From Sphingobium yanoikuyae (GTDB lineage Bacteria > Pseudomonadota > Alphaproteobacteria > Sphingomonadales > Sphingomonadaceae): a DNA stretch of 64,000 nt. Under the pieces are notes generated by a model. That model was not told the DNA's origin. It saw nothing but the letters and a program-made list of their open reading frames with translations, and ran no database searches. Made by a program: the position numbers and the translations under genes. Every line of letters starts with the position of its first letter. Position 1 is the stretch's first letter. Positions 1 to 64,000 of the stretch are shown piece after piece. The stretch is taken from positions 1,488,001-1,552,000 of the forward strand of contig NZ_CP139979.1 in the NCBI RefSeq assembly GCF_034424525.1, read 5' to 3'.

Positions 1-503
1 ATATGGCCGCTTTCGCCCGCGTCGGCGAACTGGCTGCCCCAGAATTGGGCGAGCCGCCGGGCGCTGGCAAAGTCGATATAGGGATCGTTGCGGCTGGCAA
101 CGACGATCGAGGGGAAGGGGAGCAGTCCCTTGGGCGTGGGGCCGAAGCCGACGAGGCGGCGGTCGACCGCGCCGCTGTCCACTTCCGGCGGCGCCACCAG
201 CAGGGCGCCGGCCACCTTGTCCCGCAACTGTCCGGTTTCGAACGCTGCCCACCAGGCGACCGCATGGCAGCCAAGGCTGTGCGCGGCCAGGACCACCGGC
301 CCGTCAACCTGGGCGATGGCATGACCCAGATTGGTGATCCAGGCGTTGCGATGGGGGGCGTCCCAGCTGCCCAATTCGACCCGATGGCAGTCGGGAAGCG
401 CCTTTTCCCAAAGGCTTTGCCAATGGCCCGGACCGCTGTTCATCAGGCCGGGCACGGTCAGGATGGTGGGGGTCTGGTCATCCGACAGGGTGTGAATCGT
501 CAT
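1..503 (-). CDS. RBBP9/YdeN-type alpha/beta hydrolase (3' truncated by window edge)
   Basis: The gene starts at the ATG complementary to 501-503, behind a good ribosome site (GGAGGTGCAG), and runs off the left edge, so about 167 residues are visible. The protein opens with a short strand and a PGLMNSGPGHW segment. It carries the nucleophile elbow AHSLGCHAV (Ser near residue 73) and ends in view with WGSQFADAGESGH, the aspartate/histidine end typical of the RBBP9/YdeN family. These are small soluble serine hydrolases whose physiological substrates are mostly unknown. It is transcribed away from the small secreted-protein pair. Only the last few residues appear to be missing. Confidence 0.85.
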   Translation of the reverse strand, partial: MTIHTLSDDQTPTILTVPGLMNSGPGHWQSLWEKALPDCHRVELGSWDAPHRNAWITNLGHAIAQVDGPVVLAAHSLGCHAVAWWAAFETGQLRDKVAGALLVAPPEVDSGAVDRRLVGFGPTPKGLLPFPSIVVASRNDPYIDFASARRLAQFWGSQFADAGESGH

Positions 504-708
504 CTGCACCTCCAAATCTATGGGGCGATTTAATCACTACTGATTTGATTGACAATAAAGCTTTGCTGATGCGTGGCGAAGCTGCGGTGGATTGCGTTGC
601 GCGAAAAATACCAAATATAAAAATATAGCACCGACTGTTGGCGTAATTTTCGTGCGATAAATATGCTCTGCGCGAACTGAAGCCCGATTTTCCGGGCTTT
701 GGGCAAAT

Positions 709-724
709 TGGCACGGCCCCTGCA
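709..724 (+). promoter_or_regulatory. Sigma-54 (-24/-12) type promoter
   Basis: The 16 bases TGGCACGGCCCCTGCA match the RpoN consensus TGGCACG-N4-TTGCA at all but one fixed position, with the GG and GC elements correctly spaced. They lie about 60 bases before the first of two duplicated secreted-protein genes. A hairpin with AGCCCG/CGGGCT arms (681-698) sits just upstream. The assignment rests on sequence match only; an enhancer-binding site was not identified. Confidence 0.55.
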
Positions 725-784
725 ATGCTCCTGGCACGACCCGATCGGGGTCGCGGAACGAGATTTCAGGGAAGGAATTTGCTC

Positions 785-1033
785 ATGAAGACCATCGCCA
801 TCATCGCCGCCGCTGCCGCCATGACCGTAGCCGCCACGCCGGCCTTCGCCCAGCCCGAAGGCAAGTTCGGCAACGCGAAGGTCAGCTATGAAGAAAAGAC
901 CGACCGCTACTGCTTCCGCGAGACGCGCGCCAATTCGCGCATCCCGCTGGTCGATTGCCGCAGCAAGCAGGACTGGGCCGACGCGGGCCTGACCATCAGC
1001 CGCAAGCCGGCCGTCCAACTGGCCCAGCGCTGA
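785..1033 (+). CDS. Small secreted protein, copy 1 of a tandem pair
   Basis: This 82-residue protein has a clear Sec signal peptide (MKTIAIIAAAAAMTVAATPAFA) and a mature part of about 60 residues with two cysteines (YCFRE and VDCRS) that could form a disulfide. The start ATG is preceded by GGGAAGGAATTTGCTC. The mature sequence, with KVSYEEKTDRYCF and a DWADAGLTIS tail, is acidic to neutral and belongs to no family I can name. It is followed 45 bases later by a near-identical paralogue and sits behind a sigma-54-like promoter. A periplasmic role is inferred from the signal peptide; function is unknown. Confidence 0.8.
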   Translation: MKTIAIIAAAAAMTVAATPAFAQPEGKFGNAKVSYEEKTDRYCFRETRANSRIPLVDCRSKQDWADAGLTISRKPAVQLAQR

Positions 1034-1078
1034 ACGCCGGCGCCACCGATCCATCAAAATCAGGGAAGGAATTTGCTC

Positions 1079-1327
1079 ATGAAGACCATCGCCATCATCG
1101 CCGCCGCTGCCGCCATGACCGTTGCCGCCGCGCCCGCCTTCGCCCAGCCCGAAGGCAAGTTCGGCAATGCCAAGGTCAGCTATGAAGAGAAAACCGACCG
1201 CTACTGCTTCCGCGAAGTGCAGCCGAGCACGCTGGTGCCGCGCGTCGATTGCCGCAGCAGGCAGGATTGGGCCGAGGCTGGCCTGACCATCAGCCACAAG
1301 TCGGCCGTTCAGCTTGCCCGGCGCTGA
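1079..1327 (+). CDS. Small secreted protein, copy 2 of a tandem pair
   Basis: This is a paralogue of the preceding gene with the same length (82 residues), the same signal peptide apart from one residue, and the same two cysteines. The copies differ mainly in a central loop (REVQPSTLVPR against RETRANSRIPL) and at scattered positions near the end. About 15 bases of leader before the ATG, including the ribosome site GGGAAGGAATTTGCTC, are also repeated, so the duplication included the translation start. A TTG six bases upstream is in frame, but the repeated leader supports the ATG. The pair probably shares one transcript that ends at the hairpin near 1505. Confidence 0.8.
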   Translation: MKTIAIIAAAAAMTVAAAPAFAQPEGKFGNAKVSYEEKTDRYCFREVQPSTLVPRVDCRSRQDWAEAGLTISHKSAVQLARR

Positions 1328-1986
1328 GGTGCAGTGCCTCCTGGCGAGAGGAAGCCGGGAGGCTGCCCAGATGGGGCGGATTTTGCGGCAGGTCGCGCCA
1401 GGCCCGCGATCAACGCCGGAACGGCCTCGCTCCGATGTCGTTGGTTCGACGGACGCGGCCCGCGCATGGTTATCACGGGGCGGCCTGCGACCGATGGAGC
1501 GTCCCGTCCCGCCTTCCGGGGCAAAGGCGGGACGCTTTTTCCGTGTTACGCTGCTGCGATCAGCGGTAATCGGCCGGACGGATCCGGCTTCTTTCTGAAA
1601 ATTGCTGGCTGGTCTCGACCGGAAATCGACGCGACAGTCGAAGTTCACAGTGTCGTGAGGCGGATTCCAGCGAAATGCGCCGGTGATGCTCCTGCGACGC
1701 GCCGACGGCGCGCCTGTGAAGCGACACGCGCATCGAAATCGGGTCATCACCACGCCTCGGTGACGCGACAGCGGGGTGACAGTGAAGCGACGTCCATGCG
1801 CCAGCAGGCGATTGTTGCACGACCGCAAGAGGGCGTGAAGTTCGTGCGATTGATCCATGCCCAAGGGTAGATCAGAGACCGGCCGAGTAGGAAAGCTGAG
1901 TTAGGCGGTCTGGCAACGACCATTTTTAGGCCCTCGACGCGCAAATAGGCTTGCCCGATAGCGGTCGTTCCATGAAGGCTGTCGGT
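1328..1986. other. Intergenic stretch with a terminator and no supported gene
   Basis: About 660 bases separate the duplicated secreted-protein genes from the next plausible gene. The only structure I can support is the rho-independent terminator at 1505-1540. Open frames on both strands overlap one another, lack ribosome sites and have arginine-rich, low-complexity translations typical of GC-rich non-coding or antisense frames. Confidence 0.6.
1505..1540 (+). terminator. Rho-independent terminator
   Basis: An 11-base perfect stem (CGTCCCGCCTT / AAGGCGGGACG) with an eight-base loop is followed by C and five T residues. It lies about 180 bases after the stop of the second secreted-protein gene and probably ends that transcript. 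Confidence 0.8.
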
Positions 1987-2208
1987 ATGAAGGACGAGCG
2001 GCAATACACTGTTGAGACGATAAGCGGGTTTCTTGCCGGAACCGGTGGCAAATGGGATTGGGACGACTTCACTTCCTGCGCGCTTCGCGATGCCAGAATG
2101 GAGAGCATCCGCCGCCGCGCGTTGGCAGTGGACTTGCCATTAGACGAGGAAGGTGCAGCCATTCTCCAAAGCCTCCTCGCTGAAGCTGATGCAGAACATG
2201 GCGTCTGA
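1987..2208 (+). CDS. Small hypothetical protein with WDWDDFTS motif
   Basis: The 73-residue product begins MKDERQYTVETISGFL and contains GGKWDWDDFTSCAL, a possible IRRRAL turn and an acidic helical C-terminus (LLAEADAEHGV). GAAGG eight bases upstream favours the ATG at 1987 over an in-frame ATG at 1972. I have an unverified impression that similar short proteins occur as solitary hypotheticals in proteobacteria, some next to polymorphic-toxin genes, but no toxin is present here. No signal peptide or membrane segment is visible. Function unknown. Confidence 0.6.
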   Translation: MKDERQYTVETISGFLAGTGGKWDWDDFTSCALRDARMESIRRRALAVDLPLDEEGAAILQSLLAEADAEHGV

Positions 2209-2230
2209 CGACCAATCGCTGCTGTAAAAT

Positions 2231-2338
2231 CTCCCCCTGCAAGGGGAGGGGGGGCGCGAAGTGGTGGGGGCGCCCTATCGGGAGGGGGCCTCCCCCTCCG
2301 TCTGGCCTACGGCCAGCCACCTCCCCTTGCAGGGGAGG
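2231..2338. repeat. Palindromic intergenic repeat element
   Basis: The block begins with CTCCCCCTGCAAGGGGAG and ends with CTCCCCTTGCAGGGGAGG, each a near-palindrome. In between are a GGGGGCGCCC element and a CTGGCC-TAC-GGCCAG hairpin. This architecture matches the dispersed palindromic repeats common between genes in alphaproteobacteria. It could fold into several hairpins in RNA. It lies between two small hypothetical genes on the same strand. Confidence 0.75.
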
Positions 2339-2426
2339 ATGGTCTCGAAGCGACCAGTTTTTGCCGTCCAAATCTCGGGAGTTGTTCCCGATTGCGGACG
2401 TTCGGTGTGAATGGCATTGATGAGCT

Positions 2427-2837
2427 ATGAGCAAAAATGATCGTCTCTGGGATCGATACTGGGGTATCCGCGACAATCACAAAACTGGCTATGCTATGCC
2501 TATAATCTGGCACCTTTCCTTTCAACGCGATCCATTAGCGATGACGGAACTTGGCAGCACATTCGACAAGCCCGGTAGCCTTGCCAATCCATTTAGCCAA
2601 GCAGGCCTTGCCTATCGAGCATTTCGTCGTGGTCACCTGACCGCCGCGCAGCATCTTGCTATGAACGCATTCAATGGACGTGATCTCCGCGGATATCGGC
2701 ATTGGCTGGCGCGTGCTGCTAAGCTTGGAGACGTTGATGCCGCTCGCGAGTTGAAGCGATTTGAACTTCGGTTGCCGCATACAAATGCGGCCCTCATAGG
2801 GCGCAAGCGTCCTTATCGCCCATCTGATTTCGCATAA
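2427..2837 (+). CDS. Hypothetical protein with a Sel1-like helical repeat region
   Basis: The 136-residue product has an aromatic N-terminal part (LWDRYWGIRDNHK, IIWHLSF). A helical section follows, AQHLAMNAFNGRDLRGYRHWLARAAKLGDVDAARELKRF, whose spacing of Ala, Gly and Leu recalls a Sel1/TPR pair, and the tail is basic. The ribosome site is weak, and later in-frame ATGs (for example near 2496) are possible. The gene is bracketed by two palindromic repeat elements, which suggests a variable locus. I do not recognise a specific family. Confidence 0.55.
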   Translation: MSKNDRLWDRYWGIRDNHKTGYAMPIIWHLSFQRDPLAMTELGSTFDKPGSLANPFSQAGLAYRAFRRGHLTAAQHLAMNAFNGRDLRGYRHWLARAAKLGDVDAARELKRFELRLPHTNAALIGRKRPYRPSDFA

Positions 2838-2863
2838 GCCGACCGTCCGCAAACCACCCACTC

Positions 2864-2946
2864 CGTCATCCCAGCGCAGGCTGGGATCACTCTTTTCTTC
2901 TAGGGAGACTAGAACAAGTGGGATGCCAGCCTTCGCTGGCATGACG
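2864..2946. repeat. Paired-hairpin dispersed repeat
   Basis: Two hairpins are joined by about 35 bases: ATCCCAGC-GCAG-GCTGGGAT and ATGCCAGC-CTTC-GCTGGCAT. The ends CGTCAT and ATGACG are also complementary, so the whole block can close as one cruciform. Sequences of this type are common dispersed intergenic repeats in proteobacteria. It lies between the convergent hypothetical gene and selO, where it may also end transcription. Confidence 0.7.
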
Positions 2947-3028
2947 GGTCTGAAGGACAGTGCTGATCCACTCAATTCCCCACTCGATCAGGGGGCACAG
3001 CACTCGCTTTGCCGGACTTCGGCCTTTC

Positions 3029-4426
3029 TCAGGGCAATGCCGGCGCACTTCCATGCGCCTCACCCATGCGGCGGATCGCAGCGACCTTGGCGTGGAGCGG
3101 GGACCAGTCGTCGGACTGGTCGATGGCGCTCCAGATCGCTTCCACCTCGTCGATATGCATGGAGCAGGGCGCGGCGTCCGACCAATAGGCGTGGTCGCGG
3201 GCGCCAGGGACGGGCGGGTGGTCGGCCAGCGTGTCGCGCAGTTCGGCCCAGATGGGTTCGCTGTAACGCGCCGGGTTGCGGGGTGTGCCGCCGCGCCAGT
3301 CGTGGAAGAAGATGTCGATTGGCGTCGCGGTGGTCATCATCGCGCGCACGGCGGTTTCGGTCATGGCGGCGCTGTCTGCGCCCGGCAGGACGCCGAGGCG
3401 CCAGCAGAAGCGGCGCTGCATCGCCTGGGCGTAGAGGGCGGGGAAGCGTTCGAGCTGTTCGATCAGCGGCGGCGCTTCGCTGAGCGGGCGTAGCGAGACG
3501 GCAAGCTGGGCGACGTCCCAATGGATCGCCTCGGCCTGGCGGGCGAAGGCGTAGAGGCCGGCATGGTCGAAATAGGCGGCGGTGAAGCCCGCGTCCCAGA
3601 GCGGCGTGAAGCGCCAGGGGCCATAGTCGAAGCTTTCGCCGGTGACATTGATATTGTCGCTGTTGAGCACGCCATGGACGAAGCCGGCGACCATGTAGCT
3701 GGCGGCCAGGTCAGCGGTGCGATCGACCACGCGGCCGAGCAGCTGGGCGGGCGGGTTGTCGCCGGGCTGTTCCCCATAGAGGCGGGTGAGGGCATAGTCG
3801 GTCAGCCGTTCGAGCAACCTATTATCCTCGATATAGGCGGCGCGCTGGAAGCTGCCGATGCGGATGTGCGAATGGCTGAGACGGACCATCGCCGCGCCGC
3901 GCGTGGGCGAGGGTTCGTCATTGCGCTCCAGCGCCTCGCCGGTCTCGATGATCGAGAAGGTCTTCGACGTGTTGACGCCCAGCGCCTCCAGCATCTCGGT
4001 CGCCAAAATCTCGCGCACGCCGCCCTTGAGCGTCAGGCGGCCGTCACCGAAGCGGCTATAGGGGGTCTGGCCCGATCCCTTGGTGCCAAGGTCGAGCAGG
4101 CGGCCATCCGCGTCGCGCATCTGCGCGAACAGGAAGCCGCGGCCGTCGCCGATATCGGGATTATAATGGCGGAACTGATGGCCATGGTAGCGCAGGGCGA
4201 GCGGTTGGGGGAGCGTGCCGGGCAGGGGCGCGAAGCGGCCGAAATGGGCGATCCACTCTTCGTCGCTCAGATGGTCGAGGCCGACCGATGCGGCAGCGCG
4301 GTCATTGCGGAAGCGCAACAGGGTCTGCGGAAAGTCCGCAGCATGCACCGGATCGGCGATGTCGGGCATCAGCGCGGTGATTTCCGTGGCGGGGTGGTAA
4401 TTGGCGGCTTGCGGCTTGTTGTCCAT
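3029..4426 (-). CDS. selO: SelO/YdiU family pseudokinase-fold protein adenylyltransferase
   Basis: The 465-residue product aligns by eye over its length with the SelO/YdiU (UPF0061) family, usually 470-490 residues in bacteria. Visible signatures are ALRYHGHQFRHYNPDIGDGRG near the N-terminus, DLGTKGSGQTPYSRFGDGRLTLKGGVRE, and the hallmark HGVLNSDNINVTGESFDYGPW, which holds the metal-binding Asn and Asp. Family members transfer AMP from ATP to Ser/Thr/Tyr of target proteins and are linked to redox stress. The C-terminus (GSAPALP) shows no terminal redox cysteine motif. The start is 37 bases from that of a divergent hydrolase, so each promoter must reach into the other gene. Confidence 0.93.
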   Translation of the reverse strand: MDNKPQAANYHPATEITALMPDIADPVHAADFPQTLLRFRNDRAAASVGLDHLSDEEWIAHFGRFAPLPGTLPQPLALRYHGHQFRHYNPDIGDGRGFLFAQMRDADGRLLDLGTKGSGQTPYSRFGDGRLTLKGGVREILATEMLEALGVNTSKTFSIIETGEALERNDEPSPTRGAAMVRLSHSHIRIGSFQRAAYIEDNRLLERLTDYALTRLYGEQPGDNPPAQLLGRVVDRTADLAASYMVAGFVHGVLNSDNINVTGESFDYGPWRFTPLWDAGFTAAYFDHAGLYAFARQAEAIHWDVAQLAVSLRPLSEAPPLIEQLERFPALYAQAMQRRFCWRLGVLPGADSAAMTETAVRAMMTTATPIDIFFHDWRGGTPRNPARYSEPIWAELRDTLADHPPVPGARDHAYWSDAAPCSMHIDEVEAIWSAIDQSDDWSPLHAKVAAIRRMGEAHGSAPALP

Positions 4427-4463
4427 GCGGCGATATGGGGGAGCATGGGCGGAAGGATCAAGC

Positions 4464-5333
4464 TTGACCGGCTATAGTGACGCATATTGGTGGTCCCCGG
4501 ATGGACTGCGGCTGCATTATCGCGACTATGCGGGCGGCGAGGACGGGCGGCCGCCCGTGCTGTGCCTGCCGGGGCTGACCCGCAATGCGCGCGATTTCGA
4601 GCCGCTGGCGCAGCGGCTGGCGGGCGAGTGGCGGGTGATCTGCCCGGATATGCGGGGGCGCGCCGAAAGCGCCTATGCCAAGGATCCGATGAGCTATGTG
4701 CCGCTCACCTATTTGCAGGATATCGGCCGGTTGCTGGCGGACCTGGCGATCACCCGCTTCGTCGCGGTCGGCACGTCGCTGGGCGGGATCATCACCATGC
4801 TGATCGCCGCGACCCATCGCGAATGGCTGGCGGGCGCGGTGCTGAACGATGTCGGCCCGACGCTGGACGAGGCGGGGCTGGACCGGATTCGCGGCTATGT
4901 GGGCGTGGGCCAGTCGCACCCCAGCTGGGTCCATGCGGCCCGCGCGCTGGAGGAAGCGAATGGCGATGTCTATCCGGCCTATGGGCTGGAGCAGTGGCTG
5001 GCCATGGCCAAGCGGCTCTATCGGCTGAACAGCGGCGGGCGGATCGTGCTCGACTATGACATGCGCATCGCCGAGCCGCTGCGCGCGCCCGGTGGCGAGG
5101 CGGGGGTCGACATGTGGCCGGTAATGGCGGCTTTTCAGGATATTCCGACCCTGTTGCTGCGTGGCGGCCGGTCGGACCTGCTGAGCGCGCCGACGGCGGA
5201 ACGGATGGCGCGCGAGGTGGGGGCAAGCGCGGAACTGGTGACGGTGCCCGATGTCGGCCATGCGCCCGCGCTGGACGAGCCGGCGGCGGTGGCCGGGATC
5301 GACCGCCTGCTGGAACGCGTGCTGCGTGGCTGA
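4464..5333 (+). CDS. Alpha/beta-fold hydrolase
   Basis: I place the start at TTG 4464, seven bases after GGAAGGA, giving 289 residues beginning MTGYSDAYWW. Further upstream in-frame starts would overlap the divergent selO gene. The fold is complete: oxyanion region CLPGLTRNARDF, nucleophile elbow GTSLGG (Ser near residue 102), acid RSDLLS and catalytic VGHAPALDEP. Such proteins include esterases, lactonases and C-C hydrolases; the substrate cannot be read here. A glycosyltransferase gene follows after 13 bases, suggesting co-transcription. Confidence 0.88.
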   Translation: MTGYSDAYWWSPDGLRLHYRDYAGGEDGRPPVLCLPGLTRNARDFEPLAQRLAGEWRVICPDMRGRAESAYAKDPMSYVPLTYLQDIGRLLADLAITRFVAVGTSLGGIITMLIAATHREWLAGAVLNDVGPTLDEAGLDRIRGYVGVGQSHPSWVHAARALEEANGDVYPAYGLEQWLAMAKRLYRLNSGGRIVLDYDMRIAEPLRAPGGEAGVDMWPVMAAFQDIPTLLLRGGRSDLLSAPTAERMAREVGASAELVTVPDVGHAPALDEPAAVAGIDRLLERVLRG

Positions 5334-5346
5334 TGGTGGTGGCGTG

Positions 5347-6480
5347 ATGCGGGGGGATCCGCCGCGCATCCTGCATATCCATGGCAGCTTCACCCTGGGC
5401 GGCAAGGAAGCCCGCGCGATCCGGCTGATGAACATCTGGGGCGACAAGGCGCGGCACAGCATCGTCAGCGCCGCGCCCGAGGCGCTGGGTGCCCGCAGCG
5501 CGATCGGGCCGCAGGTGCCGGTCGATTTTCCCGAAGCGCCGCCCTTTGCCGGGCGGCCGGGGCTGGCCCGGTTCCGCGCGATCGCGCAGTTCCTGTCCGG
5601 CTATGACCTGGTGCTGGGCTATAATTGGGGGGCGATGGACGGGGTGATGGCGCACCGGCTGTTTGCCCGGTCGATGAGGCTGCCGCCGCTGATCCATCAT
5701 GAGGATGGCTTCAACGCCGATGAGGCGGCGGGGCTGAAGCCGCAGCGCAATCTCTATCGGCGCATGGCGCTGGGCCGGGCGCAGGCGCTGGTGGTGCCCT
5801 CGGCGCGGCTGGAGCGGATCGCGCATCAGGCGTGGAAGCAGCCGGCGGGCAAGGTGCATCTGATCCGCAACGGCATCGATGTGGCGCGCTATGCGCAGGC
5901 ACCGGCACCGGATGCGATACCGGGGCTGGTGCGCACGCCGGGCAAGCTGCTGGTCGGCACGCTGGCGGGGTTGCGCGCGGTCAAGAATATTCCCCGGCTG
6001 GTGCGCGCGGTGGCCGCCCATCGCGAGCGGTTGCAACTGGTGGTGGTGGGCGAGGGACCGGAGCGCGACGCGATCCTGGCAGAGGCGGCGGCGCAGGGGC
6101 TGGACGATATCTGCCTGGCTGGGTTCATGACCGATCCCTGGCGCTTCGTCGGCCTGTTCGACATTTTTGCCCTGTCGTCGGACAGCGAGCAGTTCCCGAT
6201 CTCGCTGGTCGAGGCGATGGCGGCCGGACTGCCGGTGGCCTCCACCGATGTCGGCGACGTTGCCAATATGGTGGCGCCGGCCAATCGACCCTTCGTCGCG
6301 GCGGACGAGCAGGGGCTGGCCGACGCGCTTGGGACGCTGGCCGCAGACGCGGAATTGCGCGCTACATTGGGGGCGGCAAACCGGGCGCGGGCGCAGCGCG
6401 ATTATGACGAAAAGACCATGGTCGACGCCTATGCCGCATTATATGGCGAGGCTCTGGCCAGCCCCCACATTTTGCGCTAG
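5347..6480 (+). CDS. GT4-like glycosyltransferase (GT-B fold)
   Basis: The 377-residue product opens RILHIHGSFTLGGKEARAIRLM, the glycine-rich acceptor-domain loop of GT-B enzymes. It contains VHLIRNGIDVARY and VGTLAGLRAVKNIPRLVRAV at the domain junction, then SSDSEQFPISLVEAMAAGLPVASTDVGD, the donor-binding region of GT4 with its conserved EA pair. It probably transfers a sugar from a nucleotide donor to a lipid or polysaccharide at the inner face of the membrane. No other polysaccharide genes are nearby. GTG at 5344 is an alternative start. Confidence 0.85.
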   Translation: MRGDPPRILHIHGSFTLGGKEARAIRLMNIWGDKARHSIVSAAPEALGARSAIGPQVPVDFPEAPPFAGRPGLARFRAIAQFLSGYDLVLGYNWGAMDGVMAHRLFARSMRLPPLIHHEDGFNADEAAGLKPQRNLYRRMALGRAQALVVPSARLERIAHQAWKQPAGKVHLIRNGIDVARYAQAPAPDAIPGLVRTPGKLLVGTLAGLRAVKNIPRLVRAVAAHRERLQLVVVGEGPERDAILAEAAAQGLDDICLAGFMTDPWRFVGLFDIFALSSDSEQFPISLVEAMAAGLPVASTDVGDVANMVAPANRPFVAADEQGLADALGTLAADAELRATLGAANRARAQRDYDEKTMVDAYAALYGEALASPHILR

Positions 6481-6573
6481 GGCGCCCTACAGTTCGTCAT
6501 CCCTGACAAAAACTGTTATAGGACGACATTTCAACCGGTCTGGGGAGGCCGGTTCATTTCGCGGGAGAAGTCG

Positions 6574-7977
6574 TTGTTCAAGGGTTTGAAACCCATCGTC
6601 TATGGTGGCCGTGAAGTCTGGCCGCTGGTCGAAGGTGGCAAGGGTGTTGCTGTTTCCAACCATGCCAGTTCGGGCGCCTGGGCGGCTGCCGGGGGCATCG
6701 GCACGGTATCGGCGGTCAATGCCGACAGCTATGACTCCATGGGCAATATCATCCCGCAAATCTATCATGGCCGCACCCGCCGCGACCGCCATGAGGAGCT
6801 GATCGCCTATGCCATCGACGGTGCCGTCGAGCAGGTGAAGCGCGCCTATGAGATTGCCGGCGGCAAGGGCGCGATCAACATCAACGTGCTGTGGGAAATG
6901 GGCGGTGCGCAGCGCGTGCTGCACGGCGTTCTGGAAAAGACCAAGGGCATGGTCGCCGGCGTCACCTGTGGCGCGGGCATGCCCTACAAGCTCAGCGAAA
7001 TCGCTGCCTCCTACAATGTCAGCTATCTGCCGATCGTGTCGTCGGGCCGTGCCTTCCGCGCGCTGTGGAAGCGCGCTTATTCCAAGGCATCGGAATGGCT
7101 GGGCGCAGTGGTCTATGAAGATCCCTGGCTGGCCGGCGGCCATAACGGCCTGTCGAACGCGGAAGATCCGCGCGCGCCGCAGGATCCCTATCCCCGCGTG
7201 CGCGACCTGCGCGCCACGATGCGCGAAGGCGGCATTTCCGATGATGTGCCGATCGTCATGGCCGGCGGCGTCTGGGCGCTCAAGGACTGGAACGACTGGA
7301 TCGACAATCCCGAGCTGGGCGCGATCATGTTCCAGTTCGGCACCCGTCCGCTGCTGACCCAGGAAAGCCCGATCCCGCAGGATTGGAAGGACCGGCTGAT
7401 GCAGCTGGAACCGGGCGACGTGCTGCTGCACAAATTCTCGCCCACCGGCTTCTACAGCTCGGCGATCCGCAATCCCTTCCTGCGCTCGCTCGAAGCGCGG
7501 TCGGACCGCCAGATCCCGTTCAGCACCGAGCAGGCGGGCGATCATACCCATCAGCTCGATGCCGGCGTGAAGGGCAAGAATTTCTGGGTGACGGTCGGCG
7601 ACCTGCTGCGCGCGCGCGAATGGGTGGGCCAGGGCTTCACCTCCGCGCTCAAGACGCCGGACAACACGCTCGTCTTCGTGACCGAGGAAGAGAAGGCGGA
7701 AATCCGCAAGGACCAGACCGACTGCATGGGCTGCCTGTCGCAGTGTAGCTTTTCCAGCTGGATGGACAGCGAGACCAACTCGACCGGTCGCCTGGCTGAT
7801 CCGCGCAGCTTCTGCATCCAGAAGTCGCTGCAGGAATCGGTCCATGGCGGCGACCTGGACAAGAATCTGCTGTTTGCCGGCCATGCCGCCTATCGCTTCA
7901 AGCAGGACCCCTTCTATTCGAACGGGTTCGTGCCGACCGTGAAGCAGCTGGTCGACCGCATCCTGACCGGCGACTGA
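6574..7977 (+). CDS. NAD(P)H-dependent flavin oxidoreductase, nitronate monooxygenase family
   Basis: The gene starts with TTG after GGGAGAAG and encodes 467 residues. It has a TIM-barrel with FMN-binding features of the 2-nitropropane dioxygenase/NMO family: GTVSAVNADSY, GVTCGAGMP, LPIVSSGRAFRAL, VMAGGVWALKDW and FQFGTRPLLT. It is about 100 residues longer than classical NMOs. The extra C-terminal part holds DCMGCLSQCSF and a further Cys (SFCIQ), which might bind metal. Flavin binding is expected from the family; true substrate unknown. A DUF2093 gene overlaps its stop codon. Confidence 0.85.
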   Translation: MFKGLKPIVYGGREVWPLVEGGKGVAVSNHASSGAWAAAGGIGTVSAVNADSYDSMGNIIPQIYHGRTRRDRHEELIAYAIDGAVEQVKRAYEIAGGKGAININVLWEMGGAQRVLHGVLEKTKGMVAGVTCGAGMPYKLSEIAASYNVSYLPIVSSGRAFRALWKRAYSKASEWLGAVVYEDPWLAGGHNGLSNAEDPRAPQDPYPRVRDLRATMREGGISDDVPIVMAGGVWALKDWNDWIDNPELGAIMFQFGTRPLLTQESPIPQDWKDRLMQLEPGDVLLHKFSPTGFYSSAIRNPFLRSLEARSDRQIPFSTEQAGDHTHQLDAGVKGKNFWVTVGDLLRAREWVGQGFTSALKTPDNTLVFVTEEEKAEIRKDQTDCMGCLSQCSFSSWMDSETNSTGRLADPRSFCIQKSLQESVHGGDLDKNLLFAGHAAYRFKQDPFYSNGFVPTVKQLVDRILTGD

Positions 7978-8192
7978 TGGCGGCGGATATTCAGGGGCTG
8001 GCGGTGTTGCATTATGACACGCCGCATTTCGACGTGGTACGGCCGGGGCAGTTCGTGCTCTGCGCCGTATCGGGCGCGCGAATCGACCTCGACGATCTGA
8101 AATATTGGAGCGCCGAGTTTCAGGAAGCCTATCGCGGGCCGGAGGAGGCGACAGCCTCCTTCCTGCGCCACCGCGGTGCAGCATTTCGCTGA
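7977..8192 (+). CDS. DUF2093 family protein
   Basis: This 71-residue protein shares the TGATG overlap with the preceding flavoenzyme gene, so the two are probably translationally coupled. The sequence AVLHYDTPHFDVVRPGQFVLCAVSGARIDLDDLKYWSAEFQEAY matches the pattern I associate with DUF2093, a small alphaproteobacterial family. The function of the family is unknown. No signal peptide or membrane helix is visible. Confidence 0.8.
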   Translation: MAADIQGLAVLHYDTPHFDVVRPGQFVLCAVSGARIDLDDLKYWSAEFQEAYRGPEEATASFLRHRGAAFR

Positions 8193-8409
8193 ACCGCGGT
8201 AAGCGCCTGACACTATTCGGCTTTTTGGCATCGTTCTATTAGTTGAATGACCGCTGTGCGCTGCGGCGAAAATTTCAAGATGTTGCGATTTCCATTCATC
8301 GCCCTGGTGGCACGTTTTGTCGTGAGATTGCTGTTCCCACGTCCATTTATCTGATGTATTCTTCCTCAACAGGCGGCGCAGATCGTCTTTTGGGTGAAGG
8401 ATGTGTCAG

Positions 8410-8499
8410 ATGTCTCGAATTGATGTCTTCGGCGATCGTATCTGTCTGGTGAGCAGCCTGCTGATCCTGGGCTGGTTCATTTACAACGTGTCCTTCTAA
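8410..8499 (+). CDS. Candidate small single-span membrane protein (29 aa)
   Basis: A very short frame starts at ATG 8410, nine bases after GAAGG, and encodes MSRIDVFGDRICLVSSLLILGWFIYNVSF. An in-frame ATG at 8401 would add three residues. The C-terminal two thirds (LVSSLLILGWFIYNV) would form one transmembrane helix after a charged head, the usual design of bacterial small membrane proteins. It stands alone in the 518-base gap between the DUF2093 and formaldehyde dehydrogenase genes. Reality is uncertain without conservation or expression data. Confidence 0.4.
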   Translation: MSRIDVFGDRICLVSSLLILGWFIYNVSF

Positions 8500-8710
8500 A
8501 CAGGACGCGACCGGGAAAGGCAGGGCGATCTATTTGGCGATGCAAGTCGCTGGATGCGCTTTGTTTTTTTCGGATCCTGCTGGATTTTCCTCTCCTTTGG
8601 ACAGCGGTATCGGCTGGCAATTGCTGCCGGAACCGATATGAACGCCGGGAATGCTTTTAACAGGGCGTCCTCGGGGCGCCCGTTCACGCCAGTCATGGGA
8701 GTAGCCCGCC

Positions 8711-9823
<1,113 letters not shown>

Positions 9824-9849
9824 ACCGATTACCCAACAGGAGAGTGACC

Positions 9850-10230
9850 ATGTTCAGCCATGTGATGGTGGGATCGAATGATCTCGACGTTTCCCGCGCC
9901 TTTTATGATGCGCTGTTCGGTGCGGTCGGCGGCAAGCCGGCGATGCAGGACGACAAGGGGCGGCTGATCTACATGCATGACGGCGCGCTGTTCATGGTCA
10001 CAAAACCGATCGACGGGGAACCGGCCTGCCACGCCAATGGCGGCACGATCGGTTTCCGCATGACATCGACCGAGCAGGCCGATGCCTGGCATGCGGCCGG
10101 GGTCGCTGCGGGCGGCACGGCTTGCGAAGATCCGCCGGGCGTGCGCGAGGGCGGCTTCGGCAAGCTCTATCTCGCCTATCTGCGCGATCCCGCCGGCAAC
10201 AAGCTGTGCGGCCTGCATCGGATCGGCTGA
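9850..10230 (+). CDS. VOC (glyoxalase/dioxygenase fold) protein in the formaldehyde operon
   Basis: The 126-residue product begins MFSHVMVGSNDLDVSRAFYDALFG and ends GKLYLAYLRDPAGNKLCGLHRIG, the two beta-alpha-beta-beta-beta modules of the VOC superfamily. His-4 and a late acidic/His region could bind metal. The start is taken at ATG 9850 after CAGGAGAG; GTG 9844 is possible. It lies between the class III ADH and S-formylglutathione hydrolase genes, suggesting a role with glutathione adducts. I infer that from position; the reaction is unknown. Confidence 0.85.
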   Translation: MFSHVMVGSNDLDVSRAFYDALFGAVGGKPAMQDDKGRLIYMHDGALFMVTKPIDGEPACHANGGTIGFRMTSTEQADAWHAAGVAAGGTACEDPPGVREGGFGKLYLAYLRDPAGNKLCGLHRIG

Positions 10231-10244
10231 GGAAGGAAATACGG

Positions 10245-11081
10245 GTGGAAACGGTTTCGACCAACACGGCCTTTGGCGGCGTCCAAGGCGTCTATCGCCA
10301 TGCTTCGCGCGAGACGGGGACGGAGATGACCTTCTCCGTCTTCGTGCCGCCGCATGCGCCGGGCGCGAAGCTGCCGGTGGTCTGGTATCTGTCCGGCCTT
10401 ACCTGCACCCATGCCAATGTGACGGAAAAGGGCGAGTTTCGCCGGGCCTGCGCGGAACTGGGGTTGATCTTCGTCGCGCCCGATACCTCGCCGCGCGGCG
10501 AGGGCGTGGCCGACGATCCGGACGGCGCCTGGGACTTTGGCCTGGGCGCGGGCTTCTATGTCGATGCGACGCAGGCGCCCTATGCCGCCCATTATCGCAT
10601 GTGGTCCTATGTGACGCAGGAATTGCCGGCGCTGATCGCGGACCAGTTTCCCGCCGACATGGATCGCCAGTCGATCATGGGGCACAGCATGGGCGGCCAT
10701 GGCGCGCTGACCGTCGGGCTGACCTATCCCGATCGTTATCGCGCGGTGTCTGCCTTTGCGCCGATCGTGGCGCCGGGGCAGGTGCCCTGGGGCGAGAAGG
10801 CGCTGGGCGGCTATCTGGGCGAGGACCGGGCGGCGTGGCGCAAGCATGACGCGGTCGCGCTGATCGAGGATGGCGCGCGGATCGATGCGCTGCTGGTTGA
10901 CCAGGGCGCTGGCGACAGCTTCCTGGAGGGGCAGTTGCGCCCGCAATTGCTGCGCACGGCCTGCGACGCGGCGGGCATCGACCTGACGCTCAATCTGCGC
11001 GAGGGCTATGATCATAGCTATTATTTCATCTCCAGCTTCATGGACGATCACCTGCGCTGGCACGCGGCGCGGCTGGGCTGA
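10245..11081 (+). CDS. fghA: S-formylglutathione hydrolase
   Basis: GTG 10245 follows GGAAGGAAATACG and gives 278 residues, the usual length for the family. Features include LPVVWYLSGLTCTHANVTEKGEF, APDTSPRGEG, GAGFYVDATQAPY, the nucleophile elbow GHSMGGHGAL and the catalytic histidine in GYDHSYYFISSF. It hydrolyses S-formylglutathione to formate and glutathione in the cytoplasm. It completes the pathway begun by the class III ADH two genes upstream. An in-frame frame extending to 10122 overlaps the VOC gene and is not needed. Confidence 0.97.
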   Translation: METVSTNTAFGGVQGVYRHASRETGTEMTFSVFVPPHAPGAKLPVVWYLSGLTCTHANVTEKGEFRRACAELGLIFVAPDTSPRGEGVADDPDGAWDFGLGAGFYVDATQAPYAAHYRMWSYVTQELPALIADQFPADMDRQSIMGHSMGGHGALTVGLTYPDRYRAVSAFAPIVAPGQVPWGEKALGGYLGEDRAAWRKHDAVALIEDGARIDALLVDQGAGDSFLEGQLRPQLLRTACDAAGIDLTLNLREGYDHSYYFISSFMDDHLRWHAARLG

Positions 11082-11302
11082 GCAATTGGGCTGATCGCGG
11101 GCCGTCCGGGCAAAGCCTGGATGGTCGCGGCACAAGATAAGCTATTTTGCCTTTCTCTATGGAATGAGTAGATAGAGTGCCGAGCGTTTCGCTCCGCGGC
11201 TTTTGAAGGATGTCAGCTTGCTCCGCGTCACCAACGGCTAAAGCGCACGGTACCCAAGCGACAACGCCCGGTTTCGTGTTCCTCCCGCACAAGGAGAAGA
11301 CG

Positions 11303-11455
11303 ATGACCCACAAGCAAGCCCGTGTCCGCCAGCAGCGGCAGGACCAGATCCCGCAAATCCACATTCCCCATAGCAGCTGGTCGCGCGTCGAGCGCAACCG
11401 CAGCGCTGAGGCCGTGCTGGCGCCGGGCGATTTCTGGGCGCGATTGGGGCTTTAA
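11303..11455 (+). CDS. Small basic hypothetical protein (50 aa)
   Basis: ATG 11303 follows a strong ribosome site (AAGGAGAAGACG). The product MTHKQARVRQQRQDQIPQIH continues to an ARLGL end; it is basic, with many Gln and Arg in the first half and a possible amphipathic second half. It has no signal peptide. The ribosome site and codon use argue that it is real. No family recognised; it stands alone between fghA and the convergent purU. Confidence 0.55.
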   Translation: MTHKQARVRQQRQDQIPQIHIPHSSWSRVERNRSAEAVLAPGDFWARLGL

Positions 11456-11542
11456 CGACCGTTCGCTTCGCGCTTGTCGAGAAGGGCCGCATAGGGTTTT
11501 CGACAGGCTCGAACCGAACGGATGTCGGGCCGCTTGTCCTTC

Positions 11543-12412
11543 CTAGCGAAACACCACCGTCTTGCCGCCATTGCGCAGCACGCGGCGGTCGGCGAGCCAG
11601 CCGACGGCGCGGGCCAGCACCTGGGCCTCGATATCGCGGCCGATGCGGATCATGTCGTCGGCGGTGGCACGATGGTCGACGCGCTCGACCGCCTGTTCGA
11701 TGATCGGCCCTTCGTCGAGGTCGGCGGTGACGAAATGGGCGGTGGCGCCGATCAGCTTGACGCCGCGCTCATGGGCACGGTGATAGGGGCGGGCGCCCTT
11801 GAAGCCGGGCAGGAAGCTGTGATGGATGTTGACGCAGCGGCCCGCAAGCCGATCGACCAGACTTTCCGACAGCACCTGCATATAGCGGGCGAGGATCAGA
11901 TATTCCGACCGGCTGCGATCGAACAGGTCGAGCAGGGCGGCCTCCTGCGCGGCCTTGTCGCCATTGGGCGGCAGCTCATGATAGGGGATGCCGTGCCATT
12001 CGGTGATGCGGCGCATGTCGGGATGGTTGGACACCACCCCCATGATGTCGACCGCGAGCGTGCCGGTCTGCCAGCGGTGCAGCAGGTCGGCGAGGCAGTG
12101 CGACCCCTTCGACACGGCGATCAGCATGCGCGGGCGTTCGGCCGCTTCGGTGAGGCGCCAATCCATGGCGAAGCGGGTGCCGATGTCGGCAAATTCGTCG
12201 CGCAGGCCGGCGGTATCGAAGCGCATGCCGGTATCGGTCGCCTCGAACGCCACGCGCATGAAGAAGAGGCCGGCCTCGCGGTCGGCATATTGCTGGCTGT
12301 CGGTGATGAAGCCGCCCCGTTCGGCGAGGAACTGGCTGACCGCCGCGACGATGCCGACGCGGTCGGCGCAGACCAGGGTCAATATCCAGGACGGGATGGT
12401 CTTGTCATTCAC
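11543..12412 (-). CDS. purU: Formyltetrahydrofolate deformylase
   Basis: GTG at 12412 is preceded by GGAGG and gives 289 residues. An N-terminal ACT domain (LTLVCADRVGIVAAVSQFLAERGGF) is followed by a formyltransferase-like domain with SKGSHCLADLL, VVSNHPDMRRI and the catalytic NIHHSFLPGFKGARPYHRAHERGVKLIGATAHFVT block. PurU hydrolyses 10-formyl-tetrahydrofolate to formate and tetrahydrofolate, balancing the one-carbon pool. It lies 52 bases after the 2-oxoacid dioxygenase gene on the same strand, probably as one transcript. The neighbouring formaldehyde operon also produces formate. Confidence 0.95.
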   Translation of the reverse strand: MNDKTIPSWILTLVCADRVGIVAAVSQFLAERGGFITDSQQYADREAGLFFMRVAFEATDTGMRFDTAGLRDEFADIGTRFAMDWRLTEAAERPRMLIAVSKGSHCLADLLHRWQTGTLAVDIMGVVSNHPDMRRITEWHGIPYHELPPNGDKAAQEAALLDLFDRSRSEYLILARYMQVLSESLVDRLAGRCVNIHHSFLPGFKGARPYHRAHERGVKLIGATAHFVTADLDEGPIIEQAVERVDHRATADDMIRIGRDIEAQVLARAVGWLADRRVLRNGGKTVVFR

Positions 12413-12464
12413 GGCAACGCCTCCAGCAACATTGCGCAGGCGTTGCCTCAAGCCGGGGCCGCGA

Positions 12465-13481
12465 TCAAGCCTTGGCGCTGGTCATGGCGAAGATGCCGGT
12501 GGCGTTGCCGGTGTCGAAGGCGAGGTCCAGCGTGCCGGTGTCCGGGTCGATATCGCGGCTGATGAATTCGTAGAAGGAGCCGGGCACGCTGCGCAGATCG
12601 CGGTCGGCGAACAGGCGCTCGACACTGTCGGCACGGAAGGCGGTCTGGCGGACGCGGCCGGTGGCGGAGATTTCGAGCTTGGGCTTCATCGGCCGGTCTT
12701 CCGCCTTGAGGCGATCGGCCAGCGCGGCGACATCGGGCACGCGGTCGGTGGCATGGTTGAAGGCATTGCCCTCGGTCGCGATCCAGGCGGCTTCGTTGGA
12801 GCGGGAGAGCAGCAGCTCATAATCGGCAAAGGCCGGCGGTTCATGCTGGCGGTCGAAGGCGGAGACGATGACGGACAGGGCGGCGGCTGCGTCATTGAAG
12901 CCGACCGGTTCGCCGGCGGCATAGCGGTCGAGCAGGGCAATGGTCGGGGCGTCGAGCGGATCGCGCGACGTGCCGAAGATGCGGGTCGCGGCCGCGCCAA
13001 ATTCCGCGTCGAACCGGTCGACATGCAGTTCGGAGAGGAAGAATTGCGGGATCGCCTCGGGTGCGTCGACATGGGCATAGGCGCGGCCGGTCATCTTGAG
13101 GCGATCGAGCGGATAGAGGGCGGCCATGCGATAGCCCAAGGGCAGGAAGATGCGGGTGAAGGCATCCTCGCCAGCGGGCAGGGCGCCGGTCGGCCCATCG
13201 GCAAAGCGGATGGTGCGCAGCGCGCCATGGTCGAACATCACCCGGCCACCACGCGCCAGCGTGTCGGCGACATAGGCCGCGCCGCTCGGCACCCGTTCGA
13301 GCAGGTCGTGGAACAGGATGACGTTCATCGCCATGGCAAAGGCGGCGCGGCTGACGGTCGGGCCGCTTTGCGCCAGCAGCGCGGGATCGATCGCCAGTGC
13401 GTCCAGTGCGGCCTTGCCGGCGTCTTCGCCCAGCACCGACTGAACCAGGGCGACGATGCTTCTTTCATTCTGTGACGACAT
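12465..13481 (-). CDS. DUF1338 / HglS-type 2-oxoacid dioxygenase-decarboxylase
   Basis: The start ATG at 13481 has GGAG seven bases upstream; the product is 338 residues. It shows the DUF1338 pattern: MFDHGALRTIRF with the first metal His, IPQFFLSELHVDRF, GNAFNHATDRVPD with the second His, and PGSFYEFISRD with the metal Glu. The characterised relative HglS converts 2-oxoadipate to D-2-hydroxyglutarate in D-lysine catabolism, using iron. The present protein is shorter than that enzyme, so the exact 2-oxoacid is uncertain. A divergent LysR gene 88 bases away probably controls it together with purU. Confidence 0.85.
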   Translation of the reverse strand: MSSQNERSIVALVQSVLGEDAGKAALDALAIDPALLAQSGPTVSRAAFAMAMNVILFHDLLERVPSGAAYVADTLARGGRVMFDHGALRTIRFADGPTGALPAGEDAFTRIFLPLGYRMAALYPLDRLKMTGRAYAHVDAPEAIPQFFLSELHVDRFDAEFGAAATRIFGTSRDPLDAPTIALLDRYAAGEPVGFNDAAAALSVIVSAFDRQHEPPAFADYELLLSRSNEAAWIATEGNAFNHATDRVPDVAALADRLKAEDRPMKPKLEISATGRVRQTAFRADSVERLFADRDLRSVPGSFYEFISRDIDPDTGTLDLAFDTGNATGIFAMTSAKA

Positions 13482-13569
13482 AAGAACGCTCCACGATGAC
13501 AGCGTCCTTATCGCAGGATAGGGTGGGTCGCGCAAATAGGGAGCTGTCATCACTTGATGCGGAACGGGA

Positions 13570-14469
13570 ATGGATAGGGCGCGCAAATGGCTGCCGCCGA
13601 TGAGCGCGCTCAACAGTTTCGACGCGGCCGCGACCCATGGCAGCTTCTCGCGCGCCGGGGTGGAAGTGGGGCTGACCCAGAGCGCGGTCAGTCGCCAGAT
13701 CGCACTGCTGGAGGATTGGTTGCAGACGCCCTTGTTCGACCGGGTCGGGCGACGGGTGCAACTGAACGAGGCGGGACAGGCCTATGCCGAGGAGATCCGC
13801 CCGGCGCTCGACCGGATTCGGCGGGCGACCCGGCGGGTGGCGGCGCGGCGGGCGCAGGGGGCACTGCGGATCGCGACCCTGCCCAGTTTCGGCATGCGCT
13901 GGCTGGCGCCGCGCCTGCCGGGCCTCAGCGCGCTGCATCCCGATCTGGTGGTGGATTTCGCATCGCGATCCGACCCGTTCGATTTCGCGCAGGAGGAATT
14001 TGACGCGGCGATCCACTATGGCCTGCCGGAGGAATGGCCCGGCGTGGCACAGGATTATCTGTTTCGCGAGCAGATGGTGCCGGTCTGCGCGCCGGACTGG
14101 CTGGCGGCCAATGGGCTGCGGTCACCGGCCGATCTGCTGGGCAAGCCGCTGCTGAGCCAGAGTTCGCGGCGGGACGCCTGGGCGCGCTGGTTCGCGGCGG
14201 CGGGCGTCGAGGCGGGGCCGTTGCCGCCGGGGCCGGCGTTCGAGCATTTCCTGATGCTGGCGCAGGCGGTGGTGGCGGGGGCGGGCGTGGCGCTGATCCC
14301 CAGCTTCCTGATCCGGCCGGAGCTGGAGGCGGGCAGCCTGGTCATCCCGTTCGACCGCCCCTTGTCGAGCGAGCAGGCCTATTATCTGGTCTATCCCACG
14401 GGGCTTGGCGGCCATCCGGGACTGGCACGGTTCCGCGCCTGGATGCTGGCGAGCGCGGGCGCGGAATAG
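13570..14469 (+). CDS. LysR-family transcriptional regulator (GcvA-like)
   Basis: The 299-residue product has the GcvA-type start PPMSALNSFDAAATHGSFSRAGVEVGLTQSAVSRQIALLE, a winged helix-turn-helix, then a type 2 periplasmic-binding-like effector domain containing ALRIATLPSFGMRWLAPRL and FDAAIHYG. It is transcribed divergently from the DUF1338 enzyme gene, the usual arrangement for a LysR regulator and its target. The effector is unknown but may be an amino acid or 2-oxoacid of that pathway. Confidence 0.92.
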   Translation: MDRARKWLPPMSALNSFDAAATHGSFSRAGVEVGLTQSAVSRQIALLEDWLQTPLFDRVGRRVQLNEAGQAYAEEIRPALDRIRRATRRVAARRAQGALRIATLPSFGMRWLAPRLPGLSALHPDLVVDFASRSDPFDFAQEEFDAAIHYGLPEEWPGVAQDYLFREQMVPVCAPDWLAANGLRSPADLLGKPLLSQSSRRDAWARWFAAAGVEAGPLPPGPAFEHFLMLAQAVVAGAGVALIPSFLIRPELEAGSLVIPFDRPLSSEQAYYLVYPTGLGGHPGLARFRAWMLASAGAE

Positions 14470-14487
14470 GCGCCCGCGCTAGGGTGC

Positions 14488-15513
14488 CTAGTTCTTCTTC
14501 GGCATGCAGTCCGCGCCGGCGGCCTTGATGCTGCTGCATAGGCGCGAGGCGTCGGCGCTGCTGGCGATCGGTCCGGCCTGAAGGCGGGTCACGCTGCCGG
14601 CCTTGACCAGATAGGGCTGATAGCCGGAGAGGCCGCTGACCTTGCGGGTCAACTGGCTCCACAGCGCACGGGCGCGGCCTTCGTCGCCGAACGCGCCAAG
14701 CTGGACGCGCCAGTCGCCGCCGGCGGCCGGTGCCGGCATCCTGGACGGCGCGGGCTTGGGCGGCGCGGGCTTGGAGGGGGCTGGTTTGGCTGCCTCCGGT
14801 GCCGGCTTGGGCGCGACCGGCTGCGGCTTGGCTACCGCGACCTGGGTTGCGGGTGCGGGAACCTGCTTCGCTGGTGCCGGGGCGGGAGAAGCCGGGCGCG
14901 GCTGGGTCGCTGTCGCGGGCAGGGTCAGGCTGGCACTGGCCAGGCTTTTTTCCTGCGCTTCCATCGACGAGGCCAGGGCAAGGCCCTGCTTGCGCTGGTC
15001 GGCGGGGATATATTTATCCATCTGCTGCAGGCTGGTGGTCGCCTGTGGCAGGCCGGAGGCGGAGGCGCGGGTCATCATCGCATAGGCGCGGACCCAGTCC
15101 TTGCCGACCATGTCGCCGTTGAACAGGGCGGTGCCGACAATATATTGCGCGCGGGTTTCGCCGCGGGCGGCGGCATGCTGCAGATAGGGCATGGCCCCGG
15201 CGCGATCGCCCTGCTGAAACATCAGCAGGCCCAGATTATCCTCGGCGCGGGCGTGGCCCTGCGCCGTTGCCTTGCGATACCAGTCGACGGCGCTGTTGAG
15301 ATCGGCCGGAACGCCGCGGCCGAGCTTGTAGGCCTGGCCCAGATTGAACTGCGCATCGGGATCGCCGGCATTGGCGAGCGGGCGCCATTCGGCGATCGCC
15401 TTGGCATAATCGCCCTGCTGCCAGGCATCGACGCCGGCCTTCACATCGGCAAGCGCCGGCAAGGCGGCCGTCAACAGCGTGCCGAACGCAACGGCTCCCC
15501 AGATAGGCTTCAT
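14488..15513 (-). CDS. Exported Sel1/TPR-repeat protein with SPOR domain
   Basis: ATG 15513 has GGAG eight bases before it, and gives 341 residues; ATG 15519 is in frame. A Sec signal peptide (MKPIWGAVAFGTLLTAALPALA) precedes Sel1-type repeats (GDYAKAIAEWRPLANAGDPDAQFNLGQAYKLGRGV, YRKATAQGHARAEDNLGLLMFQQGD). A Pro/Ala/Lys-rich linker and a C-terminal SPOR domain (DWRVQLGAFGDEGRARALW to ADCMPKKN) follow. SPOR domains bind denuded peptidoglycan at division sites, so the protein probably acts in the periplasm at the septum. It is divergent from the ParA gene, and a second SPOR protein lies beyond it. Confidence 0.88.
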   Translation of the reverse strand: MKPIWGAVAFGTLLTAALPALADVKAGVDAWQQGDYAKAIAEWRPLANAGDPDAQFNLGQAYKLGRGVPADLNSAVDWYRKATAQGHARAEDNLGLLMFQQGDRAGAMPYLQHAAARGETRAQYIVGTALFNGDMVGKDWVRAYAMMTRASASGLPQATTSLQQMDKYIPADQRKQGLALASSMEAQEKSLASASLTLPATATQPRPASPAPAPAKQVPAPATQVAVAKPQPVAPKPAPEAAKPAPSKPAPPKPAPSRMPAPAAGGDWRVQLGAFGDEGRARALWSQLTRKVSGLSGYQPYLVKAGSVTRLQAGPIASSADASRLCSSIKAAGADCMPKKN

Positions 15514-15705
15514 ATCCATGCTCCAGACCGGAATATTCGTCCGGCACTATCGTCAAACAAGGTTAACGCCTTCTTAGCATTGCCGGATCCATGATGTGAA
15601 ACCGGGGATAGGTGATCCTCAACAAGGTTGCCAGACCAGTTAACCGAATTTTAGGCGGCGCCATGCCAAATCGTTTCGGAACTGGATTTACCTGGGGGAA
15701 GGCGC

Positions 15706-16425
15706 GTGCGCATATTGGCATTGGCATCGCAAAAAGGCGGATCGGGCAAGACGACCCTGTCCGGTCATCTGGCCGTACAGGCGCAGCTGGCCGGGGCCGG
15801 TCCGGTCGTGCTGATCGACATCGATCCCCAGGGTTCGCTGGCCGATTGGTGGAACGAGCGCGAGGCCGAATATCCCGCCTTTGCCCAGACCACGGTTGCG
15901 CGGCTGGCCGCCGACCTCGAAATCCTGCGCCAGCAGGGCTTCAAGCTGGCCGTCATTGATACGCCGCCGGCCATCACCATGGCGATCCAGAGCGTGATTT
16001 CGGTTGCCGAACTGATCGTCGTGCCGACCCGTCCGAGCCCGCATGACCTGCGCGCTGTCGGTGCCACGGTCGACCTGTGCGAACGCGCCGGCAAGCCGCT
16101 GATCTTCGTCGTCAATGCTGCGACGCCCAAGGCGCGCATCACCTCCGAAGCCGCTGTCGCTTTGTCGCAGCATGGCACGGTGGCGCCGGTGACGCTGCAC
16201 CATCGTACCGATTTCGCCGCCTCGATGATCGACGGGCGCACGGTGATGGAGGTCGATCCCAAGGGCAAGTCGGCCGCCGAAGTAACGGGCCTGTGGAGCT
16301 ATATCTCCGATCGCCTGGAAAAGAATTTCCGCCGCACGGTCTTTTCCGTGCCCCAGAACAGCGTCGGCACCGCCGCTGCTTCGCGTCCCGCCGGTGGTGG
16401 CTTCGGCCGCCGCGTCGTGCAGTAA
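15706..16425 (+). CDS. ParA/MinD-family ATPase (orphan)
   Basis: GTG 15706 follows GGGGGAAGG. The 239-residue product has the deviant Walker A ASQKGGSGKTTLSGHL, Walker A' VVLIDIDPQGSLADWW, and the Walker B-like LAVIDTPPA. It has no N-terminal helix-turn-helix, like type Ib plasmid ParA and chromosomal positioning ATPases. The next gene, 15 bases downstream, encodes a protein with a C-terminal ribbon-helix-helix domain, a plausible partner. A SPOR-TPR lipoprotein follows. I infer a role in positioning a cell-envelope or DNA cargo; it is not the main chromosomal parA, because no parB is nearby. Confidence 0.9.
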   Translation: MRILALASQKGGSGKTTLSGHLAVQAQLAGAGPVVLIDIDPQGSLADWWNEREAEYPAFAQTTVARLAADLEILRQQGFKLAVIDTPPAITMAIQSVISVAELIVVPTRPSPHDLRAVGATVDLCERAGKPLIFVVNAATPKARITSEAAVALSQHGTVAPVTLHHRTDFAASMIDGRTVMEVDPKGKSAAEVTGLWSYISDRLEKNFRRTVFSVPQNSVGTAAASRPAGGGFGRRVVQ

Positions 16426-16440
16426 GAAAAGGGGGCTATC

Positions 16441-17037
16441 ATGGCTGAAGCCAAACCGATCGCTTCCCTGACGTCCGGCCTGCTGGCGCGCAAGGGCGCA
16501 GCCACGCCGGCAATGCGCCGCCCGATGCTGGGCTTTGGTCGCCCGAGCAATGCCGGCATGGTGTCCGACGATCTGGGCTGGAACGACATGGGTTTCGACG
16601 TGCCGATGCACGATGACGAGCCTGCCGCGCCGACCGCGCCCGTCGCCACCGGCCTGACGCCGATGACCACGGTGCTCGCACCGGTTCCGGTCCCGGCGGT
16701 CGTGACCGAACGCGAGGAACTGGCCGAGCGCGTGGCGCAGGTTGTTCTGCCCGAGACGGTGGAAGCCGAGCCGGAACCGGCCGAACTGGTGATGGCTGCC
16801 AAGCCGATGCGGGCAAAGCCGGCGCCGGTGCGCGCCGCACCGGCCAAGGCGATGGCAGTCGATAACGCACGCAAGGCGGCCTTCACGCTGCGGCTGGATG
16901 CGGGCCGTCATCTCAAGCTGCGTCTGGCGGCGGCCGTGACTGGCCGGTCGGCGCAACAGGTTGTTACCGAAGCACTGGATGCTTTCCTCGAAGGGCTGCC
17001 CGAGATTGATCGGCTTGCCCAGCAATTGCCGCACTGA
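16441..17037 (+). CDS. ParA partner protein with C-terminal ribbon-helix-helix domain
   Basis: This 198-residue protein follows the ParA gene after 15 bases. The N-terminal 60 residues contain LARKGAATPAMRRPMLGFGRP and an acidic patch. A long Pro/Ala/Val/Glu-rich linker follows, and then KAAFTLRLDAGRHLKLRLAAAVTGRSAQQVVTEALDAFLEGL, which fits a ribbon-helix-helix fold: a beta strand and two helices with the G-x-S/T-x-Q turn. RHH proteins serve as centromere-binding partners of small ParA ATPases on plasmids. Here DNA binding is inferred. The linker length is unusual. Confidence 0.72.
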   Translation: MAEAKPIASLTSGLLARKGAATPAMRRPMLGFGRPSNAGMVSDDLGWNDMGFDVPMHDDEPAAPTAPVATGLTPMTTVLAPVPVPAVVTEREELAERVAQVVLPETVEAEPEPAELVMAAKPMRAKPAPVRAAPAKAMAVDNARKAAFTLRLDAGRHLKLRLAAAVTGRSAQQVVTEALDAFLEGLPEIDRLAQQLPH

Positions 17038-17070
17038 CGCGGCGATCTTTGATTATAGGTGGGTAAGGTC

Positions 17071-18435
17071 ATGAAACGAACGGCATTTGGCAAGGCGGCC
17101 GTTTCCTCCTTGATGGTGGCGACGACGATGGTCGGCTGCACCGGCGCGGCATTCCATCCGCGATCGGCGGCGGTCAAGCACGCCAACCCCGGCAAGCCGG
17201 CCGAGGCGGCAGAAAAGGCGCTGGCGGATCGCGACGGCGCAAAGGCCGTGCAGGCAGCGGAAGCGGCCGTGCAGGCGGCGCCCGACAATGCGCAATATCG
17301 CCAGCTGCTGGGCCGTGCCTATGTGCTGGATGGCCGCTTCGTTTCGGCCGAGACGGCCTTCACCGACGCGATGACCCTGGGCAACCGCGATTCGCGCACC
17401 ATCGTCAGCCTGGCGCTGGTCGAGGTGGCGCTCGGCAAGAATGATGCCGCGCGCGATCTGCTGGCGGCCAATACCGACAATGTGCCGGCGGGCGATTATG
17501 GCCTGGCGCTCGCCATGGCCGGTGATCCGACCGAAGGCGTCCGCATCCTGTCCGCCGCGATCCAGGATCCGTCGGCCAATGCGCGCACCCGCCAGAACCT
17601 GGCCTATGCCTATGCGCTGGCCGGTCGCTGGAAGGATGCGCGGCTGGTCGCCGGGCTCGATCTGGCGCCGCTTGCCGCCAATCAGCGTATCGCCCAATGG
17701 GCCGGCATGGCCGACCCGGCACTGGCGCCGCAGCGCGTCGCCGCGCTGATGGGCGTTACCGTCAACGGCGCCGATCAGGGCCAGCCGGCGGTGCTGGCGC
17801 TGGCGCCCGCTGCGCCGGATGCCGCACCGGTGGCGTTGGCCGCGGCGTCGACCGAGCCGGCCCCGGTACTGGACCTACCGACCGGATCGCCGATCGAGAT
17901 GGCGGCGGCAGAGCCGGCCCCTGCCGCGTCTGCGCTCAACACCCGGATCATCGAAACTGCCGTGCCGGCGTCCACGCCCGCACCCGCGGTCAAGGCTGCG
18001 CCCAAGCCGATGACGGTCCTGGCCGTCGCCAAGACCAAGCCGGCCAGGGCCAAGGTTGCTCCCGCTGCCAGCCCGGCGGCTCGGATGCAGCAGGTTGCCT
18101 ATATCAAGCCGGTGACCACGGGGGCGAGCGCCTGGGTCGTTCAGCTTGGCGCCTTCAATTCGCCGGCCGTGGCCAAGGAAAAATGGACCAGCATGGCGCG
18201 CGTCAACGGACGCATCGCCGCCTTCCCGGTGCTGACCAGCCAGGCGACCGTCAATGGTCGGACCTTCCACCGGATCGCGATCAGCGGCTTTGGCAGCCGT
18301 GCGGATGCGCAGACTTTGTGCCAGTCGATCAAGGCGCAGCACGGCCAGTGTTTCGTGCGGGAAGGCGCACCGAACGCGACGCCGCAGCGCTGGGCCGTGG
18401 CATCGACGCGCGGTCGCCAGTTCGCATCGCGCTGA
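17071..18435 (+). CDS. TPR and SPOR domain lipoprotein
   Basis: The start is ATG 17071 (GTG 17059 is possible). The 454-residue product has a lipoprotein signal ending MVGCTGAAF. TPR-like helices follow (AEKALADRDGAKAVQAAEAAVQAAPDNAQYRQLLGRAYVLDGRFVSAETAF) with a second block to about residue 230. A Pro/Ala linker precedes a C-terminal SPOR domain (SAWVVQLGAFNSPAVAKEKW to QCFVREG). It is probably anchored in the outer membrane and binds septal peptidoglycan. It is third in the ParA-RHH-SPOR gene order and mirrors the divergent Sel1-SPOR protein. Confidence 0.87.
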   Translation: MKRTAFGKAAVSSLMVATTMVGCTGAAFHPRSAAVKHANPGKPAEAAEKALADRDGAKAVQAAEAAVQAAPDNAQYRQLLGRAYVLDGRFVSAETAFTDAMTLGNRDSRTIVSLALVEVALGKNDAARDLLAANTDNVPAGDYGLALAMAGDPTEGVRILSAAIQDPSANARTRQNLAYAYALAGRWKDARLVAGLDLAPLAANQRIAQWAGMADPALAPQRVAALMGVTVNGADQGQPAVLALAPAAPDAAPVALAAASTEPAPVLDLPTGSPIEMAAAEPAPAASALNTRIIETAVPASTPAPAVKAAPKPMTVLAVAKTKPARAKVAPAASPAARMQQVAYIKPVTTGASAWVVQLGAFNSPAVAKEKWTSMARVNGRIAAFPVLTSQATVNGRTFHRIAISGFGSRADAQTLCQSIKAQHGQCFVREGAPNATPQRWAVASTRGRQFASR

Positions 18436-18592
18436 TTGCACGGCGCCTTCGGGCGTGACCATCACGTCTTGCGGGCCGGGCCGAAAGGTTCCGGCCCGCA
18501 ATGCATTTGCGCGCCGCGAGTGCCGCAATCGTGCGATGCGCTGAATTTCGGATTGTCTGGAGCCAGCCCGGCCTTGCCAAGGGCTGAAATAG

Positions 18593-18667
18593 TGGCTCCC
18601 CGAGTAGGATTCGAACCTACGGCCATTCGATTAACAGTCGAATGCTCTACCGCTGAGCTATCGGGGA
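18593..18667 (-). tRNA. tRNA-Asn (GTT)
   Basis: Read on the minus strand, the 75 bases start TCCCCGATAGCTCAGCGGTA and end TCGGGGAGCCA. They fold into a standard cloverleaf with a seven-base acceptor stem. The anticodon loop is CTGTTAA with GTT at 18633-18635, and the T loop is GGTTCGAATCC. CCA is encoded. No attachment-site duplication is visible next to it. Confidence 0.97.
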
Positions 18668-18810
18668 GCAGCCCCGCTTGCGCCGGGCAGGCCGCGCATA
18701 TGCAGCGGCTTGTCCCAAATGGCAAGCGCTGCTTTTGCCATTCCTCAAAAAAACTGTGCATGTGCATACGCTTGCGGAACGGGCGCATTCTCGTCCTTTC
18801 CGCCGGTTTT

Positions 18811-19161
18811 TCAGGTTTCGCCGATGTGGATGGCAAGCCAGATGGTCGGCGCGTCCGTATGGGTGACGCGGTGCGGTATGCCCGCGCGAATCAGCCGATG
18901 ATCGCCCGGTTCCAGGCGATAGGTGCCAATCCCTTCCAGCAGCAGTTCGGCGGTCCCGGCCAGCACCAGCACCCATTCATCCCAATGCTGGACATAGGGG
19001 CGCTCTGGCGGTGTGCTGTGACCGTGGGATATGATCCGTTCGATCCGCACGCCCGGCATCGACACTATATCCTCGAACAGTTCCTCGGCCGCATGTCCGG
19101 ACGGGATATCGAGCAGGTTGGTCGGCGCGTCGACCGGCAATGCAGGAGGTGGGCATGTCAT
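18811..19161 (-). CDS. Cupin-domain protein
   Basis: The 116-residue product contains cupin motif 1 (HGHSTPPERPYVQHWDEWVLVLAG) and motif 2 (LEPGDHRLIRAGIPHRVTHTD), a single double-stranded beta-helix domain with His and Glu residues that could hold a metal. Proteins of this size include sensors, isomerases and dioxygenases. It is transcribed away from the S9 peptidase gene. No specific function can be given. Confidence 0.82.
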   Translation of the reverse strand: MTCPPPALPVDAPTNLLDIPSGHAAEELFEDIVSMPGVRIERIISHGHSTPPERPYVQHWDEWVLVLAGTAELLLEGIGTYRLEPGDHRLIRAGIPHRVTHTDAPTIWLAIHIGET

Positions 19162-19340
19162 CGGCGCATGATGCCGATTGGCGGAAAATTGGAAATGGGG
19201 GTTTTTACCGGGGCGTCAGCCTGTGGGACGGGGCGTGCCATCTCCGTTGTCGCCGCGCTTGTTGCTTGAAATCCTGCGCCTATCGTGCTGACCATGCGGC
19301 CTGGCCGTTCGGCCCAATGTCAGAACAGGGGTTTGATACC

Positions 19341-21494
19341 GTGACAATGATATCCCGTTTGCTGCTGTCGGCGGCAATGGTGGCGGGCGCGTGCGCCGCG
19401 CCGGCAATCGCGCAGCCCAAGCAGGTGCTGACCCACGAAACGCTGTGGATGATGAAGCGCGTCGGCGCGCCGGTGGCGAGCCCGGACGGCAAATGGGTGG
19501 TCTATGCGCTCAGCGAACCATCCTATGAGAAGGATGGCGCGGTCAGCGACCTGTGGATCGTGCCGGCCGACGGATCGGCCGCGCCGCGCCGCCTGACCGC
19601 GACCAAGGCGGGCGAGGGTGATCCGGCCTGGGCCCCCGACAGCCGCCGCATCGCCTTTTCCGCCAAGCGCGAGGGCGACGATGTCGCGCAAATCTATGTG
19701 CTGGACCTGGCCGGTGGTGAAGCCCGCCGCGTGACCAGCATCCCGACCGGCGCGGGCAAGCCGATCTGGCGGCCCGATGGCCAGGCGATCCTGTTCGAAA
19801 GCGCGGTCTATCCCGGCGCGATGGACGCCGCCGCCAACAAGAAGACGGCCGAGGAACGCAAGGCGCGCAAATATAATATGCGCGTCTATGAGCATTTCCC
19901 GATCCGCTACTGGAATGACTGGCTGGACGACAAGCGGCCGAGCCTCTGGGTCCAGCCGCTGGCGGAAGGTGCGCCGGCGCGTGATATCCTGTCCGCAACC
20001 AGGCTGGCGCAGGCCGATGGCTTTGGCGGCAATGCCCAGAGCGACGGCGGCATGACGCTGGCGCCGGTCTGGAGCCCGGACGGCAAGGAGATCATCTTCA
20101 CCGCCACCACCGAACGCTGGAATGCGGCCCATGCCCGCGTCAATTTCGGCCTCTATCGCATGAATGCGGACGGCGGCGAGCCGGTGCTGCTAACGCCGAC
20201 GCCGGGCGAATATGGCGACATGAAGTTCACGCCGGACGGCAAGAGCCTGATCTTCAAATATAATAGCCAGGGCGAGGAGGTGTATGACCTGGCCCGGCTG
20301 CATCGTGTCGCCTGGCCGGCGGGCGGCGCGGCGACGCTGCTGACCGGAGCGTTCGATCGCGAGGTAGACGGTTATGCCGTGACCCCCGACAGCCGCAGCC
20401 TCTATCTGACCGTGCCGGACGCGGGGATGGAAAATCTCTATCGCGTGCCGGTGAGCGGCGGCACGCCCGAACTGGTGATCGCGCCCAAGGTCGGCGGCTA
20501 TGCCGGGATCGACATTCCGTCGGACGCCAAGTCGACGCAGATTATCGCCAGCTATGGCAGTTCGGTGAACCCGGCGGAAATCGTGCGGATCGACCCGGCG
20601 GCCAAGCGACACAAGAACCTGACCAACGTCAACACCGCGCTCGCCGCGACGATCGACTGGGCCAGCCCGGACCATTTCTGGTTCACCACCGACAAGGGCC
20701 GGCGCATCCACAACATGATCGTCACGCCCCCGGCGTTCGACCCGGCGAAGAAATATCCGCTGATGGTGCTGATGCATGGCGGCCCGGCATCGTCCAACAT
20801 AGACCAGATCGGCCTGCGCTGGAATTATCACCTGCTCGCCAGCGCCGGCTATGTCGTGCTGATGACCGACTATACCGGCTCGACCGGCTATGGTGAGGCC
20901 TTCTCGCGCGCGATCAAGCTTGATCCGCTGCGTGGCCCGGCGAACGAGATCAACCAGGCGGTGGATGAGGCCGGCAAGCGCTATGCCTTTATCGACACGG
21001 CCAATGCCTGCATCGGCGGCGCCAGCTATGGCGGCCATCTCGCCAACTGGATGGAGGCGACCACCACCCGCTACAAGTGCATCGTCAGCCATGCCGGCGA
21101 AGTCGACCTGCTGACCCAGTGGGGCACCAGCGATTTCAACTATGGCCGCGAAGTGGCGAGCGGCGGTCCGCCCTGGGGCGACAGCCCGGTGTGGCGCGAC
21201 CAGAGCCCGATCACCTATGGCAAGGACTGGAAGACGCCGATGCTGCTGACCGCGGGCGAGCGCGATTTCCGCGTGCCGCTGGCGAACACGCTGGAAACCT
21301 GGTCGACCTTGCAGCGGATGCAGGTGCCCAGCCGCCTGCTGATCTTCCCCGATGCCTGGCACTGGATCACCAAGCCGGAGGATAGCCGCCAATTCTACCG
21401 CGAGGTGCAGGGCTGGCTGGCCCATTATCTGAAGGGGGCGCCGGAAGTGAAGGGCGGCCCGATCGCCGCGCCCGAAGCGGCCAAGGCGCAGTAA
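19341..21494 (+). CDS. Exported S9-family (prolyl oligopeptidase type) peptidase
   Basis: I place the start at GTG 19341, eight bases after AGGGGT; ATG 19347 is equally consistent with the signal peptide MISRLLLSAAMVAGACAAPAIAQ. The product is about 717 residues. An N-terminal beta-propeller has repeated strands such as SPDGKWVVYAL, APDSRRIAFSAKR and SPDGKEIIFTA. The catalytic domain has KYPLMVLMHGGPASS, Ser in IGGASYGGH (near residue 562), Asp in AGERDFRVP and His in PDAWHWI. It should cleave short peptides in the periplasm. A strong hairpin terminator follows the stop codon. Confidence 0.93.
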   Translation: MTMISRLLLSAAMVAGACAAPAIAQPKQVLTHETLWMMKRVGAPVASPDGKWVVYALSEPSYEKDGAVSDLWIVPADGSAAPRRLTATKAGEGDPAWAPDSRRIAFSAKREGDDVAQIYVLDLAGGEARRVTSIPTGAGKPIWRPDGQAILFESAVYPGAMDAAANKKTAEERKARKYNMRVYEHFPIRYWNDWLDDKRPSLWVQPLAEGAPARDILSATRLAQADGFGGNAQSDGGMTLAPVWSPDGKEIIFTATTERWNAAHARVNFGLYRMNADGGEPVLLTPTPGEYGDMKFTPDGKSLIFKYNSQGEEVYDLARLHRVAWPAGGAATLLTGAFDREVDGYAVTPDSRSLYLTVPDAGMENLYRVPVSGGTPELVIAPKVGGYAGIDIPSDAKSTQIIASYGSSVNPAEIVRIDPAAKRHKNLTNVNTALAATIDWASPDHFWFTTDKGRRIHNMIVTPPAFDPAKKYPLMVLMHGGPASSNIDQIGLRWNYHLLASAGYVVLMTDYTGSTGYGEAFSRAIKLDPLRGPANEINQAVDEAGKRYAFIDTANACIGGASYGGHLANWMEATTTRYKCIVSHAGEVDLLTQWGTSDFNYGREVASGGPPWGDSPVWRDQSPITYGKDWKTPMLLTAGERDFRVPLANTLETWSTLQRMQVPSRLLIFPDAWHWITKPEDSRQFYREVQGWLAHYLKGAPEVKGGPIAAPEAAKAQ

Positions 21495-21502
21495 GCCCAA
21501 AG

Positions 21503-21537
21503 AAAAAGGCCCGGTCGTTCATCGACCGGGCCTTTTT
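21503..21537. terminator. Bidirectional rho-independent terminator
   Basis: A 15-base perfect stem (AAAAAGGCCCGGTCG and its complement) has a five-base loop and T runs on both strands. It separates the convergent S9 peptidase and ilvD genes and should stop transcription from either side. Confidence 0.92.
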
Positions 21538-21540
21538 CCA

Positions 21541-23394
21541 TCAGTCCTTTTCGACCTGGCTGACGTCGCGCACCGCGCCGCGCGCGGCGTTGGTGGTGAG
21601 CGCCGCATAGGCGCGCAGGGCCGGCGAGACGTTGCGCTTGCGGCCGAACGGCTTCCACGCCTTCTTGCCGCGCGCCACCATCTCCTCATGGCGCTTCGCC
21701 AGTTCGGCATCGTCGACCAGCAATTGGATGCCGCGATTGGGGATGTCGATCAGGATCGGATCGCCGGTCGCGACCAGCGCGATCAGGCCGCCTTCGGCCG
21801 CCTCGGGCGAGACATGGCCGATCGACAGGCCCGACGTGCCGCCGGAGAAGCGCCCGTCGGTGATGAGCGCGCAGGCCTTGCCCAGCCCCTTCGACTTCAG
21901 ATAGCTGGTCGGATAGAGCATTTCCTGCATGCCGGGGCCACCCTTGGGCCCTTCATAGCGGATGACGACGACGTCGTTCGCCTTCACCTCATTGCCCAGG
22001 ATTCCCGCGACCGCCGCGTCCTGGCTTTCATAGACACGGGCCGTGCCATGGAAGGTCAGGATGCTGTCGTCGACGCCGGCGGTCTTCACGATGCAGCCTT
22101 CGGGCGCCAGATTGCCGAACAGCACGGCGAGGCCGCCATCCTTGGAGAAGGGATGTTCGGCGCTGCGGATCACGCCGGTCTGGCGATCCATGTCCAGTTC
22201 CTTCCAGCGATTATTCTGGCTGAAGGCCTGGGTGGTGCGCACGCCGCCGGGCGCGGCCTTGAAGAATTCCTGCACCGCCTCGCTGTTGGTGCGGCTGATG
22301 TCCCAGCGGTTGATCGCCTCGCCCATGGTGGTGGCGTGGACGGTCGGCAGGCTGGTGTCGAGCAGGCCGGCGCGTTCGAGCTGGCCCAGGATCGCCATGA
22401 TGCCACCGGCACGATGGACATCCTCCATATGCACGTCCTGCTTGGCCGGCGCGACCTTGCACAGGCACGGCACGCGGCGCGACAGCCGGTCGATATCGGC
22501 CATCGAGAAATCGACGCCGCCTTCATGCGCGGCGGCCAGCAGATGCAGCACCGTGTTGGTCGAACCGCCCATCGCGATGTCGAGGCTCATCGCATTTTCG
22601 AAGGCTGCATGGCAGGCGATGTTGCGGGGCAGGGCGGATGCGTCATCCTGCTCATACCAGCGGCGGGCGAGGTCGACGATGGTGTGGCCGGCTTCGCGGA
22701 ACAGCTTCTCGCGATCGGCATGGGTCGCCAGGATCGAGCCATTGCCCGGCAGCGACAAGCCCAGCGCTTCGGTCAGGCAGTTCATCGAGTTGGCGGTGAA
22801 CATGCCCGAGCAGCTGCCACAGGTGGGGCAGGCGGCCTTCTCGATCGCGGCGACTTCCTCGTCGGTGTAGCTCTCATCGGCGGCGACGACCATCGCGTCG
22901 ACCAGGTCGAGCGCCACGGTCTTGCCGCGAATGTCGGCCTTGCCGGCCTCCATCGGTCCGCCCGACACGAAGATGACGGGGATGTTGAGGCGCATCGCGG
23001 CCATCAGCATGCCCGGCGTGATCTTGTCGCAGTTGGAAATGCACAGCAGCGCGTCGGCGCAATGGGCATTGACCATATATTCGACGCTGTCGGCGATCAG
23101 ATCGCGGCTGGGCAGCGAATAGAGCATGCCGTCATGGCCCATGGCGATGCCGTCATCGACCGCGATGGTGTTGAATTCCTTGGCGACGCCGCCGGCCGCT
23201 TCGATCTCGCGCGCGACCAGTTGGCCCAGATCCTTCAAATGGACATGGCCGGGCACGAACTGGGTGAATGAATTGGCAATGGCGATGATCGGCTTGCCGA
23301 AATCCTCGTCCTTCATGCCGGTGGCGCGCCAGAGGCCGCGCGCGCCCGCCATGTTACGGCCGTGGGTGCTAGTGCGTGAACGATAATGAGGCAT
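21541..23394 (-). CDS. ilvD: Dihydroxy-acid dehydratase
   Basis: From ATG 23394 the product is 617 residues, the normal IlvD length, beginning [26 protein letters not shown]. Iron-sulfur ligands are in [12 protein letters not shown] and the [19 protein letters not shown] block. [23 protein letters not shown] is the C-terminal substrate loop. The enzyme converts 2,3-dihydroxy-isovalerate and its methylvalerate homologue to the 2-oxo acids of valine and isoleucine synthesis. A LysR gene is divergent, with a 14-base palindrome between them. Confidence 0.97.
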
Positions 23395-23443
23395 TTTGCG
23401 CCGTTCCTGTAATCTTGTTTCCCTGCAATGGCTGCCCCCTACG

Positions 23444-23457
23444 CCTTTGCGCAAAGG
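23444..23457. promoter_or_regulatory. Perfect 14-bp palindrome between ilvD and LysR
   Basis: CCTTTGCGCAAAGG is fully self-complementary and lies 50 bases upstream of the ilvD start and 53 upstream of the LysR start. An AT-rich stretch (AAATATATTATT) follows on the LysR side. The position suits a LysR-type activator or autorepressor site, although the sequence is not the plain T-N11-A form. Confidence 0.5.
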
Positions 23458-23509
23458 TTGTGAAATATATTATTGAAGCGGTATAAGGTCGAAGGGAGAC
23501 TTTATCGCC

Positions 23510-24385
23510 ATGGACCTTCGCCCGCTGCGCCATTTTCTGGCTGTTGCCGACACGCTGCATTTCGGCCGGGCGGCGCAGCGCCTGGGCATGACCCAGCCGC
23601 CGCTCAGCCAGTCGATCCTGGCGCTGGAGCGGGAACTGGGCGCGCCGCTCTTCACCCGGTCGAAGCGCAATGTCGCACTGACCGCCTTTGGCCGGCAATG
23701 GCTGGAGCATGTCCGTCCGGCGGTGGAAGCGGTCAGCGCGCTGCCGGACATTGCCCGCCGCCTGCGCGACGGCAGCGCGGGGCAGATTGGCCTCAGCTTC
23801 GTGAGCACCGCAGACTATAGCCTGTTGCCCGCGCTGGTGCGCGATTATGCCGCCCGCTTCCCGGAGGTGGAGGTCGCGCTGACCGAGGCGACCAGCGACG
23901 TGCAGATTGCCGATCTGATCGACGGGGTGAATGATGCCGGCATATTGATCGCCCCTGATGGCGCGCTTCCCGATGCGCTTGCCTATATGCCGTTGCTGCG
24001 CGAGCCGCTGGTGGTGGCGGTGCCCGACGGCTGGGTGGCGGATGACCAGGCGCAGGGTGATCCCTGGCTCGACCGGCCGCTGATCCTTTTCCCGCGCCGG
24101 GTGGCGCCGGCCTTCCACGATCTGGTGAGCGGCTATCTGGCCGGCCGAGGGCAGCCGTTGCTGATCCGGCAGGAGGCGATCCAGATGCAGACGATCATCA
24201 GCCTGGTGTCGGCGGGCATGGGCATCGCGCTGGTGCCGGCGTCGCTGCGCAACCTGGCGCGAACCGGCGTGCGCTATCTCGACCTGCAGGATGCGCCGAT
24301 CCTGGAGACCGGCCTTGCCTGGCGGCGGGACGATGATGGCGCGACGCTGGCGGGGTTGCTGGGCGTCGCCCGCGCCATGGCCTGA
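23510..24385 (+). CDS. LysR-family transcriptional regulator (divergent from ilvD)
   Basis: The 291-residue product begins MDLRPLRHFLAVADTLHFGRAAQRLGMTQPPLSQSILALERELG, a canonical LysR helix-turn-helix. It continues with an effector domain containing QIGLSFVSTADYSLLPALVRDYAARFPEV and LVSAGMGIALVPASL. The start has AAGGGAG about 11 bases upstream. Its divergent arrangement suggests control of ilvD, like IlvY on ilvC in enterobacteria, although a LysR partner for ilvD is not the standard case. Confidence 0.92.
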   Translation: MDLRPLRHFLAVADTLHFGRAAQRLGMTQPPLSQSILALERELGAPLFTRSKRNVALTAFGRQWLEHVRPAVEAVSALPDIARRLRDGSAGQIGLSFVSTADYSLLPALVRDYAARFPEVEVALTEATSDVQIADLIDGVNDAGILIAPDGALPDALAYMPLLREPLVVAVPDGWVADDQAQGDPWLDRPLILFPRRVAPAFHDLVSGYLAGRGQPLLIRQEAIQMQTIISLVSAGMGIALVPASLRNLARTGVRYLDLQDAPILETGLAWRRDDDGATLAGLLGVARAMA

Positions 24386-24396
24386 ACAGAAAGAGA

Positions 24397-24423
24397 CCCC
24401 GTCGCACAAGGGATGCGACGGGG
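24397..24423. terminator. Hairpin after LysR gene
   Basis: Arms CCCCGTCGCA and TGCGACGGGG are perfectly complementary around a seven-base loop, 12 bases after the LysR stop codon. No T run follows on the plus strand; on the minus strand TCTCTTTCTG follows. It may terminate transcription from either side. Confidence 0.6.
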
Positions 24424-24560
24424 CCGAGGTTCAGGGAGGTGTCACTCCAAGGGGGGGAAGAAGTGACAGCCACATCTATAGGTCCGGTCCATGAACCTTA
24501 TGTGAAGCAAGCAGAAATTTTCTGCGGGGGCGGTTTCGCGCCAATAATCGCCACGCTGGG

Positions 24561-25115
24561 CTACCAGCGTTCGCCCTGGGTCGAGGCGATGACGGGGCGC
24601 TGGTAGGAGGCGTCTTCCCTGCTCCAGTGGGGCTTGAGGAAGCCCTTCACATTGGCGGAATAGACCCAGCTCGCATCGGTGTCGGCGGTCATCTCGATCG
24701 TGCAGCGTCGGGTAAGCAGCCGCCATTCGCCGCCGCGCTGTTCCAACTGGTCGATGTAGCGGCCAAAGGCGATCGTCGTGGTCTTGCCATCCTGCCAGAA
24801 CAGGCCGCCGACCGTGTAGCTTTCGCAATAGGCGGTGTCGCCGTCGATCTCGCACAGATGGTTGGTGATATTGTGGCTGGTCGACAGGAAGAATTTGCCA
24901 TGGCCCATATTGGCCCGCGCCGCATAGTCGGGCGCGCGGGTGATGATGGGGCCATGCTCGTCCACGCCATCCTCCCACCAGCAGCTGTTGATGATGTCGA
25001 CATCCTGCCGGTCGCGTCCGCGGCATTCGCGCAGGATGCAATCGCGGATCGCCTGCCGGTCCTGCAGGTCGCGCACGGTGGCGCGCAGCGCGGCGACTTC
25101 CTGTTCCAGGTCCAT
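24561..25115 (-). CDS. NTF2-like (SnoaL) family protein
   Basis: The 184-residue product begins MDLEQEVAALRATVRDLQDRQAIRDCILRECRGRDRQD, the helical start typical of SnoaL-like 4 cone-fold proteins in catabolic clusters. INSCWWEDGVDEHGP, TSHNITNHLCEIDGDTAYCESYT and YIDQLEQRGGEWRLLTRRC follow. Members include ketosteroid isomerases, dehydratases and aromatic dioxygenase small subunits. It ends a minus-strand group with EthD and Ddn-like genes; the upstream EthD gene is 16 bases away. Confidence 0.82.
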   Translation of the reverse strand: MDLEQEVAALRATVRDLQDRQAIRDCILRECRGRDRQDVDIINSCWWEDGVDEHGPIITRAPDYAARANMGHGKFFLSTSHNITNHLCEIDGDTAYCESYTVGGLFWQDGKTTTIAFGRYIDQLEQRGGEWRLLTRRCTIEMTADTDASWVYSANVKGFLKPHWSREDASYQRPVIASTQGERW

Positions 25116-25131
25116 CTCCAGCTCTTCCCTT

Positions 25132-25545
25132 TCAGTCCTGCGGCACCAGTTGCACCTGCATCATCTCGCCATTCGGCCCCATCGGGCTGTCATGTTCCTC
25201 GACCAGGCAGACGGGGTTGCTGTTGCTGGCGAAGAGTTGCAGTTCGTCGGCCTTGCGGATGTCGAGCATCGCGGGATCGGACAGGCCCTTCATCGCGGCC
25301 TGATAATCGGCCAGGCTGTTCCACCAGATTTCCATGATGCAGTCATAGCCGGGATGAATGACCTCGCCGGTCAGCGGGTTGGGCTGGGGCGTGACATAGC
25401 GGCGGACATAGCGCTGGGCATTGGGGAGGGCGGGCTTGGCGCCCATCTTCTGCGACAGGCGCGAATGCTGGTTCTCATAATAGTCCATGAACTGGTCCAT
25501 GGAGAGGTCGTCGCGCTTCCTGAGGAAGACGATCTGCTTGATCAT
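25132..25545 (-). CDS. EthD-domain protein
   Basis: The 137-residue product opens IKQIVFLRKRDDLSMDQFMDYYENQHSRL, the EthD/dimeric alpha-beta barrel signature, and contains YDCIMEIWWNSLADYQAAM. EthD itself is needed for ether breakdown by a P450 in Rhodococcus, but the fold is widespread and its chemistry is often unknown. The gene lies between NTF2-like and Ddn-like genes on the same strand with gaps under 20 bases, so they probably share a transcript. Confidence 0.85.
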   Translation of the reverse strand: MIKQIVFLRKRDDLSMDQFMDYYENQHSRLSQKMGAKPALPNAQRYVRRYVTPQPNPLTGEVIHPGYDCIMEIWWNSLADYQAAMKGLSDPAMLDIRKADELQLFASNSNPVCLVEEHDSPMGPNGEMMQVQLVPQD

Positions 25546-25561
25546 GGCTCTCCTCCCGCGC

Positions 25562-26077
25562 TCAATATTGCCGTTCGCCGGTGGCGTCCGACGCCTTGAA
25601 GCCGTCGATCGGTTCGATCGCCTTCATCATCACCAGCGGGATCAGGCGATCGGTCGACTGCTGATAGCCGGCATAGGCCGGGAAGACCTGACACATGAAG
25701 GCCCAGACCCGATCGCGTTCCTCGCCCTGCGGCTCGCGCCAGGTCGCGCGGAACGCCTGGGTCGCGACCTGGAAGTCGACTGTCTCGCTGTCGCGGATAT
25801 TGAGATACCAGGCGGGATGATGGTCGGCGCCGCCCTTGGACGCGACGATCACCACTTCGCCGCCGATATCGCCATAGATGAGGGTGGTGATGAAGGTCTT
25901 GCCGCTCTTGCGGCCGGTATAGCGGATCATGCAGTGGGTAGTGAAGCCATGACCGCCGACGGCGCTGATGTCCATGATATGGCCCTGCGCCCCGCCCGAT
26001 CGCAGATACATGTCGCGATGCTCGCTGATCCAGTCCTTGCGCGTGTCGCGGATGGCGGCGGAACTGTCGTCGCTCAT
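25562..26077 (-). CDS. Ddn-like split-barrel nitroreductase/quinone reductase family protein
   Basis: ATG 26077 has GAGGAGG upstream and gives 171 residues. The sequence TTHCMIRYTGRKSGKTFITTLIYGDIGGEVVIVASKGGADHHPAWYLNI is the deazaflavin-dependent nitroreductase (Ddn/FGD-associated) pattern, with RKSG and the HPAWYLNL-like cofactor loop. In mycobacteria such proteins use F420; in sphingomonads the cofactor may be another flavin. The neighbours (EthD, NTF2-like, SDR) suggest a role in catabolism of a hydrophobic compound. Confidence 0.82.
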   Translation of the reverse strand: MSDDSSAAIRDTRKDWISEHRDMYLRSGGAQGHIMDISAVGGHGFTTHCMIRYTGRKSGKTFITTLIYGDIGGEVVIVASKGGADHHPAWYLNIRDSETVDFQVATQAFRATWREPQGEERDRVWAFMCQVFPAYAGYQQSTDRLIPLVMMKAIEPIDGFKASDATGERQY

Positions 26078-26170
26078 GACGGCCTCCTCTCTGTCAACTT
26101 CGGTGTAAACCAGCCCGGCGCCGGACGGACCTGAAAAGGGCGTCGCCATGGCGATGCTTGGCCGATCGGT

Positions 26171-27034
26171 TCAGCGGATGATCCGGGTATATTGGGGCAG
26201 CGGCGCGACGCCGTAGCTTTGCCGGTAGGAGGGCGGCCGGCGATCGCCCGCGTCGCGCAGCCCGTAATTTTCGGCCAGTTCCGCGCCGATCAGGGTCTGG
26301 CCGGCATGGTGCGCCAATGCCGGATCCTGCGACAGCGCCCAGATGACATGGCCGGTGAACTCGGGCGTTTCGACCATCTTTTCCAGATAGGCATATTTGG
26401 CCGGGTCCGACGCGATCAGTTGCAGCAGGCGTCCGGTGCGCAGCGCGCCCATCCAGATCGACAGGGCGGTGACGCCGGTATCGCGCAGGTCGACGGCCAT
26501 GTCGGCCGCCATCTTGTCCTGGCTGACCTTGTGCGCGCCATAGCCGGGGCCATAGACATAATGGGAGGCGCCCGACCCCGATGTGAAGACGATCAGCCCC
26601 TGGCCGCGATCGACCATCATCGGTGCCGCATGATAGCTGGCGACATAGGAACTGCGGATGCCGACGGTGATGATGTCGGCCAGCTTCAGCGGCTTTTCCC
26701 AGAAGCGGCCGGGCAAAGTGAGTTCGTCATGGATGGCGGCGACATTATTGACCAATATGTCGATATGCCCCTGTTCGGCGCGCACCCGGTCGAACAGCGC
26801 GCGGGTCTGCTCGTCATCGCCATGGTCGACCCGCACGGCAATGCCCTGTCCACCGGCTGCCGTCACGGCGGCGGCGGTTTCGTAGATGGTGCCGGGCAGG
26901 GGGGCGTCGCCGGCCTTTTCCGAGCGCCCGGTGACATAGACGATGCAGCCATGCTGGCCGAGCGCGGTGGCAATGCCCTGGCCCGCGCCGCGACTGGCGC
27001 CGGTGACGACCGCGACCTTGGGTGTCTGGCTCAT
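26171..27034 (-). CDS. Short-chain dehydrogenase/reductase (DHRS1-like)
   Basis: The 287-residue product has the NAD(P) motif TGASRGAGQGIATALG, DILVNNVAAIHDE, a serine region FTSGSGASHYVYG and the catalytic YGAHKVSQDKM, where Tyr-x-x-x-Lys is conserved. The C-terminal extension after residue 200 resembles DHRS1-type SDRs. It probably oxidises or reduces a hydroxyl or keto group. It is on the same strand as the Ddn-like, EthD and NTF2-like genes, separated by about 93 bases from the first of these. Confidence 0.87.
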   Translation of the reverse strand: MSQTPKVAVVTGASRGAGQGIATALGQHGCIVYVTGRSEKAGDAPLPGTIYETAAAVTAAGGQGIAVRVDHGDDEQTRALFDRVRAEQGHIDILVNNVAAIHDELTLPGRFWEKPLKLADIITVGIRSSYVASYHAAPMMVDRGQGLIVFTSGSGASHYVYGPGYGAHKVSQDKMAADMAVDLRDTGVTALSIWMGALRTGRLLQLIASDPAKYAYLEKMVETPEFTGHVIWALSQDPALAHHAGQTLIGAELAENYGLRDAGDRRPPSYRQSYGVAPLPQYTRIIR

Positions 27035-27113
27035 CCATTCTCTCCTTGGGGCGCCGGGCTAACCCAAGCAGTCTGTGCCTGGCCATGCAGATGCTGGAGA
27101 TATCGCTTCGGCG

Positions 27114-27578
27114 TTAGGCCGGGCTGGGCGGATTGCCGACCAGCTCCAGTTCATGGCCGTCGGGATCGTGGATCATCAATATGGAGGGGCCCTTGCCCGA
27201 GGCGCGGATCGCACCGACCGGATAGCCCGCTGCCTGCATGCGCGATGCAACGCCCGACAGATCTGGCACGCGCAGCACGATCTTGGCGATGCCGTTGTCG
27301 GTGGGCGGCGCCTTCTGCGCCTTGTCGTGCAGCAGGATCAGGGTCAGCCGGCCGGCCTTGCCGTCGGCGCAGAGCATGACTTCGGTCACTGGCCCATGTT
27401 GCAGCGTGGTGGCGGGGACGAGGCCGAGCGCGACCTGATAGAAACGCAGCGCCTTGTCGAGATCGGCCACGGGCAGGCCGGGCGCTATCAGGGTCGCGCC
27501 GACCGGTGGTGGCGTCTGGGCACGGAGCGGGGCCGCGCCGACGGGCAGCAGAGCGAGCAGAAGGGCGATGTCGCGCAT
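27114..27578 (-). CDS. Exported VOC-superfamily protein
   Basis: A short signal peptide (MRDIALLLALLPVGAAPLRAQ) precedes one VOC domain with LIAPGLPVADLDKALRFYQVALGLVP and ILMIHDPDGHELELVGNPP, in which Glu/His residues could bind metal. Export is unusual because most VOC proteins are cytoplasmic. It lies four bases after the sterol desaturase gene, so the two are likely translated from one message. Substrate unknown. Confidence 0.8.
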   Translation of the reverse strand: MRDIALLLALLPVGAAPLRAQTPPPVGATLIAPGLPVADLDKALRFYQVALGLVPATTLQHGPVTEVMLCADGKAGRLTLILLHDKAQKAPPTDNGIAKIVLRVPDLSGVASRMQAAGYPVGAIRASGKGPSILMIHDPDGHELELVGNPPSPA

Positions 27579-27581
27579 GGT

Positions 27582-28364
27582 TCAGGCAGTTTCGCTGGCG
27601 GTGGTAACCGGGGCGTCGTCCGTCTTCCGGCGCTGCTTGATCTTGTCGAAATCCGGCTCGAACTTCGGGCGCATGGTGCCGCACAGTCGGTCCCAGATCG
27701 TCGTGTAGCCACCGAAATTGCCGGTGAAATAGCGATGATGCTGATCGTGGAAGGTGGCGGAGATGAACCATTTGGTCGCCCAGCTGCGGTTCCACCAGCG
27801 CGGCAGCATCTCATAGCCGGAATGGACATAGAGGCCCATGATGATGTTGGTCGGCACGATCAGCGCGACGGTCGCGTCATGGACGGTGAAGACGGCCAGG
27901 AACAGCGGCACGAAGCCGCCATTGATCAGCGATTCCAGCGGGCTGACCGACAAAGTGGTAAGCAGGTTGGGGGAGGTCGACTTGTGATGCAGCTTGTGGA
28001 CCCAGCTATAGACCGGTTCCTTGTGCATCCAGCGGTGCAGCCAGTAGAAATAGGTGTCGAACAGGAAGAAATAGAGCGCATATTCGAGCGCGATCGTCCA
28101 CCAGACGGCGGGCGCCGGATTGAAGCTGATCGCGCCGATTGCGACCAGCTTGGTCTTGATCGTGCCGAGCAGCAGGCCTGTGATGGCGAGGTTGATGACG
28201 GCAAAGCCGGCTTCGTTCCGGAAAATTTTCCACTTGAAGCCGCGCGGCTGGATCTTGCGCGCCTTGAAATAGCCGCTGACGATGCCTGCCCCGATCCCGG
28301 TCGCGACGAACAGGCCAAGCCATAGCGAGAGAAGATGCTCGCCCTTTCCCAGATATTCCAGCAC
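27582..28364 (-). CDS. Sterol desaturase / fatty acid hydroxylase superfamily membrane enzyme
   Basis: The 260-residue product has several hydrophobic helices and the di-iron histidine clusters WLHRWMHKEPVYSWVHKLHHKSTSP and FISATFHDQHHRYFTGNFG. These match the fatty acid hydroxylase superfamily (carotenoid hydroxylases, C-4 sterol oxidases, alkylglycerol monooxygenase). The reaction is an oxygen-dependent hydroxylation or desaturation of a lipid at the inner membrane. In sphingomonads a carotenoid or sphingolipid role is possible, but no such genes adjoin it. A secreted VOC gene follows. Confidence 0.88.
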   Translation of the reverse strand: MLEYLGKGEHLLSLWLGLFVATGIGAGIVSGYFKARKIQPRGFKWKIFRNEAGFAVINLAITGLLLGTIKTKLVAIGAISFNPAPAVWWTIALEYALYFFLFDTYFYWLHRWMHKEPVYSWVHKLHHKSTSPNLLTTLSVSPLESLINGGFVPLFLAVFTVHDATVALIVPTNIIMGLYVHSGYEMLPRWWNRSWATKWFISATFHDQHHRYFTGNFGGYTTIWDRLCGTMRPKFEPDFDKIKQRRKTDDAPVTTASETA

Positions 28365-28462
28365 GCCGGTCCTTCCCGTTGCAGACAGAAGGGTCTGCTA
28401 TCATGGGATGGGCCGGGGAATTTGTCGGCGCTGACACATAGGCTGGAAATGCGGGCGGACGC

Positions 28463-29092
28463 TCAGCCCCGATTGGCGTTGATCCCGTCCAGCACGAAAT
28501 CGGCGATCGCGGAGTCGATGCTGGCATCGTCCGCCAGCCCCGCCGGATAGAGCCAGTCGCGAAACAGCCGATTGGCGAGCACCGCGGCAAAGGCGGCGCG
28601 GACCATCAGGCGCGGATCGACGCGTGGCCTACCCTCGATCCGGGCCGACTGGACGGCGGCGCCCTGCTCGAAATAGGCGGCCAGGCTCTCGATCGGATTG
28701 CCGGTCTCTCCCGCCGGGCCGCCAGTCAGCATCATCGCCCGCAGCAGTGCCTCATGCTCGGTGACGAAGCGTTGCAGTTCGGCGATGTAGAGGCGTGCGG
28801 TATCCGCGCGGCTGGCATCGTCCTGCGGCACCGGATGATCCGCATTGAAGCGTTCGAGATGCTGGCTGAGCGGGCGGAACACGGCTTCCTGGAACAGTGC
28901 GGCCTTGGACGCGAAGCTGCGAAACAGTTGCGCCTCGGTCGTGTCGGCGGCGCGGGCAATGGCGGCGGTCGTCGCGCCGGCATAGCCATGGCGGCGAAAT
29001 TCCTCCTGCGCCGCCTGGATCAGTCGGCTGGCGACCTCCGCCGAGGATCGGCGCGGCCGCCGGGCCGGCTTGTTGGCGTCGCCGCCGTTCAT
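28463..29092 (-). CDS. TetR-family transcriptional regulator
   Basis: The 209-residue product has a basic N-terminus, then the TetR helix-turn-helix RLIQAAQEEFRRHGYAGATTAAIARAADTTEAQLFRSFASKAALFQEAV. Its ATG overlaps the antiporter stop by four bases (ATGA), so it is co-transcribed with the upstream antiporter and could regulate that operon. It is 98 bases upstream of the sterol desaturase gene, also minus strand, which is another possible target. Confidence 0.9.
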   Translation of the reverse strand: MNGGDANKPARRPRRSSAEVASRLIQAAQEEFRRHGYAGATTAAIARAADTTEAQLFRSFASKAALFQEAVFRPLSQHLERFNADHPVPQDDASRADTARLYIAELQRFVTEHEALLRAMMLTGGPAGETGNPIESLAAYFEQGAAVQSARIEGRPRVDPRLMVRAAFAAVLANRLFRDWLYPAGLADDASIDSAIADFVLDGINANRG

Positions 29093-30723
29093 GCGCGTAG
29101 GCGCGCTTCGGACAGGTCAAGCTCACGGGTGAGCTTGCGCCCGACCTCGCTGCCGATCTTGCGGCTGCGCAGCAGGGTGAGGAGGGCGGCGCGTTCCGCC
29201 GCGACGCCGACCATGCGGAAATCGCGGAACAGGGCGCCCTGCGCACGCAGGCTGTCGGCTTCGGCTGCGCCTAGGGCCTCTATCCGCTCGCGATACAGGT
29301 CCATCACGCGCGCGCCAGCCTCGGCATAGCGTTCGGCATGGCCATGGGTTTCGGCCAGGTCATGCTGATGCCGCTCGATCGCCTGGATCGCTGCCTCGGC
29401 GGTGACGATGCGGGCGGCGTCCTCTTCCGCGGCCTTGTTGGCTTCGGCCGGCATGTCGAGATTCTTGAGCAGCAGCGGCAGTGCGACGCTGGCCAGGATC
29501 AGCGACAGGATGATGACCCCGGCGGCCAGGAAGATGGCAAGGTCGCGCGCCGGAAAGGGCGTGCCGTCGTTGAGCGCGAGCGGCAGGGTGAGCACACCGG
29601 CAAGGGTGATGGCGCCGCGCACCCCGGCGAAGGAGGTCGCCGCCACCAGCCGCCAGTTGGGCCGGCGCGGACCATCGACGCCGCGATACTGGTTGCGCAG
29701 GATGGTGAAGCGCAGCGACAACCACACCCACAGGAAACGCAGCGCAGCCAGGCCAGCGACGATCGCGACCGTGTAGAGTGCCAGCCAGCCGGGTTCTGTA
29801 TGGCCGGTCAGCGCCACCGTGCGCTTCGCTTCGGCAAGGATGCCGGGCAATTGTTCGCCCAGCAGCACGAAGATGATGCCGTTGAGCGTGAACTGGATCG
29901 TGTCCCACACCGAATTGCGGCGCATCCGGGTTTCGGCCATCGCCTCGCGCGAGATTTCGGCGAAGGTCATCGTGACGCCGGCCGCGACGGCGGCCAGGAT
30001 GCCGGAGGCATGGACATGTTCGGCCAGGATATAGGAGCCGAAGGGGATCAGCAGGCTGACCAGGATCTGCGATCCGGTTTCCTCGCCCCAGCGGCGCGTG
30101 ACCCAGGCCTTGGCGCGCGACACGACCAGCGTGACGCCGACGCCGATCGCGATGCCGGCAAAGGCAAGCCAGAGGAAATTGAGTGCGGCATCGCCGGCCG
30201 AGAAGCTGCCGGTCAGCGCCGCCGCAATGGCAAAGCGCAGGCAGACCAGGCCCGATGCGTCGTTGAGCAGCGACTCCCCTTCGAGTATGTGCATCATGCG
30301 CTTGGGAATGGGCACGCGCGCGGCGATGGCGGACACGGCGATCGGATCGGTCGGCGAGACAACGGCGGCGAGTGCGAAAGCGACGGCGAGCGGCATCGCC
30401 GGGATCATCCAGTTGATGAAGAAGCCCATGCCGATGACGGTGGTCAGCACCAGCCCCAGCGCCAGTTCGACCACGGTCGAGGCGTCCTTGAGCAGTTCAT
30501 CCTTGGGAATGCGCCAGCCGTCGAGGAACAGCAGAGGCGGCAGGAACAAGAGCAGGAATATTTCGGGATCGAGCGCGACCCTGTGCGATGTCGACAGGCC
30601 GATGATCGCGCCAAGGGCGATCTGGACCAGAGGTGTCGGGATGGAAATCGGCATCATGCGCGACAGGGCGCCACTGACGACGACAGCCAGCAACAGAAAT
30701 AATACGACCGAAATGACGTCCAA
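29089..30723 (-). CDS. CPA1-family Na+/H+ antiporter
   Basis: The 544-residue product has about 12 transmembrane segments in its first 410 residues. It carries the ion-site region HILEGESLLNDASGLVCLRFAIA with the paired Asn-Asp of CPA1 antiporters, and GVRGAITLAGVLTLPL. A cytoplasmic C-terminal helical domain ends at ARLRA. It exchanges protons for sodium or another monovalent cation across the inner membrane. A TetR gene overlaps its end. It is divergent from the phosphate transporter gene. Confidence 0.93.
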   Translation of the reverse strand: MDVISVVLFLLLAVVVSGALSRMMPISIPTPLVQIALGAIIGLSTSHRVALDPEIFLLLFLPPLLFLDGWRIPKDELLKDASTVVELALGLVLTTVIGMGFFINWMIPAMPLAVAFALAAVVSPTDPIAVSAIAARVPIPKRMMHILEGESLLNDASGLVCLRFAIAAALTGSFSAGDAALNFLWLAFAGIAIGVGVTLVVSRAKAWVTRRWGEETGSQILVSLLIPFGSYILAEHVHASGILAAVAAGVTMTFAEISREAMAETRMRRNSVWDTIQFTLNGIIFVLLGEQLPGILAEAKRTVALTGHTEPGWLALYTVAIVAGLAALRFLWVWLSLRFTILRNQYRGVDGPRRPNWRLVAATSFAGVRGAITLAGVLTLPLALNDGTPFPARDLAIFLAAGVIILSLILASVALPLLLKNLDMPAEANKAAEEDAARIVTAEAAIQAIERHQHDLAETHGHAERYAEAGARVMDLYRERIEALGAAEADSLRAQGALFRDFRMVGVAAERAALLTLLRSRKIGSEVGRKLTRELDLSEARLRA

Positions 30724-30880
30724 ATCTTCGCTCCAACTTATATGCCGGGCGACACTAGGCGGACGGATTGCCGATGGGCAAGCGCCGGGCGCGAATTTTC
30801 CTTCGATTTCAGCACCGCAACGCGGCTGTCATGCAGCGGACCTAGAGGGTTAACATTATTTGCCGTTCGGGGACGATTCG

Positions 30881-32482
30881 ATGAATGCAAGCGTGGCAAT
30901 TGGCGGGGCACGCCGGCCCGAGATGGACAAGGGGCTGGGCATGGCCGGCTCGATCGGCTTTGGCGCTGCCATCATCGCCGCGCTGATCTATGTCGTCTAC
31001 AGCGTCTATAGCGATGCGACGGCGGTGGGCTTGGCGCCGACCGCCTATCTGCCCTTCCTGCTGCTGTTCCTGGCGCTGCTGATCGCGCTCGGCTTCGAAT
31101 TCGTGAATGGCTTCCACGACACCGCCAATGCGGTCGCGACGGTGATCTACACCAATGCGATGCCGGCCAATATCGCGGTGGTCTGGTCGGGCTTCTTCAA
31201 TTTTCTGGGCGTGCTGCTGTCGACCGGCGCGGTCGCGTTCGGCATCGTGTCGCTGCTGCCGGTCGAACTGATCCTGCAGGTCGGGTCCAGCGCCGGTTTC
31301 GCCATGGTGTTCGCGCTGCTGATCGCGGCGATCCTATGGAACCTCGCCACCTGGTGGTTGGGTATCCCGTCGTCCAGCTCGCACACGCTGATCGGATCGA
31401 TCATCGGCGTCGGCGTCGCCAATGCGCTGTTGCACGGCAAGAGCGGCACGTCCGGCGTAGACTGGAGCAAGGCGACCGAGATCGGCCAGGCGCTGCTCTT
31501 TTCCCCGCTGATCGGCTTTGGCCTGGCGGCGCTATTGTTCGTGGCAATGAAAGTCCTGGTCCGCAACAAGGCGCTCTATCGCGAGCCGCAAAATGGCATG
31601 CCGCCGCCATTGTGGATCCGTGCGCTGCTGATCTTCACCTGCACCGGCGTCAGCTTTGCCCATGGCTCCAATGATGGGCAGAAGGGGATGGGCCTCATCA
31701 TGCTGATCCTGATCGGCACGGTGCCGACCGCCTATGCGCTCAACCGCGCGGTGCCGGCTCGCTACACGACCGAATTCCATGCCAATTCGATTGCCGCCAC
31801 GGCGGCGCTTGGCCAGCATGCGCCCGCCATGATGCAGCCGGCCGAGGCACGGGCGCAGGTCACGCGCTATATCGCCGACAAGCGTTTTGCCGACACGACC
31901 ATGCCGGCGCTGTCGGTGCTGATCGCCGATGTCGATCGGCAGGTGATGAATTATGGATCGCTGGCGCAGGTGCCGGCCGCTGCTGTCTCCAACATCCGCA
32001 ACGACATGTATCTGGCCTCCGAAGCGATCAAGCGACTGGGCAAGGAGAAGGCGGCGGGGCTTTCTGAAGCGAAGATGACGGCGCTGACGACCTACAAGGG
32101 ATCGCTCGATGCCGGCACCCGCTTCATTCCGACCTGGGTGAAGATTGCCGTCGCCTTTGCGCTGGGCCTGGGCACCATGGTCGGCTGGCGGCGGATCGTG
32201 GTCACGGTGGGCGAGAAGATCGGCAAGACGCACCTCACCTATGCGCAGGGTGCATCGGCCGAACTGGTGGCGATGGCGACGATCTTCGGCGCGGACCATA
32301 TGGGCCTGCCGGTATCGACCACCCATGTCCTGTCGTCGGGCGTGGCCGGCACGATGGCGGCCAATGGATCGGGTCTGCAGATGGCGACGGTGCGCAACCT
32401 GCTGATGGCCTGGGTGCTGACATTGCCCTGTTCGATCCTGCTCGCAGGGCTGCTATATATGGTCTTCGCGCAGATCTTCTGA
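30881..32482 (+). CDS. PiT-family inorganic phosphate transporter
   Basis: ATG 30881 has GGGGA eight bases upstream; the 533-residue product has ten or more membrane helices. Both PiT signatures are present: EFVNGFHDTANAVATVIYT near the N-terminus and FAHGSNDGQKGMGLIML in the middle, plus SSSSHTLIGSIIGVG and PVSTTHVLSSGVAG. A hydrophilic insert of about 120 residues lies between the two halves, as in PitA. It imports phosphate, probably as a metal-phosphate complex with protons. Confidence 0.95.
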   Translation: MNASVAIGGARRPEMDKGLGMAGSIGFGAAIIAALIYVVYSVYSDATAVGLAPTAYLPFLLLFLALLIALGFEFVNGFHDTANAVATVIYTNAMPANIAVVWSGFFNFLGVLLSTGAVAFGIVSLLPVELILQVGSSAGFAMVFALLIAAILWNLATWWLGIPSSSSHTLIGSIIGVGVANALLHGKSGTSGVDWSKATEIGQALLFSPLIGFGLAALLFVAMKVLVRNKALYREPQNGMPPPLWIRALLIFTCTGVSFAHGSNDGQKGMGLIMLILIGTVPTAYALNRAVPARYTTEFHANSIAATAALGQHAPAMMQPAEARAQVTRYIADKRFADTTMPALSVLIADVDRQVMNYGSLAQVPAAAVSNIRNDMYLASEAIKRLGKEKAAGLSEAKMTALTTYKGSLDAGTRFIPTWVKIAVAFALGLGTMVGWRRIVVTVGEKIGKTHLTYAQGASAELVAMATIFGADHMGLPVSTTHVLSSGVAGTMAANGSGLQMATVRNLLMAWVLTLPCSILLAGLLYMVFAQIF

Positions 32483-32549
32483 TCGACAGGAGCGGCATAT
32501 CGGCGACCGGAACGACCCGCTGATCCCCATCATCTTACCGGTTCCGGGC

Positions 32550-33509
32550 ATGGGGCCGGGGCTGATCTGGGGGCTGGACTTCGCGCCTGACGCGATCAGG
32601 CCGGTGGATCATTGCGATGGCGGGACGACGGGCGGCTTTCGCTGGCTGCACCTGAACCTGGCCGATCATGGCACGCGGCAATGGATCGAGGGTGCGGCGA
32701 TGCTGCCCGAGGCGGTGCGCGAACTGATCCTGGCGCCCGATACGCATCAGCGGGCGCTGGTCGATGGCGACACGGTCGGCTGCGTCCTGCATGATTTCGA
32801 GCGGGATTTCGATGTGGCGGATACCGCGCGGGTGGGTGCGCTGCGCATGGCGTTGACGCCGACATTGATGCTGACCACCCGGCTGCATCCGCTGCGCTGC
32901 GCCGACATCGCGCGCCATCGGCTGGAGCGGACGAAGGGCGTGATCGGCGGGGCACAGGCGCTGGACCTGCTGGTCGGCGCCATTGCCGAGAATATCGCCG
33001 ATATCAGCCGGACCCTGTCGGCCGACATCCAGCGCGCCGAGGACGCCTTTCTGGAGGGGCATCATCCGCCCCAGCCTCGCGACCTGATCGGCATTCGTCG
33101 CCGGCTGGCGCAACTGCATCGGTTGCTTGCCGGCGCGCGGGGCGTGTTCCAGCGGCTGGAGCGGGACGAAGAACTGCCGGACGCTCTGCTGCCCACGGTC
33201 GAGAAACTGACCCAGCGGTTGCAGGCGCTGGACGCCGACATATTGGAAGGGCAGGCGCAATTGCGGTTGCTGCGCGACGAACTGGACATACAGGCGGCGC
33301 AACGGACGAACCAGAATCTCTATATCCTGTCGATCATCACCGCGCTGATGCTGCCGGCGACCCTGGTCACCGGACTGTTCGGCATGAACACCGGGGGCAT
33401 GCCCTTTGCCGGTGCGTCGCACGGCACGCTGACCGCGACACTGGTGGCGGCCGGGGCGGCGGGTGTGAGCTATTGCCTGCTGCGCTGGATGGGATTCATG
33501 CGGCGCTGA
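32550..33509 (+). CDS. CorA/ZntB-family divalent metal transporter
   Basis: The 319-residue product has a large N-terminal cytoplasmic domain, a long helix with an acidic stretch, and two C-terminal membrane helices with the CorA signature GMNTGGMPF between them. The first 20 residues are short for the family. The only clear AGGAG lies near 32488, about 60 bases before the first ATG, so the true start may be an unusual codon upstream. It follows the phosphate carrier gene after 67 bases. Confidence 0.88.
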   Translation: MGPGLIWGLDFAPDAIRPVDHCDGGTTGGFRWLHLNLADHGTRQWIEGAAMLPEAVRELILAPDTHQRALVDGDTVGCVLHDFERDFDVADTARVGALRMALTPTLMLTTRLHPLRCADIARHRLERTKGVIGGAQALDLLVGAIAENIADISRTLSADIQRAEDAFLEGHHPPQPRDLIGIRRRLAQLHRLLAGARGVFQRLERDEELPDALLPTVEKLTQRLQALDADILEGQAQLRLLRDELDIQAAQRTNQNLYILSIITALMLPATLVTGLFGMNTGGMPFAGASHGTLTATLVAAGAAGVSYCLLRWMGFMRR

Positions 33510-33563
33510 ACCGCGATCCATCGCGCCGACGATCTTGGGCCGGGGCCTCTCCTAAAATCAAAT

Positions 33564-33579
33564 GATAGTGAATACTATC
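33564..33579. promoter_or_regulatory. Palindromic operator candidate GATAGT-N4-ACTATC
   Basis: The 16 bases GATAGTGAATACTATC form perfect six-base arms around GAAT. They lie 41 bases upstream of the DUF1214-type gene start, in a short AT-rich stretch of a GC-rich region. Size and symmetry fit a TetR or similar dimeric repressor overlapping the promoter of the three-gene operon. No regulator gene adjoins it. Confidence 0.55.
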
Positions 33580-33619
33580 TATGTACTGCCCGCCAGTGGC
33601 AGAGGAGAGGCATGCCATC

Positions 33620-34792
33620 ATGATCATCGAACCCGACATCCTGGCCTATATGACTGACCTGGAGAGCGCGGTCGCCAATCTTGGCGACACCTGGCACCCC
33701 GATGATCCGGCCTATCGCGCCGACGTTTATCGCCAGACGATGACCAGCCTGTCCTATGCCTATTTCGCCTATTTCCATGCCACGCCGGAGCATCCCGATT
33801 GGGCACCCTTGTGGAACCCGGTCTATACGCTCCAGCCCAATCCGGACGATATCTACCTCCAGTCGCCGATCTGCGGGGATCTGACCTACCGCATCGCCGG
33901 CAATCGGGGCAGCTGCAAGATATTGAGCTTCACCACCCAAAGGGCCTTGTCCGGCACGGTGGATGAAATGCCCCGACCCAATGGCCATCATGAGGTGGAC
34001 GACAGCGATCTGGGGCTGGAGCCGGGGGAGCATTTCGAACTGATCCTGAGCGCCCAGCGCCCGGCGGGCTATGCTGGCAAATGGGCGCCGATCGATCCTC
34101 AGGCGGGCGGGCTGATGGTGCGCTATCGCAGCTATGACTGGCTGAACGAGGTTGATCCGCAACTGACGATCGAATGTCTGGATCCAGTGCCGCCCAAGCC
34201 GCGCCTTTCGCCGGAGGAGATTGTCGCGCGCATCCGGGAAATGGCCAAATTCCCCGGTCGCAAGACGCGGCTTTATTATCCGATGCAGAATGGCGTGAAG
34301 GAGCGGGTTGGCTTCAACCGGTTCGAGCCGGTGCGGATGCCCGGCGCGCTTGCCAAGCAGGTCTATTGGCCGGCCTGCTTCCAGTTCGACGCCGATGAGG
34401 CGCTGATCATCGAGACCGATATCCCCGCCCATGCGCCATACTGGAATATCCAGCTCAACGACCCCTATTTCAACGCGCTGGAATATGTCTATCGCCTGTC
34501 CAGCAGCAACGGCCATTATGCCAAGCTGAGCCGTGACGGCAAATATCGGGCCGTCATCGCGCTGGAAGACCCCGGCGTGCCCAACTGGCTCGATCCGGCC
34601 GGTTATCGCGAAGGCGGCATCTATGGCCGCTGGTATGATTGCGACAGCGCGCCGGTGCCGACCATCACGCGGGTGAAGCTGAACGCGCTGCGCACCCATT
34701 TGCCCGCCGACACGCCGATCGTCACGCCGCAGCAGCGCGCCGAGGAGTTGCGGCTGCGGGTGCGGGCCTGCCAGCGTCGGCGGCGCTGGTGA
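33620..34792 (+). CDS. DUF1214/DUF1254-type protein
   Basis: ATG 33620 follows AGAGGAGAGG and gives 390 residues. The C-terminal half holds HAPYWNIQLNDPYFNALEYVYRLSSSNGHYAKLSRDGKYRAVIALEDPGVPNWLDPAG, the pattern of DUF1214-containing proteins. These are common in actinobacteria and sphingomonads that degrade lipids, yet their reaction is not known. No signal peptide is evident. It is the first gene of an operon with a sulfotransferase-like gene (17 bases later) and a zinc alcohol dehydrogenase. Confidence 0.75.
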   Translation: MIIEPDILAYMTDLESAVANLGDTWHPDDPAYRADVYRQTMTSLSYAYFAYFHATPEHPDWAPLWNPVYTLQPNPDDIYLQSPICGDLTYRIAGNRGSCKILSFTTQRALSGTVDEMPRPNGHHEVDDSDLGLEPGEHFELILSAQRPAGYAGKWAPIDPQAGGLMVRYRSYDWLNEVDPQLTIECLDPVPPKPRLSPEEIVARIREMAKFPGRKTRLYYPMQNGVKERVGFNRFEPVRMPGALAKQVYWPACFQFDADEALIIETDIPAHAPYWNIQLNDPYFNALEYVYRLSSSNGHYAKLSRDGKYRAVIALEDPGVPNWLDPAGYREGGIYGRWYDCDSAPVPTITRVKLNALRTHLPADTPIVTPQQRAEELRLRVRACQRRRRW

Positions 34793-34809
34793 AAGGGAGG
34801 GGATTGCCA

Positions 34810-36003
34810 ATGATGTCGAACGGATATGAACCGCCGCTACGCTTCGCCGCCGCGCTCGATCAGCTGCACGATCTGGTGACGGCGGAAACCGGCCATGATG
34901 ATTTTGGCCCTGACGATTATCTGCCGGGGCTTCGCGTGCTGCTCCGGTCGATGGATTATGATCCGCGCTTTACCGTGGCGGGGCGGCGCACTGCCTGGGG
35001 ACATGTGGTGGGCGTTCTGCGCGGCCGGGCAAGTGCGATCGCGGCGATGAAGGCGCATCCGGGCTTCGATGCCCGGCCGATCCTGAGCCCTGTCGTCATC
35101 ACCGGCGTGCCGCGCACCGGGACCACGGCGCTGCATCGGTTGATGGCGGTCGATCCGCGCTTCCAGGGTCTGCAAAGCTGGCTGCTCGATACGCCGCGTC
35201 CGCGTCCACCGGTCGAAAGCTGGCAGGACGATGCCGATTTCCGCCGTTCGGTCGCCTTGCTGGAGCGGCGCTATGTCGATGCGCCAGCCAAGCGGGCCGC
35301 GCATCATGTCGCGGCCGAGGAAGTGCATGAATGCTGCATGCTGCTGCGCCAGTCCTTTGTTTCCAACCTGTGGAGCTGCGGCTGGTCGGCGGCAAGCTAT
35401 GACGCGTGGTGGTGCGCGCAGAGCGAGGCGGCGGGCTATGACCATTATCGCCGCTGTGTGCAGTTGATCGGCGCCAACGACCCGGACAAGCGCTGGCTGC
35501 TCAAGAATCCTGGCCATATCGAAAATCTAGACCTGCTCTTTGCCGTCTTTCCCGATGCAAGGGTGATCCAGACCCATCGCGATCCGGCCAGGGCATTGCC
35601 TTCGCTCGTGTCGTTGCTGATGGCGGGGCATGGCGCGATGGAGGACGGGCGGGCGGCCGAGCGCGGCGCGCTGATGCTGGCACGCGAAACGGCCAAATGG
35701 TCCCATGCCGTGCGCAAGGCGGAAAAGGTGGCGGAACGCCATCCGGGCCAATTGCTCGATATCGTCCATGGCGATTTCCATGCGCAGCCCATGGCCGTGC
35801 TGGAGCGAATCTATGCCTTTATCGGCATGGAGATGCCCGATGCGACGCGCATGGCCATGGCACAGCGGATCGCGGACAAGCCCGAGATGCAGCATGGCGT
35901 TCATCGCTATTCGATCGCTGACTATGGCATGAGTGCGCAAGAGGTGCGGTCGGCGTTTGGCGATTATGTGGCGCGCTTCGACCTGGCGGAGACAGGACGA
36001 TGA
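34810..36003 (+). CDS. Sulfotransferase-family protein
   Basis: GGGAGG precedes two adjacent ATGs (34810 and 34813); the product is about 397 residues. The PAPS 5'-phosphosulfate loop is visible as SPVVITGVPRTGTTALHRLMAVDP, and the 3'-phosphate region as VFPDARVIQTHRDPARALPSLVSL. Such stand-alone bacterial proteins are annotated as sulfotransferases, but many lack a known acceptor. The stop overlaps the start of the next gene (ATGA), showing translational coupling with the alcohol dehydrogenase. Confidence 0.85.
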   Translation: MMSNGYEPPLRFAAALDQLHDLVTAETGHDDFGPDDYLPGLRVLLRSMDYDPRFTVAGRRTAWGHVVGVLRGRASAIAAMKAHPGFDARPILSPVVITGVPRTGTTALHRLMAVDPRFQGLQSWLLDTPRPRPPVESWQDDADFRRSVALLERRYVDAPAKRAAHHVAAEEVHECCMLLRQSFVSNLWSCGWSAASYDAWWCAQSEAAGYDHYRRCVQLIGANDPDKRWLLKNPGHIENLDLLFAVFPDARVIQTHRDPARALPSLVSLLMAGHGAMEDGRAAERGALMLARETAKWSHAVRKAEKVAERHPGQLLDIVHGDFHAQPMAVLERIYAFIGMEMPDATRMAMAQRIADKPEMQHGVHRYSIADYGMSAQEVRSAFGDYVARFDLAETGR

Positions 36004-37010
36004 AGGCGGCCATCTATCCGGGCGATGGTCAGCCGATCGTCATCGCCAACCTGCCCGATCCGCGACCGGCCATGGGGGAATTGCTGATCCGCGTCCACCG
36101 CTGCGGCATCTGTGGCACCGACCTGTCGATGACCAGGGGGGGCATGTGGGATTATGGCCGCGGCGTACAGATCGGCCATGAATATGCCGGCGAAGTGGTG
36201 GACGTTGGCGCGGGTGTCGATCGCTTTCGGGCTGGTGACAGGGTTGCGGTCATGCCCTCGATCGGCTGCGGCCAGTGCACTCCCTGCCAGGAACATGGTA
36301 ATCCGGTATTGTGCGGCGCAAAGCCGGGCGGCGCGATGCGGGGCTTTGCCGAATTTGCGGTGGTGCCGGCCGGTGCGGCGGTACGCCTGCCCGAAACCCT
36401 GTCCCTGGCCGATGGCGCGCTGATCGAACCGCTGGCCGTCAGCCTGTATGGCGCGCGCTTTGCCGATATCCGCCCCGGCGACCCGGTGCTGGTGCTCGGC
36501 GGCGGCACGGTTGCGCTCTATGCCATCTACTGGGCGCGGCGATTGGGGGCGGGGCGGATCGTGGTCCTGTCGCGATCCGCCCGGCGGCGCGATCTGGCGA
36601 TCGCCATGGGTGCCGATGCCTTCTTTTCTTTTGGCGACGAGGAAAAGGGGCAGGTGATCGAAGCGCTGGGCGGCGCGCCCCGGATCGTGTTCGAGGCTGT
36701 CGGGGTGGACGGGATGCTGGGGCGGGCGGTGAACCATGTCGCGCCATTCGGGCGGATCGTGTCGCTGGGCTTCTGCACGGCGCCGGATGCGATCATTCCG
36801 GCGCTGGCATCCTATAAATGCGTCAACCTGCAATTTGCCGTCGGCTACCGCATGGCGGAATTCCTCCACATTGCCGACCAGATGGACAAGGGGCATGTCG
36901 ACCCCAAGACGATCATCAGCAACGCGATCGCGCTGGATCAATTGCCGGCGATGATGGCGACGCTGCGCGGGACCAATGAAGAGACCAAGGTGCATGTCCG
37001 TTGCGGCTAG
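36000..37010 (+). CDS. Zinc-dependent medium-chain alcohol dehydrogenase
   Basis: The 336-residue product has catalytic zinc residues in [16 protein letters not shown] and [12 protein letters not shown], and the structural zinc loop [16 protein letters not shown]. The NAD fold is [27 protein letters not shown]. It resembles threonine and sorbitol dehydrogenase-like MDR enzymes. It oxidises an alcohol, probably the product of, or substrate for, its two operon partners. Its stop codon shares CTAG with that of the convergent pncB. Confidence 0.9.
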
Positions 37011-38311
37011 ACCTGGACGGCGACCGTCTTTCGCCCGTCGTCGCCGAAAATGCGCAGATAGCGGTCGATCTCGGCCGGATCGCCGGTCGCCTTGGCGGGA
37101 TTGTCCGACAGCTTGACCGCCGGGCGACCATTGGCGTCCACCACCTTGCACACCAGTGAGATCGGATCGAGCCCGTCGGTTTCGAACGGAGCGCAGCCAC
37201 GAAAATCATTGGTGAGATTGGTGCCCCAGCCAAAACTCATGCGCACGCGGCCGTGGAAGTGGCGATAGGTCGCCTCGATACTGTCGACATCCATGCCATC
37301 GGAAAAGATCAGTAGCTTGCTGCGCGGGTCACGCCCCTTTTCCTGCCACCAGCGGATGATCTGTTCGCCCGCCTCGATCGGCGGGGCGCTGTCGGGGCGG
37401 AAGCCGGTCCAGTCGGCCACCCAGTCCGGCGCATCATTCAGGAAGGCGGCGGTGCCGAACGCATCGGGCAGGGCGATGCGCAGATTGCCGCCGTAATGGG
37501 CCTGCCATTGTTCCAGAACCGCACAGGGCGCGCGGGCCAGTGCTGCATCGTCTGGCGCCAGTGCCGCCTGGACCATCGGCAATTCATGCGCGTTGGTGCC
37601 GATCGCTTCCAGATCGGCGTCCATCGCCAGCAGCACGTTGGACGAGCCGATGAAGCGGTCGCCCAGACCTTCCTTCAGCGCCTCGACGCACCAGCGCTGC
37701 CACAGGAAGCCGTGGCGACGGCGTGTGCCGAAGTCGGAGATGACGAGATCGGGCAGGGCGCTCAGGCGCTCGACCTTTTCCCACAATTTCGCCTTGGCAC
37801 GGGCATAGAGCACGTCGAGCGCGAAGCGGCCACGCCCCTTCATCGCCGCGCGCGATCGCAATTCGTTGATGATCGCGAGTGCCGGGATCTCCCACATCAT
37901 CGTGTCGATCCAGAGCCCGTGGAAGCGCAGCTCATATTGGCCATCGACCTGACGCAGCTCATATTCCGGCAGGCGAAAGTCGGCGAGCCAGGCGATGAAA
38001 TCCGGGCTGAACATCTGGGTGCGGCCATAGAAGCTGTTGCCCGCCAGCCAGATCAATTCCTTCTTGCCGAACCGTAGGGAGCGGGCGTGGTCGAGCTGGG
38101 CGCGCAGTTCGCCTTCATCGATGATGTCGGCCAGGCGCACATGGTGGGTGCGGTTGATCAGCTTGAAGGTGGTCTGGACATCGGGATGCTGCTGCCGGAT
38201 CATCTGCAGCATCAGCAGCTTGTAGAAATCGGTGTCGAGCAGGCTGCGGACGATCGGGTCGAGCCGCCAATTATGGTTGTAGGTGCGGGTGGCGATATCG
38301 GTGAAGACCAT
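37007..38311 (-). CDS. pncB: Nicotinate phosphoribosyltransferase
   Basis: From ATG 38311 ([38 protein letters not shown]) the product has 434 residues. It contains [18 protein letters not shown] with the catalytic-loop histidine region, [24 protein letters not shown], and [33 protein letters not shown]. It makes nicotinate mononucleotide from nicotinate and PRPP with ATP, in NAD salvage. An in-frame ATG at 38353 would add 14 atypical residues. Confidence 0.95.
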
Positions 38312-38394
38312 GAGAACCTGATGGACAGCAAAATTGACAGGGGCGTGCTGCACCGTTCCCCATGGAGATCATGATGGCAAGGCTGATGAGGTGA

Positions 38395-39162
38395 TTATCG
38401 GCCGATGAAGTTCGGGGCGCGCTTGTCCCGCGTTGCGGCCAGCCCCTCGCGATGATCGGCGGTGGTCGCCAGCAGCGGCTGGACCAAGAACTCGCGGTCG
38501 AGGAACTGGTCGAAGGATAGCGTGGTCGCCTCGAACAACTGTTTGCTCATCGCATGCGCGACAGGCGGCCCCTTCGCAAGGCGGGTGGCCAGGTCGACGG
38601 CGGCATCGCGGATCGGGCGGCCTGCCTCGATCGAGAGGATGAGGCCGAGCTGCAAGGCTTCATCGGCGGTCAGCGTCCGGCCGCTATAGACGATTTCCTT
38701 CGCGCGCATCGGGCCGACCAGCCGGGTCAATTGCCAGATGGCGCCGGCGTCGGGGGCATAGCCTATCCGGCCGAACAACTGGGCGAAGCTGGCGTTCGGG
38801 CTGGCGAGGATCAGGTCGCAGGCGAGCGCCAGGCTCCAGCCGGCACCGACGCAGACGCCGTCGACCGCTGCGATGACCGGCTTGGGCATGGTCATGATGG
38901 CGCGGATCATGCGGTGGAGCGCGCGCATCCGCTTGAGGAAAGCGGCACTGTCGGCGGCGCCCATTTCGCCGGTATCGGCGCCCGAGCAGAAATGCCCGCC
39001 TGCGCCGGTCAGGACGACCGCCCGAACCCCGTCATCCTGGGCGAGATCGTCGAACAGCGTGGCGATCTCGCTGCGCATCGCCATGGTGAACGCATTGCGC
39101 CGGTCGGGGCGATCGAGCGTCACGATCGCCACTGCGCCGTCATGCTCCAGCCGTAAGGTCAT
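38395..39162 (-). CDS. Enoyl-CoA hydratase/isomerase (crotonase) family protein
   Basis: ATG 39162 overlaps the upstream esterase stop by four bases and gives 255 residues. Oxyanion loops GAGGHFCSGADTGEM and GVCVGAGWSLALACDLILAS are present. At the usual first catalytic Glu (PE-x-x-x-G) the sequence reads LFGRIG, so Phe replaces Glu; the second Glu is kept in RAKEIVYSG. That suggests isomerase, hydrolase or other crotonase chemistry rather than classic hydration. It belongs to the esterase transcript in the catabolic supercluster. Confidence 0.88.
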   Translation of the reverse strand: MTLRLEHDGAVAIVTLDRPDRRNAFTMAMRSEIATLFDDLAQDDGVRAVVLTGAGGHFCSGADTGEMGAADSAAFLKRMRALHRMIRAIMTMPKPVIAAVDGVCVGAGWSLALACDLILASPNASFAQLFGRIGYAPDAGAIWQLTRLVGPMRAKEIVYSGRTLTADEALQLGLILSIEAGRPIRDAAVDLATRLAKGPPVAHAMSKQLFEATTLSFDQFLDREFLVQPLLATTADHREGLAATRDKRAPNFIGR

Positions 39163-40694
39163 GGCGTGGGCGTCCAGCCGAAGGACTGGCCACTTTCCCG
39201 CTGCCATTTGTCGAACCAGGGGGCGAGCTGGCGGGCGCGGAAGTCCGGGGTGGCGGCGATATGCTGGCCGATGACCAGTGGGTTGGTGCGACCGTCCTGG
39301 CTGGCGGGCCATGGCGGCAGGCCGGGGCCGTTAGGATCGCCGCTCCGCACATAGTTCAGCATCCAGCCTGACATGGTTCTGGCGAGTGCCCGGCTTTCCG
39401 CATCGGCCGAGGGGGACTGGCCGAGCCAGAACAGCCGGTCGGCGCAATGGTCTGCGCCGGGTTTCGAACTGCGCTGCTCGGGCGGCACGAAATCGAACTG
39501 ATAGGCGCGCGCCGGCAGGCCGGCGCGGGCCGCCAGCTGGGTCATGCCGAGCGCCGCCGAGGTGAACAGGAAATCGGTTTGCACCTGGCGCAGCAATTCC
39601 GCCTCTTCGGACAGGTTATAGCTGGCGGACACGGCCGACAGATCGATGCCGAAGCGGCGCGCCATTTCGGCCCGGCCAAAGCCCATCAGGCCAAAGACGC
39701 TGGCTTCGTTGCTGGTCGATCCGCTGATCAGCGGGACATGCGCGATCTGGCCCCTTGCGAACAGGGTGGAAAGGGGAGCAGGGAGCCAGCTGCCATCGAC
39801 GGTTGCGCCAAAGTCCGGCGCGCCGCTGTCGCCGGCCAGCACCTGTGCGACGCTGAGCCTGCGCAGGGCAGCGAGCGATGGCGAGCCATCGCCGGTCACG
39901 CCGGTGCGCTGGGCAAAGGCCAGTCCCTGTTCCTGCGCCTGGGGCAGGGGGCGGTTGGCGTTGAACAGGCCGCCGGCCGAATGGGCGCTGGCGCGGGCGA
40001 ACAGGCCCCTGGCCATCGGCGTCGCCATCAGCGCATTGATGCTGGAGCCGCCTGCCGAACAGCCGATGATGGTCACATTGTCGGGATCGCCGCCGAAGCG
40101 GGCGATATTCTGCCTGACCCAGTGCAGCGCCGCGACCTGGTCCATCAGCCAGAAATTGGCGGTCGCCTTGGGCGCTTCTTTTGTCAAGGCGGGATGGGCG
40201 AAGAAGCCGAGCCGCCCGATGCGGTAATTGGGGGCGACGAGGACGACACCCCGCTTGACCAGCGGCGGCATGCCGTTGCGGAACGGCTCCCGACCCGAGC
40301 CGACGAAATAGGCGCCACCATGGGCGACGAACAGCACCGGCAATTTGCGGGCGCCAAGGTCGGGCGAGGCGACGTTGAGGGTCAGGCAATTTTCATCCTG
40401 GGGGAAGGCGGCGTCCCCTTTGCGCTGTGGCTGGGGGCAATCGGCAGCAAAGCCTGTAGCGTCACGCTCGGTCTTCCAGGAGCGGACCGGTTGCGGTGCG
40501 CGCCAGCGATTGGCGCCGACCGGCGGCGCGGCATAGGGGATGCCGCCAAAGAAGCGGACATCGTCGCGCATCACGCCGCGGATCGGCCCGGACGTGGTGG
40601 ACAATCGGGGCGGTGCCGAAGAAGGCGCGGCATTTCCAAGGCTTGCCCATAAAGCGACGGCCGTAGCCGCGCAGGCGACAGGGCGCTGCACCAT
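39159..40694 (-). CDS. Exported type-B carboxylesterase
   Basis: Of three close ATGs, 40694 best fits GAGGGG nine bases upstream, giving 511 residues with a signal peptide (MVQRPVACAATAVALWASLGNA). Type-B features include FGGIPYAAPPVGANRWRAPQP, DENCLTLNV, FVAHGGAYFVGSG and FGGDPDNVTIIGCSAGGSSI. The elbow is GCSAG where most relatives have GESAG. Acid and histidine (SNEA and the ADHCADRLFW region) are present. It should hydrolyse a carboxyl ester in the periplasm. A TGCC-N6-TGCA operator-like site lies about 24 bases upstream. Confidence 0.9.
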   Translation of the reverse strand: MVQRPVACAATAVALWASLGNAAPSSAPPRLSTTSGPIRGVMRDDVRFFGGIPYAAPPVGANRWRAPQPVRSWKTERDATGFAADCPQPQRKGDAAFPQDENCLTLNVASPDLGARKLPVLFVAHGGAYFVGSGREPFRNGMPPLVKRGVVLVAPNYRIGRLGFFAHPALTKEAPKATANFWLMDQVAALHWVRQNIARFGGDPDNVTIIGCSAGGSSINALMATPMARGLFARASAHSAGGLFNANRPLPQAQEQGLAFAQRTGVTGDGSPSLAALRRLSVAQVLAGDSGAPDFGATVDGSWLPAPLSTLFARGQIAHVPLISGSTSNEASVFGLMGFGRAEMARRFGIDLSAVSASYNLSEEAELLRQVQTDFLFTSAALGMTQLAARAGLPARAYQFDFVPPEQRSSKPGADHCADRLFWLGQSPSADAESRALARTMSGWMLNYVRSGDPNGPGLPPWPASQDGRTNPLVIGQHIAATPDFRARQLAPWFDKWQRESGQSFGWTPTP

Positions 40695-40717
40695 CTCCAT
40701 CATCCCCTCATCAATTT

Positions 40718-40731
40718 TGCCCTATGGTGCA
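40718..40731. promoter_or_regulatory. TGCA-N6-TGCA family site (TGCC variant) upstream of esterase
   Basis: The bases TGCCCTATGGTGCA match the repeated operator-like motif with one change in the left half. They lie 24 bases before the esterase start, where a bound repressor would block transcription. Part of the site, CCTATGGTGCA, recurs as CCTATAGTGCA near 45406. Confidence 0.5.
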
Positions 40732-40793
40732 TAATAATGTTGGAGACGATTATCGCTGTCAAGCGCGCAGGCGCGTTGACAGGGTCATGAATC

Positions 40794-40807
40794 TGCACCA
40801 AGGTGCA
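40794..40807. promoter_or_regulatory. TGCA-N6-TGCA operator-like site upstream of PQQ dehydrogenase
   Basis: TGCACCAAGGTGCA has perfect arms TGCACC/GGTGCA around AA. TATAAA follows at 40809. It lies 45 bases before the PQQ alcohol dehydrogenase start in the 157-base gap divergent from the esterase gene. Confidence 0.6.
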
Positions 40808-40851
40808 ATATAAAGAGGCGCGAACAGGGGCGCACGGAGAAGGATGAGAGC

Positions 40852-42897
40852 ATGAAGGGAAGAGTGTCGACGGCCGTGGCGATCCTGGCTCTGGCGAGCG
40901 GGCTGGTCGCCTGCGGAGCGGACAGCGCAGCGCCGGGCGGACCGACCGCCAACTGGTCCAGCTTTGGCGGCGACGACAAGGAGCAGCATTATAGCGCGCT
41001 CGACCAGATCAGCGCCGACAATGTCGGCAAGCTCGGCCTCGCCTGGTCCTATGATATCGACACCTATGACAGCTATACCCAGCCGCTAGCGATAGATGGC
41101 GTGCTCTATTTCGCGGTCGGCCTGTCGGTCGTCCATGCGCTCGACGCCAAGACCGGCAAGTTGCTTTGGCAATATGATCCCGATGTGGCGAGCCAGCCGG
41201 AGGCGAAATGGCGGATGCGCGCCGGCTGGGGCACGCGCGGCATCGCCTATAAGGACGGGCTGATCTATACCGCCACCCGCGAAGGCCGGCTGATCGCGGT
41301 CGACGCCAAGACCGGCAAGCCGCGCTGGTCGGTCCAGACGCTGGACGAGGCGGAAAACGGCTATATCACCGGCCCGCCATGGGTCGCCGGCGACAAGATC
41401 GTGGTCGGCTTTGGCGGCGCGGATTACAGCCCGACCCGCGGCTATGTGACCGCCTATGATGCCAAGACCGGCAAGAAGGCGTGGCGCTGGTTCGTGGTGC
41501 CGGGCGATCCGGCCAAGGGCTTCGAGAACAAGGCGATGGAGGCGGCGGCCAAGACCTGGACCGGTGAATGGTGGAAGTTCGGCGGGGGCGGCACGGTGTG
41601 GCATGCCATGGCCTATGACGCCAAATATGACCGAATCTACCTGGGCACGGGCAATGGCTGGCCGTGGAACCAGAAGATCCGTTCGCCCGGCGGCGGCGAC
41701 AATCTCTATCTCGCCTCGATCGTGGCGATCGACGTGAAGACCGGGGAATATGCCTGGCACTATCAGGTGAACCCGGAAAACAGCCACGATTTCAACGATG
41801 CGATGGATATCGAGCTGGCCGATATCGAGATTGGCGGCAAGATGCGGTCGGTGCTGATGCATGCGCCCAAGAACGGCTTCTTCTATGCGCTGGACCGCGA
41901 GACCGGGAAATTCATCTCGGCCGGCGAGTTCGCCAAGCAGAATTGGGCCAAGCGGATCGATCCGGTCACCGGCCGACCCGAGATCAATCCCGAGGCGCAA
42001 TATCCGAACGGCAAGCCGTTCATGATGTACCCCTTCCCCAATGGCGCGCATGGCGTCCAGGCGATGGCGTTCAGTCCCAAGACGAACCTCAGCTATATTC
42101 CGGTGATGGAGGGCGGCCGCGTGTTCGTCGATCCGGCCAATGTGAAGGACTGGACCTACAAGCCGGGGATGATGGTCAATACCGGTCTGGGCGCGCCGCC
42201 GGCCAATCTGGTGCCGCCCGCCGCGGTGAGCAAGCTGGTCGCCTTCGACGTCGCCAACAACAAGGTCGCCTGGTCGGTGCCGCAACCTGGCGTGTTCAAT
42301 GGCGGCATCATGGCGACCGGTGGCGGCCTGCTGTTCCAGGGCACCAATGACGGCAATTTCAACGCCTATTCCGCGACCGACGGGCGCAAGCTCTGGTCCT
42401 TCCCGGCGCAGAACGGCATATTGTCCGCGCCGATCAGCTATACGGTCGGCGGCAAGCAATATGTGTCGGTGATCACCGGTTTCCGCAGCAGCTTCCCCAA
42501 CGTGCCCAACTGGGATTATCGCCAGCAGCAGCGCCGGGTGCTGACCTTTGCGATCGGCGGCACCAAAGCGCTGCCCAAGTTCGAGCCGGTGGACGAGCCG
42601 ATCCAGGATGATCCGGCCTTCATCGTCGACGCCGCCAAGGCCAAGGTCGGCGGCGGCATATACAATAGCAGCTGCGTCATCTGTCATGGCGCGGGCATGA
42701 TGGCGGGCGGCGCCGCGCCCGACCTGCGCAAGTCGGCGGTGCCGCTGGACGCGGAGACGTTCAAGTCGGTGGTGCATGACGGGGCGCTGATGGCGCGCGG
42801 CATGGGCGCCTTCGAGCAATTGAGCGACGCCGATCTGGAAGGGCTGCGCCATTATATCCGCCAGCGCGCGCGGGAAACCGCGCCCAAGGCGAACTGA
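40852..42897 (+). CDS. PQQ-dependent alcohol dehydrogenase with C-terminal cytochrome c (lipoprotein)
   Basis: The 681-residue product has a lipoprotein signal ending GLVACGAD. An eight-blade propeller follows with tryptophan-docking repeats such as VVHALDAKTGKLLWQYD and LIAVDAKTGKPRWSV. A cytochrome c domain has CVICH and a later Met (ARGMGAF). It should oxidise an alcohol in the periplasm and pass electrons to the respiratory chain. The adjacent-cysteine disulfide of classic quinoprotein ADHs is absent (RAGWGTRGIAY). The catalytic Asp region reads HDFND with Asn two residues after the Asp. Operator-like TGCA sites flank the gene. Confidence 0.93.
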   Translation: MKGRVSTAVAILALASGLVACGADSAAPGGPTANWSSFGGDDKEQHYSALDQISADNVGKLGLAWSYDIDTYDSYTQPLAIDGVLYFAVGLSVVHALDAKTGKLLWQYDPDVASQPEAKWRMRAGWGTRGIAYKDGLIYTATREGRLIAVDAKTGKPRWSVQTLDEAENGYITGPPWVAGDKIVVGFGGADYSPTRGYVTAYDAKTGKKAWRWFVVPGDPAKGFENKAMEAAAKTWTGEWWKFGGGGTVWHAMAYDAKYDRIYLGTGNGWPWNQKIRSPGGGDNLYLASIVAIDVKTGEYAWHYQVNPENSHDFNDAMDIELADIEIGGKMRSVLMHAPKNGFFYALDRETGKFISAGEFAKQNWAKRIDPVTGRPEINPEAQYPNGKPFMMYPFPNGAHGVQAMAFSPKTNLSYIPVMEGGRVFVDPANVKDWTYKPGMMVNTGLGAPPANLVPPAAVSKLVAFDVANNKVAWSVPQPGVFNGGIMATGGGLLFQGTNDGNFNAYSATDGRKLWSFPAQNGILSAPISYTVGGKQYVSVITGFRSSFPNVPNWDYRQQQRRVLTFAIGGTKALPKFEPVDEPIQDDPAFIVDAAKAKVGGGIYNSSCVICHGAGMMAGGAAPDLRKSAVPLDAETFKSVVHDGALMARGMGAFEQLSDADLEGLRHYIRQRARETAPKAN

Positions 42898-43023
42898 CCT
42901 CCCATGGCATCCGTCCCCTTGTGGCGGATGCTGCTTCGCCCCGCTTCCTTTCATCGGGAGGCGGGGCTCCTTGTCTGCGCCGAGCGGGGGCTTGCACAAA
43001 GTCCAGCCGTGCGGCATCAAATT

Positions 43024-43037
43024 TGCACGTTCATGCA
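43024..43037. promoter_or_regulatory. TGCA-N6-TGCA operator-like site upstream of TetR gene
   Basis: TGCACGTTCATGCA, extended outward to TTGCA and TGCAA (43023-43038), lies 62 bases before the TetR gene start. Position suggests autoregulation by that TetR protein. Confidence 0.55.
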
Positions 43038-43099
43038 ATTGCGTTATGATCGTCGGTTACGTGCCCCCGCCGGGCGCGCCTCGGGGAGGATGAGCGAAT

Positions 43100-43837
43100 T
43101 TGACGACGGACAAGGACATGGCTGACCTCAAGGAAAATGGCGATCGGCCGCAGACCTATTCCAGTCCGGCGATCATCGAACGCCGTCGCCGGATATTGGA
43201 GGAAACGCGCAAGGTGATCGCCGAGCAGGGGATCGCGGCGCTGAGCATGAACGAGATCGGCCAGCGCGCGGGCGTCGCCAAGCGGACGCTCTACAACGCC
43301 TTTCAGACCCGTGAGCGCATGATCGCCACCGCGATCCAGGAATATTTCGACGAATATGTCAGCCGCATCGTCTATTCGAGCCCGCCCGGCACGATGCAGC
43401 ATAATCTGGAGCGGATGATCTCGGTCGTCCAGCGCAACCGGGAGATCCGCAATTATATCAAGGCGATCATGGCGCTCTATTTCAGTTCGGATGTCGACCG
43501 CGACATCTGGACCGCGATGCACTCGCCGGCCATCCATCATAACAAGCAGTGGATCGAGGCGCTCGACGCCGCGAAGCAACTGCAACCCTGGGTGCAGGTC
43601 GACAAGCTGGTCGATGATCTGGTGCGCTTCGAATATGCGACGATCAATGATTGGGCACAGGGCCGCATCCCCGATGACGAGGTGATCGTCCGTCTGGTCA
43701 GCAGCTATCTGTCCTGCCTGCTCGGTTCGCTGAAGGGCGCGGCGCGCAAGGAAGTCGAAGCGCTGATCAAGGATATTGCCGAGCGCGGCATGGACGCGCT
43801 GCCGATGTCGCCCAAGACCAAGACGAAAGCGGCTTGA
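43100..43837 (+). CDS. TetR-family regulator of the catabolic cluster
   Basis: TTG 43100 is nine bases after GGGGAGGA; ATG 43118 is an alternative. The 245-residue product has the helix-turn-helix ILEETRKVIAEQGIAALSMNEIGQRAGVAKRTLYNAFQTRERMI and a long ligand domain. It sits between the PQQ dehydrogenase and the crotonase operon, and the motif TGCA-N6-TGCA appears before it, before both flanking units and before the esterase. I infer that it is the local repressor; the ligand is probably a pathway intermediate. Confidence 0.88.
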   Translation: MTTDKDMADLKENGDRPQTYSSPAIIERRRRILEETRKVIAEQGIAALSMNEIGQRAGVAKRTLYNAFQTRERMIATAIQEYFDEYVSRIVYSSPPGTMQHNLERMISVVQRNREIRNYIKAIMALYFSSDVDRDIWTAMHSPAIHHNKQWIEALDAAKQLQPWVQVDKLVDDLVRFEYATINDWAQGRIPDDEVIVRLVSSYLSCLLGSLKGAARKEVEALIKDIAERGMDALPMSPKTKTKAA

Positions 43838-43840
43838 ATC

Positions 43841-43876
43841 TGCACCATGATGCAAATTTTCTTGCATCATGGTGTG
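43841..43876. promoter_or_regulatory. Double operator: 13-bp perfect inverted repeat
   Basis: CACCATGATGCAA (43843-43855) and TTGCATCATGGTG (43862-43874) are perfect complements around six bases. Each arm contains one TGCA-N6-TGCA-type site (43841-43854 perfect; 43863-43876 with TGTG at one end). Centres are 22 bases apart, two helical turns. It lies 56 bases upstream of the crotonase gene, just after the TetR stop codon. Confidence 0.7.
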
Positions 43877-43931
43877 CGCCTCGTCTAGGCATGCCCCAGG
43901 CCCGACATGGGCATCAGCATGGGAGAGTGAG

Positions 43932-44753
43932 ATGAGCGCGCCGAGCGAAGACCCCGAACTGTTGTTCGAGCTGCGCGAGGATGGTGTCGCCGTCATCACC
44001 CTCAACCGGCCGCGCGCGAAGAACACCGTCTCCTTCACCATGTGGGAGCAGTTTTCCGCTGCGCTCGACCGGCTGGAAAATGCGACGCCGGCACGGATGC
44101 TGATATTGTGCGGGGCGGAGGGCTATTTCAGCAATGGCGGCGACGTGAAGCTGCCGCCAGCGCGGGGCGAGGGCGCGTTGCGGCTCGCCGCTCGGCTGGA
44201 GATGGGGCAGCGGATCATCCGCCGGCTGCGCGCGCTGCCGATCCCGACCGTAGCGGCGGTGGAGGGCGGCGCCTATGGCGTGTCCTGGAGCCTGGCGATG
44301 GCCTGCGACATGATTTTCGCTGCTGACAATGCGCGGTTCGGTGCGCCGTTCCTGGATTTCGGGCTGGTGCCCGATGGCGGCGCGGCCTGGTTCCTGACCA
44401 AGCAACTGGGGCGGGCACGCGCGGCCGAGATCATCTTTTCGGGGCGGACATTGGAGGCGGCCGAGGCGCTGAGCCTGGGGCTGGTCAGCCGGCTGGTCCC
44501 GCCGGGCGAGGCGGTCGCGCAGGCGCTGGCGCTGGGCGCGACGATCGGTGGCGGCAATGCCCATGCGGTCGAACTGACCAAGCGGCTGCTGGATCAGGCG
44601 GAAAGCGGCGACCTGTCGGCCAATCATGCGCTGGAACTGGTCTATTGCCATACCTGCCAGGCGGGGGAGGAAGTGCCCCGCGCCCGCGAGGCGTTCAAGG
44701 CACGAGCAGCGGCGAAGGCTGCCGCGAAGGGCGCAACTGGGGCGAAGGAATAA
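43932..44753 (+). CDS. Enoyl-CoA hydratase/isomerase (crotonase) family protein
   Basis: ATG 43932 after GGGAGAGTGAG gives 273 residues. Crotonase loops CGAEGYFSNGGDVKL and GGAYGVSWSLAMACDMIFAAD are clear. The first catalytic Glu position reads PFLDFG, with Phe in place of Glu; the second is kept in RAAEIIFSG. It is a paralogue of the crotonase at 38395, with the same substitution. It is first in a plus-strand operon that continues through a flavin reductase and, after a 140-base gap, the CoA-transferase. Confidence 0.88.
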   Translation: MSAPSEDPELLFELREDGVAVITLNRPRAKNTVSFTMWEQFSAALDRLENATPARMLILCGAEGYFSNGGDVKLPPARGEGALRLAARLEMGQRIIRRLRALPIPTVAAVEGGAYGVSWSLAMACDMIFAADNARFGAPFLDFGLVPDGGAAWFLTKQLGRARAAEIIFSGRTLEAAEALSLGLVSRLVPPGEAVAQALALGATIGGGNAHAVELTKRLLDQAESGDLSANHALELVYCHTCQAGEEVPRAREAFKARAAAKAAAKGATGAKE

Positions 44754-44756
44754 GTC

Positions 44757-45398
44757 ATGCAGTTCGACATGCGCAGCCTGCCGATGGCGACCCGCTACAA
44801 GATCGTCAATTCGACTATCACCCCGCGTCCGATCGCCTGGGTCACCACCCGGTCCGAGGCTGGCGTGGTCAATGCCGCACCCTACAGCTTCTTCAACTGC
44901 GTCGGCACCGAGCCGCCGCTGGTGGCGCTGGGCCTGCTGAAGGAGCCGATGTCGCGCGGCCTGAAGAACACGGCGACCAATATCGTCGCCACCGGCGAGT
45001 TTGTCGTGAACCTGGTGTGCGAGGATGATGCCGAGAAGATGAACCATTGCAGCGTCGATGCGCCGGCCGATGTTAGCGAGATCGACTATGCCGGGATCGA
45101 GACCGCGCCGTCGGTGCTGGTCGCGCCGCCACTGATCGCCAGCAGTCCGGTCAGCTTCGAATGCCGCAAGGTCGCGGCGATGGACATCGGCACGATGCAG
45201 ACGGTGATCATCGGCGAGATCGTCATGGCGCATGTCCGCGACGAATTCATCACCGATCGTGAGCGTGTCTATTTCGACACGCCGGCGATGAAACTGATCG
45301 GCCGCACCCATGGCAGCGGCTGGTATGTGCGCAACGGCGACAGTTTCCAGATGGACCGGCCGCGTTATGATCCGGCGCGGCTGACGGGCAAGGAATGA
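44757..45398 (+). CDS. Flavin reductase-like FMN-binding split-barrel protein
   Basis: The 213-residue product begins with the family hallmark YKIVNSTITPRPIAWVTTRSEAGVVNAAPYSFFN and contains KNTATNIVATGEFVVNL. Such proteins reduce FMN with NAD(P)H for two-component monooxygenases or act on flavins directly. The start lies three bases after the crotonase stop. An LLM-class flavin-dependent oxygenase is encoded three genes downstream, a probable partner. Confidence 0.88.
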   Translation: MQFDMRSLPMATRYKIVNSTITPRPIAWVTTRSEAGVVNAAPYSFFNCVGTEPPLVALGLLKEPMSRGLKNTATNIVATGEFVVNLVCEDDAEKMNHCSVDAPADVSEIDYAGIETAPSVLVAPPLIASSPVSFECRKVAAMDIGTMQTVIIGEIVMAHVRDEFITDRERVYFDTPAMKLIGRTHGSGWYVRNGDSFQMDRPRYDPARLTGKE

Positions 45399-45538
45399 AT
45401 TTGAACCTATAGTGCAATATTACTTGCGCTGCCGGGAAAAAGCGTGTCTGTTTCAAGGGAAAGGCCGGAGGCGCGATTCCGCGCACTACCGGCCAGATCC
45501 CAGAAGAGGCGGCGCAGACCGCCAAACAGGAGTGCGTG

Positions 45539-47938
45539 ATGCCCGGCCCTCTGGACCATCTTGTCGTTATCGAGCTGTCGACCGAAATGCCGGTCGCGAT
45601 TGCGGGCATGCTGCTCGCCGACCATGGCGCCGACGTGCTGAAGGTCGAGCCCAGGGGCGGCGCCTATTTCGCCCATGAACTGACCCGCAAGAGCTGGGAC
45701 CGGTCCAAGCGCAGCGTTGAGCTGGACGTTGCCGATGCGGACGACCGGGCGGCGCTGCGCGGGCTGCTGAGCGGAGCGGACATCTTCATCCATGCGCTGG
45801 AGGAGGGAGAAGCGAAGGCGCTCGGCCTGGACGGTGAAAGCCTGGCGCGCGACTATCCGGAGCTGATCGTGTCGGCGCTGACCGCCTATGGCGCGGACAC
45901 GCCCTTTGCCGATCGACCGCGCGGCGAGGGGCTGGCGGCGGCGCTGCTCGGCACGATGATCGACAAGTCCAGTCCATTCCGCGAAGGGCCGGTCTATCTC
46001 GGCCATCCCGCGCTTCATTATGGTCAGGCGTTTCTGGGGGTGATCGGCGCGCTGACGGCGATCCGGGCGCGGCGGTCGAGCGGCAAGGGACAGAAGGTCG
46101 AATCCTCGCTGCTCGACGCGATGCTGGCCCAGTCGCCGATGAACAACTGGTGGCAGGAAGAGGGGATTTCCTACATCAAGGCGGGGGATTCCGGGGCGGT
46201 CGACCGGTTCGGCCGGACCCGGCTGGTGACAGGCATGTTCGAATGCGGCGACGGCCTGTTCCTGCAGATCCATACCGGCGGCCAGGGCGGCTTCAAGGCG
46301 GCGATGGATCAGCTGGGCTTTGGCGACCGGGTGTCGGCGGTCAAGGGCGCGGCCGAAATGTCGGTGCCATTGAGCGACGACGAATATCATATCGCCCGCG
46401 TCGAGATTTTCGATGCGTTCAAGGCGCGCCCGCGCGCCGAATGGATCGCGCTGTTCCAGGCGGCTGATGTGGCGGCGCTGCCGGTGCTGGAACCGGCCGA
46501 AGTGCTGCTGGACGAGCAGGTCGAATTTGTCGGCCAGCGGATTGCGCTGCCGGACGCGGAGTTCGGCACCATCTATCAGGCGGCTCCCGCCGTGCGGTTC
46601 GATCGCACGCCCTGCGCCGCGCCGCGCCCGGCGCCGGCTATCGGTGCCGACAATGGCGTGCTGGCCGATCTGATCGCGCGCAAGCGGGGCGAACTGGCGG
46701 CAGAGGGCAAACCGCTCGATCGGCCGCTCGAAGGCATCAAGGTGGTGGACTTCTCCTCCTTCTTCGCGGTGGGTTTTGGCGGGCGGCTGCTGTCGGACCT
46801 GGGCGCCGACGTCATCAAGGTGGAGACGCCCGACGGCGACCAGATGCGGCCGCTGCCGGACTGTTTCGACGCGGCACAGCGCGGCAAGCGCGATATCGTG
46901 CTGAACCTCAAGCAGCCCGAGGCGCTGGAGGCGGCGCTGAAGCTGGTGCGTGAGGCCGATGTCGTCACCCATAATCTGCGCCCCGGCAAGGCCGACAAGC
47001 TGGGCATCGGCTATGAGGCGCTGTCGAAGATCAATCCGCGCCTGCTCTATGTCTATCTGCCCGGCTATGGCTCCAGGGGCCCCAAGTCGCTGCTCAAGAG
47101 CTTTGCGCCTTTGGTGTCGGGCTGGACCGGCCTGCTCTATGAAGGGGGCGGCGCGGGCAATCCGCCGACCCGGTCGGTGTTCGGAAATGAGGATTATAAT
47201 AACGGCTTTCTGGGCGCAGCGGGCATATTGATGGGGCTGGAGCGGCGCGCGATCAGCGGCGTCGGTGACTATATGGAGATACCCCAGCTTCATTCGAGCC
47301 TGTGGACCACGTCCGAGCATTTCCTGGATGCCGACAAGAAGGTCGTCTACGGCTTCCGCCTCGACAAGGATCAGGCCGGCTATAATGCGCTCGACCGGCT
47401 CTATCGCACCAGCGACGGCTGGCTCTGCATTGCGTGTCGGCAGGACGATCGCTTCGCGGCGCTGGCGCGGGCGGTGGGGCAGGCTGGGCTGATCGACGAT
47501 CCGCGCTTTGCCTCGCCAAAGGAACGGTCGCTGCATGACGCGGCGCTGCTGGCGGCGCTGGAGCCCTGGTTTGCCGACAAGACGAGCGCGGAGGCCTTCG
47601 CCCTGCTCGATGCGGCGGGTGTACCGTGCGAGATACCGGCGGCCAAGAGCTGGGTACGCGAGGCGCTGTGGCAGGACTGGGCGGTGGCCAGCAACCGGGT
47701 GATCGAGAATTTCGATTCCATGTATGGCCATGTCCGCCAGTTCGGCAGCTTCATCCATCTGAGCGATACGCCGGGACATGCGCGCAAGTCCGCGCCGCGG
47801 CTGGGCGAGCATACGCGGCAGATATTGGCCGAGATCGGCTATGCGCCGAACGCGATCGACGCGCTGATCGACAGCGGCAAGGCGATGCAGGCGGCGGACG
47901 TGACCGGCCGTATCCAGTCACGCGTCTCGGCGGCCTGA
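45539..47938 (+). CDS. Tandem-domain CaiB/BaiF family CoA-transferase
   Basis: ATG 45539 follows ACAGGAG; the 799-residue product holds two class III CoA-transferase domains. Domain 1 (residues 1 to about 380) starts LDHLVVIELSTEMPVAIAGMLLADHGADVLKVEP. Domain 2 starts near 395 with LEGIKVVDFSSFFAVGFGGRLLSDLGADVIKVETPDGD and has RGKRDIVLNLKQPEAL. Most family members are about 400 residues and form interlocked dimers, so this fusion may make the pair in one chain. It moves CoA between acids. In domain 2 ASDLG-type loops are conserved; domain 1 is more divergent. A half operator lies near 45413. Confidence 0.9.
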   Translation: MPGPLDHLVVIELSTEMPVAIAGMLLADHGADVLKVEPRGGAYFAHELTRKSWDRSKRSVELDVADADDRAALRGLLSGADIFIHALEEGEAKALGLDGESLARDYPELIVSALTAYGADTPFADRPRGEGLAAALLGTMIDKSSPFREGPVYLGHPALHYGQAFLGVIGALTAIRARRSSGKGQKVESSLLDAMLAQSPMNNWWQEEGISYIKAGDSGAVDRFGRTRLVTGMFECGDGLFLQIHTGGQGGFKAAMDQLGFGDRVSAVKGAAEMSVPLSDDEYHIARVEIFDAFKARPRAEWIALFQAADVAALPVLEPAEVLLDEQVEFVGQRIALPDAEFGTIYQAAPAVRFDRTPCAAPRPAPAIGADNGVLADLIARKRGELAAEGKPLDRPLEGIKVVDFSSFFAVGFGGRLLSDLGADVIKVETPDGDQMRPLPDCFDAAQRGKRDIVLNLKQPEALEAALKLVREADVVTHNLRPGKADKLGIGYEALSKINPRLLYVYLPGYGSRGPKSLLKSFAPLVSGWTGLLYEGGGAGNPPTRSVFGNEDYNNGFLGAAGILMGLERRAISGVGDYMEIPQLHSSLWTTSEHFLDADKKVVYGFRLDKDQAGYNALDRLYRTSDGWLCIACRQDDRFAALARAVGQAGLIDDPRFASPKERSLHDAALLAALEPWFADKTSAEAFALLDAAGVPCEIPAAKSWVREALWQDWAVASNRVIENFDSMYGHVRQFGSFIHLSDTPGHARKSAPRLGEHTRQILAEIGYAPNAIDALIDSGKAMQAADVTGRIQSRVSAA

Positions 47939-47972
47939 ACCAATACATAAATAGGGAAGAGGAACCCAAAGG

Positions 47973-48980
47973 GTGCAGTTGAACCTTCGTTACGACATGA
48001 ACCGGCCGGATTTCGGCGCGCCGCATCCCGTGCTGTACCGCACTGCGATCGAGCAGGCGCAATGGGCCGACAGACTGGGCTTCACGCAGGTGTTCCTGGC
48101 CGAGCATCATGGCGCGGAGGGCGGCTATTGCCCGTCCTCCATGGTGCAGGCGGCGTCTATTCTGGGCGCGACGGACAACATCGTCGCGCATCTTTCGGCG
48201 CTGGTCGTCACCATGCATGATCCGCTGCGGCTGGCCGAGGATCTGGCGGTGCTGGACAATATCGCGCCCGGCCGGGTGTGGCTGACCGCCGGCATGGGCT
48301 ATCGCCCGCATGAGTTCGAGATGTTCGGCAAAGACATCAGCAAGCGGCTGGCGATCATGAACGAGGCGATGGCCACACTGAAGCAGGCCTGGACCGGCGA
48401 GCCGTTCGAGTTTCGTGAGCGCAGCGTGCGGGTGACGCCGGCGCCGGCGACGTCGGGTGGTCCCAAAATCTACATGGGCGGGTCGACCGACAAGTCGGCG
48501 ATCCGCGCGGCCAAGGGCGGCTATCAATATTTCCCCGGCCATCCCGACCTGTTCACCCTCTACAAGGAAGAGCGGGAGAAGGCCGGCTTCCCGCCGCCCG
48601 AGGAACTGCGCAAGCCGGCAGCGAGCTTCCTTTATGTTTCCGACGATCCGGATCGCGACTGGCCGCTGGTGGCGCCGCATGTCGCCTATGCGACCAACGC
48701 CTATGCCGAATGGGCCAAGGAGCGCGGCACCGGCCAGACACGCTACCAGCCCGCCGAGACGATCGAGGGGCTGAAGGCAATGCCGAACATCAAGGTGCTG
48801 ACGCCCGACGAATGTTTTGAATATCTGAAAGGTCTGGGCCGGGGCACCGCCGTCACCTTCCACGCGCTGCTGGGCGGGCTGGACCCCGAAGTGTCGTGGC
48901 GCAGCCTGCGCCTGTTCGAGAAGGAGGTGCTGCCGCGCCTGCGCGCCGAGCCGGGCCTGCTGGAAAATCCGGGAGAATGA
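47973..48980 (+). CDS. LLM-class flavin-dependent oxygenase (luciferase-like)
   Basis: The 335-residue product starts at GTG and shows the bacterial luciferase TIM barrel: YRTAIEQAQWADRLGFTQVFLAEHHG, GRVWLTAGMGYRPHEFEMFG and GGPKIYMGGSTDKSAIRAAKGGYQYFPGHP. Family members use reduced FMN, supplied by a reductase, to oxygenate ketones, alkanes or thiols, sometimes by Baeyer-Villiger insertion. The flavin reductase-like gene at 44757 could feed it. An ester made this way could be the substrate of the exported esterase, but direction and compartment make that uncertain. Confidence 0.88.
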   Translation: MQLNLRYDMNRPDFGAPHPVLYRTAIEQAQWADRLGFTQVFLAEHHGAEGGYCPSSMVQAASILGATDNIVAHLSALVVTMHDPLRLAEDLAVLDNIAPGRVWLTAGMGYRPHEFEMFGKDISKRLAIMNEAMATLKQAWTGEPFEFRERSVRVTPAPATSGGPKIYMGGSTDKSAIRAAKGGYQYFPGHPDLFTLYKEEREKAGFPPPEELRKPAASFLYVSDDPDRDWPLVAPHVAYATNAYAEWAKERGTGQTRYQPAETIEGLKAMPNIKVLTPDECFEYLKGLGRGTAVTFHALLGGLDPEVSWRSLRLFEKEVLPRLRAEPGLLENPGE

Positions 48981-48982
48981 GC

Positions 48983-49624
48983 ATGGAAGAACGCAATCGT
49001 CGCGGCACGCTGGCCGCCATGCTGGCGCTGCCGATCGGCATGGCGGCCGCCGCCGAAGCATCGGCCGCCGCGCCAAAGGGAAAGGCGAGCGGCATGGACA
49101 TGGCCCAGCGGCTGGACATCATCGAGTCCAAGCAGGCGATCACCGAACTCCTCTATGCCTATGCGCGGGCCAATGACCGTGCGGACGAGGCGCTGCTGCG
49201 ATCGCTGTTCTGGCCGGAATCGACGCACAAGCATGGCAAGTTCGAGGGCAAGTCGTCCGATTTCGTCGGCTTCGCCTTCAAGATCGTGTCGACGCTGAAA
49301 TATGCCTGCCACCACATCACCAATGTCTCGGTCGATGTGAAGGGGGACAAGGCCTTTTCCGAATGCTATTATTTTGCGCAGCATCGGCGCGATCGCAAGG
49401 AAGGCGGGGGTGAGGAGGATGTCTTCTTCCAGGGCCGCTATCTCGACGATCTGGAACGGCGGAACGGGGTGTGGAAGATCATTCGTCGCCGGGGCCTGTC
49501 CGACTATACCTCGCCGCCCGAACCGGCGCAGACGCCCTATGCCGACTGGCCGGCAGGGCAGCATAGCGAGAAATATCCGAGCGACGATTATTACAAGATG
49601 CGCCAGCAGTTTCTGGGTAGCTGA
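48983..49624 (+). CDS. NTF2-like (SnoaL) protein with possible Tat signal
   Basis: ATG 48983 is eight bases after GGGA; ATG 48977 overlaps the previous stop. The 213-residue product begins MEERNRRGTLAAMLALPIGMAAAAEASA, a twin-arginine-like export signal. An NTF2-like domain follows: IIESKQAITELLYAYARANDRADEALLRSLFWPESTHKHGKF and YLDDLERRNGVWKIIRRRGLSDY. It is similar in design to the NTF2-like gene at 24561. Possible roles are a dehydratase or isomerase; if exported, it acts in the periplasm. Confidence 0.82.
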   Translation: MEERNRRGTLAAMLALPIGMAAAAEASAAAPKGKASGMDMAQRLDIIESKQAITELLYAYARANDRADEALLRSLFWPESTHKHGKFEGKSSDFVGFAFKIVSTLKYACHHITNVSVDVKGDKAFSECYYFAQHRRDRKEGGGEEDVFFQGRYLDDLERRNGVWKIIRRRGLSDYTSPPEPAQTPYADWPAGQHSEKYPSDDYYKMRQQFLGS

Positions 49625-49627
49625 TCC

Positions 49628-50605
49628 GTGCGGGCGCTGATGTGCGAGGCGCATGGCGCGCCCGAGCAACTGGCGTTCCGCGACGTGCCCGTGCCCCGGC
49701 CGGGGCCGGGCGAGATCAGGCTGGCGGTGTGGGCGGCGAGCGTCAATTTCCCCGACGCGCTGATGATCCAGAATCTCTACCAGACCAAGCCGCCCTTGCC
49801 CTTTATCCCCGGTGGCGAGGCGGCCGGGGTGGTCGATGCGATCGGCGAGGGCGTCAGCGGCTTTCGCATCGGCGACCGGGTGGCGGCGATCCCGTTCCAG
49901 GGGGCCTTTGCCGAGCAGGCGGTGGCGCCGGCTTTCCGTACCAGCATCATTCCCGACGCGATGGGCTTCGATGTCGCGGCCGGTTTCACCATGGTCTATG
50001 CGACGGCGCTGCACGGGCTGCGCCAGCGCGGGCGGTTGCAGGCCGGCGAGACGCTGTTGGTGCTGGGCGCAGCGGGCGGCGTCGGGCTGGCGGCGGTGGA
50101 GATCGGCAAGCGCATGGGGGCGCGGGTGATCGCGGCGGCGTCCAGCGCGGAGAAGCTGGATCTGGCGCGGGCGCATGGCGCGGACGAGACGGTCAATTAT
50201 GCTGAGGTCGACATCAAGCAAGCGGTGAAGGCGCTGGCCGGGGAGCGCGGCGTCGATGTGATCTTCGATCCGGTCGGCGGCGACCTGGCCGAGCCGGCCT
50301 TCCGCACCATGGGCTGGGACGGGCGCTATCTGGTGGTCGGCTTTGCCGCCGGGACCATACCCGCGATCCCGTTGAACCTGCCGCTGGTGAAGACGGCATC
50401 GATCGTCGGCGTGACATGGGGGATGCACAGCCGGCGCGAGCCGGACATCCATGCCGCCAATATGACGCAGCTTTATGACTGGTATGAACAGGGCGGGCTG
50501 CGGCCGGCGATCGGCGCGCGCTTCGGCTTTGACGAGAGCCGGGCGGCGATCCGCTGGATCATGGATCGCAAGGCGCAGGGCAAGGTGGTGATCGAAATGG
50601 CCTGA
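49628..50605 (+). CDS. Zinc-free MDR oxidoreductase (NADPH:quinone reductase-like)
   Basis: The 325-residue product starts at GTG. It has the MDR layout without zinc cysteines: VWAASVNFPDALMIQNLYQTKPPLPFIPGGEAAGVV, then the nucleotide fold ETLLVLGAAGGVGLAAVEIGKRMGARVIAAASS and GGDLAEPAFRTMGWDGRYLVVGFAAG. Relatives reduce enones or quinones, some acting on CoA thioesters. It is last in the plus-strand operon, followed by a long inverted repeat. Confidence 0.9.
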   Translation: MRALMCEAHGAPEQLAFRDVPVPRPGPGEIRLAVWAASVNFPDALMIQNLYQTKPPLPFIPGGEAAGVVDAIGEGVSGFRIGDRVAAIPFQGAFAEQAVAPAFRTSIIPDAMGFDVAAGFTMVYATALHGLRQRGRLQAGETLLVLGAAGGVGLAAVEIGKRMGARVIAAASSAEKLDLARAHGADETVNYAEVDIKQAVKALAGERGVDVIFDPVGGDLAEPAFRTMGWDGRYLVVGFAAGTIPAIPLNLPLVKTASIVGVTWGMHSRREPDIHAANMTQLYDWYEQGGLRPAIGARFGFDESRAAIRWIMDRKAQGKVVIEMA

Positions 50606-50640
50606 TCGCGAGAGCGGGAGGAAATGAGATCAACCCATGC

Positions 50641-50709
50641 CGTCATTGCGAGCGTAGCGAAGCAATCCACCGGCGGGAGATGGATTGCTTCGCTACGCTC
50701 GCAATGACG
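50641..50709. repeat. 29-bp perfect inverted repeat between convergent operons
   Basis: Arms at 50641-50669 and 50681-50709 are perfectly complementary (they begin CGTCATTGCGAGCGTAGCGA) around an 11-base loop. The sequence is a type of dispersed repeat seen in many proteobacteria. Here it fills the gap between two convergent operons and could stop transcription from both sides. Confidence 0.85.
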
Positions 50710-50717
50710 AATCTCTC

Positions 50718-51770
50718 TTATCCGGTCGGCCAGTTGGCGAGCGGGGCGCCGGCGATGGTGGTGCGGGCCTGGACGATCATGCCCTTGCCGCGCGAGACGA
50801 CATAGAGGGTGCGGCGATCCGGCCCGCCCCAGCAGAGATTGGTCGGCATCGCGATCTTTTCGCCGGCGGGATCGTGGAGGATGTCGATCTGGCGGCCCTG
50901 CGGCGTCAGCGCGACCAGCCGATTGGAAAAGGGCAGGGTGATCCAGAGATTGTCGGCCATGTCGAAGGCGATGCCGTCGCAATAGCCGAGCGCGGCTTTT
51001 TCCAGCGGCGGCAGAGCCAGGATCGCTTTCACTGTCTGGTCGGGGACGACGGTGCCAAGTTGCGGGCCGAAATCCTGCGGGTCGGCCAGGGTGCCGTCGG
51101 CGTTGCGGCGCCAGCGGCGGATGCGCCCTTCGGCGGTCAGCGAGGCATAGACATGGCGTTCGTCCCGGTCGAGGCAGAGGCCGTTGACCCCGCGCAGGTC
51201 GCGTGCGACGATCGCGGCGCTGCCGTCCGGCCGGACCATGTAGATGAAGCCCGCCGGCGTGGTGGTGCCGATATTGGCGACCGGCCCCCAACTGCTGTGG
51301 GTGCAATAGATGCTGCCATCCCGTGCGGTGGCGGGGCCGTTGGAGGCGACGAGTTGGCGCCCCTCCAGTTCCGAGACGAGCGTTTCGACCCTGCCGGTTT
51401 CGAGGGTGATGCGCTGGAGCGGGCCGGGCTGCTGCTTGAGCAGGCCCATATTGGCGACGATGACGCGGCCCTGTGCATCGACGGCGACGCCATTGGCGGC
51501 GAGCGGGGCGCCGACCTGCCGCAGCGGCTGTCCCGGTGCCAGCACGCCGATCGCGCCACCGCTGTTGGACAGGAACAGGCGGCCGTCGGGGGCGCTGGCG
51601 ACACCCTCGGCATGGTCGAGCCCGTCGATGACCAGGCTGAAATCGGCCGGGGTCAGCGGTGCCGGGACAGTGGACGCGCGCGACGGGGCGGCGCGGGTGC
51701 AGCCGGCGAGCGCGAGTGCCGCGCCGCCGAGCATGGCCGTGCGCCGGTCGACCGCCCTGTCAGCGGCCAT
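50718..51770 (-). CDS. SMP-30/gluconolactonase-like lipoprotein
   Basis: The 350-residue product begins with a twin-arginine-like lipoprotein signal (RRTAMLGGAALALAGCTRA). A six-blade propeller follows: FSLVIDGLDHAEGVASAPDGRLFLSNSG, GVAVDAQGRVIVANMG, DLRGVNGLCLDRDERHVYAS and YCDGIAFDMADNLWITLP, matching the SMP-30/LRE family of calcium-dependent lactonases. It may open a lactone in the periplasm. It is the last gene of the ten-gene minus-strand operon, three bases after the DUF35 gene. Confidence 0.86.
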   Translation of the reverse strand: MAADRAVDRRTAMLGGAALALAGCTRAAPSRASTVPAPLTPADFSLVIDGLDHAEGVASAPDGRLFLSNSGGAIGVLAPGQPLRQVGAPLAANGVAVDAQGRVIVANMGLLKQQPGPLQRITLETGRVETLVSELEGRQLVASNGPATARDGSIYCTHSSWGPVANIGTTTPAGFIYMVRPDGSAAIVARDLRGVNGLCLDRDERHVYASLTAEGRIRRWRRNADGTLADPQDFGPQLGTVVPDQTVKAILALPPLEKAALGYCDGIAFDMADNLWITLPFSNRLVALTPQGRQIDILHDPAGEKIAMPTNLCWGGPDRRTLYVVSRGKGMIVQARTTIAGAPLANWPTG

Positions 51771-51772
51771 CT

Positions 51773-52189
51773 TCAGCGAACCGGCGCAAAGCCGGCGATG
51801 CGATGATCGTCCGCCTCGACCGGGCGGAAGCGCAGGCGCATGTCGCAGGCCGGTTCCACGCCGTCGTCATCGACCAATATGCCCGCAATCCGCACGCCCG
51901 GCGCATCGTCGGGCTCGAACAGGATGACGGTGTAGGGGACTTCAGCCTTGTGGTCGCCGGGCAGCAGGCTGCGGATCACGGTGGTGAAGCTATAGGCCTT
52001 GCCCTCGGCCGAGACCGGGCGCCATTCCAGCACGGCATCGGGCTTTCCGGGGACGACCTCTGGCGGATACCAGACCCATTCGCCGGTTTCCGCGTCGGCG
52101 GTGATGCGCAGTTCGCCGGCATCGAGGCCGTCGTAGAAACCCTGGAACAGCGGGTCTTCCAGATGGACGGGATAGATGGGAATGCCCAT
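51773..52189 (-). CDS. DUF35 OB-fold protein lacking the zinc ribbon
   Basis: The 138-residue product has the C-terminal OB fold of DUF35 proteins (SFTTVIRSLLPGDHKAEVPYTVILFEPDDAPGVRIAGIL). The N-terminal rubredoxin-like ribbon normally carries four cysteines, but here the region reads ELRITADAETGEWVWYPPEV with none. DUF35 proteins pair with thiolase-fold partners; in steroid degradation the pair is a retro-aldolase. Here the thiolase-fold gene lies directly upstream with a two-base gap. Confidence 0.85.
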   Translation of the reverse strand: MGIPIYPVHLEDPLFQGFYDGLDAGELRITADAETGEWVWYPPEVVPGKPDAVLEWRPVSAEGKAYSFTTVIRSLLPGDHKAEVPYTVILFEPDDAPGVRIAGILVDDDGVEPACDMRLRFRPVEADDHRIAGFAPVR

Positions 52190-52191
52190 GG

Positions 52192-53339
52192 TCAGTCCCT
52201 CGCAAGGATGGTGGTGGAATGATTATTGCCGCCCAGGCCCGCGACGGCGCAGAGGCGGGCATCGGGCACCTGGCGGTCGCCCTCCTGCCCGCGCAGCTGG
52301 CGCACGGCCTCGATCAGCAGGTTGATGCCGGGGACATAGCCGCCCGACATATGGCCGCCGCTGGTGTTGACCGGCATCCGGCCGCCCGGTTTGGCATGGC
52401 CGGCGGCGTAGAAGCGCGCGCCTTCGCCGCGATCGCACAGGCCCAGCATCTCGGTCTGGACGATGGCCGAGATGGAGAAGCCGTCATAGACCTGGGCGAG
52501 GTCCAGATCCTTGGGGTCGACGCCGGCCATGGCATAGGCCTGCGCCGCGGAGTCCCAGCCGGGATAGTCGAAAGTGCAGGGCTTTTGCGTGAACAGCACG
52601 CCATGGGGGTAATTGTTGTAGCCGATGCCGACGCCCTGCACCGATATCACCGGATGAGGCAGGTCGCGGGCGGCCTCCACCGCGCTCACCACATAGGCGC
52701 CGCCGCCATCGGTGGTGAGGCAGCAGTCGGCGACGCGCAGCGGGGTCGAGATCATCGGCGTCTGGCGATAGGCGTCGAGGTCCATCGGATCGCGCTTCTG
52801 CGCGCCGGGGGTCAGCGCCGCCCAGGCGCGATATGTCATCGAGACCGAGGCCAGTTCCTCCTCGCTCATGCCGAATTCATGGGCGTAGCGATTGGCCATG
52901 GTGGCGAAATAGGTGGGCTGGCCGAAGAAGCCGGCGGGCATTTCCAGCCCCGCCTTTTGCGGCTCGCGCGCGTGGAAGCCATAGACGCCGCCCGGCTTGG
53001 TCGAGCGAATGGCATAGGGGACGAGGACATGGCGGGCGAGCCCGGCCTCGATCGCGAGCTGCGCCAGCCGCAGCGCGTCACCGGTGGTGGCGGTGCCGCC
53101 CGCCGTGTCGGCGACGGCGGTGAAGCGCCTGGTCGCGGCGCCGATCGCATGGGCTACCTCCTCCGACGGGTGGCCGACATATTTGTTGCTGACATGGCCG
53201 TCGATATCGGCGGGGATGAGGCCCGCATCGGCGATCGCGGCCAGGCTGGCGCGGGTCATCATCTGCATCACCGTTTCCTCGCCCTTGCGCAGGAAAGCGG
53301 TTTCGCCAATGCCGGTGATGGCGACTTTGTTGCCCTTCA

Positions 53340-53343
<4 letters not shown>
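52192..53343 (-). CDS. Thiolase-fold protein without catalytic Cys (candidate acyl-CoA retro-aldolase)
   Basis: The 383-residue product resembles SCP2-type thiolases and Ltp lipid-transfer proteins: KVAITGIGETAFLRKG at the start, DLAQVYDGFSISAIVQTE, and the C-terminal NTSGGHMSGGYVPGI. The nucleophilic Cys of thiolases should lie near residue 84, where the sequence is AGGTATTGDAL, with Thr. This rules out ordinary Claisen thiolysis and fits Ltp2-like aldolases that split beta-hydroxyacyl-CoA side chains with a DUF35 partner. The start ATG overlaps the FadB-like stop by four bases; ATG 53340 is an alternative. Confidence 0.85.
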
Positions 53344-55401
<2,058 letters not shown>

Positions 55402-55415
<14 letters not shown>

Positions 55416-57489
55416 TCAAGCCTCTGTGCGTTTGGGCGCCCGGCTGGCCGGCGGATTGCGCGGCCAGCACCTGACGGGCGCGTTGGCGGAAATAATGCTG
55501 GAGTCCGGCGATCTCGTCGTCGGTCAGTTCCTGGAAGCGCGGCATGCCTCGTTCGCGCAGGATGCCGTTGTGCAGCACATCCTTCATGCTGGCGGTGTCG
55601 AGCGGAACGCCCGACTGGAGCAGGTCCGGCGCGGCGCCGCCCGACACGGCGTTGGCGCCATGGCAGATGGAGCAGCGCTGGCCAAAGACGGTGGCGCCGA
55701 TGGCGGCCCTGGCCGGATCGACGGCGAAGGCGGGATCGTCGATCACCGGCATGTCGACGGGATCGACCCTCGGCAGCGCCGCCTTGCCATCGAGGGCGAA
55801 GGTCAGGACGCGCCATTGCTGGGTGCGGTAATTCCATTCGCGTGGCAGGCCGATCGCGCTGGGGAAGCGGGAGCCGGCGATCACCGTCACATATTGTTTG
55901 CCGCGCGCGCGATAGCTGATCGGCTGGGCCATCACGGCCGTCTGGGCGTCGAACGACCAGAGCGGCTTGCCGCTGATGGCGGCATAGGCGACGAACTTGC
56001 CGCCGGCATTGCCCTGGAACAGCAGATTGCCGGCCGTGGTCGCGGTGCCGCCGCCGCCGCGCAGGCCGGGCATGGGAATGCGCCAGGCCTCGCTCTGCGT
56101 CACCGGGTTCCAGGCGAGCAGGAAGCTGGTGGCGGGACGATCGGGCGTGACGCCGGGCGGTGGCGCGCCGGTGCCGACGCTGATGCGCTGGCCGTCCAGA
56201 TGCTTCCAACCCTTAAGCGGTTCGGCCGGGTCGATATAGACGCGGCCCTGGTCCATCGTCGGGATATAGACGAGGCCGCTGCCCGGATTGAAGGACATCG
56301 CCTCGATATTATGGGCACCAAAGGGCGAGGGGTAGACGATCGCCGCCTTGCCGCCGGGATAGCGGGCGGCGGGGTTTTCGATTGGTCGGCCACTCTTGAC
56401 GTCGATGCCGCTGGCCCAGTTGACCGGGACGATGTTGCGGGCGGAGATAAGCTTTCCGGTGGCGCGGTCGATGACGTAGAAGAAGCCGTTCTTGGGCGCG
56501 TGCATCAGCACGTCGCGTTCGTGCCCGTCGATCTTCAGCCGGGCGAGTTCCATGTCCATCGCCGAGTTGAAGTCCCAGGTTTCGCCCGGATTGGTCTGAT
56601 AGTGCCAGACATATTCGCCGGTGTCGGCGTCGAGCGCGACGATCGAGCAGAGGAAGAGATTGTCGCCGCCGCCCGGACTGCGGATCTTCTGGTTCCAGGG
56701 CGAGCCATTGCCGACGCCGATATAGATGCGGTTATATTTGGGGTCATAGGCCATGGCGTTCCAGGCGGTGCCGCCACCGCCATATTTCCACCACTCGCCG
56801 GTCCAGGTCTTGGCGGCCATCGCCATCGCCTTGTTCTCGAAGCCGAGCTTCGGGTCGCCGGGCACGGTGTAGAAGCGCCAGAGCTGCTTGCCGGTCTTCT
56901 GGTCATAGGCGGTGACATAGCCGCGGATCGGGGCGAAATCGGCGCCGCCATGGCCGATCAAGACCTTGCCGTTGAACACCCAGGGCGCGCCGCTGATATA
57001 GCGTTCGTCATCCTTGCCGATGGTCTGGGTCGACCAGAGCCTGTGCCCGGTGCGGGCATTGATGGCGATCAGCCGGCCGTCGATCGTGCCGACATAGACG
57101 GCGCCATTGTCATAGGCGATGCCGCGACTGCCCCAGGCGCCGCGCATCTTCTTGTCGGCAACCTTCCAGCTTTGCGGATCATAGGTCCATAGTTCATGGC
57201 CGGTGGCGGCGTCGACCGCGTGGACGACGCTGTAGCCCGAGGCATAATAGAGGATACCGTCGACCGCGATCGGTGCGGTCAGGCTGGAGCCGCCGCCTTC
57301 GATATCCTGATACCAGGCGAGGCCGAGCCGGCCGACATTATGGTCGTTGATGTCCTTCAGCGGGCTGTAGTGATTTTCATCGATGCCGCCATAGCCGGGC
57401 CAGTCGGTGCCGTCGCGCCGGGCCTGGCCCGAGGGCGCACAGGCGGCGAGCAAGGCGAGAAACGGCAAAGTGAGGGACGCAAGACGCAT
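55402..57489 (-). CDS. PQQ-dependent alcohol dehydrogenase with cytochrome c domain, second copy (lipoprotein)
   Basis: The 695-residue product has a lipoprotein signal (FLALLAACAPS), PQQ propeller repeats (VVHAVDAATGHELWTYD, LIAINARTGHRLWSTQT) and a terminal cytochrome c (CSICH). It is a paralogue of the enzyme at 40852 and also lacks the vicinal cysteines (RGAWGSRGIAY) and has Asn two residues after the catalytic Asp (WDFNSAMD). It should oxidise an alcohol in the periplasm. It sits inside the CoA-pathway operon, between the acyl-CoA synthetase and FadB-like genes. Confidence 0.93.
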
Positions 57490-57494
57490 GTAGA

Positions 57495-59030
57495 TCAGCC
57501 CCCGATCGTCCGGTCGGACGGCCAGAAACGCTGGCGCAGCGCCTTCTTGTTGACCTTGCCCATGATGGTGCGGCCGATGTCATCGACCATCTCGTAGCCG
57601 CGCGGACATTTATAGCCGGCCAGGCTGGCACGGCAGAAGGCGTTGAGTTCGTCGGCGCTCGGCGGATCGGCCGGATCGCGCGGGATCACCAGCGCGCGGG
57701 CTTCCTCCCCCATTTCCGCATTGGGGGCGGCGACCACGGCGATGTCGGCCACCTTGGGATGGCGCAGCAGCACATGTTCGGATTCCGCTGGATAGATGTT
57801 GACGCCGCCCGATACGATCATGTCGGACACGCGATCGGTGATGAAGAGATAGCCGGCATCATCGACATAGCCCATCTCCCCCAGGGTGAAGATGCCCGGC
57901 GCGATATGGGCGGCGGCGGTCTTTTCCGGGTCGCCGCGATAGACGATGCCATGGCCGCTGGTGTCACGGAAATAGACCTGGCCGACCTCGTTGGCGCCCA
58001 GCACCGCGCCATCGTCTCCGTAAATGACGGTTTCGAACGGGGCCAAGGCGCGGCCGACCGATCCAGGGCGTTCCAGCCATTCTGGCGAGGTGATGAAGGT
58101 GGTCGAGCCGGCTTCGGTGCCGCCATAGGCCTCCACCAGCACCGGGCCGAACCAGTCGATCATCGCCTGCTTTACGGCGCGGGGGCAGGCCGCGCCGGTA
58201 TGGGCGAGGCGCTGGATGCTGGAGACGTCATATTTCGCGCGCACTTCTTCCGGCAGGGCGAGCATGCGCTGGAAATGGGTGGGCACCATGACCGAGCCGG
58301 CGACCCGATATTTCTCGATCAGGGCCAGCGCCCTTTCCGCGTCGAAATGCTCGACCGTGATGAGGCTCATGCCGCCGAAGACGTTGCGGGCCATGCCGAG
58401 CGGGCCGGTATGGTAGAGCGGGCCGACAGCGATGCCGGGCGAGGGCGTGATGCGGGCGCGCACGGTTTCCGCCAGCGCCTGCACTGTGGCGACGCGCGGG
58501 AAATATTGCGGCGGGGTCTCGGTCGCCTTGGGCCGGCCGGTGGTGCCGGAGGTATAATGGAGATGGGGCAGCGGCGGCACGCTGGGGTCGGGCTCGGCGG
58601 TCGAGGCGGCGGCGAGCCACGCTTCCCAATGGATGATGCCTTCACGATCGGGACAGCGCCAGCCGATCACGGTGCCGACACCGGCCTCGGCCGCAGCGGC
58701 AAGGCCGGCCTCCATCGTTTCCGGGCCGACCAGCAGGGCGACGGCGCCGCTGTCCTTCAAAATATAGGCGGCCTCCGACGGGGTGAGGTGGAAGCTGACC
58801 GGGACGCTGGAAATGCCGGCCTCCAGACAGGCGACATAGGCGATCACGGTTTCGGCGCTGTTAGGCGCGAAGACGGCGACGCGCCGTTCGCGCAGGTCGA
58901 GGCCATTGAGGGCATTGGCGGCGCGATTGAGCAGGTCATCCAGTTGCAGCCAGTCGAGCGAGACACGCTCGTCGGTCAGCGCCATGTCGGTGCGACGGTC
59001 GGGCGCGACAGCCTGGAGGGTGAGTGACAT
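57495..59030 (-). CDS. AMP-dependent acyl-CoA synthetase
   Basis: ATG 59030 (MSLTLQAV) follows AAAGGA and gives 511 residues; a longer open frame upstream is antisense-like and overlaps the MFS gene. Adenylating motifs are HYTSGTTGRPKATE (A3), EAYGGTEAGSTTF (A5), YLFITDRVSDMIVSGGVNIYP (A7-A8) and GKVNKKALRQRF with the A10 lysine. It activates a carboxylic acid to its CoA thioester with ATP. Position suggests that it acts on the acid made by the PQQ alcohol dehydrogenase encoded next to it. Confidence 0.92.
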   Translation of the reverse strand: MSLTLQAVAPDRRTDMALTDERVSLDWLQLDDLLNRAANALNGLDLRERRVAVFAPNSAETVIAYVACLEAGISSVPVSFHLTPSEAAYILKDSGAVALLVGPETMEAGLAAAAEAGVGTVIGWRCPDREGIIHWEAWLAAASTAEPDPSVPPLPHLHYTSGTTGRPKATETPPQYFPRVATVQALAETVRARITPSPGIAVGPLYHTGPLGMARNVFGGMSLITVEHFDAERALALIEKYRVAGSVMVPTHFQRMLALPEEVRAKYDVSSIQRLAHTGAACPRAVKQAMIDWFGPVLVEAYGGTEAGSTTFITSPEWLERPGSVGRALAPFETVIYGDDGAVLGANEVGQVYFRDTSGHGIVYRGDPEKTAAAHIAPGIFTLGEMGYVDDAGYLFITDRVSDMIVSGGVNIYPAESEHVLLRHPKVADIAVVAAPNAEMGEEARALVIPRDPADPPSADELNAFCRASLAGYKCPRGYEMVDDIGRTIMGKVNKKALRQRFWPSDRTIGG

Positions 59031-59041
59031 CAGGCGTCCTT

Positions 59042-60388
59042 TCAGGCGGCCGGCGCGTGGACGGCACGCGCGGCGATGGTGGGGGCGAGGTAGCGCAGGG
59101 CCATGCGGAAGGAGAGGAGGGCGACGACCGAGCAGACGGTGACGACCACCGCCAGCGACTGGCCCAGCGCGGCTTCCGACCGGAACACATATTGGGTGAG
59201 CGCGGCGACGATCGCCGGGCCGGCGCCCAGGCCCAATATGGTGAAGACGAACAGGAAGAAGGCCAGCATCCGCGCGCGGATCGTCGCCGGCGCGATCAGC
59301 CCCATGATCGAGGAGACATAGACCATGAAGGGCACGGTGATGAACTGCGCGACGCAGTAGCAGACCAGGAAGACATAGACGTTGGTGGCGAAGAACATAT
59401 AGGCGATCACCGGCAGGAAGCCGAGGATCAGCCAGCTGTAGAAGCGCAGATGCGCATCCGTCATGCCGCGCGTGAACAGGCGGTCGACGATCCAGCCGTT
59501 GATTACCAGCGACACGGCCGAAACGATGTTCATCAGGCTCAACGCCACGCCATATTGCACCGGCTTCCAGCCGAAATGCCGTTCGATATAGGCCGGCACC
59601 CAGTTGGTCATCGAATAGCCGCACATGGCGAGGCAGGAGGTGCCGACCAGCATCAGCGCCAGCAGCCGCCAGTTCTGGCGCACGAAGACAGCGATCGCGC
59701 CCTTTTCCGCAACCGGGCGCGCGGCCCTGGTCGCGCCGCGGCGGCCCGGTTCGGGGAAGGTGAAGACCAGCAGGGCAATGAGCAGGCCGGGCACGCCGAC
59801 CATCATCATCACCAGCTGCCAGGGCTGGGCCGGGCCATGGAAGGGAATATGGATGCCGCTATGCGCGGCGGCGAAGGCGATCGCGACGCCGCCCAGTGCG
59901 AAGGCGGTGGCAGAGCCGACCTTGCCCGCCATCTGGAAGGTGGAGGTGGCGCGGGTCAGCAGGCGCGGCGGGAAGGCGTCGGCAATCAGCGAATAGGCGG
60001 CGGGCAGCAGCGCCGCCTCCCCCACGCCGACGAAGATGCGGCCGACCAGCAGCGCCTCATAGCTTTGCGCGAAGCCGCAGGCGGTGGTGGCGACGGCCCA
60101 GAGCGCGACGCCGCCGAAGATGATCCAGCGGCGCGAATAACGGTCCGCCGCCCAGCCGAGCGGCAGGCCGAAAATGGCGTAGAAGATGGCGAAGGAAGTC
60201 GAGGTGATCATGCTGACCTGGACATCGCTGAGCAGCAGATGCGCCTTGATCGGCGTGACCAGCATCGACACGATCAGCCGGTCGACCCAGGACAGGACAT
60301 AGAGGCCGAACAGCACGGCCACCATCCACCAGGCGGTGCCCAGATGCTGGGTGTCGCCGCCGTCCGGGGCTCTCTCCTGGCTGGTCAT
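59042..60388 (-). CDS. MFS transporter
   Basis: ATG 60388 has GGGAAGG nine bases upstream; ATG 60394 is close. The 448-residue product has 12 predicted membrane helices, with the MFS loop 2-3 motif GLPLGWAADRYSRRW and a central cytoplasmic loop (PEPGRRGATRAARPVAEKG). It resembles the spinster-type and other organic-acid carriers common in sphingomonad catabolic operons. Import of the growth substrate or an intermediate is likely. Confidence 0.9.
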   Translation of the reverse strand: MTSQERAPDGGDTQHLGTAWWMVAVLFGLYVLSWVDRLIVSMLVTPIKAHLLLSDVQVSMITSTSFAIFYAIFGLPLGWAADRYSRRWIIFGGVALWAVATTACGFAQSYEALLVGRIFVGVGEAALLPAAYSLIADAFPPRLLTRATSTFQMAGKVGSATAFALGGVAIAFAAAHSGIHIPFHGPAQPWQLVMMMVGVPGLLIALLVFTFPEPGRRGATRAARPVAEKGAIAVFVRQNWRLLALMLVGTSCLAMCGYSMTNWVPAYIERHFGWKPVQYGVALSLMNIVSAVSLVINGWIVDRLFTRGMTDAHLRFYSWLILGFLPVIAYMFFATNVYVFLVCYCVAQFITVPFMVYVSSIMGLIAPATIRARMLAFFLFVFTILGLGAGPAIVAALTQYVFRSEAALGQSLAVVVTVCSVVALLSFRMALRYLAPTIAARAVHAPAA

Positions 60389-60422
60389 CAGCATGATCCT
60401 TCCCTTCGCCCTCTTGCGTCTC

Positions 60423-61652
60423 TCAGCGTTGCGGCAATGCGTTGAGTTCGGCGATCTTGAGCTTGCCGAGCTGGGCCATGTGGACTTCGTCCGGCCCGTC
60501 GGCGAGGCGCAGGTAGCGCGCATTCATGAAGGCGGCGGCAGGCGGAAAGTCGCTGGCCATGCCGATGCCGCCGAACACCTGCATCGCCCGGTCGGCGACC
60601 GTCTGGGTCATGCGCGGGGCGACGATCTTGATCGCGGCGATCAGATCCTTGGCGACCTTGTTGCCGTGACGGTCCATCGCGTCGGCGGCCTTGAGCGTCA
60701 GCAGACGGGCCTGTTCGATCTCGCAGAAGGACAAGGCGATATCCTGGCGGATGCTGCCCTGATCGGCGAGCTTGCGGCCGAAGGCGACGCGGCTGTCGAC
60801 GCGGCGGGCCATATATTCGAGTGCGCGCTGGGCCTGGCCGATCAGGCGCATGCAATGATGGATGCGGCCTGGCCCCAGGCGGCCCTGGGCGATCTCGAAC
60901 CCGCGTCCTTCGCCCAGGATCAGATTTTCCCTGGGCACGCGCACATCCTTGAAGACCATTTCGGCATGGCCGCCGGGCGAGTGGACGGCGTTCATCACGT
61001 CGAGCGGGCGGACGATCTCTATTCCCGGCGTGTCGGCCGGGATCAGGATCTGCGAATGCTGCTGGTGGCGCGGCCGGTCCGCATTGGGGGTGCGACCGAG
61101 CAGGATATAGACTTTGGTCAGCGGATCGAGCGCGCCCGAAATCCACCATTTGCGGCCGTTGATGACATAGTCGTCGCCATCGGCGACGATCGTCGTCTCG
61201 ACATTGGTGGCGTCGGACGAGGCGACGCCCGGCTCGGTCATGACATAGCAGGAGCGGATATCGCCAGCGAGCAGGGGCTTGAGCCATTTTTCCTGCTGTT
61301 CGGGCGTGCCGTAGCGGGCGAGCACTTCCATATTGCCGGTATCGGGGGCGGAGCAGTTATAATATTCGGATGATCCGATCACCCGGCCCATCAGTTCGGC
61401 CAGCGGCGCATATTCGAGGTTGGTGAGGCCGGGGCTCCATGCCCCATATTCATGGGGCAGGAACAGGTTCCACAGGCCCGCTTCCTTCGCCTTCGCCTTG
61501 ATCGTCTCGGTGCCCGGCCAGCGCTGCCACAGATGGGCGGGATCATGGTGGAAATGATCCCGTTCCTTCTCGATCGGATAGACATGGGCGTCCATGAAAT
61601 CGGTGAGCTGCGCCCGCAGCGCCTGCACCTTGTCGGAATATTCGAAATCCAT
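60423..61652 (-). CDS. ACAD10/11-type acyl-CoA dehydrogenase
   Basis: The 409-residue product has an acyl-CoA dehydrogenase fold: [61 protein letters not shown], and the C-terminal [34 protein letters not shown]. The last stretch is the ACAD11 signature. In animals ACAD11 is fused to an APH-like kinase and handles 4-hydroxyacyl-CoAs by phosphorylation and elimination. A separate APH-like kinase gene lies in the same operon, so the two may work together. Confidence 0.93.
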
Positions 61653-61696
61653 GCGATCGGTCCTTTTGGGAAATGGGGCGAAGGCGGGCAGGGGGA

Positions 61697-62437
61697 TCAG
61701 GTCAGCGTGAGGCCGCCGTCCACGATCAGCGTCTGCCCGCAGATGTAGGTGGAGAGGGGGGAGGCGAGGAACAGGGCGACGCCGGCCATCTCGTCCACCG
61801 ACCCGAAGCGGCCGAGCGGGATGCGCGACAGCGCGCGGTCTCGCCGCTCGTCATTGTCCATCGTCACCTTGGTCATCTTGGTATCGACCAGGCTGGGGGC
61901 GATGCCGTTGACGCGGATGCCCTCGCCAGCCCAGGCGATGGCGAGCGCGCGGACCAGATTGACGGCGCCGGCCTTGGACGCGGCATAGGCGGGGTTGCCG
62001 AAGGTCGCCTTGAACCCGCCGATCGAGCTGACAACGATGACGGCGCCCTTCGTGGCGGCGAGCGCATCCTTGAAGCGGTTGGAGATGTGGAGGATGGAGT
62101 CGAGATTGACCGCCATCACCTTGTTCCAGCCGTCGACCTCGAACTCCTGGCGGCGATAGAGGACGGCGCCCTGCGAATGGATGAGGATGTCCAGCGTATC
62201 GAAGGGGGCCGGCGCGGCGGCGATCGCGGCGGGATCGCTGACATCGACCTGGGTATAGCCGATATTGTCGAGGTCCGAGCCTTCCTCGCCGGCATAGTCG
62301 GCGGCGCTGGCGCGTGTGCCCCAGACATGGACGCGGGCGCCGCGCTTCAGGAAGGCCTGGGCCATGCCATTGCCGATGCCGCTCGATCCGCCGACCACCA
62401 GCACCGTCTTTCCGGTGAAGTCCAGTTCATTGCCCAA
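61697..62437 (-). CDS. Short-chain dehydrogenase/reductase
   Basis: I favour TTG 62437 ([17 protein letters not shown]), which has AGAAGGA about ten bases upstream, over ATG 62458, which lacks a ribosome site and overlaps that element. The product is about 246 residues. It has [36 protein letters not shown] and the catalytic AYAASKAG, plus a C-terminal [11 protein letters not shown]. The LIHSQGA loop replaces the usual NNAG. It probably oxidises a hydroxyl group on a pathway intermediate. It lies between the kinase and dehydrogenase genes. Confidence 0.88.
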
Positions 62438-62459
62438 GGGAGAACATCCTTCTTGCATG

Positions 62460-63482
62460 TCAGCGGATCAGCGCCTGGGCGCGGTCGAAAAGGTGGATGG
62501 CGCGGCTGTGGAGCCGGTCGCCGGTGTCGCGTGGGGCCTTGCCGGCACAGGCGCGGGCATGGGTGCCCTCCAGCAGGATGCCGAGCTTGTAGCAGGCGAG
62601 GACATGATACCAGTCCACCGCCGACAGATCGCGCGCGGAGCCGGCGCCATAGCGCGCGACCAGTTCGGCGGGCGCCGGGAAACCCTCCCACGGCGTGACC
62701 GACACGGTGCTGGCGCCGCTGCCGTCGGGCCAGGTGGCGAGCACCCAGCCCAGGTCCAGCAGCGGATCACCGATCGTTGCCAGTTCCCAGTCGATGATCG
62801 CGGCAAGATCGCCGCTGTCGGGGCGGTACATGACATTGGCGAGATGATAGTCGCCATGCATGATGCCGGGGGTAAAATCGGCCGGGCGGTGCCGTTCCAG
62901 CCAGGCGGCGATGGCGTCGACCGAGGGCAGCGCCTGCGGCCCGGTCCAGTCGGCAAATTCGCCATAGCCGGCCAGTTGGCTGCGCCAGCGATCGACCTGG
63001 CGGCCGAGGAAATTGTCGGGCCGGCCGAAATCGGCCAGGCCCAGCGCCTGATGATCGAGCGCGCCCAATGCGGCGATGCCGTCGACCAGCGCCAGGCCCA
63101 TGGCATGGCGCATCGCCGGCGACCCGGCATGGGGCATGGGCAGCTGGCCGACCGGATTGAAGCCATCGACCGGCTCCATCAGGTAGAAGGCGACGCCCAG
63201 CACGCTTTCGTCGCCGCAATCGGCGATCAGCGCGGGATGGGGGACATTGGTGCCGGCGATGGCGCGCAGCAGCCGGGCCTCGCGCCGCATCGTTTCATTG
63301 CTGTTGGGGCGGGGATGCGCCGGCGGGCGACGGAAGATATAATCGCGGCCGTCGCGGGTCAGGCGCAGCAGGATATTCTGCGTCCCCCCGGCAAGCGGCG
63401 TCACGTTGTCGATCGGACCGGCGCCAAGCCCCTGATCCGTCATCCACGTCGCCAGCGACTCGATGTCGACCGCTGATTCCAC
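62460..63482 (-). CDS. APH-fold phosphotransferase (ACAD10/11 kinase-like)
   Basis: The 340-residue product has the aminoglycoside-phosphotransferase kinase fold: nucleotide loop LAGGTQNILLRLTRDGRDYIFRRPPAH, catalytic MHGDYHLANVMYRPDSG, and metal site AIIDWELATIGDPLLDLGW. The RPPAHPRPNS element is typical of the kinase domain fused to ACAD10/11 and of LvaA-type hydroxyacyl-CoA kinases, not of antibiotic-resistance enzymes. It is first in the ten-gene operon and is followed by an SDR and an ACAD11-type dehydrogenase. Confidence 0.9.
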   Translation of the reverse strand: MESAVDIESLATWMTDQGLGAGPIDNVTPLAGGTQNILLRLTRDGRDYIFRRPPAHPRPNSNETMRREARLLRAIAGTNVPHPALIADCGDESVLGVAFYLMEPVDGFNPVGQLPMPHAGSPAMRHAMGLALVDGIAALGALDHQALGLADFGRPDNFLGRQVDRWRSQLAGYGEFADWTGPQALPSVDAIAAWLERHRPADFTPGIMHGDYHLANVMYRPDSGDLAAIIDWELATIGDPLLDLGWVLATWPDGSGASTVSVTPWEGFPAPAELVARYGAGSARDLSAVDWYHVLACYKLGILLEGTHARACAGKAPRDTGDRLHSRAIHLFDRAQALIR

Positions 63483-63557
63483 TTAGGCATCCCTCGCTTT
63501 TTTCGACTGTTAGCCGTCGATTAGGTCAATTGGATAATGCACTTGACGAACCAGCAT

Positions 63558-63574
63558 TGCAATGAGAAATTGCA
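63558..63574. promoter_or_regulatory. Palindrome TGCAAT-N5-ATTGCA in the divergent promoter region
   Basis: Perfect six-base arms surround GAGAA, 3 bases before the TetR gene start and 75 bases upstream of the kinase start. The position so close to the TetR ATG suits autorepression and control of the ten-gene operon. It shares the TGCA core with the sites near 40.7-43.9 kb but has wider spacing. Confidence 0.6.
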
Positions 63575-63577
63575 CTC

Positions 63578-64000
63578 ATGGTTAGACTTCAACTCGCCAA
63601 GGCCGATGATGCCACCCGCGGTTCTGCTGCCGAGCAGATCAAGCAGGTGGCGTTGCGCCTGTTCGCCGAAAAGGGCGTCGATGGCGTGACCGTGCGCGAG
63701 ATTGCGGCGGCGGCGGGGCAGAAGAATCACGGTGCCGTCAGCTATTATTTCGGGTCGAAGGAGGCGCTGGTCCGGGCGCTGGTAATGGACGGCGCGATGG
63801 CGCTCGAACGGGAGCGCAATGCGGCGCTCGACGGGCTGGAGGCGCAGGGCGGGCCGCGCTCGATCCGCGAAGTGGTGGAGATATTGGTGCGGCCGGTGCT
63901 GGCGCTGCCCGATAGCCATTATGTCCAGTTCATCGTCATCTTTGCCATGACCCATCGCGACATGATGCTGGATGCGATCGATCCGGCCTGGAACAATGCC
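63578..64000 (+). CDS. TetR-family regulator (3' truncated by window edge)
   Basis: ATG 63578 opens a frame of 141 codons that continues past the window. The protein begins MVRLQLAKADDATRGSAAEQIKQVALRLFAEKGVDGVTVREIAAAAGQKNHGAVSYYFGSKEALVRALV, an unmistakable TetR helix-turn-helix, and proceeds into a ligand domain (SIREVVEILVRPVLALPDSHYVQFIVIFAMTHRDMM). It is divergent from the ten-gene catabolic operon with a palindrome between them, so it probably regulates that operon and itself. Confidence 0.9.
   Translation, partial: MVRLQLAKADDATRGSAAEQIKQVALRLFAEKGVDGVTVREIAAAAGQKNHGAVSYYFGSKEALVRALVMDGAMALERERNAALDGLEAQGGPRSIREVVEILVRPVLALPDSHYVQFIVIFAMTHRDMMLDAIDPAWNNA

Follow-up and report, generated by a model that had tools for sequence, protein, structure and literature searches.

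Gene content of the locus

We analysed a window of 64,000 nt from Sphingobium yanoikuyae (GCF_034424525.1, NZ_CP139979.1, positions 1,488,001 to 1,552,000, forward strand), with its positions 38395..64000 as the stretch under study. Profile searches recovered every enzyme class that an earlier note on this DNA had listed, at or within the coordinates it gave, together with three genes absent from its inventory (a SnoaL-like exported protein, a quinone-reductase-like MDR protein and an SDR). The features are as follows.

38395..39180, minus strand: crotonase-type protein ECH1 (PF00378, E 1.6e-53)
39159..40703, minus strand: exported type B carboxylesterase, COE (PF00135, E 1e-84)
40852..42897, plus strand: quinohaemoprotein alcohol dehydrogenase 1, PQQ1 (PF01011/PF13442), lipoprotein-like N-terminus
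43100..43837, plus strand: TetR regulator 1, TetR1 (PF00440), syntenic in relatives
43851..43866, no strand: candidate TetR1 operator TGCAA-N6-TTGCA in the TetR1-ECH2 gap
43869..44753, plus strand: crotonase-type protein ECH2 (PF00378, E 2.5e-45)
44757..45398, plus strand: flavin reductase-like protein, FRed (PF01613, E 6.2e-25)
45413..45427, no strand: candidate TetR1 operator TGCAA-N6-TTGC upstream of the CoA-transferase gene, in a block conserved in 9/9 aligned genomes
45536..47938, plus strand: two-domain type III CoA-transferase (PF02515, E 7.5e-146)
47973..48980, plus strand: luciferase-like protein, LLM (PF00296, E 5.4e-42)
48977..49624, plus strand: SnoaL-like protein with a signal-like N-terminus (PF13577, E 3.3e-20; distant LinA match)
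49628..50605, plus strand: MDR quinone-oxidoreductase-like protein (PF00107; PIG3-like TIGR02824 at 224 bits, below cut-off)
50718..51770, minus strand: SMP-30/gluconolactonase-type propeller, Tat-lipoprotein-like N-terminus (PF08450, E 2.6e-25)
51773..52189, minus strand: DUF35 OB-fold partner of the aldolase (PF01796, E 5.4e-6, slightly below cut-off)
52192..53343, minus strand: putative Ltp2-type retro-aldolase of thiolase fold (best PDB match 6ok1, Ltp2, 177.7 bits)
53340..55415, minus strand: FadB-type hydratase/3-hydroxyacyl-CoA dehydrogenase (PF00378+PF02737+PF00725)
55402..57489, minus strand: quinohaemoprotein alcohol dehydrogenase 2, PQQ2 (PF01011/PF13442), lipoprotein-like N-terminus
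57495..59027, minus strand: AMP-forming acyl-CoA ligase (PF00501, E 2.2e-51)
59042..60361, minus strand: MFS carrier (PF07690, E 2.3e-40)
60423..61652, minus strand: ACAD10/11 (LvaC)-type dehydrogenase (ACAD11 2wbi at 411 bits, next class at 147 bits)
61697..62458, minus strand: SDR dehydrogenase (PF13561, E 7.3e-52)
62460..63482, minus strand: APH-type 4-hydroxyacyl-CoA kinase-like protein (PF01636, E 4.4e-40; ACAD11 kinase domain, 98 bits)
63558..63574, no strand: candidate TetR2 operator TGCAA-N7-TTGCA between the ten-gene operon and the TetR2/F420 operon (expected number, 0.05)
63578..64000, continuing to 64297, plus strand: TetR regulator 2, TetR2, which leads an F420 operon outside the window

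The ten-gene minus-strand operon, from the kinase-like gene to the SMP-30 gene, has intergenic spacings of 1, 44, 61, 14, 5, -14, -4, 2 and 2 bp. Judged by eye, the esterase, both quinohaemoproteins, the SMP-30 propeller and the SnoaL-like protein have apparent signal or lipoprotein sequences, followed in the set by genes for CoA activation and C-C cleavage, in agreement with the earlier proposal of a single catabolic supercluster whose first steps lie outside the cytoplasm. Both quinohaemoproteins exceed the TIGR03075 cut-off of 480.05 bits (PQQ1, 489; PQQ2, 490.4) and have a C-terminal CXXCH haem motif (CVICH at 608 and CSICH at 606, respectively). Type II PQQ alcohol dehydrogenases have an adjacent Cys-Cys pair near PQQ; neither PQQ1 nor PQQ2 contains CC anywhere in its sequence. 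Relatives of COE in the PDB include p-nitrobenzyl esterase and fumonisin B1 esterase, among others.

The limits first drawn around the genes proved too narrow, as the block reaches about 30 kb past the window end, where the F420 operon is followed by a CYP101-type P450, an aldehyde dehydrogenase, a second carrier, a TonB receptor and a second beta-oxidation set. The earlier reading omitted these, along with F420 biosynthesis and a thiolase. On our best reading, 38395..64000 is most, but not all, of a conserved catabolic island.

Conservation across genomes

The aldolase gene is present in 22 distinct genomes with adjoining gene blocks retained; the order of neighbouring blocks is identical in close relatives and reshuffled in other genomes. 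A search for genomes sharing the gene order, suggested in the earlier note, found both operons in the same order at 7 of 12 related loci (L006-L008, L010-L012 and L014), so the arrangement is not due to chance. Two of these seven, L010 and L014, have no match to the MDR gene. Among the remaining loci, L009, cut off within FadB by a contig end, shows neither an SMP-30 nor an MDR match, and L013, L015, L016 and L017 are missing the LLM/CoA-transferase/FRed/ECH2 part within the fetched stretch.

Individual genes differed in their spread. FRed had a relative in 11 of the 12 genomes searched (54-100% identity), and an LLM orthologue occurred in 9 of 397 genomes. Relatives of COE (51-56%) adjoin ECH2/FRed in G133, G320 and G362, adjoin LLM in G296 and are also found in G212. 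ECH1 is weakly conserved in other clusters, with relatives of only 36-39%, in the G133 and G201 blocks.

Catalytic residues of the aldolase and of the dehydrogenase/kinase pair

Using the catalytic residues of Ltp2 (PMC12329534) as the basis for comparison, we found that Thr84 of the 52192..53343 protein aligns with the nucleophilic Cys of thiolase 7yvy, and that Tyr286 and Tyr336 are the aligned equivalents of TcLtp2 Tyr294 and Tyr344. All three residues are invariant in 9/9 aligned proteins. We therefore rejected an ordinary thiolase, since Thr replaces the nucleophilic Cys and both catalytic Tyr of Ltp2 are retained; judged by its residues, the protein is an Ltp2-type retro-aldolase. The "retro-aldolase-like" pair of the earlier note thereby gains residue-level support. 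The aldolase resembles the steroid aldolases Ltp2-ChsH2 and Sal-Shy in its thiolase fold, its DUF35 partner gene and the lack of Cys at the nucleophile position. It differs from them in having YDGF (9/9 aligned), with no His-containing YDHF motif, where those systems have YDHF or YDCY, and in a DUF35 partner mostly devoid of zinc cysteines: of nine aligned partners only that of G201 has them, as CPEC, and the other eight do not.

In the dehydrogenase, a catalytic Asp replaces Glu within a DGPDE motif in 18/18 rows from 17 genomes, and the kinase motifs HGD(Y/F)H(L/M)AN and (I/V)DWE, which read HGDYHLAN and IDWE in the window protein, are likewise intact in 18/18 rows; both counts cover rows of at least 50% identity, lower ones having been dropped. 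The window dehydrogenase also contains the HCMR motif and upstream Arg that bind phosphate in the ACAD10/11 type (PMC12440821). The pair thus bears ACAD10/11 signatures for 4-hydroxyacyl-CoA, in line with its earlier description as ACAD11-type plus kinase. The levulinate (Lva) operon of Pseudomonas putida and mammalian ACAD10/11 likewise combine a kinase with an atypical dehydrogenase (Asp, Arg, HCMR), and a CoA ligase is common to them and the island. In the island, unlike those systems, the pair is joined to a FadB-type hydratase, an Ltp2-type aldolase, quinohaemoproteins, an esterase and F420 genes.

The FadB dehydrogenase domain is missing, in frame, in G320 and G362, which keep the hydratase, the aldolase and the APH/ACAD block; these two natural losses suggest that the dehydrogenase half is dispensable in the island. 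Most FadB copies, however, retain it, and the island includes a canonical thiolase, so ordinary thiolytic cleavage would also take part somewhere.

An F420 operon adjoins the catabolic operon

TetR2 is followed by FbiC, NpdG, CofE, CofD, CofC and a canonical thiolase (G000:C1:1552349-1558965), a complete F420 biosynthesis operon that is divergent from the ten-gene operon and ends in the conserved thiolase. Curated cut-offs were passed by FbiC (1147>1018 bits), CofE (258>181), CofD (271>257) and CofC (76.5>22). A 2021 review (PMC8498797) describes proteobacterial clusters with the same genes (FbiC, Fno/NpdG, CofE, CofD and CofC); unlike the clusters described there, the island's operon diverges from a catabolic operon behind one TetR and a palindrome, and has a thiolase after it.

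The F420 operon might be a passenger that serves other luciferase-type enzymes and merely adjoins the catabolic operon. LLM, the cluster's sole member of the luciferase family, seems FMN-type from its nearest solved relatives, which are FMN-type luciferases, and from an EHH motif shared with LuxA, although it scored below cut-off against both the F420-type family TIGR03619 (82.5 of 166.9 bits) and the FMN-type family TIGR04027 (92.4 of 412.9). No F420-using enzyme was therefore identified in the cluster, and the one clear F420-type protein above cut-off among the family members scanned (7 of 9, LLM included) lies 2.9 Mb away (G000:C1:4465943-4466863). G011 and L014 also have no FbiC beside the cluster, although both keep TetR2 and the thiolase, which in L014 flank CofD. 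Against a passenger, 14 of the 16 genomes that could be tested have FbiC next to the cluster, though the arrangement varies, and in the window's genome and six relatives FbiC sits between TetR2 and the conserved same-strand thiolase. Where several FbiC copies exist (five in L012, two in G133), the one beside the cluster is closest to the window's.

One operator-like palindrome (63558..63574) also lies between the divergent operons and is exact in 6 of the 11 gaps examined. The 43851..43866 element occupies the same place in G201, G212, G133 and G011 and is absent in G320, G362 and G084; operator-like palindromes are thus missing from some of the gaps examined. Genome-level co-occurrence with F420 was unspecific, as 14 of 17 occurrences of a neighbouring non-cluster sulfotransferase, the control, were likewise in cofD+ genomes; the link rests on adjacency and conserved palindromes instead. 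Weighing these observations, we consider a passenger operon somewhat unlikely.

Proposed pathway and alternatives

These genes appear to be a large set for dismantling a compound, probably terpenoid-like, in Sphingobium-type soil bacteria. Our preferred explanation, to which we give an even chance, is a catabolic island that supplies its own F420 and degrades a bulky, oxygenated substrate, probably terpenoid-like; that the substrate is a terpenoid is a guess. The sequences directly show which genes are present and conserved, their catalytic residues, their linkage to F420 genes and the conserved operator-like palindromes; from these we infer the order of steps, the substrate class and the identity of the F420-using enzyme as follows. 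The exported esterase, SMP-30 propeller, SnoaL protein and two quinohaemoproteins would trim and oxidise the compound outside the cytoplasm, after which the carrier would import the acid and the ligase form its CoA ester. The kinase would phosphorylate a hydroxyl at the gamma position, and elimination of the phosphate by the ACAD11-type enzyme would give an enoyl-CoA, whose branched (tertiary) beta carbon the FadB-type hydratase domain could hydroxylate by hydration. The aldolase and its DUF35 partner would then split the C-C bond by retro-aldol cleavage into a short acyl-CoA and a ketone. What remains of the skeleton may be a substrate for the luciferase-type protein, supplied by the flavin reductase or F420H2, and its breakdown may be completed by the second beta-oxidation set together with the thiolase at the end of the F420 operon. 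The route from ester through alcohol, acid and acyl-CoA to cleavage, as proposed earlier, holds for the enzyme classes and the extracytoplasmic front end; a linear chain, however, oversimplifies it, since the aldolase requires a beta-hydroxyacyl-CoA and ACAD11-type enzymes act by eliminating a hydroxyl at the gamma position.

A rather unlikely alternative is a sphingomonad version of the breakdown of steroid side chains (bile acids or sterols), in which the ligase, dehydrogenase, hydratase and Ltp2/DUF35 pair would remove the C17 side chain. The aldolase's nearest solved relative is the steroid aldolase Ltp2, Croceicoccus estronivorus is among the cluster hosts, and KstR is the top profile for TetR1, though at 38.8 of 280 bits, far below cut-off. 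The second beta-oxidation set also has a FAS1-type dehydratase-region protein, which we take to be a MaoC relative. However, the hydratase of the ten-gene operon is a FadB-type crotonase where the Ltp2-ChsH2 and Sal-Shy systems have MaoC, and the dehydrogenase is of ACAD11 type with a kinase. The nearby P450, conserved in five genomes including the window's own, is nearer CYP101/P450cam (231 bits) than a CYP125-type chain (187 bits); CYP101-type terpenoid hydroxylases are its closest class, but at only 231 bits to P450cam.

Within the terpenoid reading, a more specific and decidedly unlikely version is an F420-dependent pathway for terpenoid gamma-lactones, for example sesquiterpene lactones. 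These compounds place a carbonyl, a methyl-bearing alpha carbon, a ring beta carbon and an oxygen-bearing gamma carbon exactly where the island enzymes would act. In this scheme F420H2 would reduce either the lactone, at its alpha,beta-unsaturated bond, or an enone formed later. After lactone opening, the kinase/ACAD11 pair would take off the gamma-hydroxyl; the ring carbon would then be hydrated, and a retro-aldol split would set free propionyl-CoA. The ring ketone left behind could be opened by the luciferase-type enzyme in a Baeyer-Villiger step.

Degradation of linear or simple gamma-lactones and 4-hydroxy fatty acids by an elaborate lva-type pathway would account for the LvaA/LvaC-type kinase and dehydrogenase, the lactonase-like SMP-30 gene and the canonical thiolase; it is quite improbable, as an Ltp2-type aldolase is superfluous for a linear chain and the esterase, two quinohaemoproteins, TonB receptor and P450 are left unexplained. 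Accidental convergence of two unrelated pathways, the esterase/PQQ/LLM side and the ten-gene operon, is least credible: the sides lie on opposite strands with separate TetR genes, and about 20 kb separate the APH-ACAD-ligase block from the aldolase block in G084, G320 and G362, but the blocks stay together, reshuffled, across genera, and those same three genomes mix the sides, both quinohaemoproteins forming one block with FadB and the aldolase while APH-to-ligase adjoins TetR1-ECH2-FRed.

Implications for F420 and catabolism

In agreement with the earlier note, no described pathway with exactly this gene set was found in the literature searched, chiefly freely accessible papers. The island joins two recently understood chemistries, and in that literature the combination of ACAD11-type gamma-hydroxyl removal with Ltp2-type retro-aldol cleavage was not found described. 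F420 is made by some Alphaproteobacteria. According to the section consulted of the 2021 review (PMC8498797), there had been no experimental work on any F420-dependent reductase or F420-reducing dehydrogenase from bacteria outside Actinobacteria. If true, the terpenoid gamma-lactone pathway would provide the first assigned F420 role in Alphaproteobacteria within the literature searched. In many genomes the F420 operon lies beside one catabolic operon, shares a TetR and a conserved palindrome with it and ends in a thiolase; these ties make the role of F420 in these bacteria testable.

Gene content and conservation of the island

Gene calling with Pfam and NCBIfam scans recovered the genes that the earlier note had grouped into an esterase/PQQ/CoA catabolic supercluster with an unassigned substrate. 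The supercluster is real and conserved, but its extent had been drawn too small: the island in this 5.5-Mb genome (window at G000:C1:1488001-1552000) is larger than described. An esterase and a crotonase-type gene (ECH1) lie to the left of a two-sided block:

plus-strand side, in order: quinohaemoprotein PQQ1, TetR1, crotonase-type ECH2, flavin reductase (FRed), CoA-transferase, luciferase-like protein (LLM, 47973-48980), SnoaL, MDR
50718-63482, minus strand, in order: kinase (APH), SDR, dehydrogenase (ACAD), MFS, ligase, quinohaemoprotein PQQ2, FadB, aldolase (Ltp2-type thiolase-fold, 52192-53343), its DUF35 partner (51773-52189), SMP-30
63578-64297, plus strand: TetR2, divergent from APH

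Intergenic gaps in the ten-gene minus-strand operon are −14 to 61 bp. The NAPRT gene at 37007-38353 looks unrelated to the island. A perfect inverted repeat (50641-50709; 29-nt arms, 11 nt between), resembling a dispersed palindromic element or a terminator, lies where the MDR and SMP-30 genes converge.

The aldolase gene is 98% identical to one of Sphingobium scionense, and a scan of GTDB representative genomes returned 12 relatives (loci L006-L017; 75–98% identity), ten of them titled as sphingomonads. The same gene order, which the earlier note had proposed to look for elsewhere, was found for both operons at seven of these 12 loci, two of the seven without an MDR match. L009, which starts at a contig end within FadB, gave no match for SMP-30 or MDR; the LLM/CoA-transferase/FRed/ECH2 part is absent from the fetched stretches of L013, L015, L016 and L017. 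L017 and G133 are one genome, in which that part lies ~17 kb off. Among 397 Sphingomonadaceae genomes, the aldolase was present in 11 (E ≤ 1e-120) and LLM in 9 (E ≤ 1e-80), giving 22 distinct aldolase carriers in all (G133 and L017 counted once). Gene order in G011 is that of the window; the blocks are reshuffled in G201, G212, G133, G084, G320 and G362. Beyond the family, two of 327 genomes in a class-level draw had a 52% aldolase relative with a DUF35 partner, one of them with a 59% LLM within ~25 kb; in both, FbiC is on a different contig. We found no description of this cluster in the open-access literature, a search that covered few subscription papers, and a search for a plasmid copy gave no match.

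An F420 biosynthesis operon adjoins the catabolic genes

Downstream of TetR2, on the same strand and to the right of the window, are FbiC/CofGH, NpdG, CofE and CofD, all above NCBIfam cut-offs; CofC and then a canonical thiolase (G000:C1:1557793-1558965 in the window's own genome) close the operon. This operon is a complete F420 pathway that ends in a catabolic gene and is divergent from the ten-gene operon.

FbiC position was checked in 23 distinct genomes, 22 of them aldolase-bearing. Six of the 22 have a contig end there and could not be judged (L009, L013, L015, G156, G206 and G308). FbiC adjoins the cluster in 14 of the 16 judgeable aldolase genomes (G000, L006, L007, L008, L010, L011, L012, L016, G133, G201, G212, G084, G320 and G362). 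At L014, CofD sits between TetR2 and the thiolase in place of FbiC; in G011 the thiolase directly follows TetR2, with the F420 genes on a different contig, away from the cluster. Thiolase relatives (74–99% identity; rows below 50% dropped) occurred in 13 of the searched genome stretches: after the F420 genes or TetR2 (L006, L007, L008, L011, L012, L014, L016, G011 and G133), beside APH (G320, G362 and G084) or ~6 kb from CofC (G201). No thiolase match turned up in the stretches from G212 and L010, of which the L010 one stops at NpdG. Where FbiC is multicopy, the cluster copy at L012 is 89% identical to that of the window against 60–63% for the others, and in G133 71% against 61%; the two copies in G084 do not differ (58 and 59%). 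The genome behind L012 (G403, Sphingobium sp. 15-1) has five FbiC genes.

At the level of gene neighbourhood the link between F420 and the cluster is strong. That the F420 operon is a passenger, merely neighbouring the catabolic operon, we consider unlikely, and slightly more so because the F420 genes sit between TetR2 and the catabolic thiolase.

Genome-level co-occurrence was not used as specific evidence for this link. Of the 397 genomes, 57 carried cofD at E ≤ 0.001 (55 above cut-off), including all 11 with the aldolase and all 9 with LLM, and the GTDB aldolase genomes were likewise cofD-positive (12/12); the sole aldolase genome with cofD below cut-off was G206, in which the gene is cut by a contig end. 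However, a control sulfotransferase gene outside the cluster (34639-36003) was present in 17/397 genomes, 14 of which were also cofD-positive, which rules out co-occurrence as proof of F420 dependence. F420-making sphingomonads seem to have accessory genes in common.

Candidate operators suggest co-regulation

The palindrome TGCAA-N6-TTGC(A) occurs in the TetR1–ECH2 gap (43851) and 5′ of the CoA-transferase (45413). Its count is weak evidence by itself (three strand-matches at two places in the window versus 0.54 expected, with at least three in 5/100 shuffles); better evidence is its conservation. All nine aligned genomes keep the block before the CoA-transferase, and the element recurs in the TetR1–ECH2 gap or just 5′ of ECH2 in G201, G212, G133 and G011. 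It is also found to the right of the window in a second beta-oxidation gene set, before a CoA-transferase (L004:15710) and near the start of a thiolase (L004:18401). Scans of stretches from G320, G362 and G084, those with ECH2 among them, gave no match to the element.

An N7 variant lies between APH and TetR2 (63558; 0.05 expected, one present in 5/100 shuffles). It is exact in 6 of 11 APH–TetR2 gaps examined (G000, G011, L006, L007, L008 and L014) and absent from those of G201, L010, L011, L012 and L016; G084 has one further match outside this gap. Because these palindromes are conserved or recur at these sites, the island operons are likely to be co-regulated.

Predicted chemistry of the ten-gene operon

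The best solved relatives of the window ACAD are ACAD11 chains (402–411 bits) and one putative ACAD (409 bits), with the next class at 147 bits. It has the catalytic Asp, upstream Arg and HCMR motif that are specific for ACAD10/11 according to PMC12440821, and the Asp is kept in 18/18 ACAD rows from 17 genomes (rows below 50% identity dropped). APH retains its motifs and scores 98 bits against the kinase domain of ACAD11. In this family, as outlined in PMC11342911, 4-hydroxyacyl-CoA is first phosphorylated by the kinase, after which the dehydrogenase eliminates phosphate to give enoyl-CoA.

TcLtp2 is the best solved relative of the aldolase. Tyr286 and Tyr336, invariant in 9/9 aligned sequences, align with Tyr294 and Tyr344, named as catalytic in TcLtp2 in PMC12329534. 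Thr84, also invariant in the nine, stands at the Cys position of thiolase 7yvy, and with Thr at the nucleophile position a true thiolase at 52192 was rejected. Unlike TcLtp2, which has YDHF, the window aldolase has YDGF, and in contrast to the Ltp2-type partner the DUF35 of the cluster is without zinc cysteines in 8/9.

In G320 and G362 the FadB-type proteins have lost residues ~293-607 in frame, the whole 3-hydroxyacyl-CoA dehydrogenase domain, and retain the hydratase and C-terminal parts; the APH–SDR–ACAD–MFS–ligase block is still nearby:

L095:14695-16026, FadB-type protein without dehydrogenase domain
L097:11419-12588, FadB-type protein without dehydrogenase domain

Retro-aldol cleavage requires just a hydratase and an aldolase, with no oxidation. 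The dehydrogenase domain retained by the remaining FadB copies and the canonical thiolases within the island speak against a purely aldol route, and a separate dehydrogenase may be encoded elsewhere.

Substrate of the island

The esterase, PQQ1, PQQ2, SMP-30 and SnoaL carry, by eye, apparent export or lipoprotein signals. Both quinohaemoproteins pass TIGR03075 and contain CXXCH; the adjacent cysteine pair typical of the quinohaemoprotein type is absent. In G133, G320 and G362 the esterase relatives stand beside ECH2/FRed; in G296 the esterase goes together with LLM/FRed. Relatives of genes past the window recur near the cluster in several genomes: a CYP101-type P450 (59–66%), an aldehyde dehydrogenase (65–72%), a second MFS (59–72%), a TonB receptor (52–69%) and parts of the second set; more distant matches of 34–35% to the aldehyde dehydrogenase and second MFS were left out.

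We favour a terpenoid substrate, an inference from the CYP101-type P450, the TonB receptor and the aldolase, which belongs to a type that splits off C3 side chains. The nearest solved relatives of the P450 are P450cam and CYP101. Its CYP125 score is not far under the best and the second set includes a FAS1-type dehydratase-region protein, which together marginally raise a sphingomonad variant of steroid side-chain degradation; we still regard that reading as improbable. A fumonisin-type cluster, considered since fumonisin B1 esterase is one of the esterase's matches, was rejected with no aminotransferase among the scanned genes. A LinA-like function of SnoaL is doubtful, its LinA match reaching only E 6e-5.

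Candidate F420-using enzymes

LLM is the sole luciferase-type F420-family member seen in the island. It scores below the cut-offs of both F420-type and FMN-type families; among solved structures, FMN luciferases come closest to it, it has an EHH motif in common with LuxA, and FRed relatives are present in 9/9 LLM genomes. By sequence family, LLM looks like the FMN type, but it may still be the F420 user. Since no chain named as a diketocamphane-type monooxygenase was among its PDB matches, a Baeyer–Villiger step can only be conjectured.

The window's genome has nine luciferase-family members. Among the seven scanned, the window's included, one (4465943-4466863) is above the F420-type cut-off; around it is a catabolic region with CoA-transferase-, ACAD- and AMP-ligase-like genes (G000:C1:4461000-4484200; L162, L163). 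F420-type proteins above cut-off occur within a few kb of cof genes in G201 (two) and G011 (one); one of the three has an 82% identical counterpart in G212. Beside NpdG in G212 (C2, ~200300-203900) is a second group, made up of a distantly quinoprotein-like gene, a luciferase-like protein of F420 type and a SnoaL protein, which resembles that near CofC in G201. G011 has 49 luciferase-family matches.

The island brings together known kinds of enzyme, along with its own F420 supply, in a combination for which we found no published description. In the sections consulted of a FEMS review (PMC8498797), no F420-dependent reductase or F420-reducing dehydrogenase is recorded as studied experimentally in bacteria outside Actinobacteria. 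The island would gain much in significance with a substrate and with one enzyme that uses F420.
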